A stretch of 64,000 bases of DNA from Lachnoclostridium sp. Marseille-P6806. GTDB taxonomy: Bacteria > Bacillota > Clostridia > Lachnospirales > Lachnospiraceae. The notes beneath the pieces were generated by a model that saw only the letters and a list, made by a program, of their open reading frames with translations, did no database searches and was not told the origin of the DNA. Position numbers and translations under genes: made by a program. Position 1 is the stretch's first letter; each line of letters begins with the position of its first letter. The stretch lies in the NCBI RefSeq assembly GCF_900625025.1, contig NZ_LR130582.1:1-64000 (forward strand), read 5' to 3'. Shown one piece after another: positions 1-64,000 of this stretch.

Positions 1-302
1 CACAAGAGAAAACAAAAGATTTTGTCAAGCTTTCACAAAATAAAAAAAGCCAGCAATTACGCTGGTTTGAGAGATATGGCCTCTGAATAAAGTCCTAAAC
101 TATTATAGTGCTAAATCCGAAAGACGGAGTTTCGGTAACGGGCATTCCTTTGTTTTTATCTATTTTTTGAAATGCGACAGCAATAATATCAGCAATATTA
201 GCAAAGGCAAAAAGATAAACATAAATAGTAACAATGACTATTAAAATAAATTATGCAATTATGACAAAATTAAATAATAATAAAGAGATATAGTATAATT
301 AT
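1..302. other. AT-rich intergenic stretch without a gene
   Basis: No open reading frame with a credible start is visible in this AT-rich stretch. It holds a minus-strand terminator-like hairpin (42-68) and a small hairpin with arms CCGAAA and TTTCGG near 117-138. Neither could be tied to a known riboswitch or RNA family by eye. The composition is far more AT-rich than the genes to the right. Confidence 0.5.
42..68 (-). terminator. Terminator-like hairpin, minus strand
   Basis: Read on the minus strand, CCAGC and GCTGG arms (extended by A-T and G-T pairs) enclose a 6-nt loop and are followed by a run of seven T. This fits an intrinsic terminator for a transcript coming from the right, but no minus-strand gene was found there. 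Confidence 0.4.
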
Positions 303-331
303 TTGACAGCAAAAGAGAGGAGAAGTATTAT
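303..331 (+). promoter_or_regulatory. Promoter for the MATE/arabinoside cluster
   Basis: TTGACA at 303-308 and TATTAT at 326-331 are separated by 17 bp, a near-consensus vegetative promoter. Transcription would start near 338, leaving a leader of about 50 nt before the ATG at 388. The next gene follows after only 35 bp, so this promoter may drive more than the first gene. Confidence 0.75.
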
Positions 332-387
332 ATAATTACAAAATGTTAAAGCTGTTAAAAGCTAATATTTAGCAAAAAGGATCTTGT

Positions 388-1770
388 ATGACGCGTTTTG
401 GATTCGCAAAGAGATATATAGGAGACGCAGAGTTTTATAGCCGGGCAGGGCGTGTTGCGTTTCCCGTTGCACTGCAGAGCATGATCACGATAGGCGTCAA
501 TATGCTGGATACGGTTATGCTGGGCAGACTCGGAGAAACTGCCTTGTCAAGTTCGGCACTAGCCAACCAGTTTATTGGAATTTATCACATATGCTGCATG
601 GGCATCGGGATGGGCGCATCCGTTATGATGTCGCGCTATTGGGGAATGAAGGAACTGTGCTCTTTGAGGCAGACTGTGACGGTCATGCTGCGGATTTGCG
701 CGGCGGTAGGGATGGTATTTACGCTTGTGACGCTTCTTGCGCCGACGCAGATTATGCGTGTCTATACTCCGGAAGCGGATGTCATACAGGACGGAGTGGG
801 ATATTTTCGTTTATCGGCGCTTTCTTATCTTTTAACGGGCTTTTCTCTGACGCTGAGCATTGCTCTGCGCAGCGTCGGATTAGCCGGAATTCCGCTCCTT
901 AGTGCCTGCTCCTCTTTTTCGGTGAATCTTCTGTGCAACTGGATCTTCATATTCGGAAATCTGGGTGCGCCGAGACTTGAGACGGCGGGGGCGGCATTGG
1001 GGACTCTCATTGCGAGGGCGGTAGAGCTTGTGATTCTCGGAGGATATTTTTTTTTCTTTGATGCGAGAATCCGCTACCGGGTTAACGATCTCTTTTTTTC
1101 CTGTAGAACGATTCTTCCGGAATATCTGAGGATCAGTGTGCCGGTGATTGTTTCCGATTCACTGATGGCGTTCGGCAACAGCGCGGTTGCCATGATTATG
1201 GGAAGAATCGGTGCGGGCTTTGTTGCGGCGAATTCGATCACCTTTGTCACACAGCAGCTGACTATGGTGCTTACGCAGGGAGTCAGTCAGGCCGGCTGCA
1301 TTATTACGGGCAATACCCTGGGAGAAGGAAGGAGAGAACAGGCTTTCGCAGAGGGGTACTGGTTCACTTTTTTGGGAACGGCGCTGGGTGTGATTGCCTG
1401 TCTCGTAATACTGTGCATCAGCAGACCGGTTACAGGATTTTACAGGGTGATGCCGGAGACAAGAGCGATTGCGCTGGATCTGATGCATGCAGTAGCCTTT
1501 CTGCTGATTTTTCAGTCGGCCAATTCCATTCTTACTAAGGGAGTGCTTCGCGGAGGAGGGGATACAAAGTTTCTGATGTTTGCCGATGTTTTCTTCCTGT
1601 GGGCGGCTTCTGTGCCGCTGGGGATTTTGGCGGGACTTTATTGGAAGCTTCCGGCTTTCTGGATCTATTTCTTTATGAAAATCGACCAGATCATCAAGTG
1701 TGCGGTGTGTATGTACAGGCTTCGAAGCGGGAGATGGATTAAGGATATTTATGCGGCGGAGACTGTATAA
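388..1770 (+). CDS. MATE family efflux transporter
   Basis: This 460-residue membrane protein belongs to the multidrug and toxin extrusion family, which expels organic cations or drugs in exchange for H+ or Na+. It has the expected length and about 12 hydrophobic segments. The N-terminal half contains the typical run around VALQSMITIGVNMLDTVMLG (residues 28-47). The ATG at 388 has an AAAGG-like ribosome binding site and a strong promoter at 303-331. It precedes a sugar-binding lipoprotein gene by only 35 bp, so it may share a transcript with the arabinoside cluster; any functional link to sugar use is inference. The substrate cannot be told from sequence. Confidence 0.9.
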   Translation: MTRFGFAKRYIGDAEFYSRAGRVAFPVALQSMITIGVNMLDTVMLGRLGETALSSSALANQFIGIYHICCMGIGMGASVMMSRYWGMKELCSLRQTVTVMLRICAAVGMVFTLVTLLAPTQIMRVYTPEADVIQDGVGYFRLSALSYLLTGFSLTLSIALRSVGLAGIPLLSACSSFSVNLLCNWIFIFGNLGAPRLETAGAALGTLIARAVELVILGGYFFFFDARIRYRVNDLFFSCRTILPEYLRISVPVIVSDSLMAFGNSAVAMIMGRIGAGFVAANSITFVTQQLTMVLTQGVSQAGCIITGNTLGEGRREQAFAEGYWFTFLGTALGVIACLVILCISRPVTGFYRVMPETRAIALDLMHAVAFLLIFQSANSILTKGVLRGGGDTKFLMFADVFFLWAASVPLGILAGLYWKLPAFWIYFFMKIDQIIKCAVCMYRLRSGRWIKDIYAAETV

Positions 1771-1805
1771 AAATGTTTTTATCATAAGGACAGGAGGATG
1801 ATGAA

Positions 1806-3431
1806 ATGAAACGTAGGACGATGGCAGCGGTTCTGGCAGCGTTGATGCTGATGACAGGATGCGGCGCTTCAGGAGGACAGACGGCGGATTCCGGCGGGGC
1901 GGCGGGCGCGGATACCAAAGAGGCATCCGATACAGCAAAAGCTGCGAAAAACAGCGGAGATGCCCCGGCGCAGGCGATCGCAGAGCGCAGAGCCAGGGCG
2001 GAAGAAACTGGGCAGTACAGCAAGGTCGCCATGGTGTGGTGCTCTTTTCAGGGGGCTCCGGCAGGCGTTTCGCGCGTGGAGCAGGCGCTAAATGAGAAGC
2101 TCAGAGAAAAGCTCGCCCTTGAGGTAGAAATGACGGTTATGGATATATCCTACCGCCAGAACTGCCGGCTGATGCTTTCTTCCGGTGAGAAGTGCGACAT
2201 TTTCTGGGCGAATATGCTTGGCTACACATCCTGCGTGAATGATGACTACTGCATGGATCTGGAGGAAAATGATCTCCTGTCTCAATACGGACAGGGCATT
2301 CTTTCTCAGCTGAGACCGGAATATATCAATGCCTGCAGGGTCGGGGGCAAGCTGTATGGCCTCCCGCCTGTCAAGGACTTTGCGATCGGCCCCTGTGCCT
2401 ACTGTATCGGTAAAGAATATCTGGATCAGATCGGATATGACTATGAGTCCATGTATACGGAAGACGATCATGAAACAATTCATACCGATGCGGCAACGAT
2501 AGATGATATTTTTGCCAGACTGCATGCAGGCATTCCGGATATTCCGGTGTTTGCCCCTGGTCCGAATCTTGTGGGACAGGGAATGATGGTCGATGAGCTT
2601 GGCGGAGATGATTTTGGAGTCCTCTTAAATCCGGACAGTCTGAAAGTGGAGGATCTGTTCGCCTCAGATGAATTCAAAACTAGAATAAGCCAGATCTATG
2701 ATTGGAATCAAAAGGGATATATCTCAAAGGATGCATTGTCGGATACGCAGGTTTCGATGAATGTGCGAGTAAAGAGCGGTGCGGCGATGTGTATGATGGC
2801 ACAGGCCAAGCCCGGTTATATCAATCAGATTTCTGCGGAGTGCGGCAGACCGATGATTGTATTTCAGTGCGAGGATAATGTACTCAAATCCTCCGGCTGT
2901 GCCAGCGTGATCTGGAATATCAATCAGAACTGTGAGGATCCTGTGGCGGCCATGCAGCTGATGGATGCGCTTTATACCGATCCTGAGCTGTCCAATCTGC
3001 TGATCTGGGGGCAGGAGGACGTCGATTATGTTTTAACTGAGGATGGGCATATTGATTTTGCAGAGGGTGTTGATGTTCAGAATGCGGAATATTTTCATCA
3101 GATGAACTGGCAGTTCCCAAACCAGTATATTGCGCATGTCTGGGTTGGCGACGACCTTGACATTGGCAGAAAAACCGAGGAATTCAACGACAAAGCCGTG
3201 CGTTCCAAAGCGATGGGATTTATGTTTGACAACAGTGCGTATGCAACGGAACTGACAGCACTTACCAATGTGTATGAGGAGTATCGCGATCAGCTGATGT
3301 ACGGATTCCTTGACCCTGAGGATGGCATCCCGGAGATGGAGCAACGGCTGAAGGCGGCAGGACTTGATACCTATATTGCGGCCAAGCAGGCGGCGCTGGA
3401 TCAGTGGGTGGAGCAGAACGGAGTCAATTGA
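1806..3431 (+). CDS. Extracellular sugar-binding lipoprotein (ABC importer)
   Basis: This is a 541-residue solute-binding protein of the large LplA-like group that serves CUT1-type importers for oligosaccharides. The N-terminus is a lipoprotein signal (positively charged start, hydrophobic core, LMTGC box) with lipidated Cys19, followed by a Gly/Ala/Ser-rich linker. A GAGGATGATGA stretch just upstream of the ATG provides the ribosome binding site. It sits upstream of a GH51 arabinofuranosidase and two permeases (6321-8217) with which it should form the importer. No ATPase gene is present, as is usual for this class, which shares an MsmX-like ATPase encoded elsewhere. The ligand is probably an arabinose-containing oligosaccharide, inferred from the neighbours only. 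Confidence 0.88.
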   Translation: MKRRTMAAVLAALMLMTGCGASGGQTADSGGAAGADTKEASDTAKAAKNSGDAPAQAIAERRARAEETGQYSKVAMVWCSFQGAPAGVSRVEQALNEKLREKLALEVEMTVMDISYRQNCRLMLSSGEKCDIFWANMLGYTSCVNDDYCMDLEENDLLSQYGQGILSQLRPEYINACRVGGKLYGLPPVKDFAIGPCAYCIGKEYLDQIGYDYESMYTEDDHETIHTDAATIDDIFARLHAGIPDIPVFAPGPNLVGQGMMVDELGGDDFGVLLNPDSLKVEDLFASDEFKTRISQIYDWNQKGYISKDALSDTQVSMNVRVKSGAAMCMMAQAKPGYINQISAECGRPMIVFQCEDNVLKSSGCASVIWNINQNCEDPVAAMQLMDALYTDPELSNLLIWGQEDVDYVLTEDGHIDFAEGVDVQNAEYFHQMNWQFPNQYIAHVWVGDDLDIGRKTEEFNDKAVRSKAMGFMFDNSAYATELTALTNVYEEYRDQLMYGFLDPEDGIPEMEQRLKAAGLDTYIAAKQAALDQWVEQNGVN

Positions 3432-3519
3432 ACTGATGGACGGGCGGCACGCGCCGCAGAAACTGATAAAGCGATGAGGGCGGTTCCGCCCCATGACGGC
3501 TTGCTGCAGGGAGAAACAG

Positions 3520-5145
3520 ATGAGTATCAAAGCGAAGATCAGTGTACACCCGGCTTATGTAACAGGTCAGGTTTCGGATTGGCTCTATGGAAGCTTCGTG
3601 GAACCGATTGGAACTATCGTAAACGGAATGATGTATAACCCTGGGCATCCGACGGCGGATGAACACGGGTTCAGGAGAGATGTGATAGACAGTCTGCGTG
3701 AAGCCGGGGTGCCTGCGGTCCGGACGCCCGGAGGCAATTTCGTCTCGGGCTGGGACTGGAAAAGCTCCATCGGTCCCAGGGCAGAGAGAAAACAGGTTTT
3801 GGATCTGGCATGGAAGCAGTATTATAGCAACCGGATGGGGCTTGACGAGTATCTGCTGTGGGCTGAGCTGATTGGAGCAAAACCGATGCTTACCATCAAT
3901 CTCGGCACAGGCACTATAAGAGATGCGATTGATGAGATAGAGTATACCAACCATCCCGGGAATACCTATTGGTCGGATCTGCGGAGAAAAAATGGACATA
4001 ACAGGCCCTACGGAGTTAAAACCTGGTATCTGGGCAATGAAATGGACGGCCCCTGGCAGATTGGATCCTGGGAAAAGGACCCGAAGGGGTACGGTGTTCT
4101 GGCTAATGAGGTTTCCAAGGCGCTTAAGTGGGTGGATCCCACGATAGAAACGGCAGCCTGCGTTTCATCCTCGCCGTTCCTGCCGCATTATCCGGAGTGG
4201 GATGAAAAGGTGCTGGAACAATGCTATGAGTCGATTGATCTGATCTCAATGCATCATTATCATTCTGCAGAGCCGGGCGATACGAAGGGGCTTCTGGGCG
4301 GAGCCGTCTATTTTGAGGATTATATCAATACCGAAATTGCGCTGTGCGATCTGATCAGAACGAAGCTCCGTTCGACCAAGACAATGATGCTCTCCTTTGA
4401 TGAGTATGGTTCTATGGTGCGTCCTTTCGAACCGATACATTATGGAAGCTATCCGCATAGCCTGTACGCGGCGCATTATCACGTGGATCCGGAGACAAGG
4501 TATGTGGAGCATGATCCTGACAATATGGATGCGACGCTTCGCAGCAGGCCGATGGCGGATGATATGACGGAAGCGCTGGCCATGGCCTCGGTACAGCTGG
4601 CATTGCTGCGCCATGCCGACAGAGTGAAAATCGGCTGCATGACAGGAGGCTTGGCAGCGCTATGTGCAAATGACAGGAATCATGTCTGGCATTCTGCCTC
4701 ATATTATGTGTTTTCTGATATGCTTACTTATGGGCATGGTGAATCCATGCAGGTGAAAACAGACTGCGAATGCTTTGATATTCCGGCTGCGGCAATTGAC
4801 GACAATCAGCAGTATGCGGGGCATAAAGATCTTCCGTATATTGACAGTGCAGTCACAATGGATGAGGAAAAGGGAGAATTGGTGCTGTTTCTCATTAACC
4901 GCAGCGAAAAAGAGCTTTGTGACCTGACGGTTGATTTGCGGGGATTTGACAGTCTGCAACTCGTGGAGCAAAGGGAAATGACAGGGGAGAAGGGTGTGAA
5001 AAACACATTTGAATCTCCGAATCGGATTCGGCCTGTTATTACGGCAGACGGCAGGCTGGAGAGCGGATACCTGAAGACTGTGCTCAGGCCCTATTCCTGG
5101 AATATGATCCGGCTGGCTGTCCAGGAGAAAGATGGGCGACATTGA
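3520..5145 (+). CDS. Alpha-L-arabinofuranosidase, GH51 family
   Basis: This retaining glycosidase of about 541 residues is predicted to release terminal alpha-L-arabinofuranose from arabinoxylan or arabinan fragments in the cytoplasm (no signal peptide). The acid/base glutamate lies in GNEMDGPWQ (Glu174) and the nucleophile in SFDEYGS (Glu295). The N-terminal part GSFVEPIG and RTPGGNF are also typical of GH51. The C-terminal about 100 residues look like the beta-sandwich cap. I chose the ATG at 3520 (GGGAGAAACAG before it) over the in-frame ATG at 3493, whose extra nine residues do not resemble the family. It lies between a binding protein and a LacI-type regulator, which supports an arabinoside-use cluster. 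Confidence 0.9.
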   Translation: MSIKAKISVHPAYVTGQVSDWLYGSFVEPIGTIVNGMMYNPGHPTADEHGFRRDVIDSLREAGVPAVRTPGGNFVSGWDWKSSIGPRAERKQVLDLAWKQYYSNRMGLDEYLLWAELIGAKPMLTINLGTGTIRDAIDEIEYTNHPGNTYWSDLRRKNGHNRPYGVKTWYLGNEMDGPWQIGSWEKDPKGYGVLANEVSKALKWVDPTIETAACVSSSPFLPHYPEWDEKVLEQCYESIDLISMHHYHSAEPGDTKGLLGGAVYFEDYINTEIALCDLIRTKLRSTKTMMLSFDEYGSMVRPFEPIHYGSYPHSLYAAHYHVDPETRYVEHDPDNMDATLRSRPMADDMTEALAMASVQLALLRHADRVKIGCMTGGLAALCANDRNHVWHSASYYVFSDMLTYGHGESMQVKTDCECFDIPAAAIDDNQQYAGHKDLPYIDSAVTMDEEKGELVLFLINRSEKELCDLTVDLRGFDSLQLVEQREMTGEKGVKNTFESPNRIRPVITADGRLESGYLKTVLRPYSWNMIRLAVQEKDGRH

Positions 5146-5185
5146 CAGGCAAGGCAGAGCAGGCCGGGAGACAAGGACGGCAGAG

Positions 5186-6250
5186 ATGGGTAGAAATACG
5201 GTTCGTATCAGCGATATAGCCAAAGCAATTGGCGTTTCTGCGGCAACGGTTTCCGCGACTTTGAACGGCAATGGCGATGCGCTTCGGATAGCCAGGGATA
5301 CACAGGAGAAGATTCTTGCGTATGCCAGGGCGGTGCATTATCATTCGAGCGCGGAGACAAGGCGGAGCCGTATGGAAAAAGCGGCTGAGAACCCTCTGGT
5401 GTTCTGTGTGTTCTGGCGCTCTGATATTATGAATGAACGCGTAGGGACCTTTCTTCTGGGGCTGCATCAGGCAGCCCTGGAGAGGGGGAGAAAGATCCAG
5501 CTGGTAATTGAACCCTATGAACCCGGGACATTTGCCCGGTGTCTGGACAAAATTTCCGCGTCGCTTTATTCGGGAGTGGTAATCAGCGGACTGAGCGAGG
5601 AGGAGCAGGATGAGCTGGAAAAAAGAGACTACGATGTTCCGATTGTTTTGATCGGGAGAGATTCTGCCAGATTCCATTATGTTCGGATTGATGATTTTCG
5701 TGCGGGAGAAAATCTTTCAAGAATGGTGCGGGCGGGGGAAGTGCGCCGTGCATCGGAGATCGGCTTTGTGAAGGGAAGTCGCGCGGAACGCATCGTGGAG
5801 GCGGGATTTACGTTTGGATGCCGGGAAGCGGGAATTCCGATCGATGAGTCATCGATGGTCAGAGTAGAGCGTGCCGACCGGGACAGTGGCTATGCCGTGG
5901 CAATGCGGCTGATTAGGCAGCTTAAGGTGCCGGAGGTCTGGCTTGTGATGGACTGCAGACTTGCCCCCGGAATTATGGCAGCCTGCAAGGAAAGCGGCGT
6001 AAGGATCCCGGAGGAACTCCGTCTGATTTTTTTTGAAGATTCGGACTTCCTGCGGTCTCATGAGCCGACGCTGTCCTGCATAGCAGTTCCGTCGATGGAA
6101 ATGGCGGCAAAAACAATGGATATTTTACAGTATGCCTGCGAGAATCCGGGAATGACGCTGCAGATCAAGGAGGAACTTCTTCCCATCTATCACTTCAGAG
6201 AGAGCAGTGGGGGAGGGCATCGCGACAGTACTACGGAAAAGGGCCGTTGA
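5186..6250 (+). CDS. LacI family transcriptional regulator
   Basis: This 354-residue regulator has an N-terminal LacI-type helix-turn-helix (ISDIAKAIGVSAATVS near residues 7-22, hinge helix after it) and a periplasmic-binding-protein-like effector domain. It should bind an operator near the arabinoside genes and respond to a sugar ligand. I chose ATG 5186 because the helix-turn-helix normally begins within a few residues of the start and AAGGA lies 8 nt upstream. An in-frame ATG at 5132 overlaps the end of the arabinofuranosidase gene and has AGGAG only 4 nt away, so it remains possible. The hinge reads VSATLNGNG, slightly different from the classical VSRVLNN. Confidence 0.87.
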   Translation: MGRNTVRISDIAKAIGVSAATVSATLNGNGDALRIARDTQEKILAYARAVHYHSSAETRRSRMEKAAENPLVFCVFWRSDIMNERVGTFLLGLHQAALERGRKIQLVIEPYEPGTFARCLDKISASLYSGVVISGLSEEEQDELEKRDYDVPIVLIGRDSARFHYVRIDDFRAGENLSRMVRAGEVRRASEIGFVKGSRAERIVEAGFTFGCREAGIPIDESSMVRVERADRDSGYAVAMRLIRQLKVPEVWLVMDCRLAPGIMAACKESGVRIPEELRLIFFEDSDFLRSHEPTLSCIAVPSMEMAAKTMDILQYACENPGMTLQIKEELLPIYHFRESSGGGHRDSTTEKGR

Positions 6251-6320
6251 TGGGGCGCTCTGCGGCAGTCTGCAGGGGCAGCTGGGGGTGGAGGCCGAAA
6301 AACAGCCCGGAGGGAAAATA

Positions 6321-7310
6321 ATGTCTGGGAGTGGAGATAAAATGTGCATGGGTGCGCAGGGGCAGGGACTGTTACAAAAAGAAAAGGAGCATAAAAAGAA
6401 AATCCGGCGCAGGAATCTGAAAAGAAGTCTGCCGATCTACCTGATGGCGCTGCCGGGACTGACGTATCTTATCATCAACAACTATATGCCGATGCCGGGT
6501 ATTATACTGGCATTTAAGAATTACAGTGCAAAGCTTGGAATTTACGGGTCACCATGGGCTGGATTCAGGAACTTCAAGTATCTGTTCGCTACGCGGGATG
6601 CGTTTGTCATAACAAGAAATACGATCTGCTATAACCTGGCGTTTATTGTGGTGAATACGGTTTTATCTATTTTTGTCGCCATCATCCTCTCCGAACTGAC
6701 GACCAGAGTCAAAACTTTCTATCAGTCGGTGATTTTGCTGCCGTATCTTCTGTCGGCGGTTATTGTCAGCTATCTGGTTTATGCGTTTTTGTCCCCGGAA
6801 AACGGCTATGTCAATAATTCTGTTCTTGCCGCGTTAGGGAAGGGGCCGGTGTCCTGGTATCAGGAAAAAAACTGTTGGCCGCTTATCCTCATCTTTGTCA
6901 ACAGCTGGAAGGGCGTGGGCTATACCTGTATCATTTATCTGGCGACGATTATCAGTTTTGACAGAACTTTATATGAAGCGGCGGCTATTGACGGCGCAAC
7001 CAGGCGGCAGCAGATAATGAAAATTACGATTCCGTTGCTTAAATCAACGATTATCATGATGGTTCTGCTGGCGGTCGGGCGGATTTTTTATTCGGATTTC
7101 GGTCTGTTTTATCAGGTTCCGCAAAACTCGGGCGCATTGTTTTCAGTGACCAATACCATTGACACCTATGTGTACCGCGGTCTTCTTGAACTGGGAGATA
7201 TGACAATGTCGGCGGCTGCAGGTGTTTATCAGTCGATTGTCGGATTTGCTCTGGTGCTGGGCGCCAACCTGCTGGTCAGAAAAATTGATTCGGACAGTGC
7301 ATTGTTCTGA
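6321..7310 (+). CDS. Sugar ABC transporter permease, LplB type
   Basis: This is one of two membrane subunits of a CUT1-type sugar importer, about 329 residues with six hydrophobic segments. The family hallmarks are visible: an N-terminal basic stretch, LPGLTYLIINNYMPMPGIILAFKNY, and the ATPase-docking EAA loop YEAAAIDGATRRQQIMKITIPL. The chosen ATG at 6321 has GGAGG 7 nt upstream; the reading frame is open further upstream but without family similarity. It ends 10 bp before the second permease. The partners are the second permease and the lipoprotein at 1806-3431. The ATPase is not encoded here. Confidence 0.9.
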   Translation: MSGSGDKMCMGAQGQGLLQKEKEHKKKIRRRNLKRSLPIYLMALPGLTYLIINNYMPMPGIILAFKNYSAKLGIYGSPWAGFRNFKYLFATRDAFVITRNTICYNLAFIVVNTVLSIFVAIILSELTTRVKTFYQSVILLPYLLSAVIVSYLVYAFLSPENGYVNNSVLAALGKGPVSWYQEKNCWPLILIFVNSWKGVGYTCIIYLATIISFDRTLYEAAAIDGATRRQQIMKITIPLLKSTIIMMVLLAVGRIFYSDFGLFYQVPQNSGALFSVTNTIDTYVYRGLLELGDMTMSAAAGVYQSIVGFALVLGANLLVRKIDSDSALF

Positions 7311-7320
7311 GGAGGGAGTC

Positions 7321-8217
7321 ATGCATACAAGGAGCAACAGGCGTTTTCAGATTTTCGGGAATGCGGTCATGCTGGTGCTGTCTTTTAACGTGCTCGTGCC
7401 GATGCTTTTGATGGTGTCGTCATCCTTTACGGACAATGATGTCCTGGTGCGGAAGGGCTACTCATTTATCCCGGGGAAATTCAGCACGTATGCGTATCAG
7501 TATATTTTTACCAGCGGGAACTCTATTCTCAATGCATATGGAGTTTCAATTCTGCTGACCATTGCCGGCACTGTGCTGGGACTTTCGATTACGACTCTTT
7601 TTGCCTACGCCCTGTCCAGAAAGTTTGTGCCGGGAAGAGGGATCCTGACGTTTATCGTTTTCTTTACGATGCTTTTTAATGGAGGTCTGGTGCCGACCTA
7701 TATCAATTACACAAATGTGTTCGGCATCAAGAATACCTTTATGGCGCTTCTCCTGCCTGGACTTTTGATGAACGGATTTCACGTGCTGCTCATGAAATCA
7801 TATTTTGTGGCAGGCATACCGGATGAAATTATGGATGCGGCGTATATTGACGGAGCCTCTGAGACACGTGCATTCTTTGGAATCGCACTACCCCTGGCCA
7901 AGCCGATTATCGCGACGATCGGGCTGTTTATCGGAATTGGATACTGGAACGACTGGATGAACGGATATATTTATTTGACAAAGCGGACAGATCTGTATTC
8001 GATACAGAATCTGCTGAATCGGATGATGCAGAATATTCAATTTCTGGCGCAGAATTCCACTTCGATCGTCAATGCAGGTCAGGGGCTGGCCAACATTCCA
8101 TCCGTTTCGATTCGGATGGCGATGGCAGTGGTGGGTGTTCTGCCGATCCTTGTGGTCTATCCGTTTGTACAGAGCAATTTTGTAAAGGGCATCACTCTTG
8201 GCGGGGTCAAGGGCTGA
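7321..8217 (+). CDS. Sugar ABC transporter permease, YtcP/AraQ type
   Basis: This second permease of the importer has about 298 residues and six predicted membrane segments. The EAA docking loop reads MDAAYIDGASETRAFFGIALPLAKP, and the C-terminus ends in the family-typical FVKGITLGGVKG. GAGGAGGG stands directly before the ATG at 7321, only 10 bp after the first permease, so the two are co-translated. It should form a heterodimeric pore with the preceding permease. The substrate is inferred to be an arabinose-containing oligosaccharide. Confidence 0.9.
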   Translation: MHTRSNRRFQIFGNAVMLVLSFNVLVPMLLMVSSSFTDNDVLVRKGYSFIPGKFSTYAYQYIFTSGNSILNAYGVSILLTIAGTVLGLSITTLFAYALSRKFVPGRGILTFIVFFTMLFNGGLVPTYINYTNVFGIKNTFMALLLPGLLMNGFHVLLMKSYFVAGIPDEIMDAAYIDGASETRAFFGIALPLAKPIIATIGLFIGIGYWNDWMNGYIYLTKRTDLYSIQNLLNRMMQNIQFLAQNSTSIVNAGQGLANIPSVSIRMAMAVVGVLPILVVYPFVQSNFVKGITLGGVKG

Positions 8218-8263
8218 TAAGCGGAACGGGGTGAATAACAAACCAAAGAAAAGGGGGATTATC

Positions 8264-9766
8264 ATGCGGAAGGAAGTTAGTACAGAGTACGGAGTTGTGC
8301 GCGGAATTGATGCGGCCGATCCTAGGATTACTGCATTTAAAGGAGTGCCCTTTGCGGCGCCGCCGATCGGAGAAAATCGGTGGAGAGCTCCGCAGCCGGC
8401 GCAGAGCTGGGAGGGAGAAAAGCTGTGTTGTCAGTTCGCGCCGATCTCTATGCAGGCGCCCAGGGGCGTCGGCGACAATGTGTATACCAGAGAGTGGAAT
8501 GTGCAGCCGGATATTGAGATGGGAGAAGACTGCCTGTATCTGAATGTCTGGACCGGTGCGAAATCAGAGAAGGACAGGCTTCCGGTGCTGGTGTGGTTCT
8601 TTGGAGGAGGTCTGCAGGAGGGCTATACGGCTGAAATGGAATTTGACGGAGAGCGGATTGCGCGCCGTGGAATTGTTGTGGTGACGGTCAACTACCGGGT
8701 CAACGTATTTGGCTTTTTGTCACATCCCGAGCTGACAGAGCAGCAGCCGGATGCACCGGCGAATTTCGGAAGTCTTGACCAGAAGGCGGGGATTCTCTGG
8801 ACAATCCGCAATATTGCGGCGTTCGGAGGTGATCCGGACAATATTACGATCGCCGGCCAGTCGGCAGGCGGAGGCAGTGTGATGAGCCAGATTGCATGCC
8901 TTGAAAATGAAGGACGTTTTCGCAGGGCTGTAGTCATGAGCGGCATGATTGGAGATCCCTATAAGTCTGGGAATTTTATGGCGCCGAAGCCGCTGTCAGA
9001 GGCGGAAAAGAACGGCAGTGCTTTCTTTGACTTTCTCGGAATCAGAACATTGGCAGAGGCGCGGGAGCTGGATGCGTTTTATATTCGGGATAAATATATG
9101 GAATATACGAACGGCGACAGGAACCGCATGATGTTTAATGCGCTGGACGGATGTTTTGCCACAGGGAATCCGATGGAAATTATCCAGCGCGGTGGGGGCG
9201 TTAAACTGGATGCTATGATGGCGGGCAATACGGAGGATGAGTTTATGAGTTCTTTTCCGGTATCCTCCATGGAGGATACCGGAAAGCGGGCAGAGGAGCT
9301 TTTCGGCGATAAGGCGCAGGAGTTTCTTGCATTGGCGGCGGAGCAGGGAGCGGTTGGCAGGGCGCATGGAATAGAGGTCGCAGTCAAGCAGACCTTTCTG
9401 AGGAGCGCGCAGAATGGTTCTGGTGCGGCACAGTATTATTACCGTTTTGCACCGGATATTCCGGGCTGGGATAATGCGGGAAGCTTTCACTCCTGCGATC
9501 TCTGGTTTTTCTTTGAAACACTTGCAAAGTGCTGGAGGCCGTTTGTAGGACGGCACTATGATCTGGCCAGACAGATGTGCAATTATTACTGTAATTTTAT
9601 TAAAAACGGAGATCCTAACGGTATGGATGCGGACGGAACATTTATGCCGGAATGGAAGGCCTATACGGCACAGGAGCGCAATGAAATGGAATTTGCGCCG
9701 GGAGGGGCGGTTCAGAGAAAAGAAAACATCGGTTCTCTGGAGCATTTCCTGATTGAGAATGTGTAA
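8264..9766 (+). CDS. Type B carboxylesterase
   Basis: This alpha/beta-hydrolase of about 500 residues belongs to the carboxylesterase/para-nitrobenzyl esterase family. The nucleophile elbow is GQSAGGGS (Ser200), followed by a family-like FHSCDLWFFFETL region bearing the catalytic His. The oxyanion motif reads FFGGG where HGGG is common. No signal peptide is visible, so it acts in the cytoplasm. Placed at the end of the arabinoside cluster, it could remove ester substituents (acetyl or feruloyl) from imported hemicellulose fragments; this role is inference. The ATG at 8264 has AAGGGGGA before it; an earlier in-frame ATG (8198) would overlap the permease gene. Confidence 0.85.
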   Translation: MRKEVSTEYGVVRGIDAADPRITAFKGVPFAAPPIGENRWRAPQPAQSWEGEKLCCQFAPISMQAPRGVGDNVYTREWNVQPDIEMGEDCLYLNVWTGAKSEKDRLPVLVWFFGGGLQEGYTAEMEFDGERIARRGIVVVTVNYRVNVFGFLSHPELTEQQPDAPANFGSLDQKAGILWTIRNIAAFGGDPDNITIAGQSAGGGSVMSQIACLENEGRFRRAVVMSGMIGDPYKSGNFMAPKPLSEAEKNGSAFFDFLGIRTLAEARELDAFYIRDKYMEYTNGDRNRMMFNALDGCFATGNPMEIIQRGGGVKLDAMMAGNTEDEFMSSFPVSSMEDTGKRAEELFGDKAQEFLALAAEQGAVGRAHGIEVAVKQTFLRSAQNGSGAAQYYYRFAPDIPGWDNAGSFHSCDLWFFFETLAKCWRPFVGRHYDLARQMCNYYCNFIKNGDPNGMDADGTFMPEWKAYTAQERNEMEFAPGGAVQRKENIGSLEHFLIENV

Positions 9767-9876
9767 GGGGCGGCGCCACGTCCCGCGCGGCTGGACTTTT
9801 CTCTCCTCCGGTGTTACTCTTCTAAAGAGATGCATATTAAGAGATATCGACAGGCTGACCGTTCGGGAGTGAAAAA

Positions 9877-11301
9877 TTGCCTACGGAATCGCGTACCTTC
9901 AAAGAGCTTCGGGCCCGCTTCGGCTCGTTTATTTACAGGGGTTTTCATATTGACCGGACGGAAACGGGGCTCCGGTTCCGCTATGATTTTGAGATTCCCG
10001 CGCTGGCAGAGTTTCATCCAGCGTGGGATTTTCCTCTACCCCGAAACAGGACAATTGATCTTTCCTCTCCGGTGCTCCGCGCGCTTGCCTTTTCCCTTGG
10101 CATGGCGGAAACCATCAGCTATTGGAAATGCGCCTGCCCGAAGCGCCTGACGGTCGCCTGCGGCGCGCTCTCAAAGGAGCAGCAGCTCTGGTGGAGAAAG
10201 CTCTTTTATTATGGACTCGGAGAATTCATGTACCGCAACGGCATTGTCTGCTCCGAGGAGGAGCTGGTCAGCGTGGAGGCACCGCTTCCGGAGAACGGGC
10301 AGGGACAGCCGCTTCACGATCCGGCAGCCTATGAGGGCTATCTTGTTCCGGTGGGCGGCGGCAAGGATTCCGTGGTCTCACTGGAGCTCCTTTCGGGCGA
10401 GGACATCACGACGTACTGCATCGACGGGACGGCGGGAACCGCTTCCATACGGGCCGTTACGGCGCTGTGCAGGAGCCGCGGGAGCTATGAGGCCAGACGC
10501 ATGCTGGACCGGCGGCTCATTGCGCTGAACGGCGAGGGCTTTCTCAACGGGCACACGCCCTTTTCGGCGGTGGTTGCATTTTCGGCGGTGACAGCGGCCT
10601 TTCTCACCGGGCGGCAGTATATTGCGCTCTCAAATGAGACCTCTGCCAACGAGACGACGGTGCGGGATTCCTTTGTGAATCATCAGTATTCCAAGAGCTA
10701 TGAATTTGAGCGGGATTTTACCCGCTATTTTGCGGGACTCACCGATTCGGATATCCACTATTTCAGCCTGCTCCGGCCGCTCACGGAGATTCAGATTGCG
10801 GCGCTGTTCGCGGGCTTTACGGATTACCACATGGCGTTCCGGAGCTGCAACGCGGGCAGCAAGCAGGGAATCTGGTGCGGAAACTGCGCAAAATGCCTGT
10901 TTGTCTACATCATTCTGACGCCGTTCCTGCCCGAGGACGAGCTCATCCGCATATTCGGAGAAAAGCTGCTCGACAAGGTCTCTCTTGAAAAGGAATTCCG
11001 GGAGCTTGCGGGCATCGACGGGAATAAGCCGTTTGAGTGCGTCGGAACCCGGAGCGAGGTGGCGGCGGCGCTGCGCTGTTTTGTGGAGCGCGGCGGGCGA
11101 AGTTTCCTCACGGACCGCTACAGGGAAGAGCTTCTTTCCGCGGAGCCGCCGCTGGAGGAGCTGCTGAGAGAATGGGCGGAGGAGAACAGCGTTCCCGGGG
11201 CGCTTCAACAGAGACTTGCGGCAGCGCTCGGCGAGGCGCGCGCCCGCTTCGGGCGTTCGGTGGAGCGTGCAGCAACGGACGGCGGGCCGGCCGTGCCGTA
11301 A
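9877..11301 (+). CDS. murL: MurL-like UDP-MurNAc-L-Ala-L-Glu epimerase
   Basis: This 474-residue protein resembles MurL, first described in Xanthomonas, which uses ATP and Mg2+ to epimerise the terminal L-Glu of UDP-MurNAc-L-Ala-L-Glu to D-Glu. A PP-loop-like nucleotide motif GGGKDS lies at residues 160-165, and a cysteine cluster WCGNCAKC at 333-340, with another Cys at 324. The start is TTG at 9877 with GGGAG 8 nt upstream. The strongest support is the next gene, a MurD-like ligase: in the known pathway MurD2 adds L-Glu and MurL then epimerises it. GC content is clearly higher than in the cluster to the left. Assignment is from recalled family features, not from a search. Confidence 0.8.
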   Translation: MPTESRTFKELRARFGSFIYRGFHIDRTETGLRFRYDFEIPALAEFHPAWDFPLPRNRTIDLSSPVLRALAFSLGMAETISYWKCACPKRLTVACGALSKEQQLWWRKLFYYGLGEFMYRNGIVCSEEELVSVEAPLPENGQGQPLHDPAAYEGYLVPVGGGKDSVVSLELLSGEDITTYCIDGTAGTASIRAVTALCRSRGSYEARRMLDRRLIALNGEGFLNGHTPFSAVVAFSAVTAAFLTGRQYIALSNETSANETTVRDSFVNHQYSKSYEFERDFTRYFAGLTDSDIHYFSLLRPLTEIQIAALFAGFTDYHMAFRSCNAGSKQGIWCGNCAKCLFVYIILTPFLPEDELIRIFGEKLLDKVSLEKEFRELAGIDGNKPFECVGTRSEVAAALRCFVERGGRSFLTDRYREELLSAEPPLEELLREWAEENSVPGALQQRLAAALGEARARFGRSVERAATDGGPAVP

Positions 11302-11346
11302 TTTTATCGGTAATTATACGAAAAGTGACGGGAAGATGAACGCAGG

Positions 11347-12588
11347 GTGAATATCATAGAAAAGCTGAATGGAAAACGAATCCTGATCTGGGGCTATGGC
11401 CGAGAGGGGAAATCCACGGAACGCTTCCTCGCGTCGCACTGCCCCGCGGCGCAGGTCTCCGTCTATGAGGGCAGCCGGGACGGGATCGATGAGGCTGCGT
11501 TTGATTTCATCATCAAGAGCCCCGGGATTGTTATGCCGGAGGATGTCCCGAAGTATACCTCCCAGACGGAGCTGTTTCTTGAAGCGTTCCGGGATCAGAC
11601 CATCGGCATCACCGGAACCAAGGGCAAGAGCACGACCTCCCGGATGCTGTATGAGGCGATTCGGGGCTGCGGAAAGGACGTGCTGCTTGTCGGAAACATC
11701 GGTCTGCCCTGTCTGGACGAGGCGGACCGGATCGGGTCGGACACCTGTATTGTTTTTGAGCTGTCCTGTCATCAGCTCGCGCATTCGCACGTTTCGCCCC
11801 GGATTGCGGTGTTTTTGAATCTCTTTGAGGAGCATCTTGATTATTACGGCAGTCTGGAGCGCTATTTTGAGGCGAAGAGCCATATCGCGCGCTATCAGAA
11901 AGAGGGCGATGTCTTTCTCCGCGGCTGGAACGTTCCGGACATCCCGACGGCCGCCCGCGTCGTGCCTCTTACGCAGGCACCGGAGCGGGACTGGCAGCTT
12001 ACGGTGAACGGAGAGCAGAACCGCTACAACGCCGAGGCCGCGTTTCTTATCGCATCGGAGCTGCTCGGTCTTGACGCCGGGACGGTGAAGCGTCGGATCG
12101 AGCTCTGCGAGGGGCTGCCGCATCGTCTGCAGCTGATCGGGACGGTGAGCGGCGTCCGCTTCTATGACGACTCCATCTCCACGATCCCCGAGGCGACGAT
12201 TGCTGCAGTCCGGAGCATCCCGGAGACCCGGACGGTGCTGATCGGCGGAATGGACCGGGGAATCGGTTACCGCCTGCTTTCGGAGTTCATTCTCCGGACA
12301 CCGGAGGTGAACTTTATCTGCGCCTATGAATCGGGTCGGCGCATCATGAAGGAGACGGCGCGGTATGCGGCGGAAAAAGCGTCCGCGGGGCCGGAAGAAT
12401 GCGGTGGGAAGCCGGCGAATCTTTTATCTGCAAAGGACCTTGCGGAGCAGGTCGCGCTGGCAAAGCGGATCACACCGGCGGGGAGCGCCTGCATTCTGTC
12501 CCCGGCGGCGGCCTCTTACGGCTATTTCAGGAATTTTGAGGAGCGCGGCGACGCGTTCCGGGAACTGGTGCTGCGGCATGACGGGTGA
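11347..12588 (+). CDS. murD2: MurD2-like Mur ligase (L-Glu adding)
   Basis: This 413-residue Mur ligase has the three-domain plan: an N-terminal Rossmann-like domain (RILIWGYGREGKS), a central ATPase domain with P-loop GTKGKSTT (90-97), and a C-terminal domain with DSISTIPEAT and GGMDRGI. It is a little shorter than typical MurD (about 450). Next to the MurL-like gene it is best read as MurD2, which ligates L-Glu rather than D-Glu onto UDP-MurNAc-L-Ala in the cytoplasm. The start is GTG at 11347; no strong ribosome binding site is evident apart from GGGAAG about 11 nt upstream. It lies 45 bp after the MurL-like gene and 19 bp before a glycosyltransferase gene. Confidence 0.8.
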   Translation: MNIIEKLNGKRILIWGYGREGKSTERFLASHCPAAQVSVYEGSRDGIDEAAFDFIIKSPGIVMPEDVPKYTSQTELFLEAFRDQTIGITGTKGKSTTSRMLYEAIRGCGKDVLLVGNIGLPCLDEADRIGSDTCIVFELSCHQLAHSHVSPRIAVFLNLFEEHLDYYGSLERYFEAKSHIARYQKEGDVFLRGWNVPDIPTAARVVPLTQAPERDWQLTVNGEQNRYNAEAAFLIASELLGLDAGTVKRRIELCEGLPHRLQLIGTVSGVRFYDDSISTIPEATIAAVRSIPETRTVLIGGMDRGIGYRLLSEFILRTPEVNFICAYESGRRIMKETARYAAEKASAGPEECGGKPANLLSAKDLAEQVALAKRITPAGSACILSPAAASYGYFRNFEERGDAFRELVLRHDG

Positions 12589-12607
12589 GGCATAAGATAC
12601 GACAGGC

Positions 12608-14563
12608 ATGAAATACGAGAAGCTACCGAGCTGCCGGATTCTCGGCACGGATATCAGCGTCACGAATATGGATCAGACAGTCTCGTGGCTGGAACGTAAT
12701 CTTGAGGCGCTCCGGGGAGACTATATCTGCGTGTCCAATGTCCATACGACCGTGATGGCGTACCGCCATCCGGCGTACCGGGCGGTGCAGAACGGCGGCG
12801 CGGCGGCGCTTCCCGACGGAAAGCCGCTCTCGTATGTCAGCCGGCGGCGCGGATATCCCGAGGCGGCGCGCGTGGCGGGGCCGGATCTGATGCCTGAAAT
12901 ATTCCGCCTGTCTGCGGAAAAGGGCTACCGCAATTATTTTTACGGCGCGTCACAGCATACGCTCGACATACTCCGGCAGAAGCTGACGGAGCGCTATCCG
13001 GGCCTCGTGATCGCCGGGATGTACTCTCCGCCGTATTACCGGAGCATCGGAGACATTCCCGCGGAGGAGACGGCGGCGGACGTGGCGCGCATCAATGCCG
13101 CGAAGCCTGATTTTATCTGGATCGGTCTCGGGGCGCCCAAACAGGAGCAGTGGATGGCGGCCCGAAAGGGAGAGCTGTCCGGCGTTATGCTGGGGGTCGG
13201 CGCGGGCTTCGACTTCCATGCGGGGACGGTAAAGCGAGCGCCGCGGTGGATGCAGGAGCTGTATCTCGAGTGGCTGTACCGGATCATGCAGGACCCGAAG
13301 CGCCTCGCGAGCCGCTATATTTCCACGAATTTTTCCTTTGTGGTGAACACCGTCCGCGAGGGAAAGAAAGAGAAAGCGCGCATCCGGCGGGAGGAGCTTC
13401 GCCTCGCGATGATCGGGCACAAGCGGATCCCGTCGCGCGAGGGCGGCGTCGAGATCGTCGTTGAGGAGCTCGCCACGAGGCTTGCGGCGGGCGGGGATCG
13501 TGTGACGGCGTACGACCGCCACAGCCGGCAGTCCAAGGACAAGCCGAAGCCTCCGAAATTTTATAAGAGCATCCGTATTGTGCAGGTCCCGACGTTCCGG
13601 GACCGCAGGCTGAACGCCATCGTCTACTCGGTGCTCGCCTCGATCCGTCTCGTATTCGGCGGCTTTGACGTGGTGCACTACCATGCGGAGGGCCCCTGCA
13701 TCATGCTCTGGCTCCCGAAGCTCTTCGGCATCCCGACGGTGGCGACGATTCACGGCCTTGACTGGCAGCGCGCCAAGTGGGGGAATTTTGCCTCCCGGAT
13801 GCTGAAAAAGGGGGAGCAGAGGGCCGCAAGGGATGCGGATGCGCTGATTGTGCTGTCCCGGAACATGCAGGAATATTTCCGGAGCGTTTACGGGCGGGAG
13901 ACCGTCTATATTCCGAACGGAATCGAACGGCCGGAGAGCCGTCCGGCAGAGCGGATCGCGCAGGAATACGGTCTGGAGAAAGACGGCTACATCCTTTTTC
14001 TCGCCCGTCTTGTTCCTGAAAAGGGCATCCACTATCTGATCAGCGCCTTTCGCCGGCTGGACACGGACAAGAAGCTCGTGATCGCGGGCGGGCAGGGAAG
14101 CGCGGAGGAATATGCCGAGGAGATCCGGCGCATGGCGGAGGGAGACGGACGCATCCTCTTCACCGGCTTTGTGCAGGGGCAGCTCCTCGAGGAGCTGTAT
14201 TCCAACTGCTATTTCTTTGTCCTGCCGAGCGACGTCGAGGGAATGGCGCTGAGTCTTCTTGAGGCGATGAGCTACGGGAACTGCTGCGTCGTGAGCGATA
14301 TTCCGGAGAATACCGAGGTCACGCAGGAGCACGCCCTGACGTTCCGGAGGGGCGATGCGGAGGATCTGCGCGCCGTGATGAAAGAGCTTCTGGAGAGGCC
14401 GGACCGGGTGCGTGAATACGCGGACGCCGCGCAGGATTATATCTGCGAGCGCTACAATTGGGAGGATGTTGCGGCGAGGACGCGGTCGATTTACATGGAG
14501 GTTCTGCGGCCGGAACGCCGCGCCGAGCTCGAGGCGGCAGACAGACGGGAGAGCGGGCGGTGA
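12608..14563 (+). CDS. GT26-GT4 fusion glycosyltransferase
   Basis: This 651-residue protein joins two glycosyltransferases. Residues 1 to about 250 are a WecG/TagA/CpsF (GT26) domain: VSNVHTTVMAYR, LPDGKPL, APKQEQW and VGAGFDFHAGTVKRAP match enzymes that transfer ManNAc-type sugars to lipid-linked GlcNAc. From about residue 265 a GT4-type enzyme follows, with YIPNGIERP, LFLARLVPEKGIHYLI and the C-terminal EGMALSLLEAMSYG signature. Family members are normally separate proteins, so the fusion suggests two successive transfers onto one lipid-linked acceptor at the inner membrane face. The stop overlaps the start of the next glycosyltransferase (GTGA). The sugars are not known. Confidence 0.88.
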   Translation: MKYEKLPSCRILGTDISVTNMDQTVSWLERNLEALRGDYICVSNVHTTVMAYRHPAYRAVQNGGAAALPDGKPLSYVSRRRGYPEAARVAGPDLMPEIFRLSAEKGYRNYFYGASQHTLDILRQKLTERYPGLVIAGMYSPPYYRSIGDIPAEETAADVARINAAKPDFIWIGLGAPKQEQWMAARKGELSGVMLGVGAGFDFHAGTVKRAPRWMQELYLEWLYRIMQDPKRLASRYISTNFSFVVNTVREGKKEKARIRREELRLAMIGHKRIPSREGGVEIVVEELATRLAAGGDRVTAYDRHSRQSKDKPKPPKFYKSIRIVQVPTFRDRRLNAIVYSVLASIRLVFGGFDVVHYHAEGPCIMLWLPKLFGIPTVATIHGLDWQRAKWGNFASRMLKKGEQRAARDADALIVLSRNMQEYFRSVYGRETVYIPNGIERPESRPAERIAQEYGLEKDGYILFLARLVPEKGIHYLISAFRRLDTDKKLVIAGGQGSAEEYAEEIRRMAEGDGRILFTGFVQGQLLEELYSNCYFFVLPSDVEGMALSLLEAMSYGNCCVVSDIPENTEVTQEHALTFRRGDAEDLRAVMKELLERPDRVREYADAAQDYICERYNWEDVAARTRSIYMEVLRPERRAELEAADRRESGR

Positions 14564-15876
14564 AAGTACTGATCATCAATAAATTTCTGTACCCGAACGG
14601 CGGCTCAGAGACCTATATCTTCCGTCTGGGGGAGGAACTGCAGCGGCAGGGGCATGAGGTGCAGTATTTCGGGATGGAGCATGCGGGTCGCATCGTCGGC
14701 AACCGGGTCGGGAGCTACACGGAGCCGATGGACTTTCATGCGGGAACCGTCCGGAAGCTCCTCTATCCGTTCCGCATCATCTACTCGCGGGAGGCGCGGC
14801 GAAAGCTCCGGCCGGTGCTGGAGGATTTTCAGCCGGATGCCGTGCATCTCAATAATATCAATTTCCAATTGACTCCCTCGGTCATCGACGAGCTCCGCTC
14901 ATTCGAGGAGGCGCACCGGGAGCTCTATGCGGAGCAAAGCCGGCGTCTTGCGGTGGTCTATACGGCGCACGATTCCCAGTGGGTCTGCCCCGGGCATCTC
15001 CTGCGCATCCCGTCGACCGGCGCGCTGTGCATGGACTGCATCGACGGGGATTTCCGCGGTTGCACCGTGAATCGCTGCATTCATAATTCCAGACTCCGCA
15101 GTGTTCTCGGCACGCGGGAGGCCGAATTCTATAAGAGACGCGGGACCTACGCGCAGGTGGACCGCGTGATCTGTCCGAGCGGGTTTATGAACCGGGTGCT
15201 CTCTCACGATCCGGTGCTGAAAGAGCGGGCGGTCACGCTCCGGAATTTCCTTGATCTTCCGGGTCAGAACGGCGCTCCGGCGGAGAATATCGCGGGCAAA
15301 GAACAGAGAGAGACGGCCGTGCCGGAGCCGGGCGGCTACGTGTTTTATTTCGGGCGCTATTCCGAGGAAAAGGGGATCGCGACGATGATGAAAGCGGTGC
15401 GGGCTCTTCCGGAGATCCCGTTCGTGTTTGCGGGAAGCGGGCCGCTCGAGGCGGAGGTCGAAGGGGCGAACGTGACAAAGCTCGGCTTTCTTTCCGGGCA
15501 GAGGCTTGCGGACGCTATCCGCGGCGCGCGCTTCGTGGTATTCCCCTCGGAGTGCTACGAGAACTGCCCGTTCTCCGTGATGGAGGCGCAGGGCCTCGGA
15601 ACGCCGGTGCTCGCCTCGGACCTCGGCGGGATTCCTGAGCTGATCAACACGAATGCGAGGGACGGCCGGGATACCGGGAGACTCTTCCGGGCAATGGACG
15701 AGGAGGATCTTGCGGAGAAGATCCGCGAGCTCTGGGAGGACCCGGAGGCGGTCGCGGCGATGGCCTCGCACTGCGCCGGGTGGACAGCAGAGCGCTTTGA
15801 TACGCCGGAGCGCTATGTGCACCGGGTCACGGCGCTTTACAGTGAGGCGTCCCGGCCGGCGGATCACGGAGCATGA
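14560..15876 (+). CDS. GT4 family glycosyltransferase
   Basis: This retaining glycosyltransferase of about 438 residues has a GT-B fold. The start VKVLIINKFLYPNGGSETYIF is typical of GT4 enzymes that act on surface polysaccharides, and the C-terminal half has VFYFGRYSEEKGI and the sugar-nucleotide motif PSECYENCPFSVMEAQGLG. A cysteine-rich stretch in the middle (CPGHLLRIPSTGALCMDC) is also common in this subgroup. The start is GTG at 14560, overlapping the previous stop by 4 bp, so translation is coupled. It probably adds a sugar to the glycan begun by the fusion enzyme. Donor and acceptor are unknown. Confidence 0.87.
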   Translation: MKVLIINKFLYPNGGSETYIFRLGEELQRQGHEVQYFGMEHAGRIVGNRVGSYTEPMDFHAGTVRKLLYPFRIIYSREARRKLRPVLEDFQPDAVHLNNINFQLTPSVIDELRSFEEAHRELYAEQSRRLAVVYTAHDSQWVCPGHLLRIPSTGALCMDCIDGDFRGCTVNRCIHNSRLRSVLGTREAEFYKRRGTYAQVDRVICPSGFMNRVLSHDPVLKERAVTLRNFLDLPGQNGAPAENIAGKEQRETAVPEPGGYVFYFGRYSEEKGIATMMKAVRALPEIPFVFAGSGPLEAEVEGANVTKLGFLSGQRLADAIRGARFVVFPSECYENCPFSVMEAQGLGTPVLASDLGGIPELINTNARDGRDTGRLFRAMDEEDLAEKIRELWEDPEAVAAMASHCAGWTAERFDTPERYVHRVTALYSEASRPADHGA

Positions 15877-15940
15877 GGAAATATGATCGAAGACGGGCCG
15901 GAGCTGCGGCCTGATTATGCTTAGAAGCAGGGGTAACGCT

Positions 15941-16960
15941 ATGGGCAGGAGAACACTTTACGGAACGGTCATCGTGACCTACCGCTGCAATGCGCGCTGC
16001 AATATGTGCAACGTCTATCAGTATCCGACGAATCCGAAAGAGGAAATTCCTCTGGAGGTCATACGAAAGCTTCCGGAGATGGCCTTTACGAACATCACCG
16101 GCGGCGAGCCGTTTCTGCGGCAGGACATTGAGGAGATTGTCGAAATTCTCTCTCAGCGGACGAACCGCATCGTGATTTCGACAAACGGCTATTACACGGA
16201 CAAAATCATTGCTCTCTGTGAAAAGTATCCGAAAGTCGGCATCCGCATCAGCATCGAGGGGCTGCAGGAGACGAACGACGCCATCCGTCGCATTCCGGAC
16301 GGCTTTGCACGGGGCTACGGCACGTTAAAGAAGCTGGTCGAGATGGGCCATCCGGACGTGGGCTTTGGAATGACGGTGCAGGATCTCAACGCGGACGATC
16401 TGGTTCCGCTCTATAAGATCTCCGATGAGATGGGGATGGAATTTGCGACGGCGACGCTTCACAATTCGTTCTATTTCCATAAGGACGACAACCGGATCGA
16501 CGACCGCTACCATGTCGCGGAGAACTTTGCGAAGCTGAACAACGAGCTTCTTGCGAGCAAATCGCCAAAGAAATGGTTCCGCGCCTATTTCAATCACGGC
16601 CTGATCAATTATATCTACGGAAACAAGCGGCTTCTCCCCTGCGATATGAGCCGGAACGCGTTCTTCATCGATCCGTTCTGCGATGTCGTTCCCTGCAACG
16701 GCACCTGTCATAAGGAGATTATGGGGAATCTCAGGGATATGAGCTGGGACGAGCTGTGGCATTCCGAGCAGGCAAAGCGCGTCCGCGCAGAGATCCGTCA
16801 CTGCGGCCGCAACTGCTGGATGATCGGCAGCGCCTCCCCGGCGATGCACCGCTACATCTGGGTGCCTGCGTGGTGGGTCATCCGCCACAAATTCCTGAAG
16901 GGCGGGCGCTACGACCTCAGCGAGAACCGTTTTATCACCGGGCCGGACAAGCAGGAATGA
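15941..16960 (+). CDS. Radical SAM protein in the glycan cluster
   Basis: This 339-residue radical SAM enzyme has the CxxxCxxC cluster motif at Cys16, Cys20 and Cys23, then NITGGEPFLR (SAM-binding GGE) and STNGY. The C-terminal part has further cysteines around LPCDMSR, DPFCDVVPCNGTCH and CGRNCW, with GNLRDMSWDELWHS, so an auxiliary SPASM-like cluster region is present. The family includes peptide and sugar modifying enzymes; no substrate can be named. No precursor peptide gene was found next to it. Because it follows two glycosyltransferase genes, a role in modifying an envelope glycan or lipid carrier is possible. I chose ATG 15941 over ATG 15917, since the protein starts naturally a few residues before the first strand. 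Confidence 0.85.
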   Translation: MGRRTLYGTVIVTYRCNARCNMCNVYQYPTNPKEEIPLEVIRKLPEMAFTNITGGEPFLRQDIEEIVEILSQRTNRIVISTNGYYTDKIIALCEKYPKVGIRISIEGLQETNDAIRRIPDGFARGYGTLKKLVEMGHPDVGFGMTVQDLNADDLVPLYKISDEMGMEFATATLHNSFYFHKDDNRIDDRYHVAENFAKLNNELLASKSPKKWFRAYFNHGLINYIYGNKRLLPCDMSRNAFFIDPFCDVVPCNGTCHKEIMGNLRDMSWDELWHSEQAKRVRAEIRHCGRNCWMIGSASPAMHRYIWVPAWWVIRHKFLKGGRYDLSENRFITGPDKQE

Positions 16961-16984
16961 GCCGCGGAATGTATGGAGGATAGT

Positions 16985-17131
16985 GTGAAAAATCACGCTG
17001 ATGCAATGATTTGCTCCGTGAGCGAAAAATGCCGTTACGTAGCGGGACGGCATGAGACGCGAAGCGGCTCGCATCTCTGCGCGCCGGCGCAGAGATGTTG
17101 CACACGGCTATTTGTGCCGAAGCCCAAATAG
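16985..17131 (+). other. Possible small ORF inside the repeat (48 codons)
   Basis: A GTG at 16985 is preceded by GGAGG with 5 nt spacing and opens 48 codons ending in TAG at 17129-17131. The predicted peptide begins VKNHADAMICSVSEK and contains five cysteines. It lies entirely within the hairpin-rich repeat upstream of trpS and could be a chance frame or a leader peptide; it contains no Trp codon. I do not call it a gene. Confidence 0.2.
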
Positions 17132-17290
17132 CCCCTGATCGCAGCCGTAAAACCGCCTGCGCGGACCTTTCAGCAAACGAAAAATGCTGTCAGGTAAAGG
17201 GACGGCATGAGCCGCAAAGCGGCTCGGCACCCTGCGCGCCGGCGCTGGGTGATTGCGGCGCGTGCCTCGCACAAAGTGCTTCGGCATGAG
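16985..17290 (+). repeat. Hairpin-rich intergenic repeat, longest copy (upstream of trpS)
   Basis: The 337-bp gap between the radical SAM gene and trpS is filled by palindromic modules. In order: arms AAATCA/TGATTT (16990-17012); a unit of three hairpins (17023-17102); a hairpin with arms GGCTATTTG/CAAATAGCC and a 10-nt loop TGCCGAAGCC (17106-17133); a second copy of the three-hairpin unit (17178-17256); and a terminal module GTGCCTCGCACAAAGTGC followed by TTCGGCATGAGG. The GAGG of the terminal module is the probable ribosome binding site of trpS. Related copies lie at 26008-26044, 30636-30773 (minus) and 38890-38994. No T-box-like sequence was seen. Confidence 0.8.
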
Positions 17291-17297
17291 GATTACC

Positions 17298-18404
17298 ATG
17301 GCAGAAAAAATTATTCTTACCGGAGACCGTCCGACGGGCCGTCTCCATATCGGGCACTATGTTGGTTCGCTCCGCCGGAGAGTCGAGCTGCAGAATTCGG
17401 GCGGCTTTGATGAAATCTATATCATGATCGCCGACGCGCAGGCTCTCACGGACAATTTCGATGATCCCGACAAGGTGCGCGAGAACATCATGGAGGTGGC
17501 GCTGGACTATCTTTCCGCCGGCATCGACCCCGAAAAGACGCATATTCTGATTCAGTCCCAGATCCCGGAGCTGACGGAGCTGACGTTCTACTACTCGGAT
17601 CTTGTGACGGTTTCGCGTCTTCAGAGAAATCCCACGGTCAAGACGGAGCTCGGCATGCGGGGCTTCGGCGAGAGCATTCCGGTCGGCTTTTTCACCTATC
17701 CCATCAGTCAGGCGGCGGATATCACGGCGTTCAAGGCGACCACGGTTCCGGCCGGAGAGGATCAGCAGCCGATGATCGAGCAGACGCGCGAGATCGTCCG
17801 GAAGTTCAACTCGGTCTATCACACGGAAACGCTCGTCGAGCCGGAGATCCTGCTCCCGCAGAACGAGGCCTGTATGCGCCTGCCCGGAACGGACGGAAGG
17901 GAGAAGATGAGCAAGTCCCTCGGGAACGGCATCTATCTCTCCGATCCCGCGGAGGAGGTGAAGAAAAAGGTCATGAGCATGTTCACCGACCCCGATCATC
18001 TGCGCGTGGAGGACCCGGGGAAGATCGAGGGCAATACGGTGTTTACCTATCTTGACGCCTTTGCGAGGGCGGAGCATTTCGCGGAGTATGCGCCGGATTA
18101 CACCGATCTGGAAGAGATGAAAGCACATTACCGGAAAGGCGGGCTCGGCGACGTAAAGGTCAAAAAATTCCTGAACAATGTGCTGCAGGAGACGCTGGAG
18201 CCGATCCGCAGCCGCAGGGCGCGCTTTGAAAAAGATATTCCCTATGTGTATGAGGTTCTGAAAAAGGGGACGGAGGCCGCGGAAAAGAAAGCGGCAGGGA
18301 CGCTGGAAGAGGTAAAGCGGGCCATGCGCATCAATTATTTCGAGGACACGGAATGGCTGGAAACGCAGATAAGGAAGTTTTCCGGACAGGACGGCCGCGC
18401 GTGA
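17298..18404 (+). CDS. trpS: Tryptophanyl-tRNA synthetase
   Basis: TrpRS charges tRNA-Trp with tryptophan in the cytoplasm. This protein (about 368 residues, slightly longer than the usual 330-340) has the class I motifs: the HIGH-type RLHIGHYVG near residue 15 and KMSKS as [22 protein letters not shown] at the N-terminus and [15 protein letters not shown] are typical of TrpRS. The start at 17298 is chosen because family similarity begins there. Its ribosome binding site (GAGG) is supplied by the end of the repeat element directly upstream. It is followed 32 bp later by a UDP-sugar pyrophosphorylase gene, so the two may be co-transcribed. Confidence 0.95.
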
Positions 18405-18436
18405 GCGCTCTGAAAAAAACAGTAAGGAGTATGGAT

Positions 18437-19663
18437 ATGACATATCAGGAGGCAGAAAAAAAACTGGCAGAATACGGGCAGACGCATGTCCTGCGCTACT
18501 ATGACGAGCTTGACGGCAGAGAACGGAAGGAGCTTCTGGAGCAGATCGGCGGCACGGACTTTTCGGTGCTCCGCTATATCGGGAATCCGGGCGAGGCGCT
18601 GAACCGGGGAAAAATCTCTCCCCTCGGCGCGATGGAGCTTCCGGAGATCGAGGCGCACCGGGAGGAATATACGGAGCGCGGGCTCGCGGCGATCCGCGGG
18701 GGAAAGCTTGGTGCGGTGCTTCTTGCCGGTGGCATGGGCACGCGGCTCGGCTCCGATGATCCGAAGTGCATGTATGATATCGGCCTTACGAAGACCGTCT
18801 ATATCATGGAGAGGCTGATTGTCAATCTGCAGGAGGTCGTGCGGCAGGCCGGCGTTTCGATTCCGCTGTTCATCATGACCTCGGAGAAGAACGATGCGAA
18901 GACGCGCGCGTTCATGAAAGAGCATGATTATTTCGGCTATGACAGCGGGCAGGTCTGGTTCTTCCGGCAGGAGATGGCGCCGGCGGCGGACCGGAACGGA
19001 AAGGTTTTCATGGAGGGAAAGGGGCGCATCGCGACCTCTCCCAACGGAAACGGCGGCTGGTACGTCTCGATGGCGCGGACCGGGATCCTCGATGTGGTGC
19101 ATGAACGCGGGATCGAGTGGCTCAACATCTTTGCGGTCGACAACGTTCTGCAGAGGATTGCGGATCCCTGCTTCCTCGGCGCGACGATGGCGAGCGGCGC
19201 GGCGTCGGGAGCCAAGGTGGTGCGCAAGGTGACGCCGGATGAAAAGGTGGGAGCAATCTGTCTTGAGGACGGGAAGCCATCGATCGTTGAATATTACGAT
19301 ATGACGCCGGAGCTGATGGATGCGAAAAACGAGAAAGGGGAGCCCGCCTATAATTTTGGCGTGATCCTGAATTATCTTTTCCGCGAAAAGGATCTGGCGC
19401 GCATCATGGACGAGAAGCTGCCGATGCACGTGGTGAACAAGAAGATCCCTCATATCGATGAAAACGGCGTTCCGGTCAGCCCGGAGGAACCGAACGGCTT
19501 CAAATTCGAGCAGCTTGTACTCGATATGATTCATGAGCTGGACAGCTGCCTGCCCTATGAGGTCGTCCGGGAGCATGAATTCGCGCCGATCAAGAACCGG
19601 AAGGGTGTCGACTCGGTCGAGTCGGCCAGGGACCTCTGCCGTCGGAACGGGATCGAGCTGTAA
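18437..19663 (+). CDS. UDP-sugar (UDPGP/UAP-type) pyrophosphorylase
   Basis: This 408-residue enzyme belongs to the UDPGP family (UDP-N-acetylglucosamine/UDP-glucose pyrophosphorylases of the eukaryote-like type), which makes a UDP-sugar and PPi from UTP and a sugar 1-phosphate. The nucleotide motif LLAGGMGTRLGSDDPK lies near residue 96, and FAVDNVLQRIADP and KFEQLVLDMI are family features. It is distinct from the GalU/RmlA-type enzymes. AAGGAG at 18423-18428 favours ATG 18437 (8 nt) over ATG 18431 (2 nt). Next to galT-galE and the glycosyltransferases it could supply UDP-GlcNAc, UDP-GalNAc or UDP-hexose. The exact sugar is not decided by sequence. Confidence 0.85.
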   Translation: MTYQEAEKKLAEYGQTHVLRYYDELDGRERKELLEQIGGTDFSVLRYIGNPGEALNRGKISPLGAMELPEIEAHREEYTERGLAAIRGGKLGAVLLAGGMGTRLGSDDPKCMYDIGLTKTVYIMERLIVNLQEVVRQAGVSIPLFIMTSEKNDAKTRAFMKEHDYFGYDSGQVWFFRQEMAPAADRNGKVFMEGKGRIATSPNGNGGWYVSMARTGILDVVHERGIEWLNIFAVDNVLQRIADPCFLGATMASGAASGAKVVRKVTPDEKVGAICLEDGKPSIVEYYDMTPELMDAKNEKGEPAYNFGVILNYLFREKDLARIMDEKLPMHVVNKKIPHIDENGVPVSPEEPNGFKFEQLVLDMIHELDSCLPYEVVREHEFAPIKNRKGVDSVESARDLCRRNGIEL

Positions 19664-19716
19664 GCAGGCAATCAGATCAGGAAGCAGACGCAGGCGCCCC
19701 GGCGGATGACGGACGG

Positions 19717-20655
19717 TCAGCGGCTTTTCTCCCGGCTCCGGTATTCTCCCGGCGAGAGGTTCATCATTTTCCGGAACGCCTTGGAAAAATAGAGAGGACT
19801 CTGAAAGCCGACGGAGTTGGAGATCGCGCTCACGGAGAGCCCGGTTTCCGTGAGGAGGAGACAGGCCCGGCGGATGCGGAACGCGTCGAGATAACGCTTC
19901 GGCGACTGCCCGAGAGCCGCTATGAACTGTCGGTAGAGGGTGCTGCGGCTGACGCCGGCATAGGCGGCGACCGATTCAATCGAAATATTGTAGGCAAAAT
20001 GCGAGTCAATGTAGGAGCAGGCGGTTCTTACATTGGCTCGTTCCGCGTTTTCCTCGGGGGAGGAAGACGCGGGGCGCATGAGAAGAGACAGCGCGAGGCA
20101 GAGGCGTCCGGTCATTTCGACGGAGCTGCAAAAAGAGTTGCCGAATGCTTCGCTGATCTCCCGGAGGCAGCGCGAGAGCTCGCCGCCGTACGGGACGCGC
20201 CGCAGAACGGGGCGCTCCGGTGTAAATTCCGTGGCATCGAGCATGGAGGCGGCATCCGCTCCGGCAAAGCCGACCCACTGGTATTCCCATGGATCTTCCC
20301 CGTCGGCGCGGTACAGGATTTCCGTGTCCGGGCGGACGAGAAAGAGGTCGCCCGCGGACAATGCAAAGCGAAGCTCCGCACTTTTCCCCGCCGGGCCCGC
20401 CGTCTGCGCTCCGCCGGCTTTCTTTTCCGCAGGCGTTCCGGAGTCCGCTCCGTCCCGACGGTTTGCCTCCGCGCGGCGGATCCGGTATTCGCCCTTTCCG
20501 GACAGGACATAGTGGATCAGATAATGGTCGCGCACGCCGGGGCCCCACTGATAGCCGGGCGTGCATTTCTGCTGTCCCACATTATAGACGGAAAGAGAGA
20601 CGAGAGAGCGGCGGGATACCTTATGCGACTGCTTGTAGCCGGCGCTGTGCGTCAT
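19717..20655 (-). CDS. AraC family transcriptional regulator
   Basis: This regulator of about 312 residues has an N-terminal AraC-type cupin sensing domain and a C-terminal pair of helix-turn-helix motifs (SIESVAAYAGVSRSTLYRQF and VSAISNSVGFQSPLYFSKAF). It ends with the usual LSPGEYR. A Gly/Ala/Arg-rich insertion of about 35 residues interrupts the cupin near residues 60-95. The ATG at 20655 has TGAGG 6 nt upstream; a longer frame to 20694 is less likely. It is divergent from galT-galE, so control of galactose metabolism is likely but is inferred from position only. It ends 53 bp from the convergent pyrophosphorylase gene. Confidence 0.88.
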   Translation of the reverse strand: MTHSAGYKQSHKVSRRSLVSLSVYNVGQQKCTPGYQWGPGVRDHYLIHYVLSGKGEYRIRRAEANRRDGADSGTPAEKKAGGAQTAGPAGKSAELRFALSAGDLFLVRPDTEILYRADGEDPWEYQWVGFAGADAASMLDATEFTPERPVLRRVPYGGELSRCLREISEAFGNSFCSSVEMTGRLCLALSLLMRPASSSPEENAERANVRTACSYIDSHFAYNISIESVAAYAGVSRSTLYRQFIAALGQSPKRYLDAFRIRRACLLLTETGLSVSAISNSVGFQSPLYFSKAFRKMMNLSPGEYRSREKSR

Positions 20656-20721
20656 GGCGGACCTCACTTTCGCGGATGTGATTTTCTGCAACAAAATTAC
20701 CGGTGCATGATACTAAATTCC

Positions 20722-20727
20722 ATTGTA
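20722..20727 (-). promoter_or_regulatory. Extended -10 element for the AraC regulator
   Basis: On the minus strand TGC precedes TACAAT, an extended -10 element about 70 nt before the regulator start. No good -35 is visible. No equally clear promoter was found on the plus strand for galT. Confidence 0.35.
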
Positions 20728-20809
20728 GCACGGACGGAAATGCGTGATGATAATGAAAGCGATCATATGCTGTGCATTTCCGAAAGGAATTTCTGAGACG
20801 GAGGATGGA

Positions 20810-22366
20810 ATGAACCAAAAAGACAAGAGTTCTGCGGAGGAGGGCATCCGGGCGCTGGTGGCCTACGGTCTGGGAAAAGGGCTGATCACGGAGGAGGACG
20901 CCGGCTATGCGGCTAATCTCCTGCTGGATGCGCTCTGCTGTGAGCCGCAGGGGGAGTTCAGCGCTGCGGATATCGTGCCGGCGGCGGAGAATGCCCCGGC
21001 GCTGGAGGATATTCTCGATACGCTGCTGTGCGATGCGGCGGCGCGCGGCCTCATCGACGGCGGGCCGGCGAGCCGGGACCTTTTTGATACCCGTCTCATG
21101 TCCTGCCTGTGTCCCCGGCCGGGGGAGGTGGTGCGGCGCTTTTTTGAGCATTACCGGGAGAGTCCTGAGGCGGCCACCGACTACTTCTATAAGCTCAGCC
21201 GCGATTCGGATTATATCCGGGAATACCGCATCCGGAAAGACCGGAAATGGACGTCGCAGACAAAATACGGGACCATTGATATCACGATCAATCTGTCAAA
21301 GCCGGAAAAGGATCCCAAAGCGATTGCAGCCGCGCTCACGAAGAAGCAGAACGCGTATCCGAAGTGCCTGCTCTGCCCCGAGAACGAGGGCTATGCCGGG
21401 CGGCTGGATCATCCGGCGAGGCAGACGCTCCGCCTGATTCCGCTGGAGCTTGGCGGCGAGCGCTGGTACATGCAGTATTCGCCCTACGTCTATTACAACG
21501 AGCACTGCATTGTCCTGTCGAAGAGGCATGCGCCGATGCGGATCGACCGCTCCACGTTCCGCAGGCTCATGGATTTTGTCGCGCTGTTCCCGCACTATAC
21601 CATAGGCTCCAACGCGGATCTTCCGATTGTGGGAGGCTCGATTCTCACGCATGAGCACTTTCAGGGAGGACGCTATGAATTTGCCATGGCGAGGGCGGGG
21701 ATCCGGGAGGAGCTTTGCTTCCGCGGCTTTGAGGATGTGACGGCGGGCATTGTGAACTGGCCGATGTCCGTGATCCGCCTCCGGGGCTCTGCGGATCGGG
21801 TGACGGAGCTTGCGGACCGGATCCTTACCGCATGGCGGGGGTACAGTGACGAGGCGCTGGGGATCCTCGCGTACAGCGGGGACAAGCCGCACAACACGAT
21901 CACGCCCATTGCGCGGCGCAGGGGAGAGCTCTTCGAGCTGGATCTGGTGCTCCGCAACAACCGGACGACGCCGGAGTTCCCTCTGGGAGTTTTTCATCCG
22001 CACGAGGAGCTCCATCATATCAAAAAGGAAAACATCGGCCTCATCGAGGTGATGGGACTGGCGGTGCTCCCGGCGCGTCTTCTTAGCGAGATGGAGCGGC
22101 TCAAGGAGGCGGTCCTTGCAGGCGAGGAAATTTCGGAGATCCCGGAGATCGCGGCCCACGCTGCGTGGTGCCGTGAAATGCTGGACAAGCACCCGGAGCT
22201 CTCTGTGAAAAAGCATTCGGAGGTTTCTTTGGACAAGCGTCTGCTGGACCGCGTCGTCGAGGAGGAGATCGGGCTGGTCTTCCAGAACGTGCTGGAGCAC
22301 TGCGGCGTGTACAAGGACAGCGAGGAGGGGCGCGCGGGCTTCCGGCGCTTCACAAATCGTGTATAA
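20810..22366 (+). CDS. galT: Galactose-1-phosphate uridylyltransferase, Firmicutes type
   Basis: GalT exchanges UMP between UDP-glucose and galactose 1-phosphate in the Leloir pathway. This protein is of the longer Firmicutes class (518 residues, about 500 usual) and differs from the short E. coli type. It has CLLCPENEGYAGR, the active-site region SILTHEHFQGGRYEFAM and a C-terminal FHPHEELHHIKKENIGLIEVMG. GGAGG 5 nt before ATG 20810 fixes the start; an in-frame ATG at 20744 lies in the promoter region. galE follows 24 bp later. The divergent AraC gene may control it. Confidence 0.93.
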   Translation: MNQKDKSSAEEGIRALVAYGLGKGLITEEDAGYAANLLLDALCCEPQGEFSAADIVPAAENAPALEDILDTLLCDAAARGLIDGGPASRDLFDTRLMSCLCPRPGEVVRRFFEHYRESPEAATDYFYKLSRDSDYIREYRIRKDRKWTSQTKYGTIDITINLSKPEKDPKAIAAALTKKQNAYPKCLLCPENEGYAGRLDHPARQTLRLIPLELGGERWYMQYSPYVYYNEHCIVLSKRHAPMRIDRSTFRRLMDFVALFPHYTIGSNADLPIVGGSILTHEHFQGGRYEFAMARAGIREELCFRGFEDVTAGIVNWPMSVIRLRGSADRVTELADRILTAWRGYSDEALGILAYSGDKPHNTITPIARRRGELFELDLVLRNNRTTPEFPLGVFHPHEELHHIKKENIGLIEVMGLAVLPARLLSEMERLKEAVLAGEEISEIPEIAAHAAWCREMLDKHPELSVKKHSEVSLDKRLLDRVVEEEIGLVFQNVLEHCGVYKDSEEGRAGFRRFTNRV

Positions 22367-22390
22367 TGAGCAAAGGAAAGGAGCAGAGAG

Positions 22391-23413
22391 ATGAAGATTC
22401 TTGTTGCCGGCGGCGCCGGATTCATAGGAAGTCATACGGTGGTGGAGCTGATCGGGGCGGGGCATGAGCCCGTGATCATGGACAATCTGTATAATGCGAG
22501 CCGGGAGGTCCTTTCGCGCATCCGGACGATCACGGGGCGCGAGGTGCCCTTTTATCAGACGGATATCCGCGACCGGGAGGGAATGGAGGCCGTGTTTCAG
22601 GCGGAAAAGCCGGAGGCTGTGATTCACTTTGCGGGTCTCAAGGCAGTCGGGGAGTCCGTCCGCAGGCCGTGGGAATATTACGACAACAACATCACGGGCA
22701 CGCTGACGCTGGTCGACGTGATGCGGAAAAACGGCTGCAAAAATATTATTTTCTCGAGCTCGGCGACGGTGTACGGCGATCCCGCGTTCGTTCCGATCAC
22801 GGAGGACTGCCCGAAAGGACAGTGCACGAATCCCTACGGCTGGACGAAGTCGATGCTGGAGCAGGTGCTCGGCGACATACAGGCTGCCGACCCGGAGTGG
22901 AATGTGATTCTTCTGCGCTATTTCAATCCGATCGGCGCGCACGCCTCGGGACTAATGGGCGAGAGCCCGAACGGCATCCCGAACAATCTGATGCCCTATG
23001 TGACGCAGGTCGCCGTGGGAAAGAGGGACAGGCTCCATGTGTTCGGCGACAACTATGATACGCCGGACGGAACCGGCGTCCGCGATTACATCCATGTGGT
23101 CGATCTGGCGAAAGGGCACGTCTGCGCCCTGAAGAAGCTTGCCCCGGGCTCCGGGCTCAGCATTTACAATCTCGGAACCGGCCACGGATACAGTGTGCTG
23201 GACATCGTGAAAAACTTTGAAGAGGCGACGGGAGTCAGCGTTCCGTATGTGATCGACCCCCGGAGAGAGGGCGATATCGCGACCTGCTACTGCTCGGCGG
23301 AGAAAGCGGAGCGCGAGCTCGGATGGAAAGCGCAGTTCGGGATCCGGGAGATGTGCGAGGATTCGTGGCGCTGGCAGAAGAACAACCCGGACGGCTATGA
23401 GAGTGCGACATGA
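22391..23413 (+). CDS. galE: UDP-glucose 4-epimerase
   Basis: GalE interconverts UDP-galactose and UDP-glucose (and sometimes the GlcNAc forms) using bound NAD+. This 340-residue extended SDR has the N-terminal NAD motif GGAGFIGSH (residues 7-15), the catalytic SSSATVYG serine/threonine region and YGWTKSMLE (Tyr and Lys). The C-terminal RREGDIATCYCSAEKA is typical. AAAGGAG precedes the ATG. It follows galT and overlaps the next small gene by 4 bp (ATGA). Besides galactose use it can provide UDP-Gal for the nearby glycosyltransferases. Confidence 0.95.
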   Translation: MKILVAGGAGFIGSHTVVELIGAGHEPVIMDNLYNASREVLSRIRTITGREVPFYQTDIRDREGMEAVFQAEKPEAVIHFAGLKAVGESVRRPWEYYDNNITGTLTLVDVMRKNGCKNIIFSSSATVYGDPAFVPITEDCPKGQCTNPYGWTKSMLEQVLGDIQAADPEWNVILLRYFNPIGAHASGLMGESPNGIPNNLMPYVTQVAVGKRDRLHVFGDNYDTPDGTGVRDYIHVVDLAKGHVCALKKLAPGSGLSIYNLGTGHGYSVLDIVKNFEEATGVSVPYVIDPRREGDIATCYCSAEKAERELGWKAQFGIREMCEDSWRWQKNNPDGYESAT

Positions 23414-23673
23414 GAATCTGGTTCAAGGAATGGAAAAACAACCGTCTTCTCCGCGATACGGTCGTCGAGGATCATTCGGAGGAAACGAGGACGCATAAGG
23501 TGCTGAAAGCCGTGGACAGTGCGTGCAGAGAGCTGGATCTCTCGCGTCCGATCTGGCTTGATTCGACGCAGCAGGATTTTCTCCGTCATGCGCGCGCAAG
23601 GTTCACGCAGGATGCCTTTATCGATGCGGTGGATTTTGATTTTCTGGAGATTCATGTGATCGAGGAGGACTGA
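23410..23673 (+). CDS. Small protein of unknown function (87 aa)
   Basis: I do not recognise this 87-residue protein. It starts at an ATG that overlaps the galE stop (ATGA), so it is probably translated by coupling. It is highly charged, with no membrane segment or signal peptide, and ends in an acidic IHVIEED. DFLRHARARFTQDAFIDAVDFDFLEIHV looks folded rather than low-complexity. A terminator follows at 23711-23744, so it closes the galT-galE operon. Confidence 0.65.
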   Translation: MRIWFKEWKNNRLLRDTVVEDHSEETRTHKVLKAVDSACRELDLSRPIWLDSTQQDFLRHARARFTQDAFIDAVDFDFLEIHVIEED

Positions 23674-23710
23674 GCGGCTCTTTGGCGGCTCTTCTCCGTG
23701 TCCGGTTTCC

Positions 23711-23744
23711 GCCCGGTTCCTTGCGGGGGCCGGGCTTCTTTTTT
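23711..23744 (+). terminator. Intrinsic terminator of the gal operon
   Basis: GCCCGG (23711-23716) and CCGGGC (23730-23735) form a GC-rich hairpin followed by a run that is almost all T. It lies 38 bp after the small gene behind galE. Confidence 0.8.
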
Positions 23745-23909
23745 GCAAAGCTTTTTTGCAAAGCGGAGAGAGGGATTTTAACGGGTTTACGGCAGCGCTC
23801 TCAGGTCCTATAATAGAGCGTAACCGCGGCTTTCCGGCCGCGGAGGGAACTGGCTTTCCGGCGCGGCTTTTCTGCCCCGGGGAGCCGCGTCAATATCATA
23901 TTCACAGAA

Positions 23910-24013
23910 GATGTGTAGAGTAGGTATCGCGCGTAAAGTGCCATGAGTACGGGATGTTGACCATGGACGAAGGCCGGATGGCCGCGATGCGGTGCCGCTT
24001 CCGCTACTACATC
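23910..24013 (+). promoter_or_regulatory. Tetrahydrofolate (THF-I) riboswitch
   Basis: The stretch matches the folT/THF riboswitch pattern as I know it: a closing stem made by GATGTGTAG (23910-23918) and CTACTACATC (24004-24013), GTAGGTATCGCG with AAGTG after it, GGGATGTTG in the middle, CGAAGG, and GGTGCCGCTTCCGCTAC at the 3' side. A 7-bp hairpin (CCGAAGA/TCTTCGG, 24013-24032) follows, then a GAGGAGG ribosome binding site at 24050-24056. Folate binding should change access to that site. The downstream gene is a folate-type ECF S component, which fits. Confidence 0.85.
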
Positions 24014-24062
24014 CGAAGACTGTCCTCTTCGGTGCAGCAGCAACGCGTCGAGGAGGAAAAGC

Positions 24063-24590
24063 ATGAAAAGATACTCTCCCTACGCGCTTGCTTACGCAGG
24101 CGTGCTCATTGCAATGAACGTGGTTCTTTCGCGTCTTGTCTCCATCCCCATCGGCCACTCGCTCCGCATTTCCGTCAGCTCGGTACCGGTCATGCTGGGG
24201 GGACTGTGGCTGGGGCCGGTTTTCGGCGGGGCAATCGGTTTTGTCGGCGATATGCTCGGCTGTGCGTTTTCGGGCTATGCGCCGAATCCTCTGATCACCT
24301 GCTCGGCGGTTCTGACGGGCGTGATACCGGGACTTCTCGGGAGCTTCATCCGAAAGGGAGCCTCCGTGCAGGGAAAGCTCCTGCGCCTGCTGCCGGTCGT
24401 GGCGGGCATGATGATGATTACCTCGCAGGGCTTTACGACGCTCGGGATTTCCGTGATGTACAGGCTGCCGTTCGGAGCGACATGGCTCACGCGGATCCCG
24501 CAGACCTTGCTTCTCATTCCGCTCAACGCTTTTCTGACCGCTGTTTTCTATGACAGGGTGCGTCTTCCGAATCTTCGGGAGAATCAATGA
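24063..24590 (+). CDS. folT: Folate ECF transporter S component
   Basis: This 175-residue membrane protein is a substrate-binding S component of an energy-coupling factor transporter, the FolT type. It has about six hydrophobic segments, with SVPVMLGGLWLGPVFGGAIGF and GDMLGCAF typical of the family. It works with the shared EcfT/EcfA module, which is not encoded in the window. The THF riboswitch directly upstream supports folate as substrate. A strong ribosome binding site (GAGGAGG) lies 6 nt before the ATG. Confidence 0.9.
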   Translation: MKRYSPYALAYAGVLIAMNVVLSRLVSIPIGHSLRISVSSVPVMLGGLWLGPVFGGAIGFVGDMLGCAFSGYAPNPLITCSAVLTGVIPGLLGSFIRKGASVQGKLLRLLPVVAGMMMITSQGFTTLGISVMYRLPFGATWLTRIPQTLLLIPLNAFLTAVFYDRVRLPNLRENQ

Positions 24591-24655
24591 GAATATCAAT
24601 AAAGAGTATTTAATCTAATTTAAGAACATCAATGAAGGATACGACGTAAGGATTC

Positions 24656-25966
24656 ATGGCATACGACAGATATTCAGGCCGATCTTCCGGCCGCCCGCGC
24701 CGCGACGGCGGGGACAGGGACAATTACGGCGGATACCGGGACGACCCGGACCGTGACAGGACGTTCCGGAAGCGGACAGGCTTTCCGGAAAACCGGGAAT
24801 ACGAGCGGGAGTACGGCTCCGGTCTTCGGAGCGCGGAGGACGGCAGGCGGCGGACAAGGAGGCGGAGCCGGGCACGGGAAGAGGCCTGCCGCAGACGAAA
24901 GCGGCAGCTCCGCATCTATCGGACCATGATGGGGGCGGCTGTCGCGACTATCCTCTTTGCCGTGAGCGCCGCGGTGTGGCTCCATATTTCGGGGAGCATC
25001 GAGAACGTACAAGCGGCGGAGGAAGCGGCGGCGGTTCAGGAAGCGGCAGAGGAAGCGGCCAGAATGGCCGAGGCGCAGGCAGTGGAGGAGGCGGCGCAGC
25101 AGTCGGCCGAGGCGGAGAGCGTGGAAAATGAGTCCGGCTTCTTCGCCGGGTACTCGCCGGAGAAAAGCTCACTTACGGCGGTCATTCCGGAGGATACTGA
25201 CGTGACCAGCGAATACGCGGTTATGATCGACCTCGATACCGGAGAAATCGTTGCGGAACGAAACAGCGGGACGGTCATTTATCCGGCCTCCATGACCAAA
25301 ATCCTCACGGTTCTTACGGCGGCAGATACCATTACGCCGGAACAGCTTGACGACAGCTTTGTCATCACGCAGGAGATCACGGACTATGTGTTCTCGCACG
25401 ACTGCAGCGCGGTGAACTGGGATATCGGCGAGCGGGTGACGGTGAGGGATCTGCTGTACGGGACGATTCTTGAATCCGGCGGTGATGCGGCGCTGGGACT
25501 TGCGGTATACTGCGCGGGCTCGGAGGAGGCTTTCGTCGAGCAGATGAATGAAAAAGCGCGCTCGCTGGGGATCGGCGGGACAGCGCATTTTACGACCTGC
25601 ATCGGCGTATTTAATGAGGAGAATCGCTGCACGGTCGTAGATATGGCGATGATCCTCAAGGCGGCGGTGGAAAATCCGCTGCTGCGCGAGGTTCTGTCCG
25701 CGCGTACCTATACGACGAGCGCGACGGCGGAGCATGCGGACGGCATCACGATTTCCAACTGGTTCCTCCGGCGCATCGAGGACAAGGAGACGGGCGGAAC
25801 CGTGGAATGCGCGAAGACCGGCTTCGTCAATCAGTCGGGGAACTGCGCGGCCAGCTTTGCCGTGTCGGACTCCGGGAAAAACTATATCTGCGTGACAGCG
25901 AACACGTGGAGCGCATGGCGCTGTATCTATGACCATGTCGCCATGTATTCGGCTTATATGCGTTGA
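24656..25966 (+). CDS. D-alanyl-D-alanine carboxypeptidase, S11 family (DacF-like)
   Basis: This penicillin-binding protein of 436 residues trims the terminal D-Ala of peptidoglycan stems outside the membrane. The SxxK motif is SMTK within PASMTKILT, the third motif is KTG in CAKTGFVNQSGN, and the second motif reads SGG (ESGGDAALGLA) where SxN is usual. The N-terminus is odd: about 85 Arg/Gly/Asp-rich cytoplasmic residues precede a single membrane segment (MMGAAVATILFAVSAAVWL), followed by an Ala/Glu-rich linker. There is no C-terminal anchor, so it is held by the N-terminal segment. AAGG precedes the ATG at 24656. Confidence 0.88.
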   Translation: MAYDRYSGRSSGRPRRDGGDRDNYGGYRDDPDRDRTFRKRTGFPENREYEREYGSGLRSAEDGRRRTRRRSRAREEACRRRKRQLRIYRTMMGAAVATILFAVSAAVWLHISGSIENVQAAEEAAAVQEAAEEAARMAEAQAVEEAAQQSAEAESVENESGFFAGYSPEKSSLTAVIPEDTDVTSEYAVMIDLDTGEIVAERNSGTVIYPASMTKILTVLTAADTITPEQLDDSFVITQEITDYVFSHDCSAVNWDIGERVTVRDLLYGTILESGGDAALGLAVYCAGSEEAFVEQMNEKARSLGIGGTAHFTTCIGVFNEENRCTVVDMAMILKAAVENPLLREVLSARTYTTSATAEHADGITISNWFLRRIEDKETGGTVECAKTGFVNQSGNCAASFAVSDSGKNYICVTANTWSAWRCIYDHVAMYSAYMR

Positions 25967-25971
25967 AAACA

Positions 25972-25996
25972 GGCCGCGGCGGGTTAAGCTGCGGCC
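25972..25996 (+). terminator. GC-rich hairpin after the carboxypeptidase gene
   Basis: GGCCGC and GCGGCC arms enclose a 13-nt loop just after the stop at 25966. Only a weak, interrupted T-rich stretch follows, so termination is uncertain. Confidence 0.35.
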
Positions 25997-26007
25997 GTTC
26001 TGCTGCT

Positions 26008-26044
26008 TTGGCGCGTGCCTCGCACAATACACTTCGGCATGAGG
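26008..26044 (+). repeat. Hairpin repeat, terminal module only (upstream of ABC exporter)
   Basis: This is a short copy of the intergenic repeat, with GGCGCGTGCCTCGCACAA and ACTTCGGCATGAGG. As in the trpS copy, its GAGG is the probable ribosome binding site, 7 nt before the next ATG at 26052. The GTGC arm of the small inner hairpin is changed to ACAC here. Confidence 0.75.
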
Positions 26045-26051
26045 ATTCGGA

Positions 26052-27932
26052 ATGAGACGACTTCTGAAATATTTGAAGGGATATGAGAAAGAGACGGTTC
26101 TTGCGCCGTCGTTCAAGATGCTGGAGGCATTCTTTGATCTTCTGGTGCCGCTGGTCATCGCGCGGATGATCGACGTCGGGCTCCCGGGACGCAGAGGCTA
26201 TCTTATAGGAGAATTTTTTCTGCTGCTGCTCCTTGCCGCGGTGGGACTTGCCTGCAGCGTCACCGCGCAATTTTTCGCGGCAAAGGTCAGCGTAGGCTTT
26301 GCGGCGCGCCTCCGGCAGGATCTCTTCGACCATGTGCAGAGCCTGTCCGGCGCGGCGCTGGACAAGCTGGGGAGCGGCACGTTAATTACGCGGATGACGA
26401 GCGATGTGAATCAGGTGCAGAACGGGCTCAATATGACGCTCCGCCTCCTGCTCCGAAGTCCGTTCATCGTATTCGGCTCGATGATCATGGCGTTTACCAT
26501 TCACGGCCGGAGCGGGCTCATTTTTGCGGCCGCCATCGCCGCGCTCAGCGTGGTGGTGTACGGCATCATGTTTGTCAGTATTCCGCTGTTTTCGCGGGCG
26601 CAGGCGGCGCTCGACCGCGTGCTCGGCGCGGCGCGCGAAAACCTGACCGGCGTGCGGGTGATCCGCGCGTTCTGCCGGGAGGAGGATGAGATTCGGGCTT
26701 TTGACGCGAAGAACGAGGCGCTGACCCGGATGAATCTGCTTGTGGGGCGCCTATCGGCGCTGATGAATCCTGTCACCTATGTGATGGTCAACGCGGCCGC
26801 CGTGGTGCTGATCCGGACCGGGGCCGTCGAGGTGAACAGCGGCGGCATGGGGCAGGGAGAGCTGGTTGCGCTCTATAACTACATGGCGCAGATGATCGTG
26901 GAGCTCATCAAGCTCGCCTCTCTCATCATCACCATCAACCGGGCCATCGCCTGCGCCGGACGGGTCTCGTCGGTGCTGGCGGCGGAGCCGGGAATGGAAT
27001 TTCCGGCCTCGGAATTTTCATCCGGAGAATTTTCACCCGGAGAATTTTCGACCGGAGAATTTTCATCCGCGGAATTTCCTAGCACGGAAATTCGGTCCGC
27101 AGAGGTTCTTCCCGCGGGAGAGGCGGCTGAGGCGGCGGAGGGGGCGGCATCTCCGGCAGCCCGCACGTCCGGAGTGGAAGAACCGGCGGTCCGTTTCCGG
27201 AACGTCACGTTTTCCTATCAGGGGGCCGGCGCCCCGGCGCTCACGGATATCAGCTTTGAGGCAGGGCGCGGGGAGACCGTAGGCATCATCGGCGGAACCG
27301 GGAGCGGCAAGTCCACGCTGGTGCAGCTCATTCCCCGCTTCTATGATGTGACGGAGGGAGCGGTCGAGCTGGGCGGAAAAGATGTCCGCCGCTGCGGAAA
27401 GAAAGAGCTCCGCTCGCGCATCGGTCTTGTCCCGCAGAAAGCCGTTCTCTTTAAGGGAAGCATCCGTGAAAACCTGCGCTGGGCGGATCCGGACGCCCCG
27501 GACAGCGCGCTCCGGTCGGCGCTTAAGACGGCGCAGGCGCTGGATTTTGTGGAGAGCCGGGAGGGAGGGCTGGACAGTCTCATCGAGCAGAGCGGACGGA
27601 ATCTTTCCGGAGGGCAGAGGCAGAGACTTACGATTGCCCGGGCCCTCGTCGGGCAGCCGGACATCCTGATTTTGGACGACAGCGCGAGCGCTCTGGACTA
27701 TGCCACTGATGCGCGTCTCCGGCAGGCTCTGAAAGAGCTCCCCGGAGAGATGACGGTGTTTCTTGTCTCGCAGAGAACGGCCTCGCTCCGCGGCGCGGAT
27801 CAGATTCTTGTTCTGGACGACGGGCGGCTCACGGGACGAGGAACGCATGAGGAGCTGATGCAGAGCTGCCCGGTCTATCAGGAGATTCATTATTCACAGT
27901 TTCCGGAGGAGCGTCCGGAGTCCGGAATATAA
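26052..27932 (+). CDS. Heterodimeric ABC exporter, subunit with degenerate ATPase site
   Basis: This 626-residue protein has an N-terminal six-helix membrane domain and a C-terminal ATPase domain (Walker A GGTGSGKST, signature NLSGGQRQR). Walker B ends in LILDDSASALD, with Asp instead of the catalytic Glu, and the H-loop reads VSQRTAS, with Gln instead of His. These changes mark the degenerate partner of a heterodimeric exporter; the next gene supplies the intact site. A pentapeptide repeat (residues about 316-350) lies between the two domains. The start and ribosome binding site directly follow a copy of the hairpin repeat. The substrate is unknown (drug, lipid or peptide). Confidence 0.9.
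   Translation: MRRLLKYLKGYEKETVLAPSFKMLEAFFDLLVPLVIARMIDVGLPGRRGYLIGEFFLLLLLAAVGLACSVTAQFFAAKVSVGFAARLRQDLFDHVQSLSGAALDKLGSGTLITRMTSDVNQVQNGLNMTLRLLLRSPFIVFGSMIMAFTIHGRSGLIFAAAIAALSVVVYGIMFVSIPLFSRAQAALDRVLGAARENLTGVRVIRAFCREEDEIRAFDAKNEALTRMNLLVGRLSALMNPVTYVMVNAAAVVLIRTGAVEVNSGGMGQGELVALYNYMAQMIVELIKLASLIITINRAIACAGRVSSVLAAEPGMEFPASEFSSGEFSPGEFSTGEFSSAEFPSTEIRSAEVLPAGEAAEAAEGAASPAARTSGVEEPAVRFRNVTFSYQGAGAPALTDISFEAGRGETVGIIGGTGSGKSTLVQLIPRFYDVTEGAVELGGKDVRRCGKKELRSRIGLVPQKAVLFKGSIRENLRWADPDAPDSALRSALKTAQALDFVESREGGLDSLIEQSGRNLSGGQRQRLTIARALVGQPDILILDDSASALDYATDARLRQALKELPGEMTVFLVSQRTASLRGADQILVLDDGRLTGRGTHEELMQSCPVYQEIHYSQFPEERPESGI
26997..27101 (+). repeat. In-frame 15-bp tandem repeat in the ABC linker
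   Basis: Seven 15-bp units begin with GAATTT or GAAATT, starting at 26997, 27012, 27027, 27042, 27057, 27072 and 27087. The three central units are nearly identical, and the outer ones have diverged. They encode a pentapeptide repeat E-F-S-x-G/A in the linker between the membrane and ATPase domains. The unit length keeps the frame if the number of copies changes. Confidence 0.85.
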
Positions 27933-27948
27933 CGGGGAGCGGAAGAAC

Positions 27949-29727
27949 ATGGCGGACAAAGCGATGAAAGAGGAAAAGAAAGCGGCGCTCCTGAACCGGG
28001 AGAGTGCGGAAACCTTTCGGAAAGTGCTGCGCTTCATAGGACATTATCGGATTCTGCTTGTGCTCAGTATTCTGCTGGCGGCGGTGTCCGTGCTGCTCCA
28101 GCTCTATGTGCCGATTCTGTTCGGCGAGGCGATCGACGGCATCGCCGCGGCGCACAGGGTAGACTTTGCCGCTGTGGGGCGCGCGCTTTCCCGCATACTG
28201 GTTCTGGTGGTCCTGTGCGGGCTTGCAAACTGGATCATGAATCAGATCAACAACAGCCTGACCTACCGGGTTGTCCGGGATATCCGCGCCAGAGCGATCC
28301 GGCAGCTCCAGCGTCTTCCTCTGTCGTATCTCGACCGGCACAGCACGGGGGATGTCGTGAGCCGCGTGATCGCGGATGTGGATCAGCTCTCCGACGGGCT
28401 GCTCCTTGGCTTTACGCAGCTTTTCACCGGGGGAATCACGATTCTCGGCACCATTGTGTTCATGCTCGGGAAAAGCCCCCTGATCACGCTGCTGGTGCTC
28501 GTGATGACGCCGGTGAGCTTTCAGGTCGCCGGCTTTATCGCGAAGCGCTCCTTTACCATGTTCCGCAGGCAAAGCGAGACGCGGGGTGAGCAGACGGCGC
28601 TGATCGAGGAGGTGATCGGCAATGAGAAGCTCGTGCAGGCCTTTGGCTGTGAGGAGAGGTTCTCGGCCCGCTTTGCGAGGCTGAACGAGGAGCTGTCGGA
28701 GTGCAGCCTGCGGGCGATTTTTTACAGCAGCCTCACGAATCCTTGCACCCGTGCGGTCAATAACGTGATCTATGCGATGGTGGCCATTGCCGGCTGCTTT
28801 CTCATTCTGGCGGGTCACCTTACGGTCGGCGGGCTGTCGGTGCTGCTCAGCTATGCCAATCAGTACATGAAGCCGTTCAATGATATCAGCGCCGTCGTCA
28901 CGGAGCTCCAGAATGCGATGGCCTGCGCGGCGCGGGTGTTTGAGCTGATTGAGGCGGAGCCCGAGACGGCCTCTCCCCGGACGGCGCTGCCCCCGGTGTC
29001 GGGCGAGGTGGAGCTGTCGGAGGCGGCGTTTTCGTATGATAAGACAAGGCCCTTTATCGAGGACCTCACGCTGCGCGCCGCGCCGGGAACCCGGGTCGCC
29101 ATTGTCGGTCCCACGGGCTGCGGGAAGACGACGCTCATCAATCTGCTGATGCGCTTCTATGACACGGACAGCGGAGAGATTCGCGTCGACGGTCATGAGA
29201 TCCGGAGCGTCTCCCGGGCGTCGCTCCGCCGGAGCTTCGGCATGGTGCTGCAGGACAGCTGGCTGCGGAGCGGCACGGTGAGGGAAAACATTGCGTTCGG
29301 GAAGCCGGAGGCCACGGAGGAGGAGATTATCGCCGCGGCAAAAGAGGCGCACAGCTGGAGCTTCATCCGGCGCATGCCGGAGGGACTGAACACGGTGATC
29401 GGCGAGGACAGCCTGAGTCAGGGGCAGAAGCAGCTCCTGTGCATCACCCGCGTTATGCTCTGTCTGCCGCCGATGCTGATTCTCGACGAGGCGACCTCGA
29501 GCATTGACACTCGGACGGAGCTTTTTATCCAGTCGGCCTTTAACAAGCTGATGGAGGGGCGGACGTGCTTTGTCGTGGCGCACCGTCTGTCGACGATACG
29601 GAACGCGGACCTGATTCTGGTTATGCGGGACGGGAAAATCATCGAGAGAGGGACACATGAGAGCCTGATGGCGGACGGCGGCTTCTACCGGGAGCTCTAT
29701 AACTCCCAGTTCGTCCGGACGGGCTGA
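27949..29727 (+). CDS. Heterodimeric ABC exporter, subunit with intact ATPase site
   Basis: This 592-residue ABC protein has a six-helix membrane domain and an ATPase domain with Walker A GPTGCGKTT, signature SLSQGQKQL, Walker B LILDEATSSIDT (catalytic Glu present) and H-loop VVAHRLST. It pairs with the preceding subunit, whose site is degenerate. The ATG follows the previous stop by 16 bp, with GGAGC before it. It ends tail to tail with the metal permease gene, and the two overlap by 31 bp. Confidence 0.92.
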   Translation: MADKAMKEEKKAALLNRESAETFRKVLRFIGHYRILLVLSILLAAVSVLLQLYVPILFGEAIDGIAAAHRVDFAAVGRALSRILVLVVLCGLANWIMNQINNSLTYRVVRDIRARAIRQLQRLPLSYLDRHSTGDVVSRVIADVDQLSDGLLLGFTQLFTGGITILGTIVFMLGKSPLITLLVLVMTPVSFQVAGFIAKRSFTMFRRQSETRGEQTALIEEVIGNEKLVQAFGCEERFSARFARLNEELSECSLRAIFYSSLTNPCTRAVNNVIYAMVAIAGCFLILAGHLTVGGLSVLLSYANQYMKPFNDISAVVTELQNAMACAARVFELIEAEPETASPRTALPPVSGEVELSEAAFSYDKTRPFIEDLTLRAAPGTRVAIVGPTGCGKTTLINLLMRFYDTDSGEIRVDGHEIRSVSRASLRRSFGMVLQDSWLRSGTVRENIAFGKPEATEEEIIAAAKEAHSWSFIRRMPEGLNTVIGEDSLSQGQKQLLCITRVMLCLPPMLILDEATSSIDTRTELFIQSAFNKLMEGRTCFVVAHRLSTIRNADLILVMRDGKIIERGTHESLMADGGFYRELYNSQFVRTG

Positions 29728-30635
29728 TTGCCCTCCGGGTCAGGAGACGGGATCAGAAGACGGAGCGGGGAGCGCTGGAAGCGCAGGCGGAGGGTATGCA
29801 GGACCGTGCGGAGGAGCCCCTGCCGGCGAAAGAGCATGAGGACGAGGAGAAGAGCCAGTCCCGAGACGCTGCACATGCCCGAAACCGATACGTTCCACAG
29901 CATGCCGCCGGCGTAGCCTGCCCCCGCGTTGATGCTGCTGAAAACGGCAGTGAGGAGGAGTGCCGCAGAAAGACGCTTTGTGACCATGCAGGCACAGGCG
30001 GCCGGGGCGGCGAACATGGATATGACAAGGATGGAGCCCACACTGTCAAAGGCGAGCACGCAGGTGAGCGCGGTGAGGAGCATCAGCACGCCGTGAAGCG
30101 GGCCGGTCCGTATGCCCGTGAGCTTTGCAAATTCCGGGTCAAAGGTGCTGATCTTCAGAGGGCGGTAGGCGGACAGGATAAAGCCGAGGTTGACGGCGAG
30201 CATGAGAAGCATGCGCAGCATGGCCCGCGGGATGCCGAATACCCGGATAAACGGGGCAAAGAGCGGATTGCCCATGAGAACCATATCCACATCGAGATGC
30301 GCGTTCCGGAAGTATTTTGTGATGATAATGACGGCGAGTGAGAAAAACAGGGGGAATACGACGCCCAGCGCATCGCCCGGGGCGACGAGCCCGCTCTTTT
30401 CGAGCAGCTCGACAAGGGCGACGGTGAGAATGCCGAACAGCGCCGCGCCGAGCACAAGGGCAGGACTATCCAGCGTCCCCGCGAGCATGAAAGCGAGGAC
30501 GATCCCGAGAAGAATCGAATGTGACAGCGCGTCCGCGATCATCGAGGCGCGGCGCAGGACGAGAAAAGGGCCGAGCACGCCGCAGGCCAGCGCGGTGGCA
30601 ATCAATGTCCAGAGAACTGAGAGCAAAGTAATCAC
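29697..30635 (-). CDS. Metal ABC transporter permease, second subunit
   Basis: This 312-residue permease is of the ZnuB/TroCD/MntB family for Zn2+, Mn2+ or Fe2+ import. It has eight or nine hydrophobic segments and family motifs such as RRASMIADALSHSILLGIV and FDPEFAKLTGI. The C-terminus has a basic tail of about 50 residues. The start is GTG at 30635, and the preceding GGCAGG belongs to the end of a repeat copy. It is the last gene of a four-gene importer operon reading leftward from 33473. Its 3' end overlaps the convergent ABC exporter gene. Confidence 0.88.
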   Translation of the reverse strand: MITLLSVLWTLIATALACGVLGPFLVLRRASMIADALSHSILLGIVLAFMLAGTLDSPALVLGAALFGILTVALVELLEKSGLVAPGDALGVVFPLFFSLAVIIITKYFRNAHLDVDMVLMGNPLFAPFIRVFGIPRAMLRMLLMLAVNLGFILSAYRPLKISTFDPEFAKLTGIRTGPLHGVLMLLTALTCVLAFDSVGSILVISMFAAPAACACMVTKRLSAALLLTAVFSSINAGAGYAGGMLWNVSVSGMCSVSGLALLLVLMLFRRQGLLRTVLHTLRLRFQRSPLRLLIPSPDPEGNQPVRTNWEL

Positions 30636-30773
30636 CCTGCCGAAGCACTTTGTGCGAGGCGCGCGCCGCAGGCGTTTTCGGCGTCTGCGGCTGCGATCAA
30701 AGGCAATTTGGGCTTCGGCACAAATTGCTGTACAAAAAATCAGCGCATCGGCGTGATTTTTTGCACGATCTCC
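30636..30773 (-). repeat. Hairpin repeat between two metal permease genes
   Basis: This minus-strand copy of the intergenic repeat has the same order of modules as the trpS copy. An AAAAAATCA/TGATTTTTT hairpin comes first, then a hairpin with arms GCAATTTG/CAAATTGC and the loop TGCCGAAGCC, then GATCGCAGCCGC, and the terminal CGCCTCGCACAAAGTGCTTCGGCAGGG. The second hairpin keeps its loop while both arms differ from the trpS copy, which is compensatory change. The first module encodes the last residues and stop of the upstream permease, and the last module sits at the GTG start of the downstream one. Confidence 0.8.
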
Positions 30774-31636
30774 TTTTTGTTCAGATAACGCCGCAGCAGA
30801 CCGCAGCGTCCGAGCAGCATGGACAGGACGGTGACCGTCCCCATGCAGAGAATGATCATTGGTCCGGTGGAAATTCCGCTGACGGCAGTGCTGATGAGAG
30901 TTCCGGCAAAGGAGCTGAGGCCGCTGACGAAGCCTGCGATCCGGAGCACGCTCTTCAGCTTTCTGGAGTGCTGCCCGGCGCAGATGCAGGGGATGATCAG
31001 CAGTGAGGAAATGAGGACGGCCCCCACACTTTTCAGTCCCAGCGCGATGAAAGTAATCATCAGGATCAGCAGCACGGCATCGACCGCAGCCGTCCGGATC
31101 CCGATGGAGGCGGCAAAGCCGCGGTCAAAGATGCTGGCGGAAACCTCCTTGAAAAAGAGCCGCAAAAGTATGCCGGCGAGCGCCGAGGCCGCGGTGATGG
31201 TAAGGACGTCCTCTTTCATCAAAAAGGCGGCGGAGCCGAACAAATAGCTGCGAAGTCCCGCCTGTGTCGCCATGGCATAGGCGGGATGCCCCTGAATGTA
31301 GCTTTTCAGAACCATACCGAGCCCGAAGAAGCCGGTCAGAACGATGGCAAGTGCTGCATCCGGCTCCACCGGGGTAAAGCGGGCGATCAGCTGAATGACC
31401 GCATAGGCCGCGGCGCCGGCAAGCACCGCGCCGGCCATCAGAATAAGGGGGCTTCGCGTATGAAACAGCATGAAGAGCGCCACGATGCCGGCATAGCTTG
31501 CATGTCCTATGGCATCGCCGACAAGCCCCTGTCCCCGGAACACGCTGAAGCATCCGATTAGAGAGGCTGTGACGGCGAGTATGGTCGTTCCGAGGGCGAC
31601 GACCCAGAAATCATAAGACAGAAGAAGATTCAACAT
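30740..31636 (-). CDS. Metal ABC transporter permease, first subunit
   Basis: This 298-residue permease has the same fold and family as the gene after it, so the importer has two different permease subunits, as in Mn/Zn/Fe systems of the TroCD or MtsBC kind. It shows several hydrophobic segments and the typical FRGQGLVGDAIGHASYAGIV near the N-terminus. The last residues (IVQKITPMR) are encoded by the start of a repeat copy, so the element has become part of the gene. It starts 15 bp after the ATPase gene. Confidence 0.88.
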   Translation of the reverse strand: MLNLLLSYDFWVVALGTTILAVTASLIGCFSVFRGQGLVGDAIGHASYAGIVALFMLFHTRSPLILMAGAVLAGAAAYAVIQLIARFTPVEPDAALAIVLTGFFGLGMVLKSYIQGHPAYAMATQAGLRSYLFGSAAFLMKEDVLTITAASALAGILLRLFFKEVSASIFDRGFAASIGIRTAAVDAVLLILMITFIALGLKSVGAVLISSLLIIPCICAGQHSRKLKSVLRIAGFVSGLSSFAGTLISTAVSGISTGPMIILCMGTVTVLSMLLGRCGLLRRYLNKKEIVQKITPMR

Positions 31637-31651
31637 AATAATCGCCTTTCC

Positions 31652-32467
31652 TTAAGGCCCTTTTTCTTCATAGGTCAGGGCGATATTTTCCTCCGTAAAG
31701 CAGCGGGCGGTCGGCCCCTGCGCGATGATGCGCCGGTTGATGAGGAGAACATGGTCAAAATAGCCGGGTACGGTGTGGAGATCGTGGTGAACGCAGAGTA
31801 TGGTTCTGCCCTCCGCCTGCAGCTCCCGGATTCGGCTCATGATGATGCGTTCGCTCCGATGATCCACACCGGCAAGCGGCTCGTCCATGATGAGGAGCTC
31901 CGCATCCTGACAGAGCGCACGGGCGATGAAAATGCGCTGCTTTTGTCCGCCGGAAAGCTGCGCGATCTGCCGGTCCCGCAGATCGGCGATCTCCATTTCC
32001 TCAAGCGCCTGCTCCGCCCGTTCTCTGTCGGCCGCGCCGGGTCTGCGGAACCAGCCGAGCCGGGCATAGCGCCCCATCAGAACCACCTCTCCGGCGGTGA
32101 TCGGGAAATTCCAGCGCACGGCCGCGGTTTGAGGGACATAGGCAATCCGGCGGCGGACTCTCTCCAGAGGCTCCCCGAACAGCGTGACCTGTCCCTCAAA
32201 GGGGCGGATAAAGCGCAGAATCGCCTTGATCAGCGTTGACTTGCCCGCGCCGTTGGGGCCAATGACGGCGGTCAGAGTTCGCGGTGCGACATCGGCGGTG
32301 ACACCGCGGAAAACCAGTGTATCGCCGTAGGCGACGCCGAGCTTTTCCACATGGATTACCGGCCCGGCGGAATGTCGGATATCTTTTTCGCGGATGGAGA
32401 GCTTCGCGCTGCGGGATATATTGTGTTTTGCGTGGCGGCTTGCATTATGCTCTGTATTATGGTTCAT
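31652..32467 (-). CDS. Metal ABC transporter ATP-binding protein
   Basis: This 271-residue ATPase powers the metal importer. It has Walker A GPNGAGKST, the signature QLSGGQKQR, Walker B LLIMDEP and the switch His in VHHDLHTV. The start at 32467 overlaps the end of the binding-protein gene by 11 bp, so translation is coupled; the frame is open further upstream, but that part is out-of-frame binding-protein sequence. The first about 35 residues form a His/Asn/Ser-rich stretch (MNHNTEHNASRHAKHN) that ATPases of this type lack and that could bind metal. Confidence 0.9.
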   Translation of the reverse strand: MNHNTEHNASRHAKHNISRSAKLSIREKDIRHSAGPVIHVEKLGVAYGDTLVFRGVTADVAPRTLTAVIGPNGAGKSTLIKAILRFIRPFEGQVTLFGEPLERVRRRIAYVPQTAAVRWNFPITAGEVVLMGRYARLGWFRRPGAADRERAEQALEEMEIADLRDRQIAQLSGGQKQRIFIARALCQDAELLIMDEPLAGVDHRSERIIMSRIRELQAEGRTILCVHHDLHTVPGYFDHVLLINRRIIAQGPTARCFTEENIALTYEEKGP

Positions 32468-33473
32468 AGCTGAGATTTTCGGCGATGAGATCGACATTGT
32501 GCCGGTACATGGTGATATAGCTGTCGCCGTCCTGTCCGGCGGGGGCGAGAGAGTCGCTGAAAAGCTCCCGCCCCTCGCCGCGGACGACCGTGACGGAGAA
32601 GCCTCTGGATGCGCAGGATTCGCGGAGCTTTTCCATCCGCGCGGGATCGGTGGTCGATTCGGCGAAGATTGCGCGGATCCGATGCTCCACGATGTATTCC
32701 GCGGTTTCCGCCATCTCCCGGTTGGACAGCTCGGCATCCGTGCTCACGCCCTGCGGCGCGCGGACCTCCATGCCGTAGCGGCGGGAGAAATAGTTGAACG
32801 CGTCATGCGGTGTGACAAGGATGCGGCTCTCCTCCGGGATGCCCGCCAGACGACTGCGGATGTAGCTGTCCAGTTCGTCCAGCTCGGCGTGATAGTCTGC
32901 GCAGTTTGTCCGGATCGCGGCGCTGTGCTCAGGGAGCTTTTCTGCAAGAGCGTCCGCGGCGGCAGAGACGGCTTTCTTATAGAGATCAATGTCGAACCAG
33001 AAATGGGGGTCGATGATCCGGATGCCGTCTTCCTCCATGCTTCCGACCTCGCTCTCCGCGAAGCCCGCGGAGACGGCGACGCCGCCCTCGGCCTCAAGAA
33101 GCTCGATCATTTTTCCCTCAAAATGGAGGCCGTGATAGAGAATGAGCTCCGCGTCCCCGAGTTTCCGGATATCCTCGGGTTTGGGTTCGTAGGTATGCGG
33201 GTCTTCCCCGGCGGGGATGATCAGCGTGACGTCGGTGCAGTCCGGAGCGAGCACGGACACTATGTCCTGCAGAAAAGAGGTCGTCACCGTGACGCGGAGC
33301 GGAGCGCTTTCACCGGGCATTTCTGTCGGAGCGGATGACGCAGCGTCCTGTTCCCCGCTGCCGGACATCGCCTCCGGGGAGAGCGTGTTTTCTGCGGATG
33401 CGGTGAGAGAAGAGACTGCGCCGCAGCCGGTAAGCAGCGCGCAGCAGGTCAGCAGAGCAAGCGGTTTTTTCAA
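32457..33473 (-). CDS. Metal-binding lipoprotein (TroA/ZnuA family)
   Basis: This 338-residue lipoprotein captures Zn2+ or Mn2+ outside the cell for the importer. It has a signal with lipobox LLTGC (Cys17), then a Ser/Glu-rich linker. The expected ligands are visible: His in AGEDPHTYEP, His in DPHFWFD, His in VTPHDAFNYF, and an acidic residue near SDSLAP. A His at the third position fits TroA/ZnuA better than the PsaA type, which has Glu. The first gene of a four-gene operon, it has a consensus promoter and a DtxR-type operator upstream. Confidence 0.9.
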   Translation of the reverse strand: MKKPLALLTCCALLTGCGAVSSLTASAENTLSPEAMSGSGEQDAASSAPTEMPGESAPLRVTVTTSFLQDIVSVLAPDCTDVTLIIPAGEDPHTYEPKPEDIRKLGDAELILYHGLHFEGKMIELLEAEGGVAVSAGFAESEVGSMEEDGIRIIDPHFWFDIDLYKKAVSAAADALAEKLPEHSAAIRTNCADYHAELDELDSYIRSRLAGIPEESRILVTPHDAFNYFSRRYGMEVRAPQGVSTDAELSNREMAETAEYIVEHRIRAIFAESTTDPARMEKLRESCASRGFSVTVVRGEGRELFSDSLAPAGQDGDSYITMYRHNVDLIAENLSYEP

Positions 33474-33574
33474 AAAATAACCCTCGATTTCTGAATTTTA
33501 TCAGTGGTTGAATATCTGTATGTTGTCTGGTTGGCGCAGCTTTTGGGTCATACGCAGGTATGTAAGACTGCAAG

Positions 33575-33592
33575 TTAGTTATAGCTAACTAA
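33575..33592 (-). promoter_or_regulatory. DtxR/MntR-type operator
   Basis: The inverted repeat TTAGTTA-TAGC-TAACTAA lies one base from the -10 element, where it would cover the transcription start. It resembles DtxR-family boxes (TTAGGTTAGCCTAACCTAA type). Binding of a metal-loaded repressor would shut off the importer when metal is plentiful. No DtxR-family gene lies in the window. Confidence 0.65.
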
Positions 33593-33593
33593 A

Positions 33594-33621
33594 ATTATAG
33601 ACAAAATTGTTCTCCTGTCAA
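33594..33621 (-). promoter_or_regulatory. Promoter of the metal importer operon
   Basis: On the minus strand TTGACA (33616-33621) and TATAAT (33594-33599) are separated by 16 bp, a consensus vegetative promoter. The operator-like palindrome starts right after the -10. The leader to the ATG at 33473 is about 115 nt. Confidence 0.8.
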
Positions 33622-33639
33622 TGGGGATGACGGATTCTG

Positions 33640-33668
33640 TTGCGGAAACGAAAAAAATAGCGGATAAT
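33640..33668 (+). promoter_or_regulatory. Promoter for the CorC-like gene
   Basis: TTGCGG (33640-33645) and GATAAT (33663-33668) are 17 bp apart on the plus strand, about 55 nt before the TTG start of the CorC-like gene. Confidence 0.5.
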
Positions 33669-33721
33669 TTTAGAAAACAGAGCCGGAAACAGCCAGCTGA
33701 ATCAAGGAGAGTGATCTGATT

Positions 33722-35032
33722 TTGGGCCCAGATAGTATAATTCTGATTGTCGTTCTGATTATTCTGATTTATCTTTCATCGTATTTTTCCTCTGCGGAGA
33801 CAGCGCTTATGAGCATCAGCCGTCTGCGTCTGCGCAGCATGGCTGACGACGGAAATGCAAGAGCAAGGCTTGCGCTGGATCTGATCGAAAACCACCAGAC
33901 TAAAATGCTGTCGGCGATTCTGATCGCCAATAACGTCGTAAATCTCTCGGCATCCGCGATCACGTCCGTGATGGCGGCCGGACTGGGAGGGAATCTTGCG
34001 GTGACGCTCGGAACCGGTGTGATTACGCTGCTGATTCTTGTCTTCGGCGAGGTCTCGCCCAAGACGGCCGCTGCGATCCGTCCGGAGCGCTATGTCATGC
34101 GCTGCGTTCGCGTGATCCGCTTTCTGATGGCGGCGCTGACGCCGGTGATCTGGTTCGTCAATTCTCTCTCCCGCGCGGTTCTGTTCCTTATGCGCGTCGA
34201 CCCGAAAACGCGGAGCACCGCCACGACGGAGGAGGAGCTCCGGACGATGGTGGAGGTGTCCCATGAGGACGGGATCATAGAGAACGACGAGAAAGAGATG
34301 ATCAATAACGTGTTCGATCTGACGGATTCGCAGGCGCGGGACATTATGGTTCCCCGCGTGGACGTGGTCTGCGCCGATGTGTCGATGGACTATGAGGCGC
34401 TGCTGCAGCTCTTTTCCGAGGGTAAGTTCACGCGACTGCCGGTTTATGAGGAGACGCCGGATCATATCATAGGGATTCTCAATATGAAGGATCTTCTGCT
34501 TCGGGACAGGAGCCGGAAGTTCAATATCCGGGATTTTGTCCGGGACGCCTTTTTCACGCATGAGTTCAAGAATACCTATGAGCTGTTTCTTGGAATGCGC
34601 AAGGCATCGGTCACGATGTCCATTGTGCTCGATGAATACGGCAGCATGGTCGGCATCATCACCATGGAGGATATACTGGAGGAGATTGTCGGAGAGATCC
34701 GCGACGAATATGATCAGGACGAGCTGAATGAGATCCGGAAAGTGGGGCCCCGGGATTATCTCGTCGAGGCGAGTTGCCGGCTGGACGATCTCAACGATGC
34801 CGTGGGCTGCAATCTCACCAGCGACGATTATGATTCCATCGGCGGTTATCTGATCGGACTCCTCGATCATATCCCGGAGAAAGGGGAGGCGGCAGAGGAC
34901 AGCGCGGGCAATCATATCCGTGCCATCGAGGTCGACGGAAACCGCATTGTGCGGATCCGCCTGACGCTGGCGGACCCGGAGAAGAAAGAGGCGGCTGCGG
35001 AGGAAACGGCGGATGCCCGTCGGGATGCCTGA
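33722..35032 (+). CDS. CorC/HlyC family protein (CNNM-type, DUF21-CBS)
   Basis: This 436-residue protein has an N-terminal DUF21 membrane domain with about four hydrophobic segments, then two CBS domains (residues about 205-325, with REDIMVPRVDV-like ARDIMVPRVDV and VDEYGSMVGIITMED-like VLDEYGSMVGIITMED) and a C-terminal CorC_HlyC domain. The family includes CorC and the CNNM proteins linked to Mg2+ or other cation efflux, although many members are annotated hemolysin. The start appears to be TTG at 33722, with AAGGAG 12 nt upstream; no ATG is in frame nearby. It is divergent from the metal importer operon. Confidence 0.88.
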   Translation: MGPDSIILIVVLIILIYLSSYFSSAETALMSISRLRLRSMADDGNARARLALDLIENHQTKMLSAILIANNVVNLSASAITSVMAAGLGGNLAVTLGTGVITLLILVFGEVSPKTAAAIRPERYVMRCVRVIRFLMAALTPVIWFVNSLSRAVLFLMRVDPKTRSTATTEEELRTMVEVSHEDGIIENDEKEMINNVFDLTDSQARDIMVPRVDVVCADVSMDYEALLQLFSEGKFTRLPVYEETPDHIIGILNMKDLLLRDRSRKFNIRDFVRDAFFTHEFKNTYELFLGMRKASVTMSIVLDEYGSMVGIITMEDILEEIVGEIRDEYDQDELNEIRKVGPRDYLVEASCRLDDLNDAVGCNLTSDDYDSIGGYLIGLLDHIPEKGEAAEDSAGNHIRAIEVDGNRIVRIRLTLADPEKKEAAAEETADARRDA

Positions 35033-35041
35033 GAAAGCGGA

Positions 35042-35584
35042 TCAGCGTGGAGACGGTTCTTTGGCTGCGGATGCCTCTTCCGCAGCGCGGTACCGCTTCG
35101 GGGGCGCTTCCCGGTATCGTCTCGCCTCCTCGATGTAGGAGACACTGTTTGCGGCGGTCTGCGCGCATTCGGCGGGCGTCACCTGACGGACGACCTTTGC
35201 CGGAGCGCCGAGAACGAGGGAGCCGTCCGGGATGACGGTATTCTGGGTGATGAGGGAACCCGCGCCGATGATGCAGTTTTTTCCGATGACGGAGCCGTTC
35301 ATCAGGATGGCGCCCATGCCGACGAGAGAGCCGTCGCCGACGACTGCGCCGTGCACGATGGCGCTGTGCCCGATCGTGACGTTTTGTCCGATTACGACGG
35401 GGAGGCCGCTGTCCATGTGGATCACGGCGTTGTCCTGTATGTTGCTTCCCTCGCCGATGGTCACGGCAGCGCGGTCGGCGCGTATGGTGACGTGGTTCCA
35501 TACGCTGCAGTCCTTTCCGATGGTCACATCTCCCAGAATCGCGGCATCCTCTGCAATGTAAGCGTCCTTATCAATATAGGGCAT
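35042..35584 (-). CDS. Gamma carbonic anhydrase family protein
   Basis: This 180-residue protein is a left-handed beta-helix (hexapeptide repeat) of the gamma carbonic anhydrase/YrdA kind. The three metal-binding histidines are visible in AVIHMD, TIGHSA and IVHGA. Repeats of the form [IV]-G-x-x-x run through residues 8-130. It may hydrate CO2 or have lost that activity, as many family members have. The C-terminal about 35 residues are charged and probably helical. It ends 9 bp from the convergent CorC-like gene. Confidence 0.9.
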   Translation of the reverse strand: MPYIDKDAYIAEDAAILGDVTIGKDCSVWNHVTIRADRAAVTIGEGSNIQDNAVIHMDSGLPVVIGQNVTIGHSAIVHGAVVGDGSLVGMGAILMNGSVIGKNCIIGAGSLITQNTVIPDGSLVLGAPAKVVRQVTPAECAQTAANSVSYIEEARRYREAPPKRYRAAEEASAAKEPSPR

Positions 35585-35665
35585 GGCATTGTCCTTTCAA
35601 AAACTGCGGAAACAGCGGCGGGCCTGCGGGCAGCGGGCGTGGGCGCGTCATGGTTTACACAAAAG

Positions 35666-35671
35666 ATTATA
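35666..35671 (-). promoter_or_regulatory. -10 element for the carbonic anhydrase gene
   Basis: A minus-strand TATAAT lies about 80 nt before the ATG at 35584. A clear -35 was not found. Confidence 0.35.
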
Positions 35672-35735
35672 GCGCATTGTGCCGCCCCTGCGGGCGGTGT
35701 ATGGCAAAAACGGCCGAACGGAGAAAGATAAGCAT

Positions 35736-36143
35736 ATGGCGGACAGACCACAGGGAAGAAAACGGAATATCACCGGTGCGGCCGATACCGAGCTCATCAG
35801 CTCTCTTCTGGAGAGCTTTCTCGGGGGCGGCTACTCCGCCATCAACGGTCTTACCGGGGACAATACGGGGTATTACAGCGCCGGCCGTGAGGTGATGGAG
35901 GACGACGCGCTCACGGAGTATCTCTCGGGCGCGTGGGTCGCGATTGAGGGACAGCCGGTAGCCTATTACCGCATGGACACGACGCAGGACGGGGACTCTG
36001 CGGTCCGCACCGGCTATGTGTCGGCGCTCTTCAACGGCGACCGCGTGAATCTTATGACGCTGGGGGACGGCGCGCTCCGGATCTGCTATCGCTTTACGGA
36101 TATTTATCATAAGGCATACTGGTCCGCGCCGATTATGAAGTGA
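35736..36143 (+). CDS. Protein of unknown function (135 aa)
   Basis: I do not recognise this 135-residue protein. It has no signal peptide or membrane segment. The middle (SSLLESFLGGGYSAINGLTG) and the end (ICYRFTDIYHKAYWSAPIMK) look folded, and Asp/Tyr/Gly are frequent. The ATG at 35736 has GGAGA upstream; a longer frame from 35679 is not needed. Its stop overlaps the GTG start of the acyltransferase gene, so the two are coupled. Confidence 0.65.
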   Translation: MADRPQGRKRNITGAADTELISSLLESFLGGGYSAINGLTGDNTGYYSAGREVMEDDALTEYLSGAWVAIEGQPVAYYRMDTTQDGDSAVRTGYVSALFNGDRVNLMTLGDGALRICYRFTDIYHKAYWSAPIMK

Positions 36144-37351
36144 ACAGGGACAAAAAGACGGCGCGCTCTCATGCCGCCTTGTCTTCCGGCGGCGCGGCGG
36201 CGGGGGAAGCGGCGCGGCGGATCAGAACAATCGACGCTGCGCGGGGACTGGGCATGTTGCTCATTGTGCTGGGGCATGTTCTGCGCGGCGGGTTTCTCCG
36301 GCAGCTCCTGTTTGCTTTCTCCGTGCCGCTCTTTTTTCTTCTGGCAGGCATGACATACCGCAGAGAGAGACGCTGGACGGTGTTTGTGCGGAAACGGCTG
36401 CGTTCCCTCATGCTTCCGTATTTCGCCGCGGCACTGTTCAGTATCGCCGTATTCTCGTTTCTTGGCGCGGCGGCGGGAGCAAGGCTTGGTGTTCCGGAGG
36501 TGCGCACAGGGGTGCTCCGGAGCCTTTTGGGTATGCTCTGGGGAAATTCCCGAAGCGGCATGATGAAGTGGAACGAGCCGCTCTGGTTTCTCCCCTGCCT
36601 GTTTGCTGCGTCTCTCCTCTGTGACCTGTGGGAGCGGGGAATCGTGGGACTGACCGGAGCGATGGCCCTGCCGCGCAGCCGGTTTCCTGTCTCTGCGGGT
36701 GTGCTGTGCCCTTTTCTGCGTCTTGTATTCTGCCTGCTTTCGTTCGCCGCGGCGGAGTGGTACGCCCGTGCCGGTGCGGCGGCGCTGCCGTGGTCTGCGG
36801 AGGCGGCAGTCGGGATGTCCGGTTTTTTTGAGATGGGGATTCTGCTCCGGTCGCTGCGGGCGGAACGCTTTCATGATTTCGATGGACAGGCTGGAGGAGG
36901 AGCGCGGGGGAGAGGGCGCGCCGCAGCGCCGGCACTGCGGACGGTTTTGCCGGTATTTGTGCTCCCGGCAGGGACGGCGGCGCTGATTGTCATCTGCCGC
37001 AGAAACGGCTTTGCACAGGTGCGCGATCTGAATTACGGAAACAGCGCGCTTCTCTTTTATCTCGCTGCGCTCGCGGGGTGTGCCGCGGCGCTGTCTGCGG
37101 CATGGCTGCTGCGCGGCGTCCGATGGCTGGGAGCCGTGGGACGGGACAGCCTTTTCATTCTGCTGTTTCATAAGCTCCCGGTCGTGCTGCTCCAACTTCT
37201 TCCGGGAACCGCGGCGCTCTGGCGGCGCGGGAGCGGGGCAGCCGCACTTCTTGCAGGAGCAGCGGCCGCGGCTGCGGCCATTGCGCTCTGTATGGCTTTT
37301 CATGTGCTTCTTCGCCGCAGTCGTATCGCAAAGTCTCGCTTTCGGTTATAA
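36140..37351 (+). CDS. Membrane acyltransferase, acyltransferase-3 family
   Basis: This 403-residue membrane protein has about ten hydrophobic segments and the N-terminal signature TIDAARGLGMLLIVLGHV with its catalytic-type His, as in the OafA/fucose O-acetylase superfamily. Such proteins move acetyl or other acyl groups onto extracellular sugars or peptides. FLLAGMTYRRER and the later DSLFILLFHKLPVVLL also fit. The start is GTG at 36140 and overlaps the previous stop. A role in modifying the surface glycan made by the cluster at 12.6-16 kb is possible but unproven. Confidence 0.85.
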   Translation: MNRDKKTARSHAALSSGGAAAGEAARRIRTIDAARGLGMLLIVLGHVLRGGFLRQLLFAFSVPLFFLLAGMTYRRERRWTVFVRKRLRSLMLPYFAAALFSIAVFSFLGAAAGARLGVPEVRTGVLRSLLGMLWGNSRSGMMKWNEPLWFLPCLFAASLLCDLWERGIVGLTGAMALPRSRFPVSAGVLCPFLRLVFCLLSFAAAEWYARAGAAALPWSAEAAVGMSGFFEMGILLRSLRAERFHDFDGQAGGGARGRGRAAAPALRTVLPVFVLPAGTAALIVICRRNGFAQVRDLNYGNSALLFYLAALAGCAAALSAAWLLRGVRWLGAVGRDSLFILLFHKLPVVLLQLLPGTAALWRRGSGAAALLAGAAAAAAAIALCMAFHVLLRRSRIAKSRFRL

Positions 37352-37441
37352 TATAAATGTTTGCAGGATTGCGGGAATCGCACAGCGATGGAGCGATCCG
37401 TGTCACACATCGGCAATTACATCACAGGAGAGGAGAAAGCT

Positions 37442-38089
37442 ATGAAATTTGTATGCAGTGTGTGCGGCTATGTGTACGAGGGAGACAAGGCGCCGGAGGT
37501 CTGCCCGCAGTGCGGAAAGACGGGAGTCTTTACCGAACTGAAGGAGAGCGCGGCGAACCCCTATGCCGGAACGAAGACGGAGAAGAATCTTCTGGAGGCG
37601 TTCGCCGGGGAATCTCAGGCGAGAAATAAATATACGTATTTTGCTTCGGTGGCGAAAAAGGCCGGTTACGAGCAGATCGCAGCACTTTTCCTCAAGACGG
37701 CTGACAATGAAAAGGAGCATGCAAAGCTCTGGTTCAAGCATCTCGGGCTTCTCGGGAATACGGAGGAGAATCTTCTTCACGCGGCAGAGGGTGAGAACTA
37801 CGAGTGGACGGATATGTATGACCGCATGGCCAAGGATGCTGAGGAAGAGGGCTTTCATGATCTGGCCGTGCAGTTCCGCGGCGTGGCGGAGGTTGAGAAG
37901 CACCATGAGGAGCGCTACCGCAAGCTCCTTGCCAATGTAAAGAACATGGAAGTATTTAAGAAGAGCGGCGTGACGATCTGGGAGTGTCGGAACTGTGGTC
38001 ACATCGTCGTAGGAACCAGTGCTCCGGAGGTCTGCCCGGTCTGCAAGCATCCGCAGAGCTATTTTGAGGTGCACGCCGAGAACTTCTGA
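37442..38089 (+). CDS. Rubrerythrin, reverse domain order
   Basis: Rubrerythrins reduce hydrogen peroxide in anaerobes. This 215-residue protein has an N-terminal rubredoxin-like knuckle pair ([10 protein letters not shown] and CPQCGK), a central ferritin-like four-helix domain with the di-iron ligands in [19 protein letters not shown] and [10 protein letters not shown], and a second rubredoxin-like site at the C-terminus (CRNCGHIV and CPVCKH). Carrying a rubredoxin site at both ends is less common than one. AGGAGAGGAG precedes the ATG at 37442. Confidence 0.93.
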
Positions 38090-38103
38090 CGCGCGGAATC
38101 ATC

Positions 38104-38484
38104 GTGTCGCAGAGGCTTTTTGCTGCCTGCGGGAGGAGCACAGGGACTGCACCGTCAGCATCCTCTGCATCGCCAGTGTCTTCTGCGCCGCAGGCGGAGG
38201 ACGGCGAGTACACAGGCAGGGATGAGGTCGCAGCGATTCATGATATGCTTGCAGAGAAGCTTGCGCCGCCGTCCTACTACGGCCGCAATCTGGACGCGCT
38301 GTATGACATTCTGACCGATATGACGGAAGTGACGGAGATACGGATCGACAGGCCGTGGCGTGCGCGGCCGGTCGACCGCTATGTGGACCGGGTTCTCCGG
38401 ACAATTTCCGACGCGGCGGAGGAAAACGGGGATATCCGGCTCGTGGAGGCTGCTTATGAGACATCAGGGCGCAATATGGCATGA
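38104..38484 (+). CDS. Barstar-like protein
   Basis: This 126-residue protein has the barstar core in its second half: HDMLAEKLAPPSYYGRNLDALYDIL corresponds to the helix that binds barnase-type RNases. The part before it is unusual. The first hydrophobic strand of barstar is replaced by a Ser/Ala/Pro-rich stretch (GTAPSASSASPVSSAP), so the start may be decayed or the real start may lie further in. The chosen start is GTG at 38104. No barnase-like nuclease gene is nearby. Its end overlaps the next gene by 29 bp. Confidence 0.65.
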   Translation: MSQRLFAACGRSTGTAPSASSASPVSSAPQAEDGEYTGRDEVAAIHDMLAEKLAPPSYYGRNLDALYDILTDMTEVTEIRIDRPWRARPVDRYVDRVLRTISDAAEENGDIRLVEAAYETSGRNMA

Positions 38485-38887
38485 TCGAAAGAGAAACTTT
38501 CTGGGACTTCCGTGGACATTTACGGTCTATGAGCTGGACAGGGACCGCCTTTTCATCGACACGGGGTTTCTCAATTCCCGCGAGGATGAGGTGCGCCTCT
38601 ACCGCATCACGGACGTGAGCCTCACGCGGTCGTTGTGGCAGCGTATCATCGGCACGGGAACCATCCACTGCGATTCCTCGGATCACACGCTGAAAAATTT
38701 TGATATTCTGAATATCAAAAACTCCATGGAAATCAAAGAGAAGCTCTCCGGTATGGTGGAGCAGGCGCGCCGGGAGAATCGCGTCTATACCAGAGAGGAT
38801 ATGCGGGACTACTCGCGTGAGGATGCGGGAGAGGATGACGTTCCGGGCGATTTCGACGGAGACGGCATTCCCGACGATCGGGAGTAG
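38456..38887 (+). CDS. PH-domain protein with acidic tail
   Basis: This 143-residue protein contains a bacterial PH domain (bPH_2 type): TVYELDRDRLFIDTGFL, VRLYRITDVSLTRSLWQRI and SMEIKEKLSGMVEQ are typical. There is no membrane segment. The C-terminus is acidic and ends in DFDGDGIPDDRE, which matches the DxDxDGxxDxxE calcium-loop pattern. GGAGG 7 nt upstream supports ATG 38456, which lies inside the barstar-like gene. The function is unknown. Confidence 0.75.
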   Translation: MRHQGAIWHDRKRNFLGLPWTFTVYELDRDRLFIDTGFLNSREDEVRLYRITDVSLTRSLWQRIIGTGTIHCDSSDHTLKNFDILNIKNSMEIKEKLSGMVEQARRENRVYTREDMRDYSREDAGEDDVPGDFDGDGIPDDRE

Positions 38888-38889
38888 AT

Positions 38890-38994
38890 TTACACGGCTA
38901 TTTGTGCCGAAGCCCAAATAGCCCATGATCGCAGCCGCAAAACCGCCTGCGCGCTTTTGTGGCGCGTGCCTCGCTAAAAAATGCTTCGGCATGG
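38890..38994 (+). repeat. Hairpin repeat upstream of queT
   Basis: This copy of the intergenic repeat carries the hairpin GGCTATTTG-TGCCGAAGCC-CAAATAGCC (38896-38923), identical to the trpS copy, then GATCGCAGCCGCAAAACC, and the terminal module GGCGCGTGCCTCGC with TGCTTCGGCATGGGG. The final GGGG is placed as the ribosome binding site of the ATG at 39004. Confidence 0.8.
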
Positions 38995-39003
38995 GGAATT
39001 TTT

Positions 39004-39501
39004 ATGAAGCAGCATCGCAGTATTCTTTATCTTGTTCAGGCGGCCATGATAGCCGCTGTCTACGTTGTTCTTACCGCCGCGGCGGCGGGCTTCGATCTCG
39101 CCAGCGGCGCCGTGCAGGTACGCTTCTCCGAAGCGCTGACCATTCTCCCCTTTTTCACCCCGGCGGCGGTTCCCGGTCTTGCGGTCGGCTGCTTTGCCGC
39201 TAATCTGGTGACCGGCAGCAGTATTTTCGATATTATTTTCGGGACGCTGGCGACGCTGATCGGCGCGGTCGGAACGCGCATCCTCCGAAAGCACCGCTTT
39301 CTGTGCACTCTTCCGCCGGTGGTGAGCAATGCGCTCATCATCCCGTTTGTGCTCACCTATGCCTACCATATCCCCGGGGGCGTGCCGTTTCAGATGCTGA
39401 CGGTCGGTGCGGGAGAGATCATCTGCTGTGTGATTTTCGGGAGCCTCCTCCTTGCGGCGCTTCTCCCGATCCGCAGCCAGATTTTCGGGGAAACGGGGTG
39501 A
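39004..39501 (+). CDS. queT: QueT family ECF transporter S component
   Basis: This 165-residue membrane protein is an S component of the QueT family, which takes up queuosine precursors (queuine or preQ1) with the shared ECF module. It has five or six hydrophobic segments and the family run GAVQVRFSEALTILPFFTPAAVPGLAVGCFAANL. A preQ1 riboswitch was looked for in the 117 bp upstream and not seen; the gap is filled by a hairpin repeat that also supplies the ribosome binding site. Confidence 0.88.
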   Translation: MKQHRSILYLVQAAMIAAVYVVLTAAAAGFDLASGAVQVRFSEALTILPFFTPAAVPGLAVGCFAANLVTGSSIFDIIFGTLATLIGAVGTRILRKHRFLCTLPPVVSNALIIPFVLTYAYHIPGGVPFQMLTVGAGEIICCVIFGSLLLAALLPIRSQIFGETG

Positions 39502-39562
39502 GCCGGAGGCGATGGCAGAGCTCTGCTGTCCGTCCGTTTTTCATGATTGCAGAGGAAAAGGA

Positions 39563-39586
39563 GATCCGCGCGCCGGGTCTTTTTTT
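39563..39586 (+). terminator. Intrinsic terminator after queT
   Basis: GATCCG and CGGGTC arms (one G-T pair) with a 5-nt loop are followed by seven T. It lies just before the promoter of the MarR gene. Confidence 0.65.
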
Positions 39587-39595
39587 AATATCTTC

Positions 39596-39625
39596 TTGAC
39601 ATTAAGGTAGCCTGCTACGTATTAT
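39596..39625 (+). promoter_or_regulatory. MarR operon promoter with internal operator
   Basis: TTGACA (39596-39601) and TATTAT (39620-39625) are 18 bp apart. The spacer holds a perfect inverted repeat GTAGC-CT-GCTAC, and ATGTA/TACAT arms lie downstream (39638-39653). The arrangement is what an autoregulating MarR repressor would bind to block RNA polymerase. Confidence 0.7.
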
Positions 39626-39673
39626 AGTTGTTGTGACATGTACTGTGCTACATATGGGGGGGGGAACGGCAGG

Positions 39674-40228
39674 ATGGAGACAACGGCAGGTCATGGCGGC
39701 AATGAACCGCAGGAGAGGGAGCGGCACCGTTTTGAGGATGCATCTCTCGGCTACAAATTCAAGCTCATTCAGGAGCAGTTCCGGAGCATGGTCAATGAGC
39801 GGATGCGGGCGGCTGAGCTCACCTTTTCACAGATGGGCGTCCTGTATTATCTGGACTCCTCTCCGGGGGGGAGGATCACGCAGAAAATGCTCTGCGAGGC
39901 GGTGCACGTCAAGCATCCGACCATGAACGGGATTCTCAGCCGCATGGAGGAAAAGGGGCTGGTTCAGCAGACCGTGGATCCGGATAACCGCCGCTGCCGA
40001 AATATCATGCTCACGGAAAAGGGGCGCCGTCTCATGCAGATGCAGAACGCAGAGCGGCAGGCGTGCAACGAGGCGCTGACCCGGGGCTTCACCGACGAGG
40101 AAACCGGCGAGTGTCACCGGCTGATGAATAAAATCTACCGGAATCTTTGCGGCTACAGGGAAGCTCGGCAGCAGGAGAATCCCCGAAAGACAGAGAAGAA
40201 CGAAAGGCAGGAAGAACAGACATTATGA
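39674..40228 (+). CDS. MarR family transcriptional regulator
   Basis: This 184-residue winged-helix repressor has the MarR core: LTFSQMGVLYYLD, ITQKMLCEAVHVKHPTMNGILSRMEEKGLV as the recognition helices, and the wing DPDNRRCRNIMLTEKGR. It begins a three-gene operon with a heterodimeric ABC exporter and overlaps the first ABC gene by 4 bp (ATGA). A run of G lies upstream of the ATG at 39674. It probably represses its own operon through the GTAGC palindrome in the promoter and is released by a drug or lipid. Confidence 0.88.
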   Translation: METTAGHGGNEPQERERHRFEDASLGYKFKLIQEQFRSMVNERMRAAELTFSQMGVLYYLDSSPGGRITQKMLCEAVHVKHPTMNGILSRMEEKGLVQQTVDPDNRRCRNIMLTEKGRRLMQMQNAERQACNEALTRGFTDEETGECHRLMNKIYRNLCGYREARQQENPRKTEKNERQEEQTL

Positions 40229-41973
40229 TCAGAACTCTGACAAAGCAAATCGGGGAATTCAGACTCCCGTCACTGCTGACGCCGGTGTGGATGGTCGGCG
40301 AGGTGAGCTGCGAAATGATTATTCCGGTGCAGATGGGCCTCATTGTTGACAACGGCATCTACGGCGGGGACATGGGGTATATCGTCCGCACAGGCCTCAC
40401 GATGGTCGTCGTGGCGCTCTTCGGTCTCCTCTTCGGAATACTGGGAGGCTTTCACGGGGCGAAAGCCTCGGCGGGCTTTGCGCGGAATCTCCGCAAGGCG
40501 ATGCACGATAATATTCAGACCTATTCCTTTGAGAATATCGACCGGTTTTCGCCCCCCAGCCTTGTCACCAGACTGACGACGGATGTCACGAATATTCAGA
40601 ATGCCTACCAGATGATACTGCGTATGGCGGTGCGGGCGCCGATGACGATGGTGATCGCGATGGTCATGTCCTTTATCATCAGCCCGCGGCTCGCGAGCAT
40701 TTATCTCATTGCAGTTCTCTTCCTCGCCGTGGTGATGGGCTTCATGATGCGCCGCACGACGAAGTATTTCAAAAAGGTGTTCGAGCGCTATGATGCACTG
40801 AACGAGAGCGTGCAGGAAAATGTCTCGGCGATCCGCGTCGTCAAGGCCTATGTCCGGGAGGACTATGAGATCGGAAAATTAAAAAAGGCCGCGCTGAACA
40901 TCTATCTGATGTTCGTGAAAGCGGAGCTCAATCTGGCCGGAATCGGGCCGATCATGATGGGAACGGTCTATGCCAGCATTCTTATCATAAGCTGGCTCGG
41001 CGCGCGCTCCATTGTGGCGGGGTCCCTCACCACCGGCGAGCTGATGAGTCTTCTGACCTACTGCATGAATATTCTCATGTCGCTCATGATGGTCTCCATG
41101 GTCTTTGTCATGATCACGATGTCCGAGGCGAGCGCCCGACGCATTGCGGAGGTCATAGAGGAGAAGAGCTCTCTTGTGAATCCGGCGGAGCCCCTCATGG
41201 AGGTTTCCTCCGGGGACATCCGCTTTGAGCATGTCGATTTTGCCTATCGCGCGGGCTCGGCGGAGCCGGTGCTGAAAGATGTCAATCTGGAGATCCATGC
41301 CGGGGAGGCCGTGGGCATCATCGGCGCCACGGGCTCGGCAAAGTCCAGTCTTGTCAGTCTGATCAGCCGTCTGTACGATGTCACGGCTGGCCGGGTTCTG
41401 GTCGGCGGACACGATGTCCGGGAGTATGACATGGCGGCGCTTCGGGAGGGCGTCTCCGTGGTTCTTCAGAAAAACGTTCTGTTTTCCGGAACCATCTATG
41501 ACAATCTCCGCTGGGGAGACAAAAATGCTTCCGAGGAGGAGTGCCGCAGAGCGTGTGAGCTGGCCTGCGCGGATCAATTCATTCAGAAATTTCCTGACGG
41601 TTATGATACCTACATCGAGCAGGGCGGCTCCAATGTATCCGGCGGACAGAAGCAGCGCCTGTGCATTGCCCGGGCTCTGATCCGGAAGCCGAAGGTGCTG
41701 ATTCTCGACGATTCCATGAGCGCGGTGGATACGGCGACCGATGCGAAGATCCGCAGGGCGCTCCGCGAAGAGATCCCGGGAACCACAAAGCTTATCATTG
41801 CGCAGCGCATTTCGAGCGTGCAGGAGCTGGACCGCATCATCGTCATGGAGGACGGGAAGATCAACGGCTTCGGTACTCACGGAGAGCTGCTTGCCGGCAA
41901 TGCGATCTATCGTGAAATTTACGAGTCGCAGACCGGCGCAGGTCCGGATGCGGATTTTGACGAGAAGAGATAA
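40225..41973 (+). CDS. Heterodimeric ABC exporter, degenerate subunit (MarR operon)
   Basis: This 582-residue ABC exporter has a six-helix membrane domain followed by an ATPase domain. Walker A reads GATGSAKSS (Ala for the usual Gly before Lys), Walker B ends in LILDDSMSAVD (Asp for Glu), and the H-loop is IIAQRISS (Gln for His), while the signature NVSGGQKQR is intact. These are hallmarks of the degenerate half of a heterodimer. The start at 40225 overlaps the MarR stop. The next gene is its partner. The substrate is probably a drug or lipid, given the MarR control. Confidence 0.9.
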   Translation: MIRTLTKQIGEFRLPSLLTPVWMVGEVSCEMIIPVQMGLIVDNGIYGGDMGYIVRTGLTMVVVALFGLLFGILGGFHGAKASAGFARNLRKAMHDNIQTYSFENIDRFSPPSLVTRLTTDVTNIQNAYQMILRMAVRAPMTMVIAMVMSFIISPRLASIYLIAVLFLAVVMGFMMRRTTKYFKKVFERYDALNESVQENVSAIRVVKAYVREDYEIGKLKKAALNIYLMFVKAELNLAGIGPIMMGTVYASILIISWLGARSIVAGSLTTGELMSLLTYCMNILMSLMMVSMVFVMITMSEASARRIAEVIEEKSSLVNPAEPLMEVSSGDIRFEHVDFAYRAGSAEPVLKDVNLEIHAGEAVGIIGATGSAKSSLVSLISRLYDVTAGRVLVGGHDVREYDMAALREGVSVVLQKNVLFSGTIYDNLRWGDKNASEEECRRACELACADQFIQKFPDGYDTYIEQGGSNVSGGQKQRLCIARALIRKPKVLILDDSMSAVDTATDAKIRRALREEIPGTTKLIIAQRISSVQELDRIIVMEDGKINGFGTHGELLAGNAIYREIYESQTGAGPDADFDEKR

Positions 41974-42007
41974 AGGTCTTGCCGGTAAGCGGCGGAGGAT
42001 AGAGGAT

Positions 42008-43954
42008 ATGGCAGAGGAAAAGGCAAAGGCAGTCAATGGTCCGGGACGCGGCGCACGGCGCGGCATGCCCCGGCCGAAGATAAAGAATCCGGGGCGGCTT
42101 CTCCGCAGGACGCTCGGGTATGTGTTCCGGTATTATCCGGTTTATATGATTGTGGTGGCGGTCTGCATCGTCGTCTCCGTGCTCGCCAACGTACAGGGTA
42201 CCATGTTCACGAGAACGCTGATCGACAGCTATATCACGCCGCTTCGGGAGGCGGCGGAGGCAGGCCGTGCGGTAAACTATTCGCCGCTCCTCCATGCGAT
42301 GGCGAGAGTGGCGGTGTTCTATCTGATCGGCATCGGGGCGGCGCTGACGCAGTCCGTCGTGATGACCTACGTGAATCAGGGCACGCTGAACCGACTGCGG
42401 AACGAGCTGTTTGAACACATGGAATCACTTCCCATCCGCTATTTTGACACTCACGCGCACGGGGACATCATGTCGATCTATACCAACGATATTGATACGC
42501 TGCGTCAGATGATCAGCCAGTCGCTGCCCCAGCTCCTGAACAGCGGCATCACGATCGTCAGCATTGTCTCTATGATGCTGGTGCTGTCGATTCCGCTGAC
42601 GGTGCTTTCGATTGTGATGGTGGCCCTGATGCTGGCGGCCTCCATGTCCGCAACAAAGATCTCCGGCAGAAACTTTGTGGAGCAGCAGAAGAGCCTCGGC
42701 TCTCTGAACGGCTTTATCGAAGAGACCATGACCGGGCAGAAGATTGTCAAGGTGTTCAACCACGAGGAAGAGTCGATCCGGGAATTTGACAGAAGAAATG
42801 AGGAGCTGTACCGGAGTTCCTATCAGGCGAACGCCTACTCGAATATTTTGGGGCCGATCAATACGCAGCTCGGCAACACCAGCTATGTGCTGTGTGCTCT
42901 TGTGGGGGGAATGCTGGCTCTGAACCGCTATGCGGGCTTCACGGTCGGCGCGCTGGCGAGCTTCCTTACGTTCAACAAGAGCTTCTCCATGCCGATCAAT
43001 CAGGTGTCCATGCAGATCAACTCGATTTTCATGGCGCTTGCGGGTGCAGAGCGCGTTTTCCGCCTGCTGGACGAGACGCCGGAGACGGACGACGGCTATG
43101 TGACACTGGTGAATGTCCGCGGGGCCGGGAACACCGAGGAGACGAATGAGCACACGGGCTTCTGGTCATGGAAGCACTATCACAAGGCGACGGATACCAC
43201 GAGCTATGTGCCTCTTGCAGGAGACGTCACATTCAATGATGTCGACTTCGGCTATACGGACGGAGAGCCGGTGCTGCACGACATTCAGCTCCACGCGGAG
43301 CCGGGGCAGAAGATCGCTCTCGTCGGCTCAACCGGAGCGGGCAAGACGACGATCACGAATCTGATCAATCGTTTTTATGATATTCAGGACGGCAAGATCC
43401 GCTACGACAACATCAACATCAACAAGATATCCAAGAAAGACCTGCGCCGCTCGCTCGGCATGGTGCTGCAGGATACCCATCTCTTCACCGGGACGGTCGC
43501 CGACAATATCCGCTACGGCAAGCTGGATGCGACGGACGAGGAGGTCGTCGCCGCGGCGAAGCTCGCGAATGCGGACAGTTTCATCCGTCGTCTTCCGCAG
43601 GGCTATGAGACGGAGCTGCACGGCGACGGCTCAAACCTCTCGCAGGGACAGCGCCAGCTTCTCGCCATTGCGAGGGCGGCGATCGCCGATCCGCCGGTGC
43701 TGATTCTGGATGAGGCGACATCCTCGATCGACACCCGCACCGAAAAGATTGTGCAGAACGGCATGGACCGGCTGATGCACGGGCGGACCAGCTTTGTCAT
43801 CGCGCACCGGCTCTCCACGATCCGCAACAGTGATGTGATTGTGGTTCTTGAGAACGGCCGCATTGTGGAGAAAGGGAGCCATGACGAACTGATGGAGAAG
43901 AAAGGCAGGTATTATCAGCTCTATACCGGGAAGAGGCCGGAGCTGGCGGGGTAA
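42008..43954 (+). CDS. Heterodimeric ABC exporter, intact subunit (MarR operon)
   Basis: This 648-residue ABC exporter has an N-terminal basic extension of about 35 residues, a six-helix membrane domain, and an ATPase domain with Walker A GSTGAGKTT, signature NLSQGQRQL, Walker B LILDEATSSIDT and H-loop VIAHRLST, all canonical. An insertion of about 45 residues between the two domains contains HTGFWSWKHYHKATDTTSYV. GGAGG 8 nt upstream supports ATG 42008; the frame is open upstream but overlaps the partner. It pairs with the degenerate subunit. Confidence 0.9.
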   Translation: MAEEKAKAVNGPGRGARRGMPRPKIKNPGRLLRRTLGYVFRYYPVYMIVVAVCIVVSVLANVQGTMFTRTLIDSYITPLREAAEAGRAVNYSPLLHAMARVAVFYLIGIGAALTQSVVMTYVNQGTLNRLRNELFEHMESLPIRYFDTHAHGDIMSIYTNDIDTLRQMISQSLPQLLNSGITIVSIVSMMLVLSIPLTVLSIVMVALMLAASMSATKISGRNFVEQQKSLGSLNGFIEETMTGQKIVKVFNHEEESIREFDRRNEELYRSSYQANAYSNILGPINTQLGNTSYVLCALVGGMLALNRYAGFTVGALASFLTFNKSFSMPINQVSMQINSIFMALAGAERVFRLLDETPETDDGYVTLVNVRGAGNTEETNEHTGFWSWKHYHKATDTTSYVPLAGDVTFNDVDFGYTDGEPVLHDIQLHAEPGQKIALVGSTGAGKTTITNLINRFYDIQDGKIRYDNININKISKKDLRRSLGMVLQDTHLFTGTVADNIRYGKLDATDEEVVAAAKLANADSFIRRLPQGYETELHGDGSNLSQGQRQLLAIARAAIADPPVLILDEATSSIDTRTEKIVQNGMDRLMHGRTSFVIAHRLSTIRNSDVIVVLENGRIVEKGSHDELMEKKGRYYQLYTGKRPELAG

Positions 43955-43964
43955 GACGAGGGGA

Positions 43965-43986
43965 GGGGAAAAACCGTGTTTTCCCC
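43965..43986 (+). terminator. Hairpin after the ABC exporter operon
   Basis: GGGGAAAA and TTTTCCCC arms with a short loop lie 11 bp after the stop. No T run follows, so it may end or protect the transcript but is not a standard terminator. Confidence 0.35.
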
Positions 43987-44118
43987 TGTATGCGGATAGG
44001 AGTGTCTGGAACGGCGAGCGCATTTTCGTGGAGGATTATGTCCGCCGTGCAACCAGCTGTCAGAATGCTTCGGCGACGGAGGAAAGAAACAATCCCGAGG
44101 CAAAGGAGGCTTTTTATC

Positions 44119-44566
44119 ATGTCACTGATGCACATTCATTATTATTCGAGTGAGCTTTCAAAATCACGGATTTTTATATCACGGCGCCGGATGACGCAAA
44201 TGCGATGATGAAGCAGAGAAATCCCCATTACAGCCGGCCGATGCGCCTGCCTGTCCTGCTGCACGGCTACTCGGGCGATGCGGCAGACTGGATCACGGGC
44301 AGCCCGATTCGGGAGCTGGACGGAAAATATAATCTGGCAGTCGTCATGCCGTCCGGGGACAACAGCTTCTATGTGGACGCGGCGCATACAGGAGGAAAAT
44401 ATGCGAGCTTTGTCGACAGAGAGCTGGTAGCTTATGTCAGAGGACTTCTCCATCTTCCGGAAGAGTGATCGGACTTTCGAATGCGCTGATTGTCGAGGGG
44501 CCGAGACAGCACGACTGGACATTCTGGAACAGTTGCCTTGTGCCCGCCCTTGAGTGGATGGGATAG
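44119..44566 (+). pseudogene. Broken esterase (tributyrin esterase/FrmB-like)
   Basis: The remains of an alpha/beta-hydrolase are visible in three pieces. An AAAGGAGG site and ATG 44119 start a piece (MSLMHIHYYSSEL) that runs out of frame near 44150-44205. The middle part (about 44226-44468) reads PVLLHGYSGDAADWI and YNLAVVMPSGDNSFYVD, matching this esterase family, then stops. The final part (about 44469-44566) lies in another frame, with IGLSNALIVEG and QHDWTFWNSCLVPALEWMG, the family C-terminus. The central region after the nucleophile elbow (GLSxGG) is missing. At least one frameshift and one deletion make this a pseudogene. Confidence 0.75.
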
Positions 44567-44579
44567 GAAAGGCAAATCA

Positions 44580-44606
44580 CAGACAGGGCACTGGCTGCCC
44601 TGTCTG
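44580..44606. terminator. Perfect hairpin between converging genes
   Basis: CAGACAGGGCA and TGCCCTGTCTG form an 11-bp perfect stem with a CTGGC loop, between the broken esterase (plus) and the histidine kinase (minus). No clear T run follows on either strand, but the position suits a bidirectional transcript end. Confidence 0.5.
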
Positions 44607-44629
44607 CGATGAAGACAGCGAGGCACAGC

Positions 44630-46438
44630 TTATGCTGTATCCTCCTCCATTCGGACGGCGGGAAGACGAAGAGTGACAGTGGTTCCCTCATGGAGTGTGG
44701 AACGGTATTGCAGACAATATCCGGAACCGAAAAGAAGACGCAGTCTCTCGTTTATATTTCGTATACCGTAGTGCGTATTGGCAGCGGTTCCGTGAAAATC
44801 CAGAAGCTCTGCTATTTTTTCTTCTGTCATCCCGATCCCGTTGTCGGTCAGATCCAGGATGATTTCGTTTTCACAAAATTGGGATTTCAGCTCGATCAGT
44901 CCGCAGTCTCTTTCTGATTCCAGAATGCCGTGCAGAATGGAATTTTCAACAAGAGGCTGCAGGATGATCTTGGGGATGGCGTAGCTCTCCATCCAATCCT
45001 GATATTCAAACCGAAAGCTTGTCTTTTTTTCAAATCTCATGTTTTGAATTTTTATATAGGTAGACGCATGGTGTATTTCCTGGGCTATCGATACGATATC
45101 GTTGCCGTTTGCCAGACTGCTTCGGTAATAGTCGACCAGCATATTCACAATGTCAGAGATTTCGGGCACACCCCGCCGGATGGCAGTACAGTTGATGAGA
45201 TTTAGTGTATTGTAGAGAAAGTGGGGATTGATTTGCGCCTGCAAGGCCTCGTATTCCGCGTTTTTTACGGCAATACCCATGTCGTATTGTTTGGCGATCA
45301 TTATTTTCAGCTGCTCTGTCATGGACAGAAAGCTGGTCATGAGAGCGCTGATTTCATCATTCCCCTGCGGAGTCAGATCAATATCAAAATTTCCCGACAT
45401 GACCTTCCGGGTCTCGCGGTGGAGCAGAAAAATACGCCGGAGAAGTGAAGAGACCAGCATGTCGGCGATCAGCCAGCAGGCAATGCCCAGAAAAAGGGAG
45501 CAGACGAGGAGCTCGCTGTAAAGAATGTGATGCTCTTTGAAAATTTCATTGACCGGAACATAAACGGAGAGAATGTAGGGACTCTGGGAGATGGGAGTGC
45601 GGCGAAAGTAATAGAGCGATCCGCCGTACTGACCGAGTAACCACAGGGAGGCGTTGTCCGCGTTTTTCGGAGAATGGAGCGTCGGGGCCGCCTGCCCCGG
45701 GCGGCAGGGAAAGCCTTCGGCAGAGCCGACGGCCAGAATGACGGTGTCATTTTCAGAGATGCAGGCAAAGCTGTTGTCGGTAAACAAAAAGCTTTCCAGA
45801 ATCTCCGCCACTTTTTGACTGCTGAGGTCAACGCTCAGCAGTCCCGCAGGGATCGTCAAGCCGGACATGGAGTACAGTATACTCACGTAGGAAAAATAAT
45901 CCGTCTCATATCCGGACAGGGACGGAGACAGAAAGCGCCGGCTTTCATTCTGCTGAATCATTTCAGAGAACCATGGACTGCCGGAGATGACGGAAAAAGG
46001 GAGCACCGTATTTTCATTTTCGACGTAGAGCTTCTTCTGATCGGTATAAAGGCGTATCCTGTCGGCTTCGGATACCTGCTCCAGATAGCTGAAAATGGAC
46101 TGCACATCGGCATACAGCGTTTTCTGGCTGATGACATTTTCGGCGCTGGGATCGGAGAACTGGTAAATCCCCTGCGAGCGCAGAACATTTTCCGCAGTCA
46201 CCTGCAGACTTGAGAAAAAGCGCTGTATTTCCTCGCTCCCGCTGGAAAAGTTCTGATCCATAGCCTGAAGGGACTGCTGCTGGATCAGCTGTGTTGTCTT
46301 TTGGAAAGACAGAGCGGTAAAGGCAAGGATCGGGGCGATCAGGAGGATAAAGGTATAAATCCGTATTTTTCTTTTTAAGGAGCCCCCGGTGAAGCGGGCC
46401 TGCGGCTGACTGCTATTCCGGATACTCTTCCGTGTCAT
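44630..46438 (-). CDS. Sensor histidine kinase, YesM type
   Basis: This 602-residue membrane kinase has a transmembrane segment near the N-terminus (FILLIAPILAFTALSF), a large extracellular sensing domain (about residues 40-290), a second membrane segment (LLVCSLFLGIACWLIADMLV), a HAMP region, and the YesM-type kinase core with QINPHFLYNTLNLI (phospho-acceptor His) and the ATP-binding DNGIGM. It should phosphorylate the response regulator encoded just upstream and so control the divergent glycan operon. ATG 46438 has GGAGG 7 nt upstream. Its start lies inside the end of the regulator gene. Confidence 0.92.
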   Translation of the reverse strand: MTRKSIRNSSQPQARFTGGSLKRKIRIYTFILLIAPILAFTALSFQKTTQLIQQQSLQAMDQNFSSGSEEIQRFFSSLQVTAENVLRSQGIYQFSDPSAENVISQKTLYADVQSIFSYLEQVSEADRIRLYTDQKKLYVENENTVLPFSVISGSPWFSEMIQQNESRRFLSPSLSGYETDYFSYVSILYSMSGLTIPAGLLSVDLSSQKVAEILESFLFTDNSFACISENDTVILAVGSAEGFPCRPGQAAPTLHSPKNADNASLWLLGQYGGSLYYFRRTPISQSPYILSVYVPVNEIFKEHHILYSELLVCSLFLGIACWLIADMLVSSLLRRIFLLHRETRKVMSGNFDIDLTPQGNDEISALMTSFLSMTEQLKIMIAKQYDMGIAVKNAEYEALQAQINPHFLYNTLNLINCTAIRRGVPEISDIVNMLVDYYRSSLANGNDIVSIAQEIHHASTYIKIQNMRFEKKTSFRFEYQDWMESYAIPKIILQPLVENSILHGILESERDCGLIELKSQFCENEIILDLTDNGIGMTEEKIAELLDFHGTAANTHYGIRNINERLRLLFGSGYCLQYRSTLHEGTTVTLRLPAVRMEEDTA

Positions 46439-47219
46439 TTTCATACCTCCGGTATTCACTGGGGGTCATGCCCGTATTTTCCTTGAAGACTCGTGAAAAA
46501 TAGTTGTAATCCCGGTAGCCGGACTTTTTGCAGATATCGGACAGGGAAAGCCGGCTGTTTTTTAATAGCTTTCTGCTGCTTTCAATCCGTATCTGCGTCA
46601 AATAGTGGTTGATCGTCATGCCGGTGTTTTTCTTGAAAATAGAAGACAGATATCCGGAGGAAATGCGGAGTCTTGCGGCGATGAGCTCGATGGACAGATT
46701 TTCATCGCTGTAAGACTTCTGTATGATGCTCTGCGTTTTTGAGGTGAGCAGCTTGGCGGAGGGCGGAAGCTCGGGAGGGGGCAATTCGCCTGATTCCTCC
46801 CGGTTCATGGAGCGTTCCAGAGCCTGCTTTATTTTTCCCTCTTCGCGGCGGATTTCTGCCAGAGCATTTTGTACGGCCTCTTCAATTTGTCTGATGCGAA
46901 TGGGCTTCTCGACGAAGTTCACAGCCCGAAGACGCATGGCGGCCCGAAAATAATCCTTTTCCGGATAAGCTGACAGAAAAATAAACTGACAGTCAAAATT
47001 GACTTTCCGGTATTGCCCGGCAAATTCAAGTCCGTTCATTTTGGGCATTCTGATATCGGACAGTATGATGTCCGGGTGTACTTCTTTCGCAAGATCAAGG
47101 GCGCTCAGCCCATCTCCCGTAGAATACACTTTTTCAATTCCCATTTCTTTCCATGACACAAATTCCGTGAGAATAGAGCGGGCTGCGGCTTCGTCTTCCA
47201 CAATCAGAAGCGTGATCAT
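46413..47219 (-). CDS. Response regulator, YesN/AraC type
   Basis: This 268-residue protein has an N-terminal receiver domain (acidic pocket VEDE, phospho-acceptor Asp55 in LSDIRMPKMNG, Lys in VEKPIR) and a C-terminal AraC-type DNA-binding domain (SIELIAARLRISSGYLSSIF, YNYFSRVFKENTGMTPSEYR). It forms a two-component pair with the kinase and overlaps it by 26 bp. Divergent orientation to the permease gene at 47515 suggests that it activates that operon, as YesN-type regulators usually do next to sugar importers. Confidence 0.92.
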   Translation of the reverse strand: MITLLIVEDEAAARSILTEFVSWKEMGIEKVYSTGDGLSALDLAKEVHPDIILSDIRMPKMNGLEFAGQYRKVNFDCQFIFLSAYPEKDYFRAAMRLRAVNFVEKPIRIRQIEEAVQNALAEIRREEGKIKQALERSMNREESGELPPPELPPSAKLLTSKTQSIIQKSYSDENLSIELIAARLRISSGYLSSIFKKNTGMTINHYLTQIRIESSRKLLKNSRLSLSDICKKSGYRDYNYFSRVFKENTGMTPSEYRRYENDTEEYPE

Positions 47220-47514
47220 AGTCTGTTCTCCTCATTCTGCCTAATAGAGCGGGCGGTGCCGGATTCGAAACGACTGCATTTCATGATGTCCGGATGTGTG
47301 CAATCTGACAACAGAACCCTGTGTGAAACAAAAAAATTATACAACATATACCCGTGCAAAACCGATCCGGAGAAAATAATAGTGAAAATATGCGCATATT
47401 GTCATGGATTTTTGCTATTTTATCAGAATATTGCGATTGTTGAGAAAGAGGACGGGCGTTACATTGGTGGCAGGGAGAAAGCAGAAAGAACGATCAGCAG
47501 GGAGGAGAAAAGCC
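47220..47514. other. Divergent control region of the glycan operon
   Basis: This AT-rich stretch separates the response regulator and the permease operon and should hold both promoters and the regulator's binding site. I found no convincing -35/-10 pair on the plus strand; activator-dependent promoters often have a poor -35. An ATG at 47404 opens the permease frame early but lies in this region and is not used as the start. Confidence 0.5.
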
Positions 47515-48441
47515 ATGAAAGCTGCAGAGAAAAGGGGGAGAGGAGCCGTAAGACGTGACAGGGTGCTGCTGATGATGATCCTGCCCGCTATCCTGTATTA
47601 CATTATCTTTTCTTATTTACCGATGGCGGGGACGGTATTGGCTTTCAAAAATTACAATTATGTCGACGGGATTTTTGGAAGCCCGTGGAACGGACTGAAG
47701 AATTTCCGGTTTTTGTTCAGCGGAGGGAAGATTTTTCGGGTGGCATGGAATACCCTGGCTTTCAACACCGTGTTTATTGTGGTAAATCAGTCCCTCCAGA
47801 TTCTGACGGCGGTTTTTCTCACGGAGATAGGTTCCAGATATTTTAAGAAAATATCGCAGTCTGTGATTTTTCTGCCGTATTTTATTTCATGGGTTATTGT
47901 AGGCGGCTTTATCTATAATCTGTTCAATTATGAATATGGATCGCTTAACACGCTGCTCAGGACGCTGGGGGCCGATCCGGTGGATATGTACAGCGATGTC
48001 GGAGCATGGAAATATGTGCTGGTGCTGGTTAATGCGTGGAAATGGGTGGGCTATGGATCGGTAATCTATCTGGCGGCGATTACGGGGATAGACCGCGAGA
48101 TTTACGAGGCCGCATCAATCGAGGGGGCCGGAAAATTCCGCCAGATTTTTTCCCTTACGATTCCGCTCATTGTTCCGCAGATCGTAACGCTTGTGCTTCT
48201 CGATGTAGGACGCATTTTTAAGGGCGATTTTGAAATGTTTTATCAGGTGACGGGGAATAATCCGCTTCTCTATGAGACGACGGATGTGATCGATACCTTT
48301 GTTGTGCGGTCTCTGCTGCAGCTTCAGGATGTCGGGATGTCTTCGGCGGCCGGCCTGATGCAGTCCCTGATTAATTTTGCAATTCTTATGATCGTTAATG
48401 CGGCGGTTAAGCGCGCAGAGTCTGATTATGCACTGTTTTAA
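47515..48441 (+). CDS. Sugar ABC transporter permease, LplB type (glycan operon)
   Basis: This 308-residue permease resembles the one at 6321-7310: LPAILYYIIFSYLPMAGTVLAFKNYNY, six hydrophobic segments, and the EAA docking loop YEAASIEGAGKFRQIFSLTIPL. GGAGG upstream supports ATG 47515. It is the first gene of an operon running to 57670. Its partners are the next permease and the lipoprotein at 49400. The ATPase is missing from the operon. Confidence 0.9.
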   Translation: MKAAEKRGRGAVRRDRVLLMMILPAILYYIIFSYLPMAGTVLAFKNYNYVDGIFGSPWNGLKNFRFLFSGGKIFRVAWNTLAFNTVFIVVNQSLQILTAVFLTEIGSRYFKKISQSVIFLPYFISWVIVGGFIYNLFNYEYGSLNTLLRTLGADPVDMYSDVGAWKYVLVLVNAWKWVGYGSVIYLAAITGIDREIYEAASIEGAGKFRQIFSLTIPLIVPQIVTLVLLDVGRIFKGDFEMFYQVTGNNPLLYETTDVIDTFVVRSLLQLQDVGMSSAAGLMQSLINFAILMIVNAAVKRAESDYALF

Positions 48442-48459
48442 GCGAAAAGAGGGAAAAAT

Positions 48460-49356
48460 ATGCATCGCTATAAACTGACGAAAGAAAAAGTAATATTCAA
48501 CCTGATTGCCGGTCTGTATCTTTCTCTTTTTGCGGTTTTGTGTCTTTTTCCGTTTCTGATCATTATTTCGGGAGCTTTTTCTTCGGAAACCTCCATACTG
48601 GAATATGGCTATTCGCTGATCCCGAGAGAGTTTTCGACAGCGGCTTTCCGGGCCATCCTGACTTACCCGGCGGAGATTCTCAATGCGTACGGAGTGACGA
48701 TTTTTATTACGGCGGTGGGGACGGGAGCGGGCATTGCTCTGTCGACAATGGCGGCTTATGTCCTGCAGAGAAAGTGCTTCCGCTATCGGAATGTGCTCTC
48801 CTTTCTGTTTTATTTCACAACAATCTTTGACGGAGGCATCGTTCCGAAGTACATACTCATGATCCGCTATCTGGGGCTGAAAAATAATGTTCTGGCATTG
48901 ATTCTGCCGCTGCTGATCAATGTGTTTTACATCATTATTGTCAGAAGCTTTATTTCTTCTGCGATACCGGAGTCTTTGGTCGAATCGGCGCAGATCGACG
49001 GTGCGGGAGAGTTTCAGATTTTTTCGAGGATCGTCATGCCGCTTTCCAAACCGATTCTGGCAACGATCGGTCTGTTTATGGCTTTGGGCTACTGGAACGA
49101 CTGGTTCAACGCCATGCTGTATATCGACGACCGCAGGCTGATTCCTCTTCAATACTATCTGTATAAGATGCTGTCGCAGATTACAATGCTGAGAGAACTG
49201 GTTTCCAAAGTTCCTCAGCTGACAGCGGTCACGCCGCCGGAGGAATCATTCAAAATGGCGATGACGCTGATTACCATAGGTCCGATTTTGCTTTTATATC
49301 CTTTTATTCAGAAATATTTTGTGAGCGGTATCATGATCGGCGCTGTTAAGGGATGA
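48460..49356 (+). CDS. Sugar ABC transporter permease, YtcP type (glycan operon)
   Basis: This second permease of the importer (298 residues) has six hydrophobic segments, the EAA loop VESAQIDGAGEFQIFSRIVMPLSKP and the C-terminus FVSGIMIGAVKG. A GAGGG ribosome binding site lies before ATG 48460, 18 bp after the first permease. It is closely related in layout to 7321-8217, so the two importers are paralogous systems. Confidence 0.9.
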   Translation: MHRYKLTKEKVIFNLIAGLYLSLFAVLCLFPFLIIISGAFSSETSILEYGYSLIPREFSTAAFRAILTYPAEILNAYGVTIFITAVGTGAGIALSTMAAYVLQRKCFRYRNVLSFLFYFTTIFDGGIVPKYILMIRYLGLKNNVLALILPLLINVFYIIIVRSFISSAIPESLVESAQIDGAGEFQIFSRIVMPLSKPILATIGLFMALGYWNDWFNAMLYIDDRRLIPLQYYLYKMLSQITMLRELVSKVPQLTAVTPPEESFKMAMTLITIGPILLLYPFIQKYFVSGIMIGAVKG

Positions 49357-49399
49357 GCGTACCGACGGCATATGTTTTCATACAATAAAAGGAGGGAAT

Positions 49400-50998
49400 A
49401 TGAAAAGGAAAAAAATGTGGGCAGGTCTTTTGCTGACAACCGCACTGACGGTTTTGACCGCTTGCGGGAACAGCGCCGTAAAAACGGACGGAGCAGGAGA
49501 CGCATCGGAGGCGCAAAGCACCGAGAATGCGGCGGAGGAAGCTGCTGACGAGAATCAGGCAGCAGAGGAGGAAGCCGCACTGGAACCGGTGGAGCTGACC
49601 TTTTACTTCATCGGAGAACCGGCCAGAGACAATGAGATGGTCTGGGAGCGCATCAACGAGCTTCTGAAAGAGAAGATCAACGCGACGATCGAGCCGAAAT
49701 ATCTGTCATGGGGAGACTGGGATCAGAGGTATCCTCTGCTTTTTTCCTCAGGAGAAGATTTTGACATGATTTATACGGCGGATTGGGCGCTGTATTCGGA
49801 AACGGCTTCCAAAGGCGGCTTTTATCCTCTGACCATGGATCTGATCAGGAAAAACTGTCCGATGTGTGTCGAACATCTTCCGGAGGTGGCATGGAGCAGC
49901 TCGGCAATGAACGGAAACATGTATCTTATTCCGCAGAATAATTATTTTGCGAATCATTACGGGTTCATGATCCGCGGCGATCTCAGAGAAAAGTATGGAA
50001 TGGATGAAATTAAGAACGTGGATCAGCTGGAAGAGTATATGGATCATGTCAAAAAGAATGAGGCGGGCATGATTCCTCTCGATATTTCCAGCGACAATGC
50101 AGAGATGTACATGCGGGCCATTGTGGTATATCCGGACGAGCACTGGTATCTGGCGGGGGAGCACACGGGAGTACTGACCTATGACTTCACGGACCCTGAA
50201 AAAATTTCTCTCACGCCGTTTTATGATCTGCCGGGGTACGAGGAGCATCTGGAGCGTATGGCCAGGTGGAATCAGAAAGGCTTTTTGTCGAAGAGCGATC
50301 TGACCTCGGCCAATGCCGAACGCTTTGAAAATGGAAAAAGCGCGGTGAAACTGGGAAATATTTCTGATGCGGATGCTGCATGGCAGGCGGCCAGGGTCAG
50401 CCATCCGGATTGGAAAATTGAATATGTCAATCTTCTGGAGGGGAAAAAGCTTGGCTCGGTAGGGTATTCGCAGGGGGTTGCTTTCAATGCCCGTACAAAG
50501 AACATTGACCGCGCGATGATGGCGGCGGATCTCCTGAATTATGATCCGGATATCAATTTCCTGGTCAATGCCGGGATTCCGGGAGTTCACAATGAAATTC
50601 TGGAGACGGTGGAATATGAGGGACAGCAGCTGCAGAAGACGAGAGCGATTGATCCTGAGGGTTATGGCGGCTACTCCTACTGGTGTTTTTCCAATACGCC
50701 CTCAATTCCGGAGGAATCCTTTGACGGCTATGATGAGCTGATGTACAGCTATTTCTACCAACAGGCGGTGCATCATCCGCTGGATGGAATGACATTTCAG
50801 ACAGAGAACGTAGCGACGGAGATCGCGAATACATCGAATGTTTTGTCTGAATACCTGCCTATTCTGTATCTGGGCTTTACAGAGGATCCGAAAGCGACCC
50901 TGAATGAGTTTAAGGAAAAGCTCCATGAGGCGGGAATAGAGGCGGTCAACGAGGAGATGGAAAAACAGGCGGAAGCCAGGTTTGAAGCGGCGCAGTAA
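49400..50998 (+). CDS. Extracellular sugar-binding lipoprotein (glycan operon)
   Basis: This 532-residue solute-binding lipoprotein has lipobox LTAC (Cys22), then an Ala/Glu-rich linker. The N-terminal lobe begins PVELTFYFIGEPARDNEMVWERIN, typical of the large binding proteins for oligosaccharides. AGGAGG is present before the ATG. It serves the two permeases directly upstream. The ligand is probably a hexosamine-containing or branched glycan fragment, inferred from the GH20 and GH140-like enzymes that follow. Confidence 0.88.
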   Translation: MKRKKMWAGLLLTTALTVLTACGNSAVKTDGAGDASEAQSTENAAEEAADENQAAEEEAALEPVELTFYFIGEPARDNEMVWERINELLKEKINATIEPKYLSWGDWDQRYPLLFSSGEDFDMIYTADWALYSETASKGGFYPLTMDLIRKNCPMCVEHLPEVAWSSSAMNGNMYLIPQNNYFANHYGFMIRGDLREKYGMDEIKNVDQLEEYMDHVKKNEAGMIPLDISSDNAEMYMRAIVVYPDEHWYLAGEHTGVLTYDFTDPEKISLTPFYDLPGYEEHLERMARWNQKGFLSKSDLTSANAERFENGKSAVKLGNISDADAAWQAARVSHPDWKIEYVNLLEGKKLGSVGYSQGVAFNARTKNIDRAMMAADLLNYDPDINFLVNAGIPGVHNEILETVEYEGQQLQKTRAIDPEGYGGYSYWCFSNTPSIPEESFDGYDELMYSYFYQQAVHHPLDGMTFQTENVATEIANTSNVLSEYLPILYLGFTEDPKATLNEFKEKLHEAGIEAVNEEMEKQAEARFEAAQ

Positions 50999-51023
50999 AC
51001 ATGACAGAGAGGGATGGAAGAAG

Positions 51024-52970
51024 ATGGCGGCAAGAGACTGTTTGGAGCGCGGACAGAGCATTGTTCTGGGGGAAGGACATTATGTATCGGTATATACAAA
51101 GATCCGAAGCGGCCTGCCGATTATTGAAGAGCTGCTGTCCGATTTCGGCTTTGCCTCCGGAGATCAGAGAGACTGCTATGAATCCATCCGTTTTGTGAAA
51201 ACAATTTCCTGTCCGGAGGAGTGTCTTCCGGCAGATGCTCCGCATCTGCCGGAGCGCATCCCGGAGGAGGGCTGTGTCACGCTTGCCCGGGGAAATACGA
51301 TTACGATCTATTACGCGGATGACAGAGGAGCGATTTACGGAGCCATGGAGCTGATTCGCCTTGCCGATCTGGGACGGATCTCGGAGCTCATACGGTTTGA
51401 CGCTCCGATCTGTCCGGAGCGGGGGGTTAAGGTTTTTGTTCCGGCGAGGAAGGATCTCGATTTTTTCAGAAAATTTGTCGATATTCTTGTCTACTTCAAA
51501 TTTAATCTTCTGATGATCGAGATCGGAGGCGCGATGGAATACCGGCGCCACCCGGAGATCAATGAGGGCTGGCGAAAATACTGCGAAGAGATGAGAGAGT
51601 ATTCCGGAAAGACGAAGGTCATTCAGGATGAGACATTTCCGTGGTACAAAAATGCGATTCATATGGAAAACGGAGGCGGCGATTGTCTGACGCAGGAGGA
51701 GCTGAGGGAACTGGCGGACTTCTGCAAAGAGAGAAAAATCGAAATGATCCCGGAGATCCCGGCACTGGGACACTGTGACTATCTGCTGATGGGAAATGAG
51801 GATATCGCCGAGCGCAGGGATGACCCGTATCCGGACACCTATTGCCCGTCCAACCCCAAATCGTATCAGCTCCTGTTTGACGTCATTGATGAGGTCGCAG
51901 AGGTGTTCCGCCCGAAAATGATCAATATCGGGCATGATGAATATTATACAATCGGCATCTGCGAGCAGTGCCGGAAGAAAAAGGCAGAGGATATTTTTGC
52001 AGATGACGTCAATAAAACGGCAGCCTATCTTAAGCAAAAGGGAATAGAGACGATGATCTGGGGAGATAAGCTGCTGAAAAATGCGTGTGTGCCGGGCGCA
52101 GGGCCGTTTGGCGGCGCGGAGATCAAAATGTATTTTCCGGCTTTCCATGTGCAGGACGGGCAGTTTGTCGGAATTATGCCGGCGACATTCGGAGCGATAA
52201 AGAAAATTGATCACAGCGTCAGGATTCTTCACTGGTGCTGGCCCCTCGGAGAGGAGCTGGAGGATGAGCTGCTGGCGGAGGGACTGAATATCCGCTATGG
52301 AAATTTTGACAGCTATCTGTTCTGCAACTGGAAACAGCACATCGGCAAGACGGTGCATGGAGCCCTGATTTCCAACTGGAGCTCGCTGAATGAGGTGATT
52401 CTGCAGCGAAACGGCATTTTTTTCAATATAGCGTATGCGTGCAGGATGTTCTGGAACGGCCGCTATGAGGAGGCCGATTTCGACAGGGAGCAGGAGGAGG
52501 CATTTGAGAATCTCTATCAGCTGAAAAATCCTGACAGCGGCAGCTTGAAGCGGACAGAGAAAGGCCCGGGAATCCGCTATGTCGAGGCGGTATTCGGAAC
52601 GGATTATGCTCCGGAATTTGTCTGGTTTGTGGATGGGGTTTTCCCGGAAAAGGAAAAGTATGAGATTGCCGCGCTTCAGCTTTCCTATACCGATGGAAGC
52701 CGCGCTGAGCTTCCGATCGTCTACGGGGAAAACATCGGCAATATCAATGTTTCATGGGGAAGACGCCGGGAACCGGGCGGCGCGTCGTATACGGTGGACG
52801 ACAGGCTGATCGAGCTGTCCTATGGAACATTGCCCGTTCGGATGGGAGAAAAAACCTATTACCGGTATCTTTTTCAGAATCCGTTTCCGGAGAAATCACT
52901 TTGCAGCGCAGCCGTCGCAGCGCATCAGGGATATGCCGTGTATGTGCAGGAGCTCAGCTTTCTTGCCTGA
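51024..52970 (+). CDS. GH20 beta-hexosaminidase-like enzyme
   Basis: This 648-residue glycosidase is of the GH20 type, with an N-terminal GH20b-like domain (TITIYYADDRGAIYGAMELIRL) and a barrel carrying the catalytic Asp-Glu pair in NIGHDEYY. GH20 enzymes release terminal GlcNAc or GalNAc using the substrate's own acetamido group. PEIPALGHCDYLL is another family-like stretch. A C-terminal beta-sandwich of about 130 residues follows. No signal peptide is present, so it acts on imported sugar inside the cell. I chose ATG 51024; an earlier frame overlaps the binding-protein gene. Confidence 0.82.
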   Translation: MAARDCLERGQSIVLGEGHYVSVYTKIRSGLPIIEELLSDFGFASGDQRDCYESIRFVKTISCPEECLPADAPHLPERIPEEGCVTLARGNTITIYYADDRGAIYGAMELIRLADLGRISELIRFDAPICPERGVKVFVPARKDLDFFRKFVDILVYFKFNLLMIEIGGAMEYRRHPEINEGWRKYCEEMREYSGKTKVIQDETFPWYKNAIHMENGGGDCLTQEELRELADFCKERKIEMIPEIPALGHCDYLLMGNEDIAERRDDPYPDTYCPSNPKSYQLLFDVIDEVAEVFRPKMINIGHDEYYTIGICEQCRKKKAEDIFADDVNKTAAYLKQKGIETMIWGDKLLKNACVPGAGPFGGAEIKMYFPAFHVQDGQFVGIMPATFGAIKKIDHSVRILHWCWPLGEELEDELLAEGLNIRYGNFDSYLFCNWKQHIGKTVHGALISNWSSLNEVILQRNGIFFNIAYACRMFWNGRYEEADFDREQEEAFENLYQLKNPDSGSLKRTEKGPGIRYVEAVFGTDYAPEFVWFVDGVFPEKEKYEIAALQLSYTDGSRAELPIVYGENIGNINVSWGRRREPGGASYTVDDRLIELSYGTLPVRMGEKTYYRYLFQNPFPEKSLCSAAVAAHQGYAVYVQELSFLA

Positions 52971-52988
52971 GAGAATGGGAGAGACCGA

Positions 52989-54230
52989 ATGGAGGGAAAA
53001 TATGTTTTTCCGATAAGGGTGCGAAAGGGCGGACGATGCTTTGAGGATCAGACGGGAACTCCTTTCTTTTGGAACGCGGATACCTGCTGGCGCATTTTCT
53101 GGATGCTCTCCTACGAGGAGGCCTGCGATTATCTGGAAATCAGGGCGCGTCAGGGATTCACGGTGGTGCAGGTGCATTTGCTGCCGCATCGTATCTATCA
53201 GACCAATGTCTATGGAGAACTTCCTTTTTCTGCGCCGGGGAAAATCGATCAGCTGAATGAAGCGTATTTTCAGCATGTGGATCGTGTGCTCCGGTACGGA
53301 AGAGAGCTGGGACTGTGCTTTGCCGTGGCCCCGATGTGGCTGAGTACATGGGAGGACGACTGGCATACGTTATATCGTATGCCGGAGGTCGGCCGGTATA
53401 TTTCCTCCGTGGCGCAGCGGTATCGGAACACGGACAATATCATCGCATTTATTCACGGGGGAGATGACGATGCGGAGGGACTTCGGAGCGAGATCATCCG
53501 ATGCGCGGAAAGAGTGCGGGAGCTTGCTCCCGATATTCTTCAGACCTTTCATGCCGGAATCGGGCCGGGATATCCTCTGTACGGAGATCAGGACTGGTAT
53601 GATTTTTCGCTGAATTACACGTATGACCGCGGGGATTGTGTCCGGCAGATGCTGGGGGCGGCGAAATGCTGCCCGGAAAAGCCGGCCGTGCTTGGAGAAA
53701 CGCATTATGAGGGAAACCGCGATATAACGGCAAAGACGATAAGAGGCTTTGCCTATGCGTCGGTCATTCTCGGAGGAGCAGGGCAGACGTACGGGCATAA
53801 GGATGTGTGGATGGCGACGATGTTCTGGAGGGAGTCGCTGTTCTCTGCGGGGGCTCATCATATCGGCGTGCTGAGGGAAATCATGGAAAGCATTCCGTGG
53901 GAGCAGCTTCAGCCGGACGCGGAGGGGAAGCTGCTGGAGACCCGGCGGTCCAAAATGCCCTATGCCGCTTCGGACCTCATCCCTGCGGCGGCCACGCGAG
54001 ATGAGAGACTTCTGATTGCGTATGTGGGAGATACGCGCTGGTTTTCTGTTCAGGGGAAAGGCCGGTATCACGGGAAATGGATTGATCCGGTCAGCGGAAA
54101 ACATTTTCCGACAGAGGGAAGCTGTGGAGATATTCTTTCTGTGCCGGGACAGAATGCCGGAGGCGACACGGATTGGCTTCTGCTCCTTTCGTTTGCCGGG
54201 GATGCTCTGCAGAAAGAGAGGAAAGAATGA
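52989..54230 (+). CDS. GH140-like glycosidase (apiosidase-like, DUF4038)
   Basis: This 413-residue protein resembles the DUF4038/GH140 family, whose known member releases apiose from rhamnogalacturonan II. FFWNADTCWRIFWMLSYEEACDYLEIRARQGF begins the barrel. HGGDDDAEG would hold the acid/base Asp and LGETHYEG the nucleophile Glu. The C-terminal part is the usual small beta domain (RWFSVQGKGRYHGKWIDPVSG). No signal peptide is seen. Related sequences are spread over several specificities, so apiosidase activity is only one possibility. The stop overlaps the next gene by 4 bp. Confidence 0.78.
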   Translation: MEGKYVFPIRVRKGGRCFEDQTGTPFFWNADTCWRIFWMLSYEEACDYLEIRARQGFTVVQVHLLPHRIYQTNVYGELPFSAPGKIDQLNEAYFQHVDRVLRYGRELGLCFAVAPMWLSTWEDDWHTLYRMPEVGRYISSVAQRYRNTDNIIAFIHGGDDDAEGLRSEIIRCAERVRELAPDILQTFHAGIGPGYPLYGDQDWYDFSLNYTYDRGDCVRQMLGAAKCCPEKPAVLGETHYEGNRDITAKTIRGFAYASVILGGAGQTYGHKDVWMATMFWRESLFSAGAHHIGVLREIMESIPWEQLQPDAEGKLLETRRSKMPYAASDLIPAAATRDERLLIAYVGDTRWFSVQGKGRYHGKWIDPVSGKHFPTEGSCGDILSVPGQNAGGDTDWLLLLSFAGDALQKERKE

Positions 54231-55285
54231 AGAACGGGAAGAATGCAGGACGCGTTCTGTTTTTAGGGGGACCGGGCAATATATCGGAATCGGCAATTCG
54301 CACATTGCTTGAGAGCGGACATTCCATCGGGGTGGTGAAGCGAACGGCGACAGGGCTGTTTGGCCTTGATCGGGAAATAGAAGTATTTTACGGGGACTGC
54401 AGAAACGGAGACCGGCTGCAGGAGATATTGAGCGCTTTTGGCCCGGATATGATTGTGGACAGTACCTGCTTTGAACTGTCAGAAGCGAAAACGGTTGCGG
54501 AGGCGCTGAAGCATTCTCCCTGCAGGAGACTCGTCTTTATCAGCACGGCCGATGTCTATGGGTATCCGCTGTCTCATCTCCCCATGCGGGAGGGCGATCC
54601 GTGGAATCAGCCGAATAATACCTATGCAAGAAATAAAAAGGAGATAGAAATTTTTTACCGGGAGGAGCTGCATGACAAAGGGATTGCAGGTCTTACCATT
54701 GTCCGGCCGGGATATTCCATGGGGAAAACCTTTGCGCTTGGAGCGCTCGGACGGGATGGAGGAGCGCATATTGTTTCCCGCATAAGGAGAGGCCTGCCGG
54801 TATATTCACCGGGTGACGGCACCACGCTGATCGATGCCGGAGCTGCCTTTGACACGGGGCGGATGCTGGCGAGGCTGTGCGAGGAGGAGAGCGCCTGCGG
54901 GCAGGCCTATAACTGCGCCAATCCGGAAGCGGTCACCTACGATGAGTATCTGCACGCGTTCGGGGATGCCTTGGGACTTCCGATCAAAATCGTTCATATT
55001 CCAACCGATTTCTTAAATTCGCTGGATCACGATGCGGTCAGAAACAGTACGCTGAATGATCTGTCCAGATTTAACCTGTATTTTTCCGTTGAAAAATTCA
55101 GGATAGAATTTCCGGATTTTGTATGGAAATATTCTCTGAAAGACGCGGCCGGAGATTTTGTGGAATACCAGGATCGCTGCGGGGGATTTGAAGAAGCGGG
55201 ACGGCCCTGCTTTGAGGATGCGCTCATAGAGCTGTGGGAACAGGGCATGGATGAGCTTCGAGAAAGAGCGGTGGAAAGGCTGTGA
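54227..55285 (+). CDS. SDR-family NAD-dependent epimerase/dehydratase
   Basis: This 352-residue protein has an N-terminal dinucleotide fold (VLFLGGPGNISESAIRTLLESG) and the extended-SDR pattern: VDSTCFE, FISTADVYGYP and YARNKKEIE (Tyr and Lys), RPGYSMG. The sugar part may be free or nucleotide-linked. Its start overlaps the previous stop (ATGA), so it is translated with the glycosidase. It could oxidise or epimerise the sugar released by the two glycosidases; the reaction is not known. Confidence 0.8.
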   Translation: MKNGKNAGRVLFLGGPGNISESAIRTLLESGHSIGVVKRTATGLFGLDREIEVFYGDCRNGDRLQEILSAFGPDMIVDSTCFELSEAKTVAEALKHSPCRRLVFISTADVYGYPLSHLPMREGDPWNQPNNTYARNKKEIEIFYREELHDKGIAGLTIVRPGYSMGKTFALGALGRDGGAHIVSRIRRGLPVYSPGDGTTLIDAGAAFDTGRMLARLCEEESACGQAYNCANPEAVTYDEYLHAFGDALGLPIKIVHIPTDFLNSLDHDAVRNSTLNDLSRFNLYFSVEKFRIEFPDFVWKYSLKDAAGDFVEYQDRCGGFEEAGRPCFEDALIELWEQGMDELRERAVERL

Positions 55286-55307
55286 CAGGAAAAACGGGAG
55301 GATAGCT

Positions 55308-56633
55308 ATGGGCAATCGTTATACTTTGACAAAGGAGCAGCGGCAGGAGTACAGCAGACATCTTATGCCCTGTCTCAGGCAGCCCGGCGGCGTGGAGCTG
55401 AAAGGCGGGCACGGAATTTATTTTGAGGATACCGAGGGAAAGAGATACATGGACTTCACATCGGAACAATTCGTGTGTCTTCTGGGCTTTGGGAATGAGG
55501 AGATTGCCGAGGCCATCTATGAGCAGGCGTTGAATATGCCTGTCGTCGCGCCGCTTCATCAGACCGATCTCCGCTATACGCTGTATCACAAAATGGCGTC
55601 CGTTGCCCCGGAACATCTGAACCGGCTTTCCTTTACGATCGGCGGCGGGCCGGCGATTGAGACGGCCATGAAAATCGCGCTGAAGAATGTTCCGGAAAGC
55701 GATCTCTTCATCACCCTGTACGGGGGCTATCACGGGACGACCTTTGGCACCGCGGCGGGCAGCTTTATATCCGGACGCGGCGGCACGGAAGTCTTAAATC
55801 CTGAATTTTTTCGATTTGCGGTGCATGCCCAGCGGCATTTTATCAGAGCAGAACGCCCGTATTGTTATCGCTGCCCGTGGCATCAGCAGTACGGATCGTG
55901 CAGCTTTGCCTGTGCGGAGGCCGTCAGAGAGACGATTCTCCATGGAGCGGCCGGAGTGGTAGCGGCAGTGATCGTGGAGCCGATCCAGTCGGGCGGAGGA
56001 CAGATCCCGCTGCCCCCGGAATACTTAAAGAAGCTGAGAGAAATCTGTACGGAGACAGGGACACTTCTCATTTTTGACGAAATTCAGACGTATTGCCGCA
56101 CAGGACATTTTTTTGCCGCGGATTACTATTCCGTGGAGCCGGATATTCTTGTGTTTGCAAAAGGGGCCGGAGGCGGGATGCCCATAGGAGGAGTCCTGAT
56201 TCATGACCGGCTGACAGGATTCACGAATCTGATGGAGGATATGCAGACTTTCCAGAACAATCACATGAGCTATGCGGCGGCTCTGAAAACGATAGAAATT
56301 ATTGAGAGGGATCACCTGCATGAAAATACATGCAGAGTCGGCGGGTTTATCATGAATCGCCTGAGGAAAATGCAGGAAAATCTTTCCTGCATCGGAGACA
56401 TACGGGGAGCGGGGCTCGCCATCGGGGTTGAGCTGGTCAAGGACCGGGCCACGCGGGAGCCTCTGGATAATGAGACGATGCACGATCTGTTTCTCTTCTG
56501 CAAGGAAAACGGGCTTTTCTTTCAGACAGCGCATAACGTGGTCAAGCTTAAACCTCCGATTATTATTCGGAAAGAGCAGGCGGGAGAGGCGATGGATATT
56601 CTGGAAAAGGGTCTGCGGAGGATTGAAGTTTGA
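55308..56633 (+). CDS. Class III aminotransferase
   Basis: This 441-residue PLP enzyme has the class III pattern: GGGPAIETAMKIALK near residue 105, LYGGYHGTTFGT, LIFDEIQTYCRTG (Asp that binds the PLP nitrogen) and the PLP-binding Lys in FAKGAGGGMPIGG. A four-cysteine stretch (CYRCPWHQQYGSCSFAC) occurs in a subset of this class. The enzyme moves an amino group between an amine or amino acid and a carbonyl. Its place in a glycan operon is unusual; an amino sugar or keto-sugar substrate is possible. GGGAGG 7 nt upstream supports ATG 55308. Confidence 0.85.
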   Translation: MGNRYTLTKEQRQEYSRHLMPCLRQPGGVELKGGHGIYFEDTEGKRYMDFTSEQFVCLLGFGNEEIAEAIYEQALNMPVVAPLHQTDLRYTLYHKMASVAPEHLNRLSFTIGGGPAIETAMKIALKNVPESDLFITLYGGYHGTTFGTAAGSFISGRGGTEVLNPEFFRFAVHAQRHFIRAERPYCYRCPWHQQYGSCSFACAEAVRETILHGAAGVVAAVIVEPIQSGGGQIPLPPEYLKKLREICTETGTLLIFDEIQTYCRTGHFFAADYYSVEPDILVFAKGAGGGMPIGGVLIHDRLTGFTNLMEDMQTFQNNHMSYAAALKTIEIIERDHLHENTCRVGGFIMNRLRKMQENLSCIGDIRGAGLAIGVELVKDRATREPLDNETMHDLFLFCKENGLFFQTAHNVVKLKPPIIIRKEQAGEAMDILEKGLRRIEV

Positions 56634-56733
56634 GAGTTCTGCCGATGCAGAACTTTCAAACCGCACCATCGGTGCTGAAGCACCGGGTGCCGCATTCGGC
56701 AAAACCGCATTCGCGGATTTTGCCTCAGCGAGG
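56628..56733 (+). other. Structured spacer between aminotransferase and dehydrogenase genes
   Basis: The stretch starts with a 15-bp stem (GTTTGAGAGTTCTGC against GCAGAACTTTCAAAC, one G-T pair, CGAT loop, 56628-56661) that spans the aminotransferase stop codon. It continues with GCACC/GGTGC (56663-56675), GGCAAAACCGC against GCGG-A-TTTTGCC (56698-56724, one bulge) and CCTC/GAGG (56723-56733). The last GAGG is 7 nt before the next ATG, so it may be the ribosome binding site. This looks like an intercistronic RNA structure. Confidence 0.6.
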
Positions 56734-56740
56734 TATAAGT

Positions 56741-57670
56741 ATGAAAGCGATTGTAAAGACGGAGCACGGGACGGTGGAATACCTCGAGATTCCGGAACCG
56801 TCATGCGGAGTGCGGGATGTGAAAATCCAAGTGATGGCGTGCGCGATCTGCACGACGGATCTGCACATTGCAGACGGAAACTATCCGTGGGAGGCGGGCG
56901 TCCCGCTGGGGCATGAATATACAGGGGTAATTGTAGAGACGGGTGCGGAGGTGAGAGATTTTGTGGTCGGCGATCATGTGGCCGCATGCATGGATGGAGG
57001 CTTTGCCCGCTATGTGGTAAAACGGGAGGACGATTGGGTGTTTCATCTCCCGGATTCGGTCAGCTATGAGGAGGGAACGCTGCTTGAGCCGCTGGCCGCG
57101 GCAGCAAACAGTGTTATCAGCCGCGCGCAGGTTCGGCCGATGGACAGGATTCTCATTACAGGGCCGGGGCTGCTCGGGCAGTTTGCCCTGCAGGCGGCAA
57201 AGCTCGCGGGCGCAAGGGTCATGGTGTCGGGGATGGATGCAGAGCGCCTCCGGATTGCCGCAGAGCATGGAGCCGATGTGACGGTGGATCTCGGAATGCA
57301 GGATCTGCATGAGGAGGTAAAGCGCTTTACGGAGGGAGAATGGCTTGATACCGTCATTGAGTGCTCGGGAAGCCAGCAGGCGCTGTCTTCGGGCCTTGCG
57401 CTGCTTCGCTATGACGGACAGCTGATTCAGGTGGGGATTCCCGCAGGAGCTCTGACAGTTGATATAGGAGCGCTGGTCTATAATAACCGGAAGATAATAG
57501 GCAGCATCGCGTACGATCGCGCGATGTGGAAGCGTGTGCTCGCCATGGCGGATCGGGGGGAAATTGACTTGAAGGGCTATGTTTCTTCTGTTCTCCCGCT
57601 GGATCATTGGGAAGAAGGATTTCAGCGGTCGAGGGAAAAGAACGGCTTCCGGGTGCTTTTAATCCCGTAA
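56741..57670 (+). CDS. Zinc-dependent dehydrogenase (MDR) without the structural-zinc lobe
   Basis: This 309-residue medium-chain dehydrogenase has the catalytic zinc ligands in ACAICTTD (Cys) and GHEYTG (His, Glu), and the NAD(P) fold ITGPGLLGQFALQAAKLAGARV. The loop with four cysteines that holds the structural zinc in typical members (about 345 residues) is absent: VGDHVAACMDGGFARYV runs straight on. It probably oxidises a sugar alcohol or sugar hydroxyl. It closes the glycan operon; a large hairpin follows at 57701-57745. Confidence 0.85.
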   Translation: MKAIVKTEHGTVEYLEIPEPSCGVRDVKIQVMACAICTTDLHIADGNYPWEAGVPLGHEYTGVIVETGAEVRDFVVGDHVAACMDGGFARYVVKREDDWVFHLPDSVSYEEGTLLEPLAAAANSVISRAQVRPMDRILITGPGLLGQFALQAAKLAGARVMVSGMDAERLRIAAEHGADVTVDLGMQDLHEEVKRFTEGEWLDTVIECSGSQQALSSGLALLRYDGQLIQVGIPAGALTVDIGALVYNNRKIIGSIAYDRAMWKRVLAMADRGEIDLKGYVSSVLPLDHWEEGFQRSREKNGFRVLLIP

Positions 57671-57700
57671 CGAGGCCGGGGCGGGTCTCTCGGATGTCCT

Positions 57701-57745
57701 CAGAATGCCTGTGCGTAGCCCGAAAGGCTGCGCACAGGCATTCTG
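57701..57745 (+). terminator. 20-bp hairpin at the end of the glycan operon
   Basis: CAGAATGCCTGTGCGTAGCC and GGCTGCGCACAGGCATTCTG form a 20-bp stem (one T-G pair) with a CGAAA loop, 30 bp after the dehydrogenase stop. No T run follows, so it may stop transcription by another mechanism or protect the mRNA 3' end. The next gene starts at 57767. Confidence 0.5.
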
Positions 57746-57766
57746 CTGTCTGCAGGAGATGCTATA

Positions 57767-59455
57767 ATGAAAAAATATGAAGTCATGACGGCTGCTCTCG
57801 CGGAAGCGGGCGGAAAGGGGAAGCATGGTATGAGAAAGCAGGAGCTGTCGCTGGGAATGCCTCACTGGATTGAAGTTCATACGGAGAAAGAGCATATCTC
57901 GGAGCATTTTCAGCCGGACAAGGCCTATGGGGCGCGCCGGAGAATCCGCGTTTGTTTAGAGGGAGAACCGGATACTACGGTCCGTGTGTCGGCTCCGGGA
58001 GAGGAGCTGCGCTTTGTAAGGCTCCGCTGGCAGACGAATCAGGCGAACGAGTCCAGAATACTCGGAGACGCGTGGGAGCGCAGCTACTGCGATCTGGCAT
58101 GGAGAGGAGTCAGCGCAAGACGGCCTCTCCCGTGGTACTTTCTCATTTCAAAATATGAGGATGTCTACGGCTGCGGCGTGAGGGTGCAGCCGAATGCGTT
58201 CTGCTTCTTTGAGGCGGACCCGAAAGGGATTACGCTCTACATGGATCTGCGCTGCGGGGGCGACGGCGTTTCTCTCGGGAACCGGACGCTTGACGTCTGC
58301 ACCATCATCTACCGGGAATACGGAGAGAGCGGAAGCTACGAGGCGGGACGGGATTTCTGCCGTGAGCTGTGCCCGGCGCCTCTCCTCCCAGATCGCCCGG
58401 TGTTTGGCGGCAACAACTGGTATTATGCCTATGGAGAAAGCTCGCGGGAGGAGCTGCTCCGGGACACGGATTATCTCATGGAGCTTTCCGCCCGCACCGT
58501 GCTTCCGCCCTATATGGTCATCGACGATGGCTGGCAGATTCGGCACGGCGCCGATTACAACGGCGGGCCATGGAGAGCCGGCGGCGCAGCCTACGGCGAT
58601 ATGGAGGGGCTTGCGGCAGACATCGCGGAAAGGGGAGCGATCCCCGGCATCTGGTTCCGTCCGCTGCATAACAGGGATGCGGCGGTTCCGAAATCGGGGC
58701 GGCTTGATACAGGGCACCTTGATCCCTCCGTTCCCGGAACGCTGGACTATATCCGGGAGGATATCCGGACGCTCTGCGGCTGGGGATATCGCCTGCTGAA
58801 GCACGATTTTTCCACCTATGACCTTTTCGGGAAATGGGGATTTGAGATGCATCCTCTTGTCACGGACAGCGGCTGGCATTTTCACGACCAGAGTCTTACC
58901 GGGGCGGAGATTGTAAAGCGTCTTTACGCGGCTGTCCGGGAGGAATCGGCGCCTTTCGGCGCTCTTGTGCTGGGGTGCAATGCGGTCGGACATCTCGGTG
59001 CCGGGCTTATGCATATCATGCGCACGGGAGATGACACCTCGGGACTTAGCTGGGAGAGGACGAGGAGTGTGGGCGTAAACACGCTGGCGTTCCGTCTGAT
59101 TCAGAACGAGACTTTTTATATGGTCGACGCGGACTGCGTCGGCATCACGGAGCAGGTGCCGTGGCGCTTTAACCGGCAGTTTGCGGATGTGATTGCAAGG
59201 AGCGGGACGGCGCTGTTCCTTTCGGCCAAGCCGGGAGTGCTCTCCCCGGAGGAGAAGAAAGAGCTGTCGGAAATCATTGCGATGGCGGCCGAGGGGAAAC
59301 GGCGGGCATATCCGTTTGACTGGATATTGAACGACTGCCCGGAACTCTGGCAGGACGGTAATAACCGTCGGATCCATTATGACTGGTACGAGGAGACGGG
59401 GACAAATTTTGATTCCGGGAAGCGGTTTGACACGCCGTTTATGGCGGGCGTCTGA
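57767..59455 (+). CDS. Clan GH-D (GH36-like) glycosidase
   Basis: This 562-residue enzyme has the alpha-galactosidase-like barrel of clan GH-D: VIDDGWQ (residues 251-257), a nucleophile in LKHDFSTYD (Asp347), and an acid/base candidate in RTGDDTSG (Asp422/423). The N-terminal about 200 residues form a beta-sandwich. It is shorter than typical GH36 (about 720) and the motif spacing differs, so substrate could differ from alpha-galactosides. No signal peptide. AGGAG 8 nt before ATG 57767 supports the start. It precedes the decayed importer cluster. Confidence 0.8.
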   Translation: MKKYEVMTAALAEAGGKGKHGMRKQELSLGMPHWIEVHTEKEHISEHFQPDKAYGARRRIRVCLEGEPDTTVRVSAPGEELRFVRLRWQTNQANESRILGDAWERSYCDLAWRGVSARRPLPWYFLISKYEDVYGCGVRVQPNAFCFFEADPKGITLYMDLRCGGDGVSLGNRTLDVCTIIYREYGESGSYEAGRDFCRELCPAPLLPDRPVFGGNNWYYAYGESSREELLRDTDYLMELSARTVLPPYMVIDDGWQIRHGADYNGGPWRAGGAAYGDMEGLAADIAERGAIPGIWFRPLHNRDAAVPKSGRLDTGHLDPSVPGTLDYIREDIRTLCGWGYRLLKHDFSTYDLFGKWGFEMHPLVTDSGWHFHDQSLTGAEIVKRLYAAVREESAPFGALVLGCNAVGHLGAGLMHIMRTGDDTSGLSWERTRSVGVNTLAFRLIQNETFYMVDADCVGITEQVPWRFNRQFADVIARSGTALFLSAKPGVLSPEEKKELSEIIAMAAEGKRRAYPFDWILNDCPELWQDGNNRRIHYDWYEETGTNFDSGKRFDTPFMAGV

Positions 59456-59474
59456 ATGACAGGAGCGGAAATAT

Positions 59475-60083
59475 ATGGAAATCATGGAGTGCAGTCTCGA
59501 TGACATCAACGAACTGAAGCGCCGGTATTTTACCGGCAAGGTGCATCTGGCATACAGCGGGATATCGACCTGCGGCTCCGGTCACTCGTGGAACGAGAGG
59601 AGAAGCTTTTACATCATTCATATCATCCTCAGGGGAAAAGGAACCCTGATGAAAGGGAAAAAGCTCTGGCATCTCCATGCCGGTCAGGCGTTCGGGCTGT
59701 ATCCCGGCGAGAGCTATGTGTATACCGCGGATATACAAAAGCCGTGGAAATACTGTTGGGTCGGCTTTCAGGGCTCGGAGGCGGAAAAGATCATGTACGA
59801 GATCGGCTTCTCACGGGACAATCCGGCGATCCGCCTGACGAGTGTGTCCCGTTACAGCGAGGTGATCCGGGAGATCGCCGAATATCGGGGCTTCGGCTAC
59901 GCCGACGAAATGCATCGGACGGGTCTTCTCATGGGGCTGCTGACGGACATGATGGAGGGAAAGGCGGAGGATGCGCCGCAGAAGATCGTCGTTCCGGGAA
60001 AACTGCAGGAGAACAGTGGGGCGGCGCCGGAGAACGAGAAGATGAACGCCGATATTGCGAACGAAGCGGCAGCCAGCAACTGA
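59475..60083 (+). CDS. AraC-type sensing domain without DNA-binding domain
   Basis: This 202-residue protein matches the N-terminal cupin half of AraC-family regulators: FYIIHIILRGKGTLM, LHAGQAFGLYPGESYVY, PWKYCWVGFQGSEAEKIM. The C-terminal helix-turn-helix pair is absent: after about residue 180 the sequence is low-complexity and no frame downstream encodes one. It is probably a truncated regulator that no longer binds DNA, or a free ligand-binding protein. It lies next to a permease pseudogene, so a deletion that removed the end of the regulator gene is likely. Confidence 0.7.
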   Translation: MEIMECSLDDINELKRRYFTGKVHLAYSGISTCGSGHSWNERRSFYIIHIILRGKGTLMKGKKLWHLHAGQAFGLYPGESYVYTADIQKPWKYCWVGFQGSEAEKIMYEIGFSRDNPAIRLTSVSRYSEVIREIAEYRGFGYADEMHRTGLLMGLLTDMMEGKAEDAPQKIVVPGKLQENSGAAPENEKMNADIANEAAASN

Positions 60084-60206
60084 ACTATTATGACCGGGTA
60101 ATATCCGGCGGAGCGCGTGGGAAAATGCCGCGCGGAGCGGAGCAGTCGGACAGGGTTCCGGCTGTTTCTCCGCTGCGGCTCCCGCCACCCCGCCATGGAG
60201 AAAGCT

Positions 60207-61108
60207 ATGGAAAAACACAGTATCAAACGGAAACGTACGCCGTGGGAGCGCAGTCAGAACCGCTGGGGATGGATCTTTGTCCTTCCGACCATTGCGGGGC
60301 TGATGATTCTCAATATTATCCCGATGTTCATGTCCCTGTATCAGACGTTTTTCAAAACAGGAGATTTCGGGCGGGAAAATATCTTCATCGGGGGCAAGAA
60401 TTACGAGACGCTGCTCCATGATTCCGAGGTGTGGCAGGCGGTGCTGAACACGTTCAAGTATACGGTCGTGGAGGTTCCGCTCTCGATTGCGCTGGCGCTG
60501 GTATTTGCCGTTCTTCTGAACAGGAAGATGCGCGGCCGGGGAGTGTACCGGGCGGTTTTTTCCTGCCGATGGTGGTGGCGCCCGCCGCGGTGGCCATGGT
60601 GTAGCGCTGGCTGTATAATTCGCAGTTCGGTCTGATCAATAACATGTTCCACATCAACGTGCAGTGGATATCGGATCCCCGGATCGCGTGGTTTTCCATC
60701 GGGATTATCGGCGTGTGGTCCGTCGTCGGCTACAATATGATTCTGTTTCTCGCAGGACTGCAGGATATTCCGAGGGACTACTATGAGGCGGCGCAGACGG
60801 ACGGGGCGAGCGGCGTGTTCACCTTTTTCCACATCACGCTGCCGCTGCTTTCGCCGACCATCTTCTTTGTCCTTGTGACAAGAGTGATCGGAGGAATGCA
60901 GGTGTTCGACCTCATCTATATGGTCGAGGACAGGACGAGCCCTGCGCTGAAGCAGACGCAGTCCATCGTCTATCTGTTCTACCGCTATTCCTTTATCAAT
61001 CAGAATAAGGGCTACGGGGCGACGATTGTGATTCTTCTTCTCGTCATCGTTTTGATTATGACGGCGGTGCAGATGTATCTTCAGAAGAAATGGGTATTCT
61101 ATTCATAG
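60207..61108 (+). pseudogene. Sugar permease pseudogene (frameshift and amber stop)
   Basis: The product would be a CUT1 sugar permease (UgpA/MsmF type). The first part (from ATG 60207, GGAG upstream) reads WGWIFVLPTIAGLMILNIIPM up to RGRGVYRAVF. At a run of six T (60556-60561) one base is missing. In the corrected frame the protein continues with FLPMVVAPAAVAMV, then hits TAG at 60602-60604 where a Trp codon is expected, and continues in the same frame (ISDPRIAWFSIGIIGVWSVVGYNM, EAA loop YEAAQTDGASGVFTFFHITLPL) to the stop at 61108. Two independent lesions make a sequencing error less likely. Confidence 0.88.
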
Positions 61109-61123
61109 GGGAAAGGGGTAAGC

Positions 61124-61849
61124 ATGACGAACAGTATGAAGAAAAACAGGCTGCTGGTATCGCTGCTGATCCATGTCTTCCTGCTTGTATTTTCGATTGT
61201 GATGATTGTGCCGTTCGTGTGGATGGTGCTGACGTCGTTCAAGTCCATTACGGAAGCGACCTCCGTCAATCCCTTTGTGATTTTTCCGTCGGAGTGGCGG
61301 ACGGCCTCGTTTTCCACGGTGTGGAAGAACATGAGCTTTCTGAGGCTGTACCGGAATACGCTGCTGCTGATCTTCTGGCGCGTCGTCTGCGCCTGCCTCA
61401 CGGCGACCTTTGCGGGCTATGCGTTTGCAAGGCTCCGCTTCCGGGGAAAAAATCTGGCGTTCGGCGTGGTTCTGGTGCAGATGATGATACCGACGCAGAT
61501 CTTCGTTATCCCGCAGTATCTCATGATCTCGCGCCTCGGGGCCAACAATACGATGTTCGCACTGGTGTTTCCGGGACTGGTCACGGCGTTCGGAACCTTT
61601 CTCCTCCGGCAGGCATACATGGGGCTGCCCGGAGAGCTGGAGGAGGCGGCGCGCCTCGACGGCTGCAATATTCCGCAGACCTTTATCTTTGTTATGGCGC
61701 CGCTTGCCACGATGCAGGGCCAGTATTCCACAAAATATCCGGAGCTTATGGCGGCGTCTTTGATCGCCTGCCTGCCGATGGTGGTGCTCTATCTGCTTTT
61801 CCAGAGACAGTTCATCGAGGGCATCGCCACCTCCGGAGGAAAATTATGA
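61124..61849 (+). CDS. Sugar permease with internal deletion, probably inactive
   Basis: This 241-residue CUT1 permease (UgpE/MsmG type) starts normally and has the docking loop EEAARLDGCNIPQTFIF, but family members are about 275-280 residues. After VMAPL the sequence jumps to ATMQGQYSTKYPELM, so roughly 35-40 residues between the docking loop and the last membrane segment, including the usual WNDFLWP stretch, are missing in frame. The C-terminus FIEGIATSGGKL is intact. With its partner permease broken, this importer is unlikely to work. Confidence 0.8.
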   Translation: MTNSMKKNRLLVSLLIHVFLLVFSIVMIVPFVWMVLTSFKSITEATSVNPFVIFPSEWRTASFSTVWKNMSFLRLYRNTLLLIFWRVVCACLTATFAGYAFARLRFRGKNLAFGVVLVQMMIPTQIFVIPQYLMISRLGANNTMFALVFPGLVTAFGTFLLRQAYMGLPGELEEAARLDGCNIPQTFIFVMAPLATMQGQYSTKYPELMAASLIACLPMVVLYLLFQRQFIEGIATSGGKL

Positions 61850-61904
61850 CGCGGGATTTTTGATGTTTTCCGCACATCAACACAATGAGAGGTCAGGGAC
61901 CGAT

Positions 61905-64000
61905 ATGTCGATACAATATTTTTCTGATACGCATATTTTTAAGCTGGACACGGAGCGCACAAGCTACGGGATCGGCGTGACGGAGGACGGCTACGTGGGG
62001 CATCTGTACTACGGCCCGCGGGTCCGGCGCCTTTCGGCGAGAGAGGGGCTTCGCCTCCATGAAGCGCCGCCGCCGGCTGAGCTTGGGAGGGAGAAGCTCG
62101 CGTTTCTGGCGTCGTTCCCCTTTGAGTATCCCACAGGGGGAGCGGGGGATTTCCGGGAGAGCTGTCTGGATGTCATCAGTGAACAGGGAAAGCCCGGCTG
62201 TGAGCTGTTTTACCGGGATTACCGGATCATGGACGGCAAACCGGGGCTGCCGGGACTGCCGGCAGCCTTTGGGACGGAGCGGGAGGTGCAGACGCTGGAG
62301 CTTGATCTGGAGGATCCGGTGCTGGGTCTTCTTGTGACGCTCCGCTACTCGGTCTTTGCCGCGGAGGATGTGATTGTAAGAAGCGTTCTCGTCCGGAACG
62401 GGGGAACACAGAGGCTCCGTCTCGGGCGCGTTCTCAGCGCGTCCATGGATATGGACAACCGGGGCTTTTCCGCGCTCGGCATGTTCGGCGCATGGGGACG
62501 GGAGTGCCACAAGGAGAGCATTTCGCTTCATCACGGAAGACAGGTGATCTCCTCGGAGCGCGGCGTGTCGAGCCCGCAGGCACATCCGTTCATCGGCCTG
62601 ACGACGCCCGGAACCGACGAGGAAAAGGGCGAAATCTATGCCATGAATTTTATTTACTCCGGCGGCTTCCTTGCAGAGGCGGAGCTCTCGATGTTTGATC
62701 AGCTCCGCGTCGTCATGGGGATACAGCCGAGGGGCTTTCTATGGAGGCTTGCGCCGGGGGAGACATTTGCGGCCCCCGAGGCAGTGCTTACCTATTCGGC
62801 GGAGGGAACCGGGCGGATGACCCGGAATCTGCACCGCTTCTACCGGGAGCATCTGATCCGGAGCCCTTGGAAAAACCGGACGCGTCCGATTCTGATCAAT
62901 CACTGGGAGGGAACGTTCTTTGATTACGACAGCAGCAGGCTCATCCGGATTGCCGCCGCGGCGCGGGAGTGCGGAGCGGAGATGTTCGTCATGGACGACG
63001 GCTGGTTCGGCGCGCGCGACAGCGACAACGCAGGGCTCGGGGACTGGTTTGTCAATGAGGAGAAGCTGGCCGGCGGGATCTGCGTGCTGGCGGAGAGCAT
63101 CCGCGCTCTTGGCATGAAATTCGGCATCTGGGTGGAGCCGGAGATGGTGAATCCGGATTCGGAGCTTTTCCGGGCGCATCCCGACTGGGCGATTCAGCTG
63201 GACGGGAGAGAGCCGTCCCGCAGCAGGAATCAGCTGGTTCTCGATATCACGAGGCGCGAGGTCCGCGACGCGGTGATGGAGCCGATACTGAACGTTCTGC
63301 ATGAGGCGGAGGCGGACTATGTCAAGTGGGATATGAACCGGTATCTCTCTGACCTTGGGAGCGCGGCGCTGGATGAGGAATCGCAGGGCGAGCTGCTGCA
63401 CCGCTACGTGCTCGGCATGTATGAGATGCAGGAGAGGCTGCTAGCGGAATTTCCGGAGCTGCTCTTTGAGAACTGCTCCTCGGGAGGGGCGCGTTTTGAT
63501 CCGGGGATGCTCTATTACAGCCCGCAGATCTGGTCCTCGGACGACACGGATGCCATCGAGCGCCTGCGGATTCAGGAGGGACTGTCCATGCTGTACCCGA
63601 TGACCTGCATGGGGGCGCATGTGTCAGAGGTGCCGAACGATCAGGTCGGCCGCGTAACGCCGCTTGAGACACGGGCGAACGTCGCGATGGCGGGGAGCTT
63701 CGGTTATGAACTGGATATTACGCGGACACCGGAGGAGGAAAAGGAACTCATGCGGGCGCAGGTCGGGCGCTACCATCGCTATCATCCGCTGTATGAGAGA
63801 GGAGAGTATTATCGTCTCCGCTCATGGAGCGAGGCGGAGCCCTTTGACTGCTGGATGGTTGCTCTGCCGGACGGGTCGGAGGCGCTCATTACCTATGTTC
63901 AGGTGCTTGGAAGACCCAACGTCGGGGGAAGAAAAATTTATCCGAGAGGGCTGGATCCGGAGGCGGAATATCGGATCGCTCTGGTTTCGGGAGAGGGCGG
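61905..64000 (+). CDS. Alpha-galactosidase, GH36 family (cut by window end)
   Basis: This is the first about 698 residues of a GH36 alpha-galactosidase, which releases alpha-galactose from melibiose, raffinose and related sugars. The N-terminal beta domain has GVTEDGYVGHLYYG. The barrel has VMDDGWFGARD (362-372), WVEPEMVNPDS, the nucleophile in YVKWDMNR (Asp476) and the acid/base region WSSDDTDA (543-550). No signal peptide. AGGG precedes ATG 61905; an in-frame ATG at 61863 would add 14 unrelated residues. With galT-galE at 20.8-23.4 kb the cell can use the released galactose. The 3' end lies outside the window. Confidence 0.92.
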   Translation, partial: MSIQYFSDTHIFKLDTERTSYGIGVTEDGYVGHLYYGPRVRRLSAREGLRLHEAPPPAELGREKLAFLASFPFEYPTGGAGDFRESCLDVISEQGKPGCELFYRDYRIMDGKPGLPGLPAAFGTEREVQTLELDLEDPVLGLLVTLRYSVFAAEDVIVRSVLVRNGGTQRLRLGRVLSASMDMDNRGFSALGMFGAWGRECHKESISLHHGRQVISSERGVSSPQAHPFIGLTTPGTDEEKGEIYAMNFIYSGGFLAEAELSMFDQLRVVMGIQPRGFLWRLAPGETFAAPEAVLTYSAEGTGRMTRNLHRFYREHLIRSPWKNRTRPILINHWEGTFFDYDSSRLIRIAAAARECGAEMFVMDDGWFGARDSDNAGLGDWFVNEEKLAGGICVLAESIRALGMKFGIWVEPEMVNPDSELFRAHPDWAIQLDGREPSRSRNQLVLDITRREVRDAVMEPILNVLHEAEADYVKWDMNRYLSDLGSAALDEESQGELLHRYVLGMYEMQERLLAEFPELLFENCSSGGARFDPGMLYYSPQIWSSDDTDAIERLRIQEGLSMLYPMTCMGAHVSEVPNDQVGRVTPLETRANVAMAGSFGYELDITRTPEEEKELMRAQVGRYHRYHPLYERGEYYRLRSWSEAEPFDCWMVALPDGSEALITYVQVLGRPNVGGRKIYPRGLDPEAEYRIALVSGEG

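Follow-up and report, generated by a model that had tools for sequence, protein, structure and literature searches.

Folded repeats between the Shine-Dalgarno sequence and the start codon form a mobile family in a Lachnospiraceae-like genome

REP/RAYT repeats and the palindromes derived from IS200/IS605 elements are hairpin DNA with a fixed polarity and no long duplications, and in REP/RAYT a GTAG adjoins the hairpin; BOX elements are recognized by their boxA, boxB, and boxC sequences. Among leader RNAs, the riboswitches with a pseudoknot close to the Shine-Dalgarno sequence (SD) have alternative pairings that compete immediately 5' of the SD. In the part of their published description used here, the BOX repeats of Streptococcus pneumoniae have terminal inverted repeats and target-site duplications, and are overrepresented between convergent genes (PMC3049150).

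The family described here was noticed in a window of 64,000 nucleotides, the whole stretch of DNA analyzed, where a first-pass annotation had listed at least four copies with shared modules in a fixed order, each just before the start codon of a functionally unrelated gene. It had proposed either a mobile palindromic element of the REP or MITE kind or a shared translation-control RNA that could hide the SD. Our analysis makes it likely that the family is a non-autonomous mobile repeat, with the fold P1-P2-P3-P4-SD, that inserts just 3' of the SD of a gene. Searches of the open-licence literature gave no description of such a repeat.

Copies, modules, and fold

From 5' to 3', the element consists of the hairpins P1, P2, P3, and P4 and an SD, after which comes the start codon. 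Its length is about 125-150 bp, and it is longer when extra modules are present. The four copies of the window lie where they had been reported, and the start codons follow the end of the motif TTCGGCA by 11-12 nt: ATG at 17298 for trpS, ATG at 26052 for an ABC transporter gene, ATG at 39004 for queT, and TTG at 30626 (or GTG at 30635, within the SD) for an ABC-3 permease gene. The genes behind these copies were confirmed with Pfam.

The description of two of these copies required correction. The trpS copy (16983-17287, plus strand) is a long form whose P1 and P3 loops each contain an extra module: the region of M1 in P1 (17006-17099, approximate limits) has 57 of 68 aligned bases in common with M2, whose region in P3 is 17166-17252 (approximate limits). 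Its P2 hairpin, with the loop TGCCGAAGCC, spans 17106-17133, and its P4 spans 17263-17286, of which the 3' strand, X (17276-17286), holds the complement of the P2 loop. The native SD of trpS (GGAGG, 16975-16979, plus strand) is left 5' of the insertion, and the element's own 3' SD (GAGG, 17288-17291, plus strand) precedes the start at 17298. The copy reported at 26008-26044 is the last module only, a solo P4 (26016-26039, plus strand, model E 9.4) with its SD and without P1-P3. The ABC-3 permease copy lies at 30636-30766 on the minus strand (P1 30766-30730, P2 30728-30703 with the GCAATTTG arms, X 30648-30638, SD 30637-30632). The queT copy (38889-38999, plus strand) is truncated in 5' and retains only the 3' arm of P1, followed by P2 (38896-38923), P3 (about 38934-38962), P4 (38967-38991), and the SD (38993-38997).

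The P2 hairpin TTTGTGCCGAAGCCCAAA occurs three times in the window, always without mismatch, and none of 100 shuffles reached three matches even when three mismatches were allowed. Its arms are GGCTATTTG/CAAATAGCC in the trpS and queT copies and GCAATTTG/CAAATTGC in the permease copy. The earlier remark that the arms change while their pairing is kept applies to the two arm pairs of the window, and it extends to a multi-genome alignment of 42 rows (A3). The fold is held by compensatory changes: A3 has 334 double-changed cells, against 108 in shuffles, and in 15 further genomes of the genus copies of different sequence keep the same fold, with double changes in 40 of the 48 pairs. A3 omits L049 and L053 (near duplicates), L057 (5' part unlike), L064 (insert), L068 (short), L066 (run of N), and L071, L075, and L220 (more of genomes already represented). 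By eye, a bulged base in P3 is mostly kept.

The P2 loop and the 5' arm of P4 are rivals for one strand, X, which adjoins the SD, and both pairings are kept; the pairing of the P2 loop with X was counted on copies other than that of trpS and is seen in L012 and L048. These pairings would fit the proposed translation-control RNA. In folding without pseudoknots, the SD has a mean unpaired probability of 0.39, against 0.34 when the letters of the element are shuffled, and is not clearly hidden. The element may act as a translational switch.

The family extends well beyond the window. The 3' motif has 154 matches in the host genome, against 9 for the reversed control, the covariance model has 124 matches with E<=10, and we count around 100 copies, the four of the window included. 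Related copies at gene starts are also found in other genera and in one other family of the same order, and the sequence of the element is special to each species. The R1 matches in G001 and G032 (L061, L062), by eye a different repeat, were left out. Viral contigs contained no exact match of three patterns, and BLAST of the queT copy against plasmid and phage records gave no match.

Placement at the Shine-Dalgarno sequence and start codon

Copies are not placed at random relative to start codons, in line with the first-pass annotation. An ORF start follows 87 of 100 of the host's own copies when the P4 arm is matched loosely and 76 of 87 when it is matched strictly, whereas random positions give 32%. 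In nine further genomes of the order, all 12 copies evaluated end where an ORF begins; the search motifs contain the SD and therefore favor copies at starts among those found. The element has a fixed orientation relative to the gene: an ORF start lies on the gene side in 53 of 57 copies and on the opposite side in 18 of 57.

An older SD just upstream of the element is usual, which had been missed earlier. Once 11 tandem-like copies are removed from 57 of the host's own, 65% of the remaining 46 have an SD core 4-mer in the 14 nt that precede P1, and about a third have none there; windows further upstream contain one in 15-24%. In other genomes, an SD core lies within 16 nt upstream of P1 in 28 of 35 copies (38 were tried, with P1 unresolved in 3). 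In most cases the element therefore has an older SD on one side and the start codon on the other, and it carries an SD of its own.

Such a pattern would also arise if insertion were untargeted, with copies landing widely and mainly those between SD and start being retained, an explanation to which we give a minor share of the probability. Besides the bias of the motifs mentioned above, it is favored by the copies of G008, G010, G018, G027, and G062, which are not tied to starts: their fold is kept, but the upstream SD core is absent in 5 of 7 tested and a long ORF follows in only 6 of 15. Placement at the SD is therefore not a property of the fold alone. Under untargeted insertion, however, other intergenic sites should be tolerated at least equally well, yet the large majority of the own copies stand at ORF starts.

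Empty sites and host genes

The family is mobile. The empty sites that the first-pass annotation suggested looking for in relatives were found in six of ten joined-flank queries, where the sister species is continuous without the element (L281, L264, L072, L071, and L262 at 92-99% identity, L263 at 85%). One site reads catGGAGGCATACATGG when empty and catGGAGGCA-[element]-ACATGG when filled. L262, one of the five clean empty sites, has no SD, and in the empty site of L281 the SD lies within the apparent 3' end of an older copy. At L232 a 3' remnant is kept in the sister, L266 has an insert in both genomes (79 nt in G035, 217 nt in G021), and no counterpart was found for the two G036 sites in these queries. 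Among trpS leaders, that of the host contains the element and those of 29 other trpS loci do not; in the sister species G021 and G035 an SD directly precedes trpS.

The targets are unrelated in function, as originally stated, judging from Pfam on the window genes and the own host genes tested. All 10 of the latter have Pfam domains, with less N-terminal coverage than expected in L028 only. Host genes include trpS, a carbamoyltransferase-PyrI pair, an EF-G-like GTPase, and an asparagine synthase. When 33 host proteins of other genomes were compared with 87 own ones, there were four matches, of which one (L071/L195) is convincing and is the only such link to orthologous genes across genomes.

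These results make it unlikely that the copies are a conserved cis-regulatory RNA, either riboswitch-like or a protein-binding leader, of a large regulon, present because they are regulatory. The strong covariation, including the pairing of the P2 loop with X in competition with P4, and the fixed position beside the SD are what such an RNA would display, but host proteins rarely match between genomes, sites are empty in sister species, the sequence is species-special, the targets are unrelated, and folding does not clearly hide the SD. Furthermore, Rfam gave nothing relevant above the gathering threshold on the window and 14 loci, the matches on copies being weak ones to AS-pc01 only (29-34 bits against a gathering threshold of 79).

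Mobilization and comparison with known elements

We found no consistent target duplication: the longest shared run in 51 own copies has a mean of 3.39, against 3.27 when permuted (p 0.21), and shared runs of at least 7 nt in 46 copies number 4 against 1.6 (p 0.05). By eye, some G021 copies may have short duplications of about five bases. Two copies were tested for terminal inverted repeats; there was none in L048, and L012 has a 9-nt subterminal pair, AAAAATCAC/GTGATTTTT, that requires the SD to be of the GGTGATT form, so that no repeat of this kind is family-wide. Y1_Tnp (E<=1e-5) has no match in the host (G000, 96.7% complete), G064, G021, G031, or G035, all copy-rich, and Y1 is present in ten or so genomes without model matches. 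A reverse transcriptase was rejected as the mobilizer, with one RVT_1 match in G000 and none in the copy carriers G064, G021, G014, and G035. The searches for Y1_Tnp and RVT_1 in carrier genomes thus revealed no mobilizing enzyme.

Because consistent duplications, family-wide inverted ends, and Y1 matches are lacking, the REP and MITE labels are unsupported; the mobile palindromic element itself agrees with the empty sites, the species-special sequence, and the mostly different host genes. We accordingly doubt that this is a REP/RAYT or IS200/IS605-type single-strand element, whose hairpins a Y1 transposase would recognize and join 3' of a purine-rich target, even if the fixed orientation, the inconsistent duplications, and the bulged base of P3 would suit it. 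Least probable is a leader-peptide device, with translation driven by the upstream SD, starting at the GTG/ATG of P1 and running across the element to the beginning of the gene. Of 28 short own copies (which are not independent), 22 retain a start codon at the second P1 GTG, and in 17 the frame that it sets continues beyond the 3' end; of the two other frames, one stays open over 40 codons in none of the copies and one in 2. Copy lengths, however, fit no single frame (12, 10, and 6 copies modulo 3) and, by eye, the frame closes inside P1 in G021 copies and P1 lacks an in-frame ATG, GTG, or TTG in G015 copies.

If the family is, as we favor, a mobile repeat inserting 3' of the SD, insertion would take place in one orientation, downstream of the SD of the gene and in the few nucleotides that separate it from the start codon. 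With an SD supplied by the 3' end of the inserted copy, the host gene would retain a usable initiation region while gaining a new structured leader. Selection alone would not account for the choice of sites, in which the SD region would be recognized, and the leader may tune translation as the P2 loop and the 5' arm of P4 compete for X beside the SD. Rather speculatively, the family might represent a new class of mobile elements targeting the translation initiation region, whose own RNA or single-stranded fold picks SDs, maybe via an RNA intermediate or guide; the restored SD would make insertion before essential genes tolerable, and the element would be a spreadable translational switch in its host.

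Whereas small bacterial repeats have for the most part been described from intergenic DNA at large, this element rebuilds the translation start regions of many genes. With a single structured leader in front of about a hundred genes that are unrelated, it makes a natural series, and raises the testable question of how an element locates Shine-Dalgarno sites. The competing pairings upstream of the SD are shared with the riboswitches that have an SD-proximal pseudoknot, but the element lacks an Rfam match, is mobile, and has many unrelated targets. Hairpins, fixed polarity, and the absence of long duplications are common to REP/RAYT and IS200/IS605 palindromes and to this family, which differs by the missing Y1 match in the host, its four hairpins, and the SD at its 3' end. 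Like MITEs, partly as given in the background of PMC3049150, it is short, gene-free, folded, and amplified in particular species, with presence or absence at otherwise identical sites, but it lacks a consistent target duplication and, across the family, inverted repeats at its ends, and it has a single orientation relative to genes. It resembles BOX, as far as the description in PMC3049150 is used here, in being a small modular interspersed repeat with more than 100 copies in one genome, variable inner modules, an RNA fold, and relatives in another species, and differs from that description by its inconsistent inverted ends and duplications and by its placement at the SD and start codon.

Architecture and placement of the element in its host genome

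All four copies of a hairpin repeat claimed in the window by the first-pass annotation were found there, and their host genes encode a W/Y-class tRNA synthetase (trpS), an ABC transporter, an ABC-3 permease, and QueT. In gene orientation, the modules follow the order P1, P2, linker, P3, P4, Shine-Dalgarno sequence (SD), and start codon. P1 is the hairpin GTGTGAAAAATCA...TGATTTTTCACAC, P2 reads GGCTATTTG-TGCCGAAGCC-CAAATAGCC, the linker between P2 and P3 contains GATCGCA, P3 has arms such as GCCGCAAAA/TTTTGCGGC, and P4 reads TGCCTCGCAC-AAA-GTGCTTCGGCA. The SD at the 3' end of the element takes the forms GGTGATT, GGAGGATT, GGGGATT, or GAGGATT, with the start codon after it. The permease copy is complete, the trpS copy holds an extra module within the P1 loop and within the P3 loop, the queT copy retains little of P1, and P4 alone precedes the ABC transporter gene. 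An upstream ABC-3 permease gene (30740-31636, minus strand) terminates within P1 of the permease copy (P1 30766-30730), so the insertion seems to have supplied a new C-terminus. The window also carries a THF riboswitch aptamer (23914-24008, plus strand), which scores above the Rfam gathering threshold.

At least 49 BLAST matches to the queT copy were identified in the host genome (E<=10; 40 of 145 candidates scored), and the 3' motif with up to three mismatches gave 154 matches, versus 9 for the reversed pattern. A covariance model built on 27 copies of this genome (R1) gave 124 matches at E<=10 and 78 at E<1e-4, one of the latter being an antisense echo of another, and long copies may match twice. 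At a limit of one mismatch, 129 motifs were counted in the fetched stretches; the 5' arm of P4 accompanied 100 of these when up to four substitutions were allowed, and 87 with up to two. Measured from P1 to the 3' end, most copies fall into two length groups, near 124 and near 210 nt; two others measure 295-296 nt and ten 47-80 nt. This is expected if a module of about 86 nt occurs zero, one, or two times and some copies carry internal deletions.

The start of an ORF of 60 codons or more lies within 30 nt downstream of 87 of the 100 copies, versus 32% of random positions (up to 3000 drawn from the same loci), and of 76 of the 87 copies with the strict P4 arm. The longest ORF starts 9-10 nt past GGCATG in 45 of the 100 copies and at a GTG within the SD in 18. 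When both ends were found (57 copies, i.e. 59 less two dropped), such an ORF lay on the gene side of 53, and one lay on the opposite side of 18. The ten host proteins that were tested all gave Pfam matches, to unrelated domains. Among 46 non-tandem copies of this genome, 65% have an SD core 4-mer no more than 14 nt upstream of P1, versus 15-24% for windows farther upstream. The typical arrangement is thus SD, element, SD, start codon. Since the motifs used to find copies contain the SD, solo 5' parts are under-sampled; locus L015 exemplifies a copy without a 3' end.

Empty sites and mobility

Queries made of joined flanks, for ten sites (six from genome G021, two from its sister G035, and two from G036), were searched in four genomes. 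Six of the ten sites run on uninterrupted in the sister and are thus empty there, five at 92-99% identity and L263 at 85%. The sister retains a 3' remnant at L232, both genomes have an insert at L266 (217 nt in G021, 79 nt in G035), and no counterpart of the two G036 sites was found in G025, which is 67% complete. Near sister genomes have some sites in common. An SD stands at the insertion point in four of the five clean empty sites (catGGAGGCATACATGG, gGGAGGAAAAATG, AGGAGGTGACGATATGG, and TATGGGAGAAAAGTATG, the last adjoining the apparent end of an older copy); the fifth, L262, has none there. At the trpS locus, GGAGGATA is followed in the host by about 305 bases of element and then by the trpS start; in the sister species, a homologous upstream gene end is followed by an SD and trpS, without the element. 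With a later multi-genome model of 43 rows (R2), the host gave a match at the start of trpS, and 29 other trpS loci gave none. Around pyrB, R2 matched strongly at two places in the host; 80 relatives gave four weak matches (E 1e-4 to 0.03), three on the opposite strand and one cut-down, downstream of pyrB in L081. When 33 host proteins of other genomes were compared with 87 of this one, four had a match, one of them convincing (L071 and L195, 44% identity across 412 residues). Our conclusion is that this is a mobile element that usually sits between an SD and a start codon and carries an SD. It may seek the SD, or simply be tolerated there.

A fixed duplication was sought in 51 copies and not found: the longest run common to both flanks averaged 3.39, versus 3.27 when permuted (p 0.21). 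Long runs are in slight excess among 46 copies (four at 7 or more versus 1.6 expected, p 0.05), and some G021 copies are, by eye, compatible with a duplication of about five bases. No Y1 transposase matched in the host or four other carriers; reverse transcriptase gave one match in the host and none in G064, G021, G014, or G035.

Related copies in other genomes

The relatives of the host pyrB place this genome as Lachnospiraceae-like. Counting the host, DNA searches gave matches in 4 of 61 genomes, and R1 at E<=0.01 in 23 of the 41 genomes of the genus (none in the other 18), with 49 matches in G015, 44 in G064, and 26 in G014. The 3' motif is expanded in the host alone (137 matches versus 1 for the control; at most 20 in each other genome), and related copies keep the hairpin order with a different sequence. 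With strict filters and few candidates scored per genome, R2 matched 11 of the 295 genomes searched within the order, host included, in seven genera and two families, and none beyond the host among 398 genomes sampled across the phylum.

R2 returned 18 loci from other genomes of the order, of which 12 were evaluated, five skipped for their layout, and one left out; each of the 12 evaluated copies (nine genomes, five copies in the second family) ends at an ORF start. The genus itself gives 32 such copies out of 46, two of which qualify only by a start 27-28 nt off. The fraction is 6/15 in G008, G010, G018, G027, and G062 and 26/31 in the remaining genomes of the genus. Copies of these five genomes (L051, L058, L067, L074, L226, L230, and others) keep the fold, have 3' ends like GGAAAG-AGTG, are sometimes in tandem, and are more weakly tied to long ORFs; they are a group with a different placement.

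R1 also matched a different structured repeat, not gene-start-like in look, in L061 (G001) and L062 (G032). A Clostridiales-1 RNA adjoins an element copy in L048 (1689-1856, minus strand). Upstream of trpS in L345 (G026), a different hairpin, whose loop is GCTGATGC, stands, by eye, between two SD-like sequences; neither model matches it, and it is possibly a diverged member of the family.

Pairing, the SD, and comparison with known repeats

In an alignment of 42 hand-chosen rows from 16 genomes, both partners vary in 40 of 48 tested pairs, and double-changed cells number 334 versus 108 in shuffles. Cells are paired in 83.5% of cases versus 40-46% when slid, a control biased in favour of the structure, as it was drawn from one row. 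The strand directly before the SD pairs with the P2 loop in 91% of cells, with double changes in 4/8 pairs. P4 uses the same strand, its two parts being 83.5% and 90.5% paired, with double changes in 3/9 pairs; its two outermost pairs have gaps in 26 rows, and the next pair fails in 15. The two pairings are mutually exclusive.

In copies of the GGTGATT type, the 5' arm of P1 (AAAAATCAC; 1476-1484 in L012) and the new SD region (GTGATTTTT; 1605-1613) are complementary. This might represent anti-SD pairing; it is absent from the one G021 copy tested. It had been proposed that the element might hide the ribosome binding site. The SD had a predicted accessibility (47 and 36 copies) of 0.39 when the element was present, 0.34 when its letters were shuffled, and 0.47 in an empty-site imitation made by joining, so simple hiding is not supported. 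The leader may regulate the host gene.

Rfam gave no relevant match in the window or in 14 loci, and no description of such a repeat was found in the literature searched. The nearest known system in style is the BOX repeats, but these are stated to possess inverted ends and target duplications (PMC3049150). We file the element among the small mobile repeats as a new variant.
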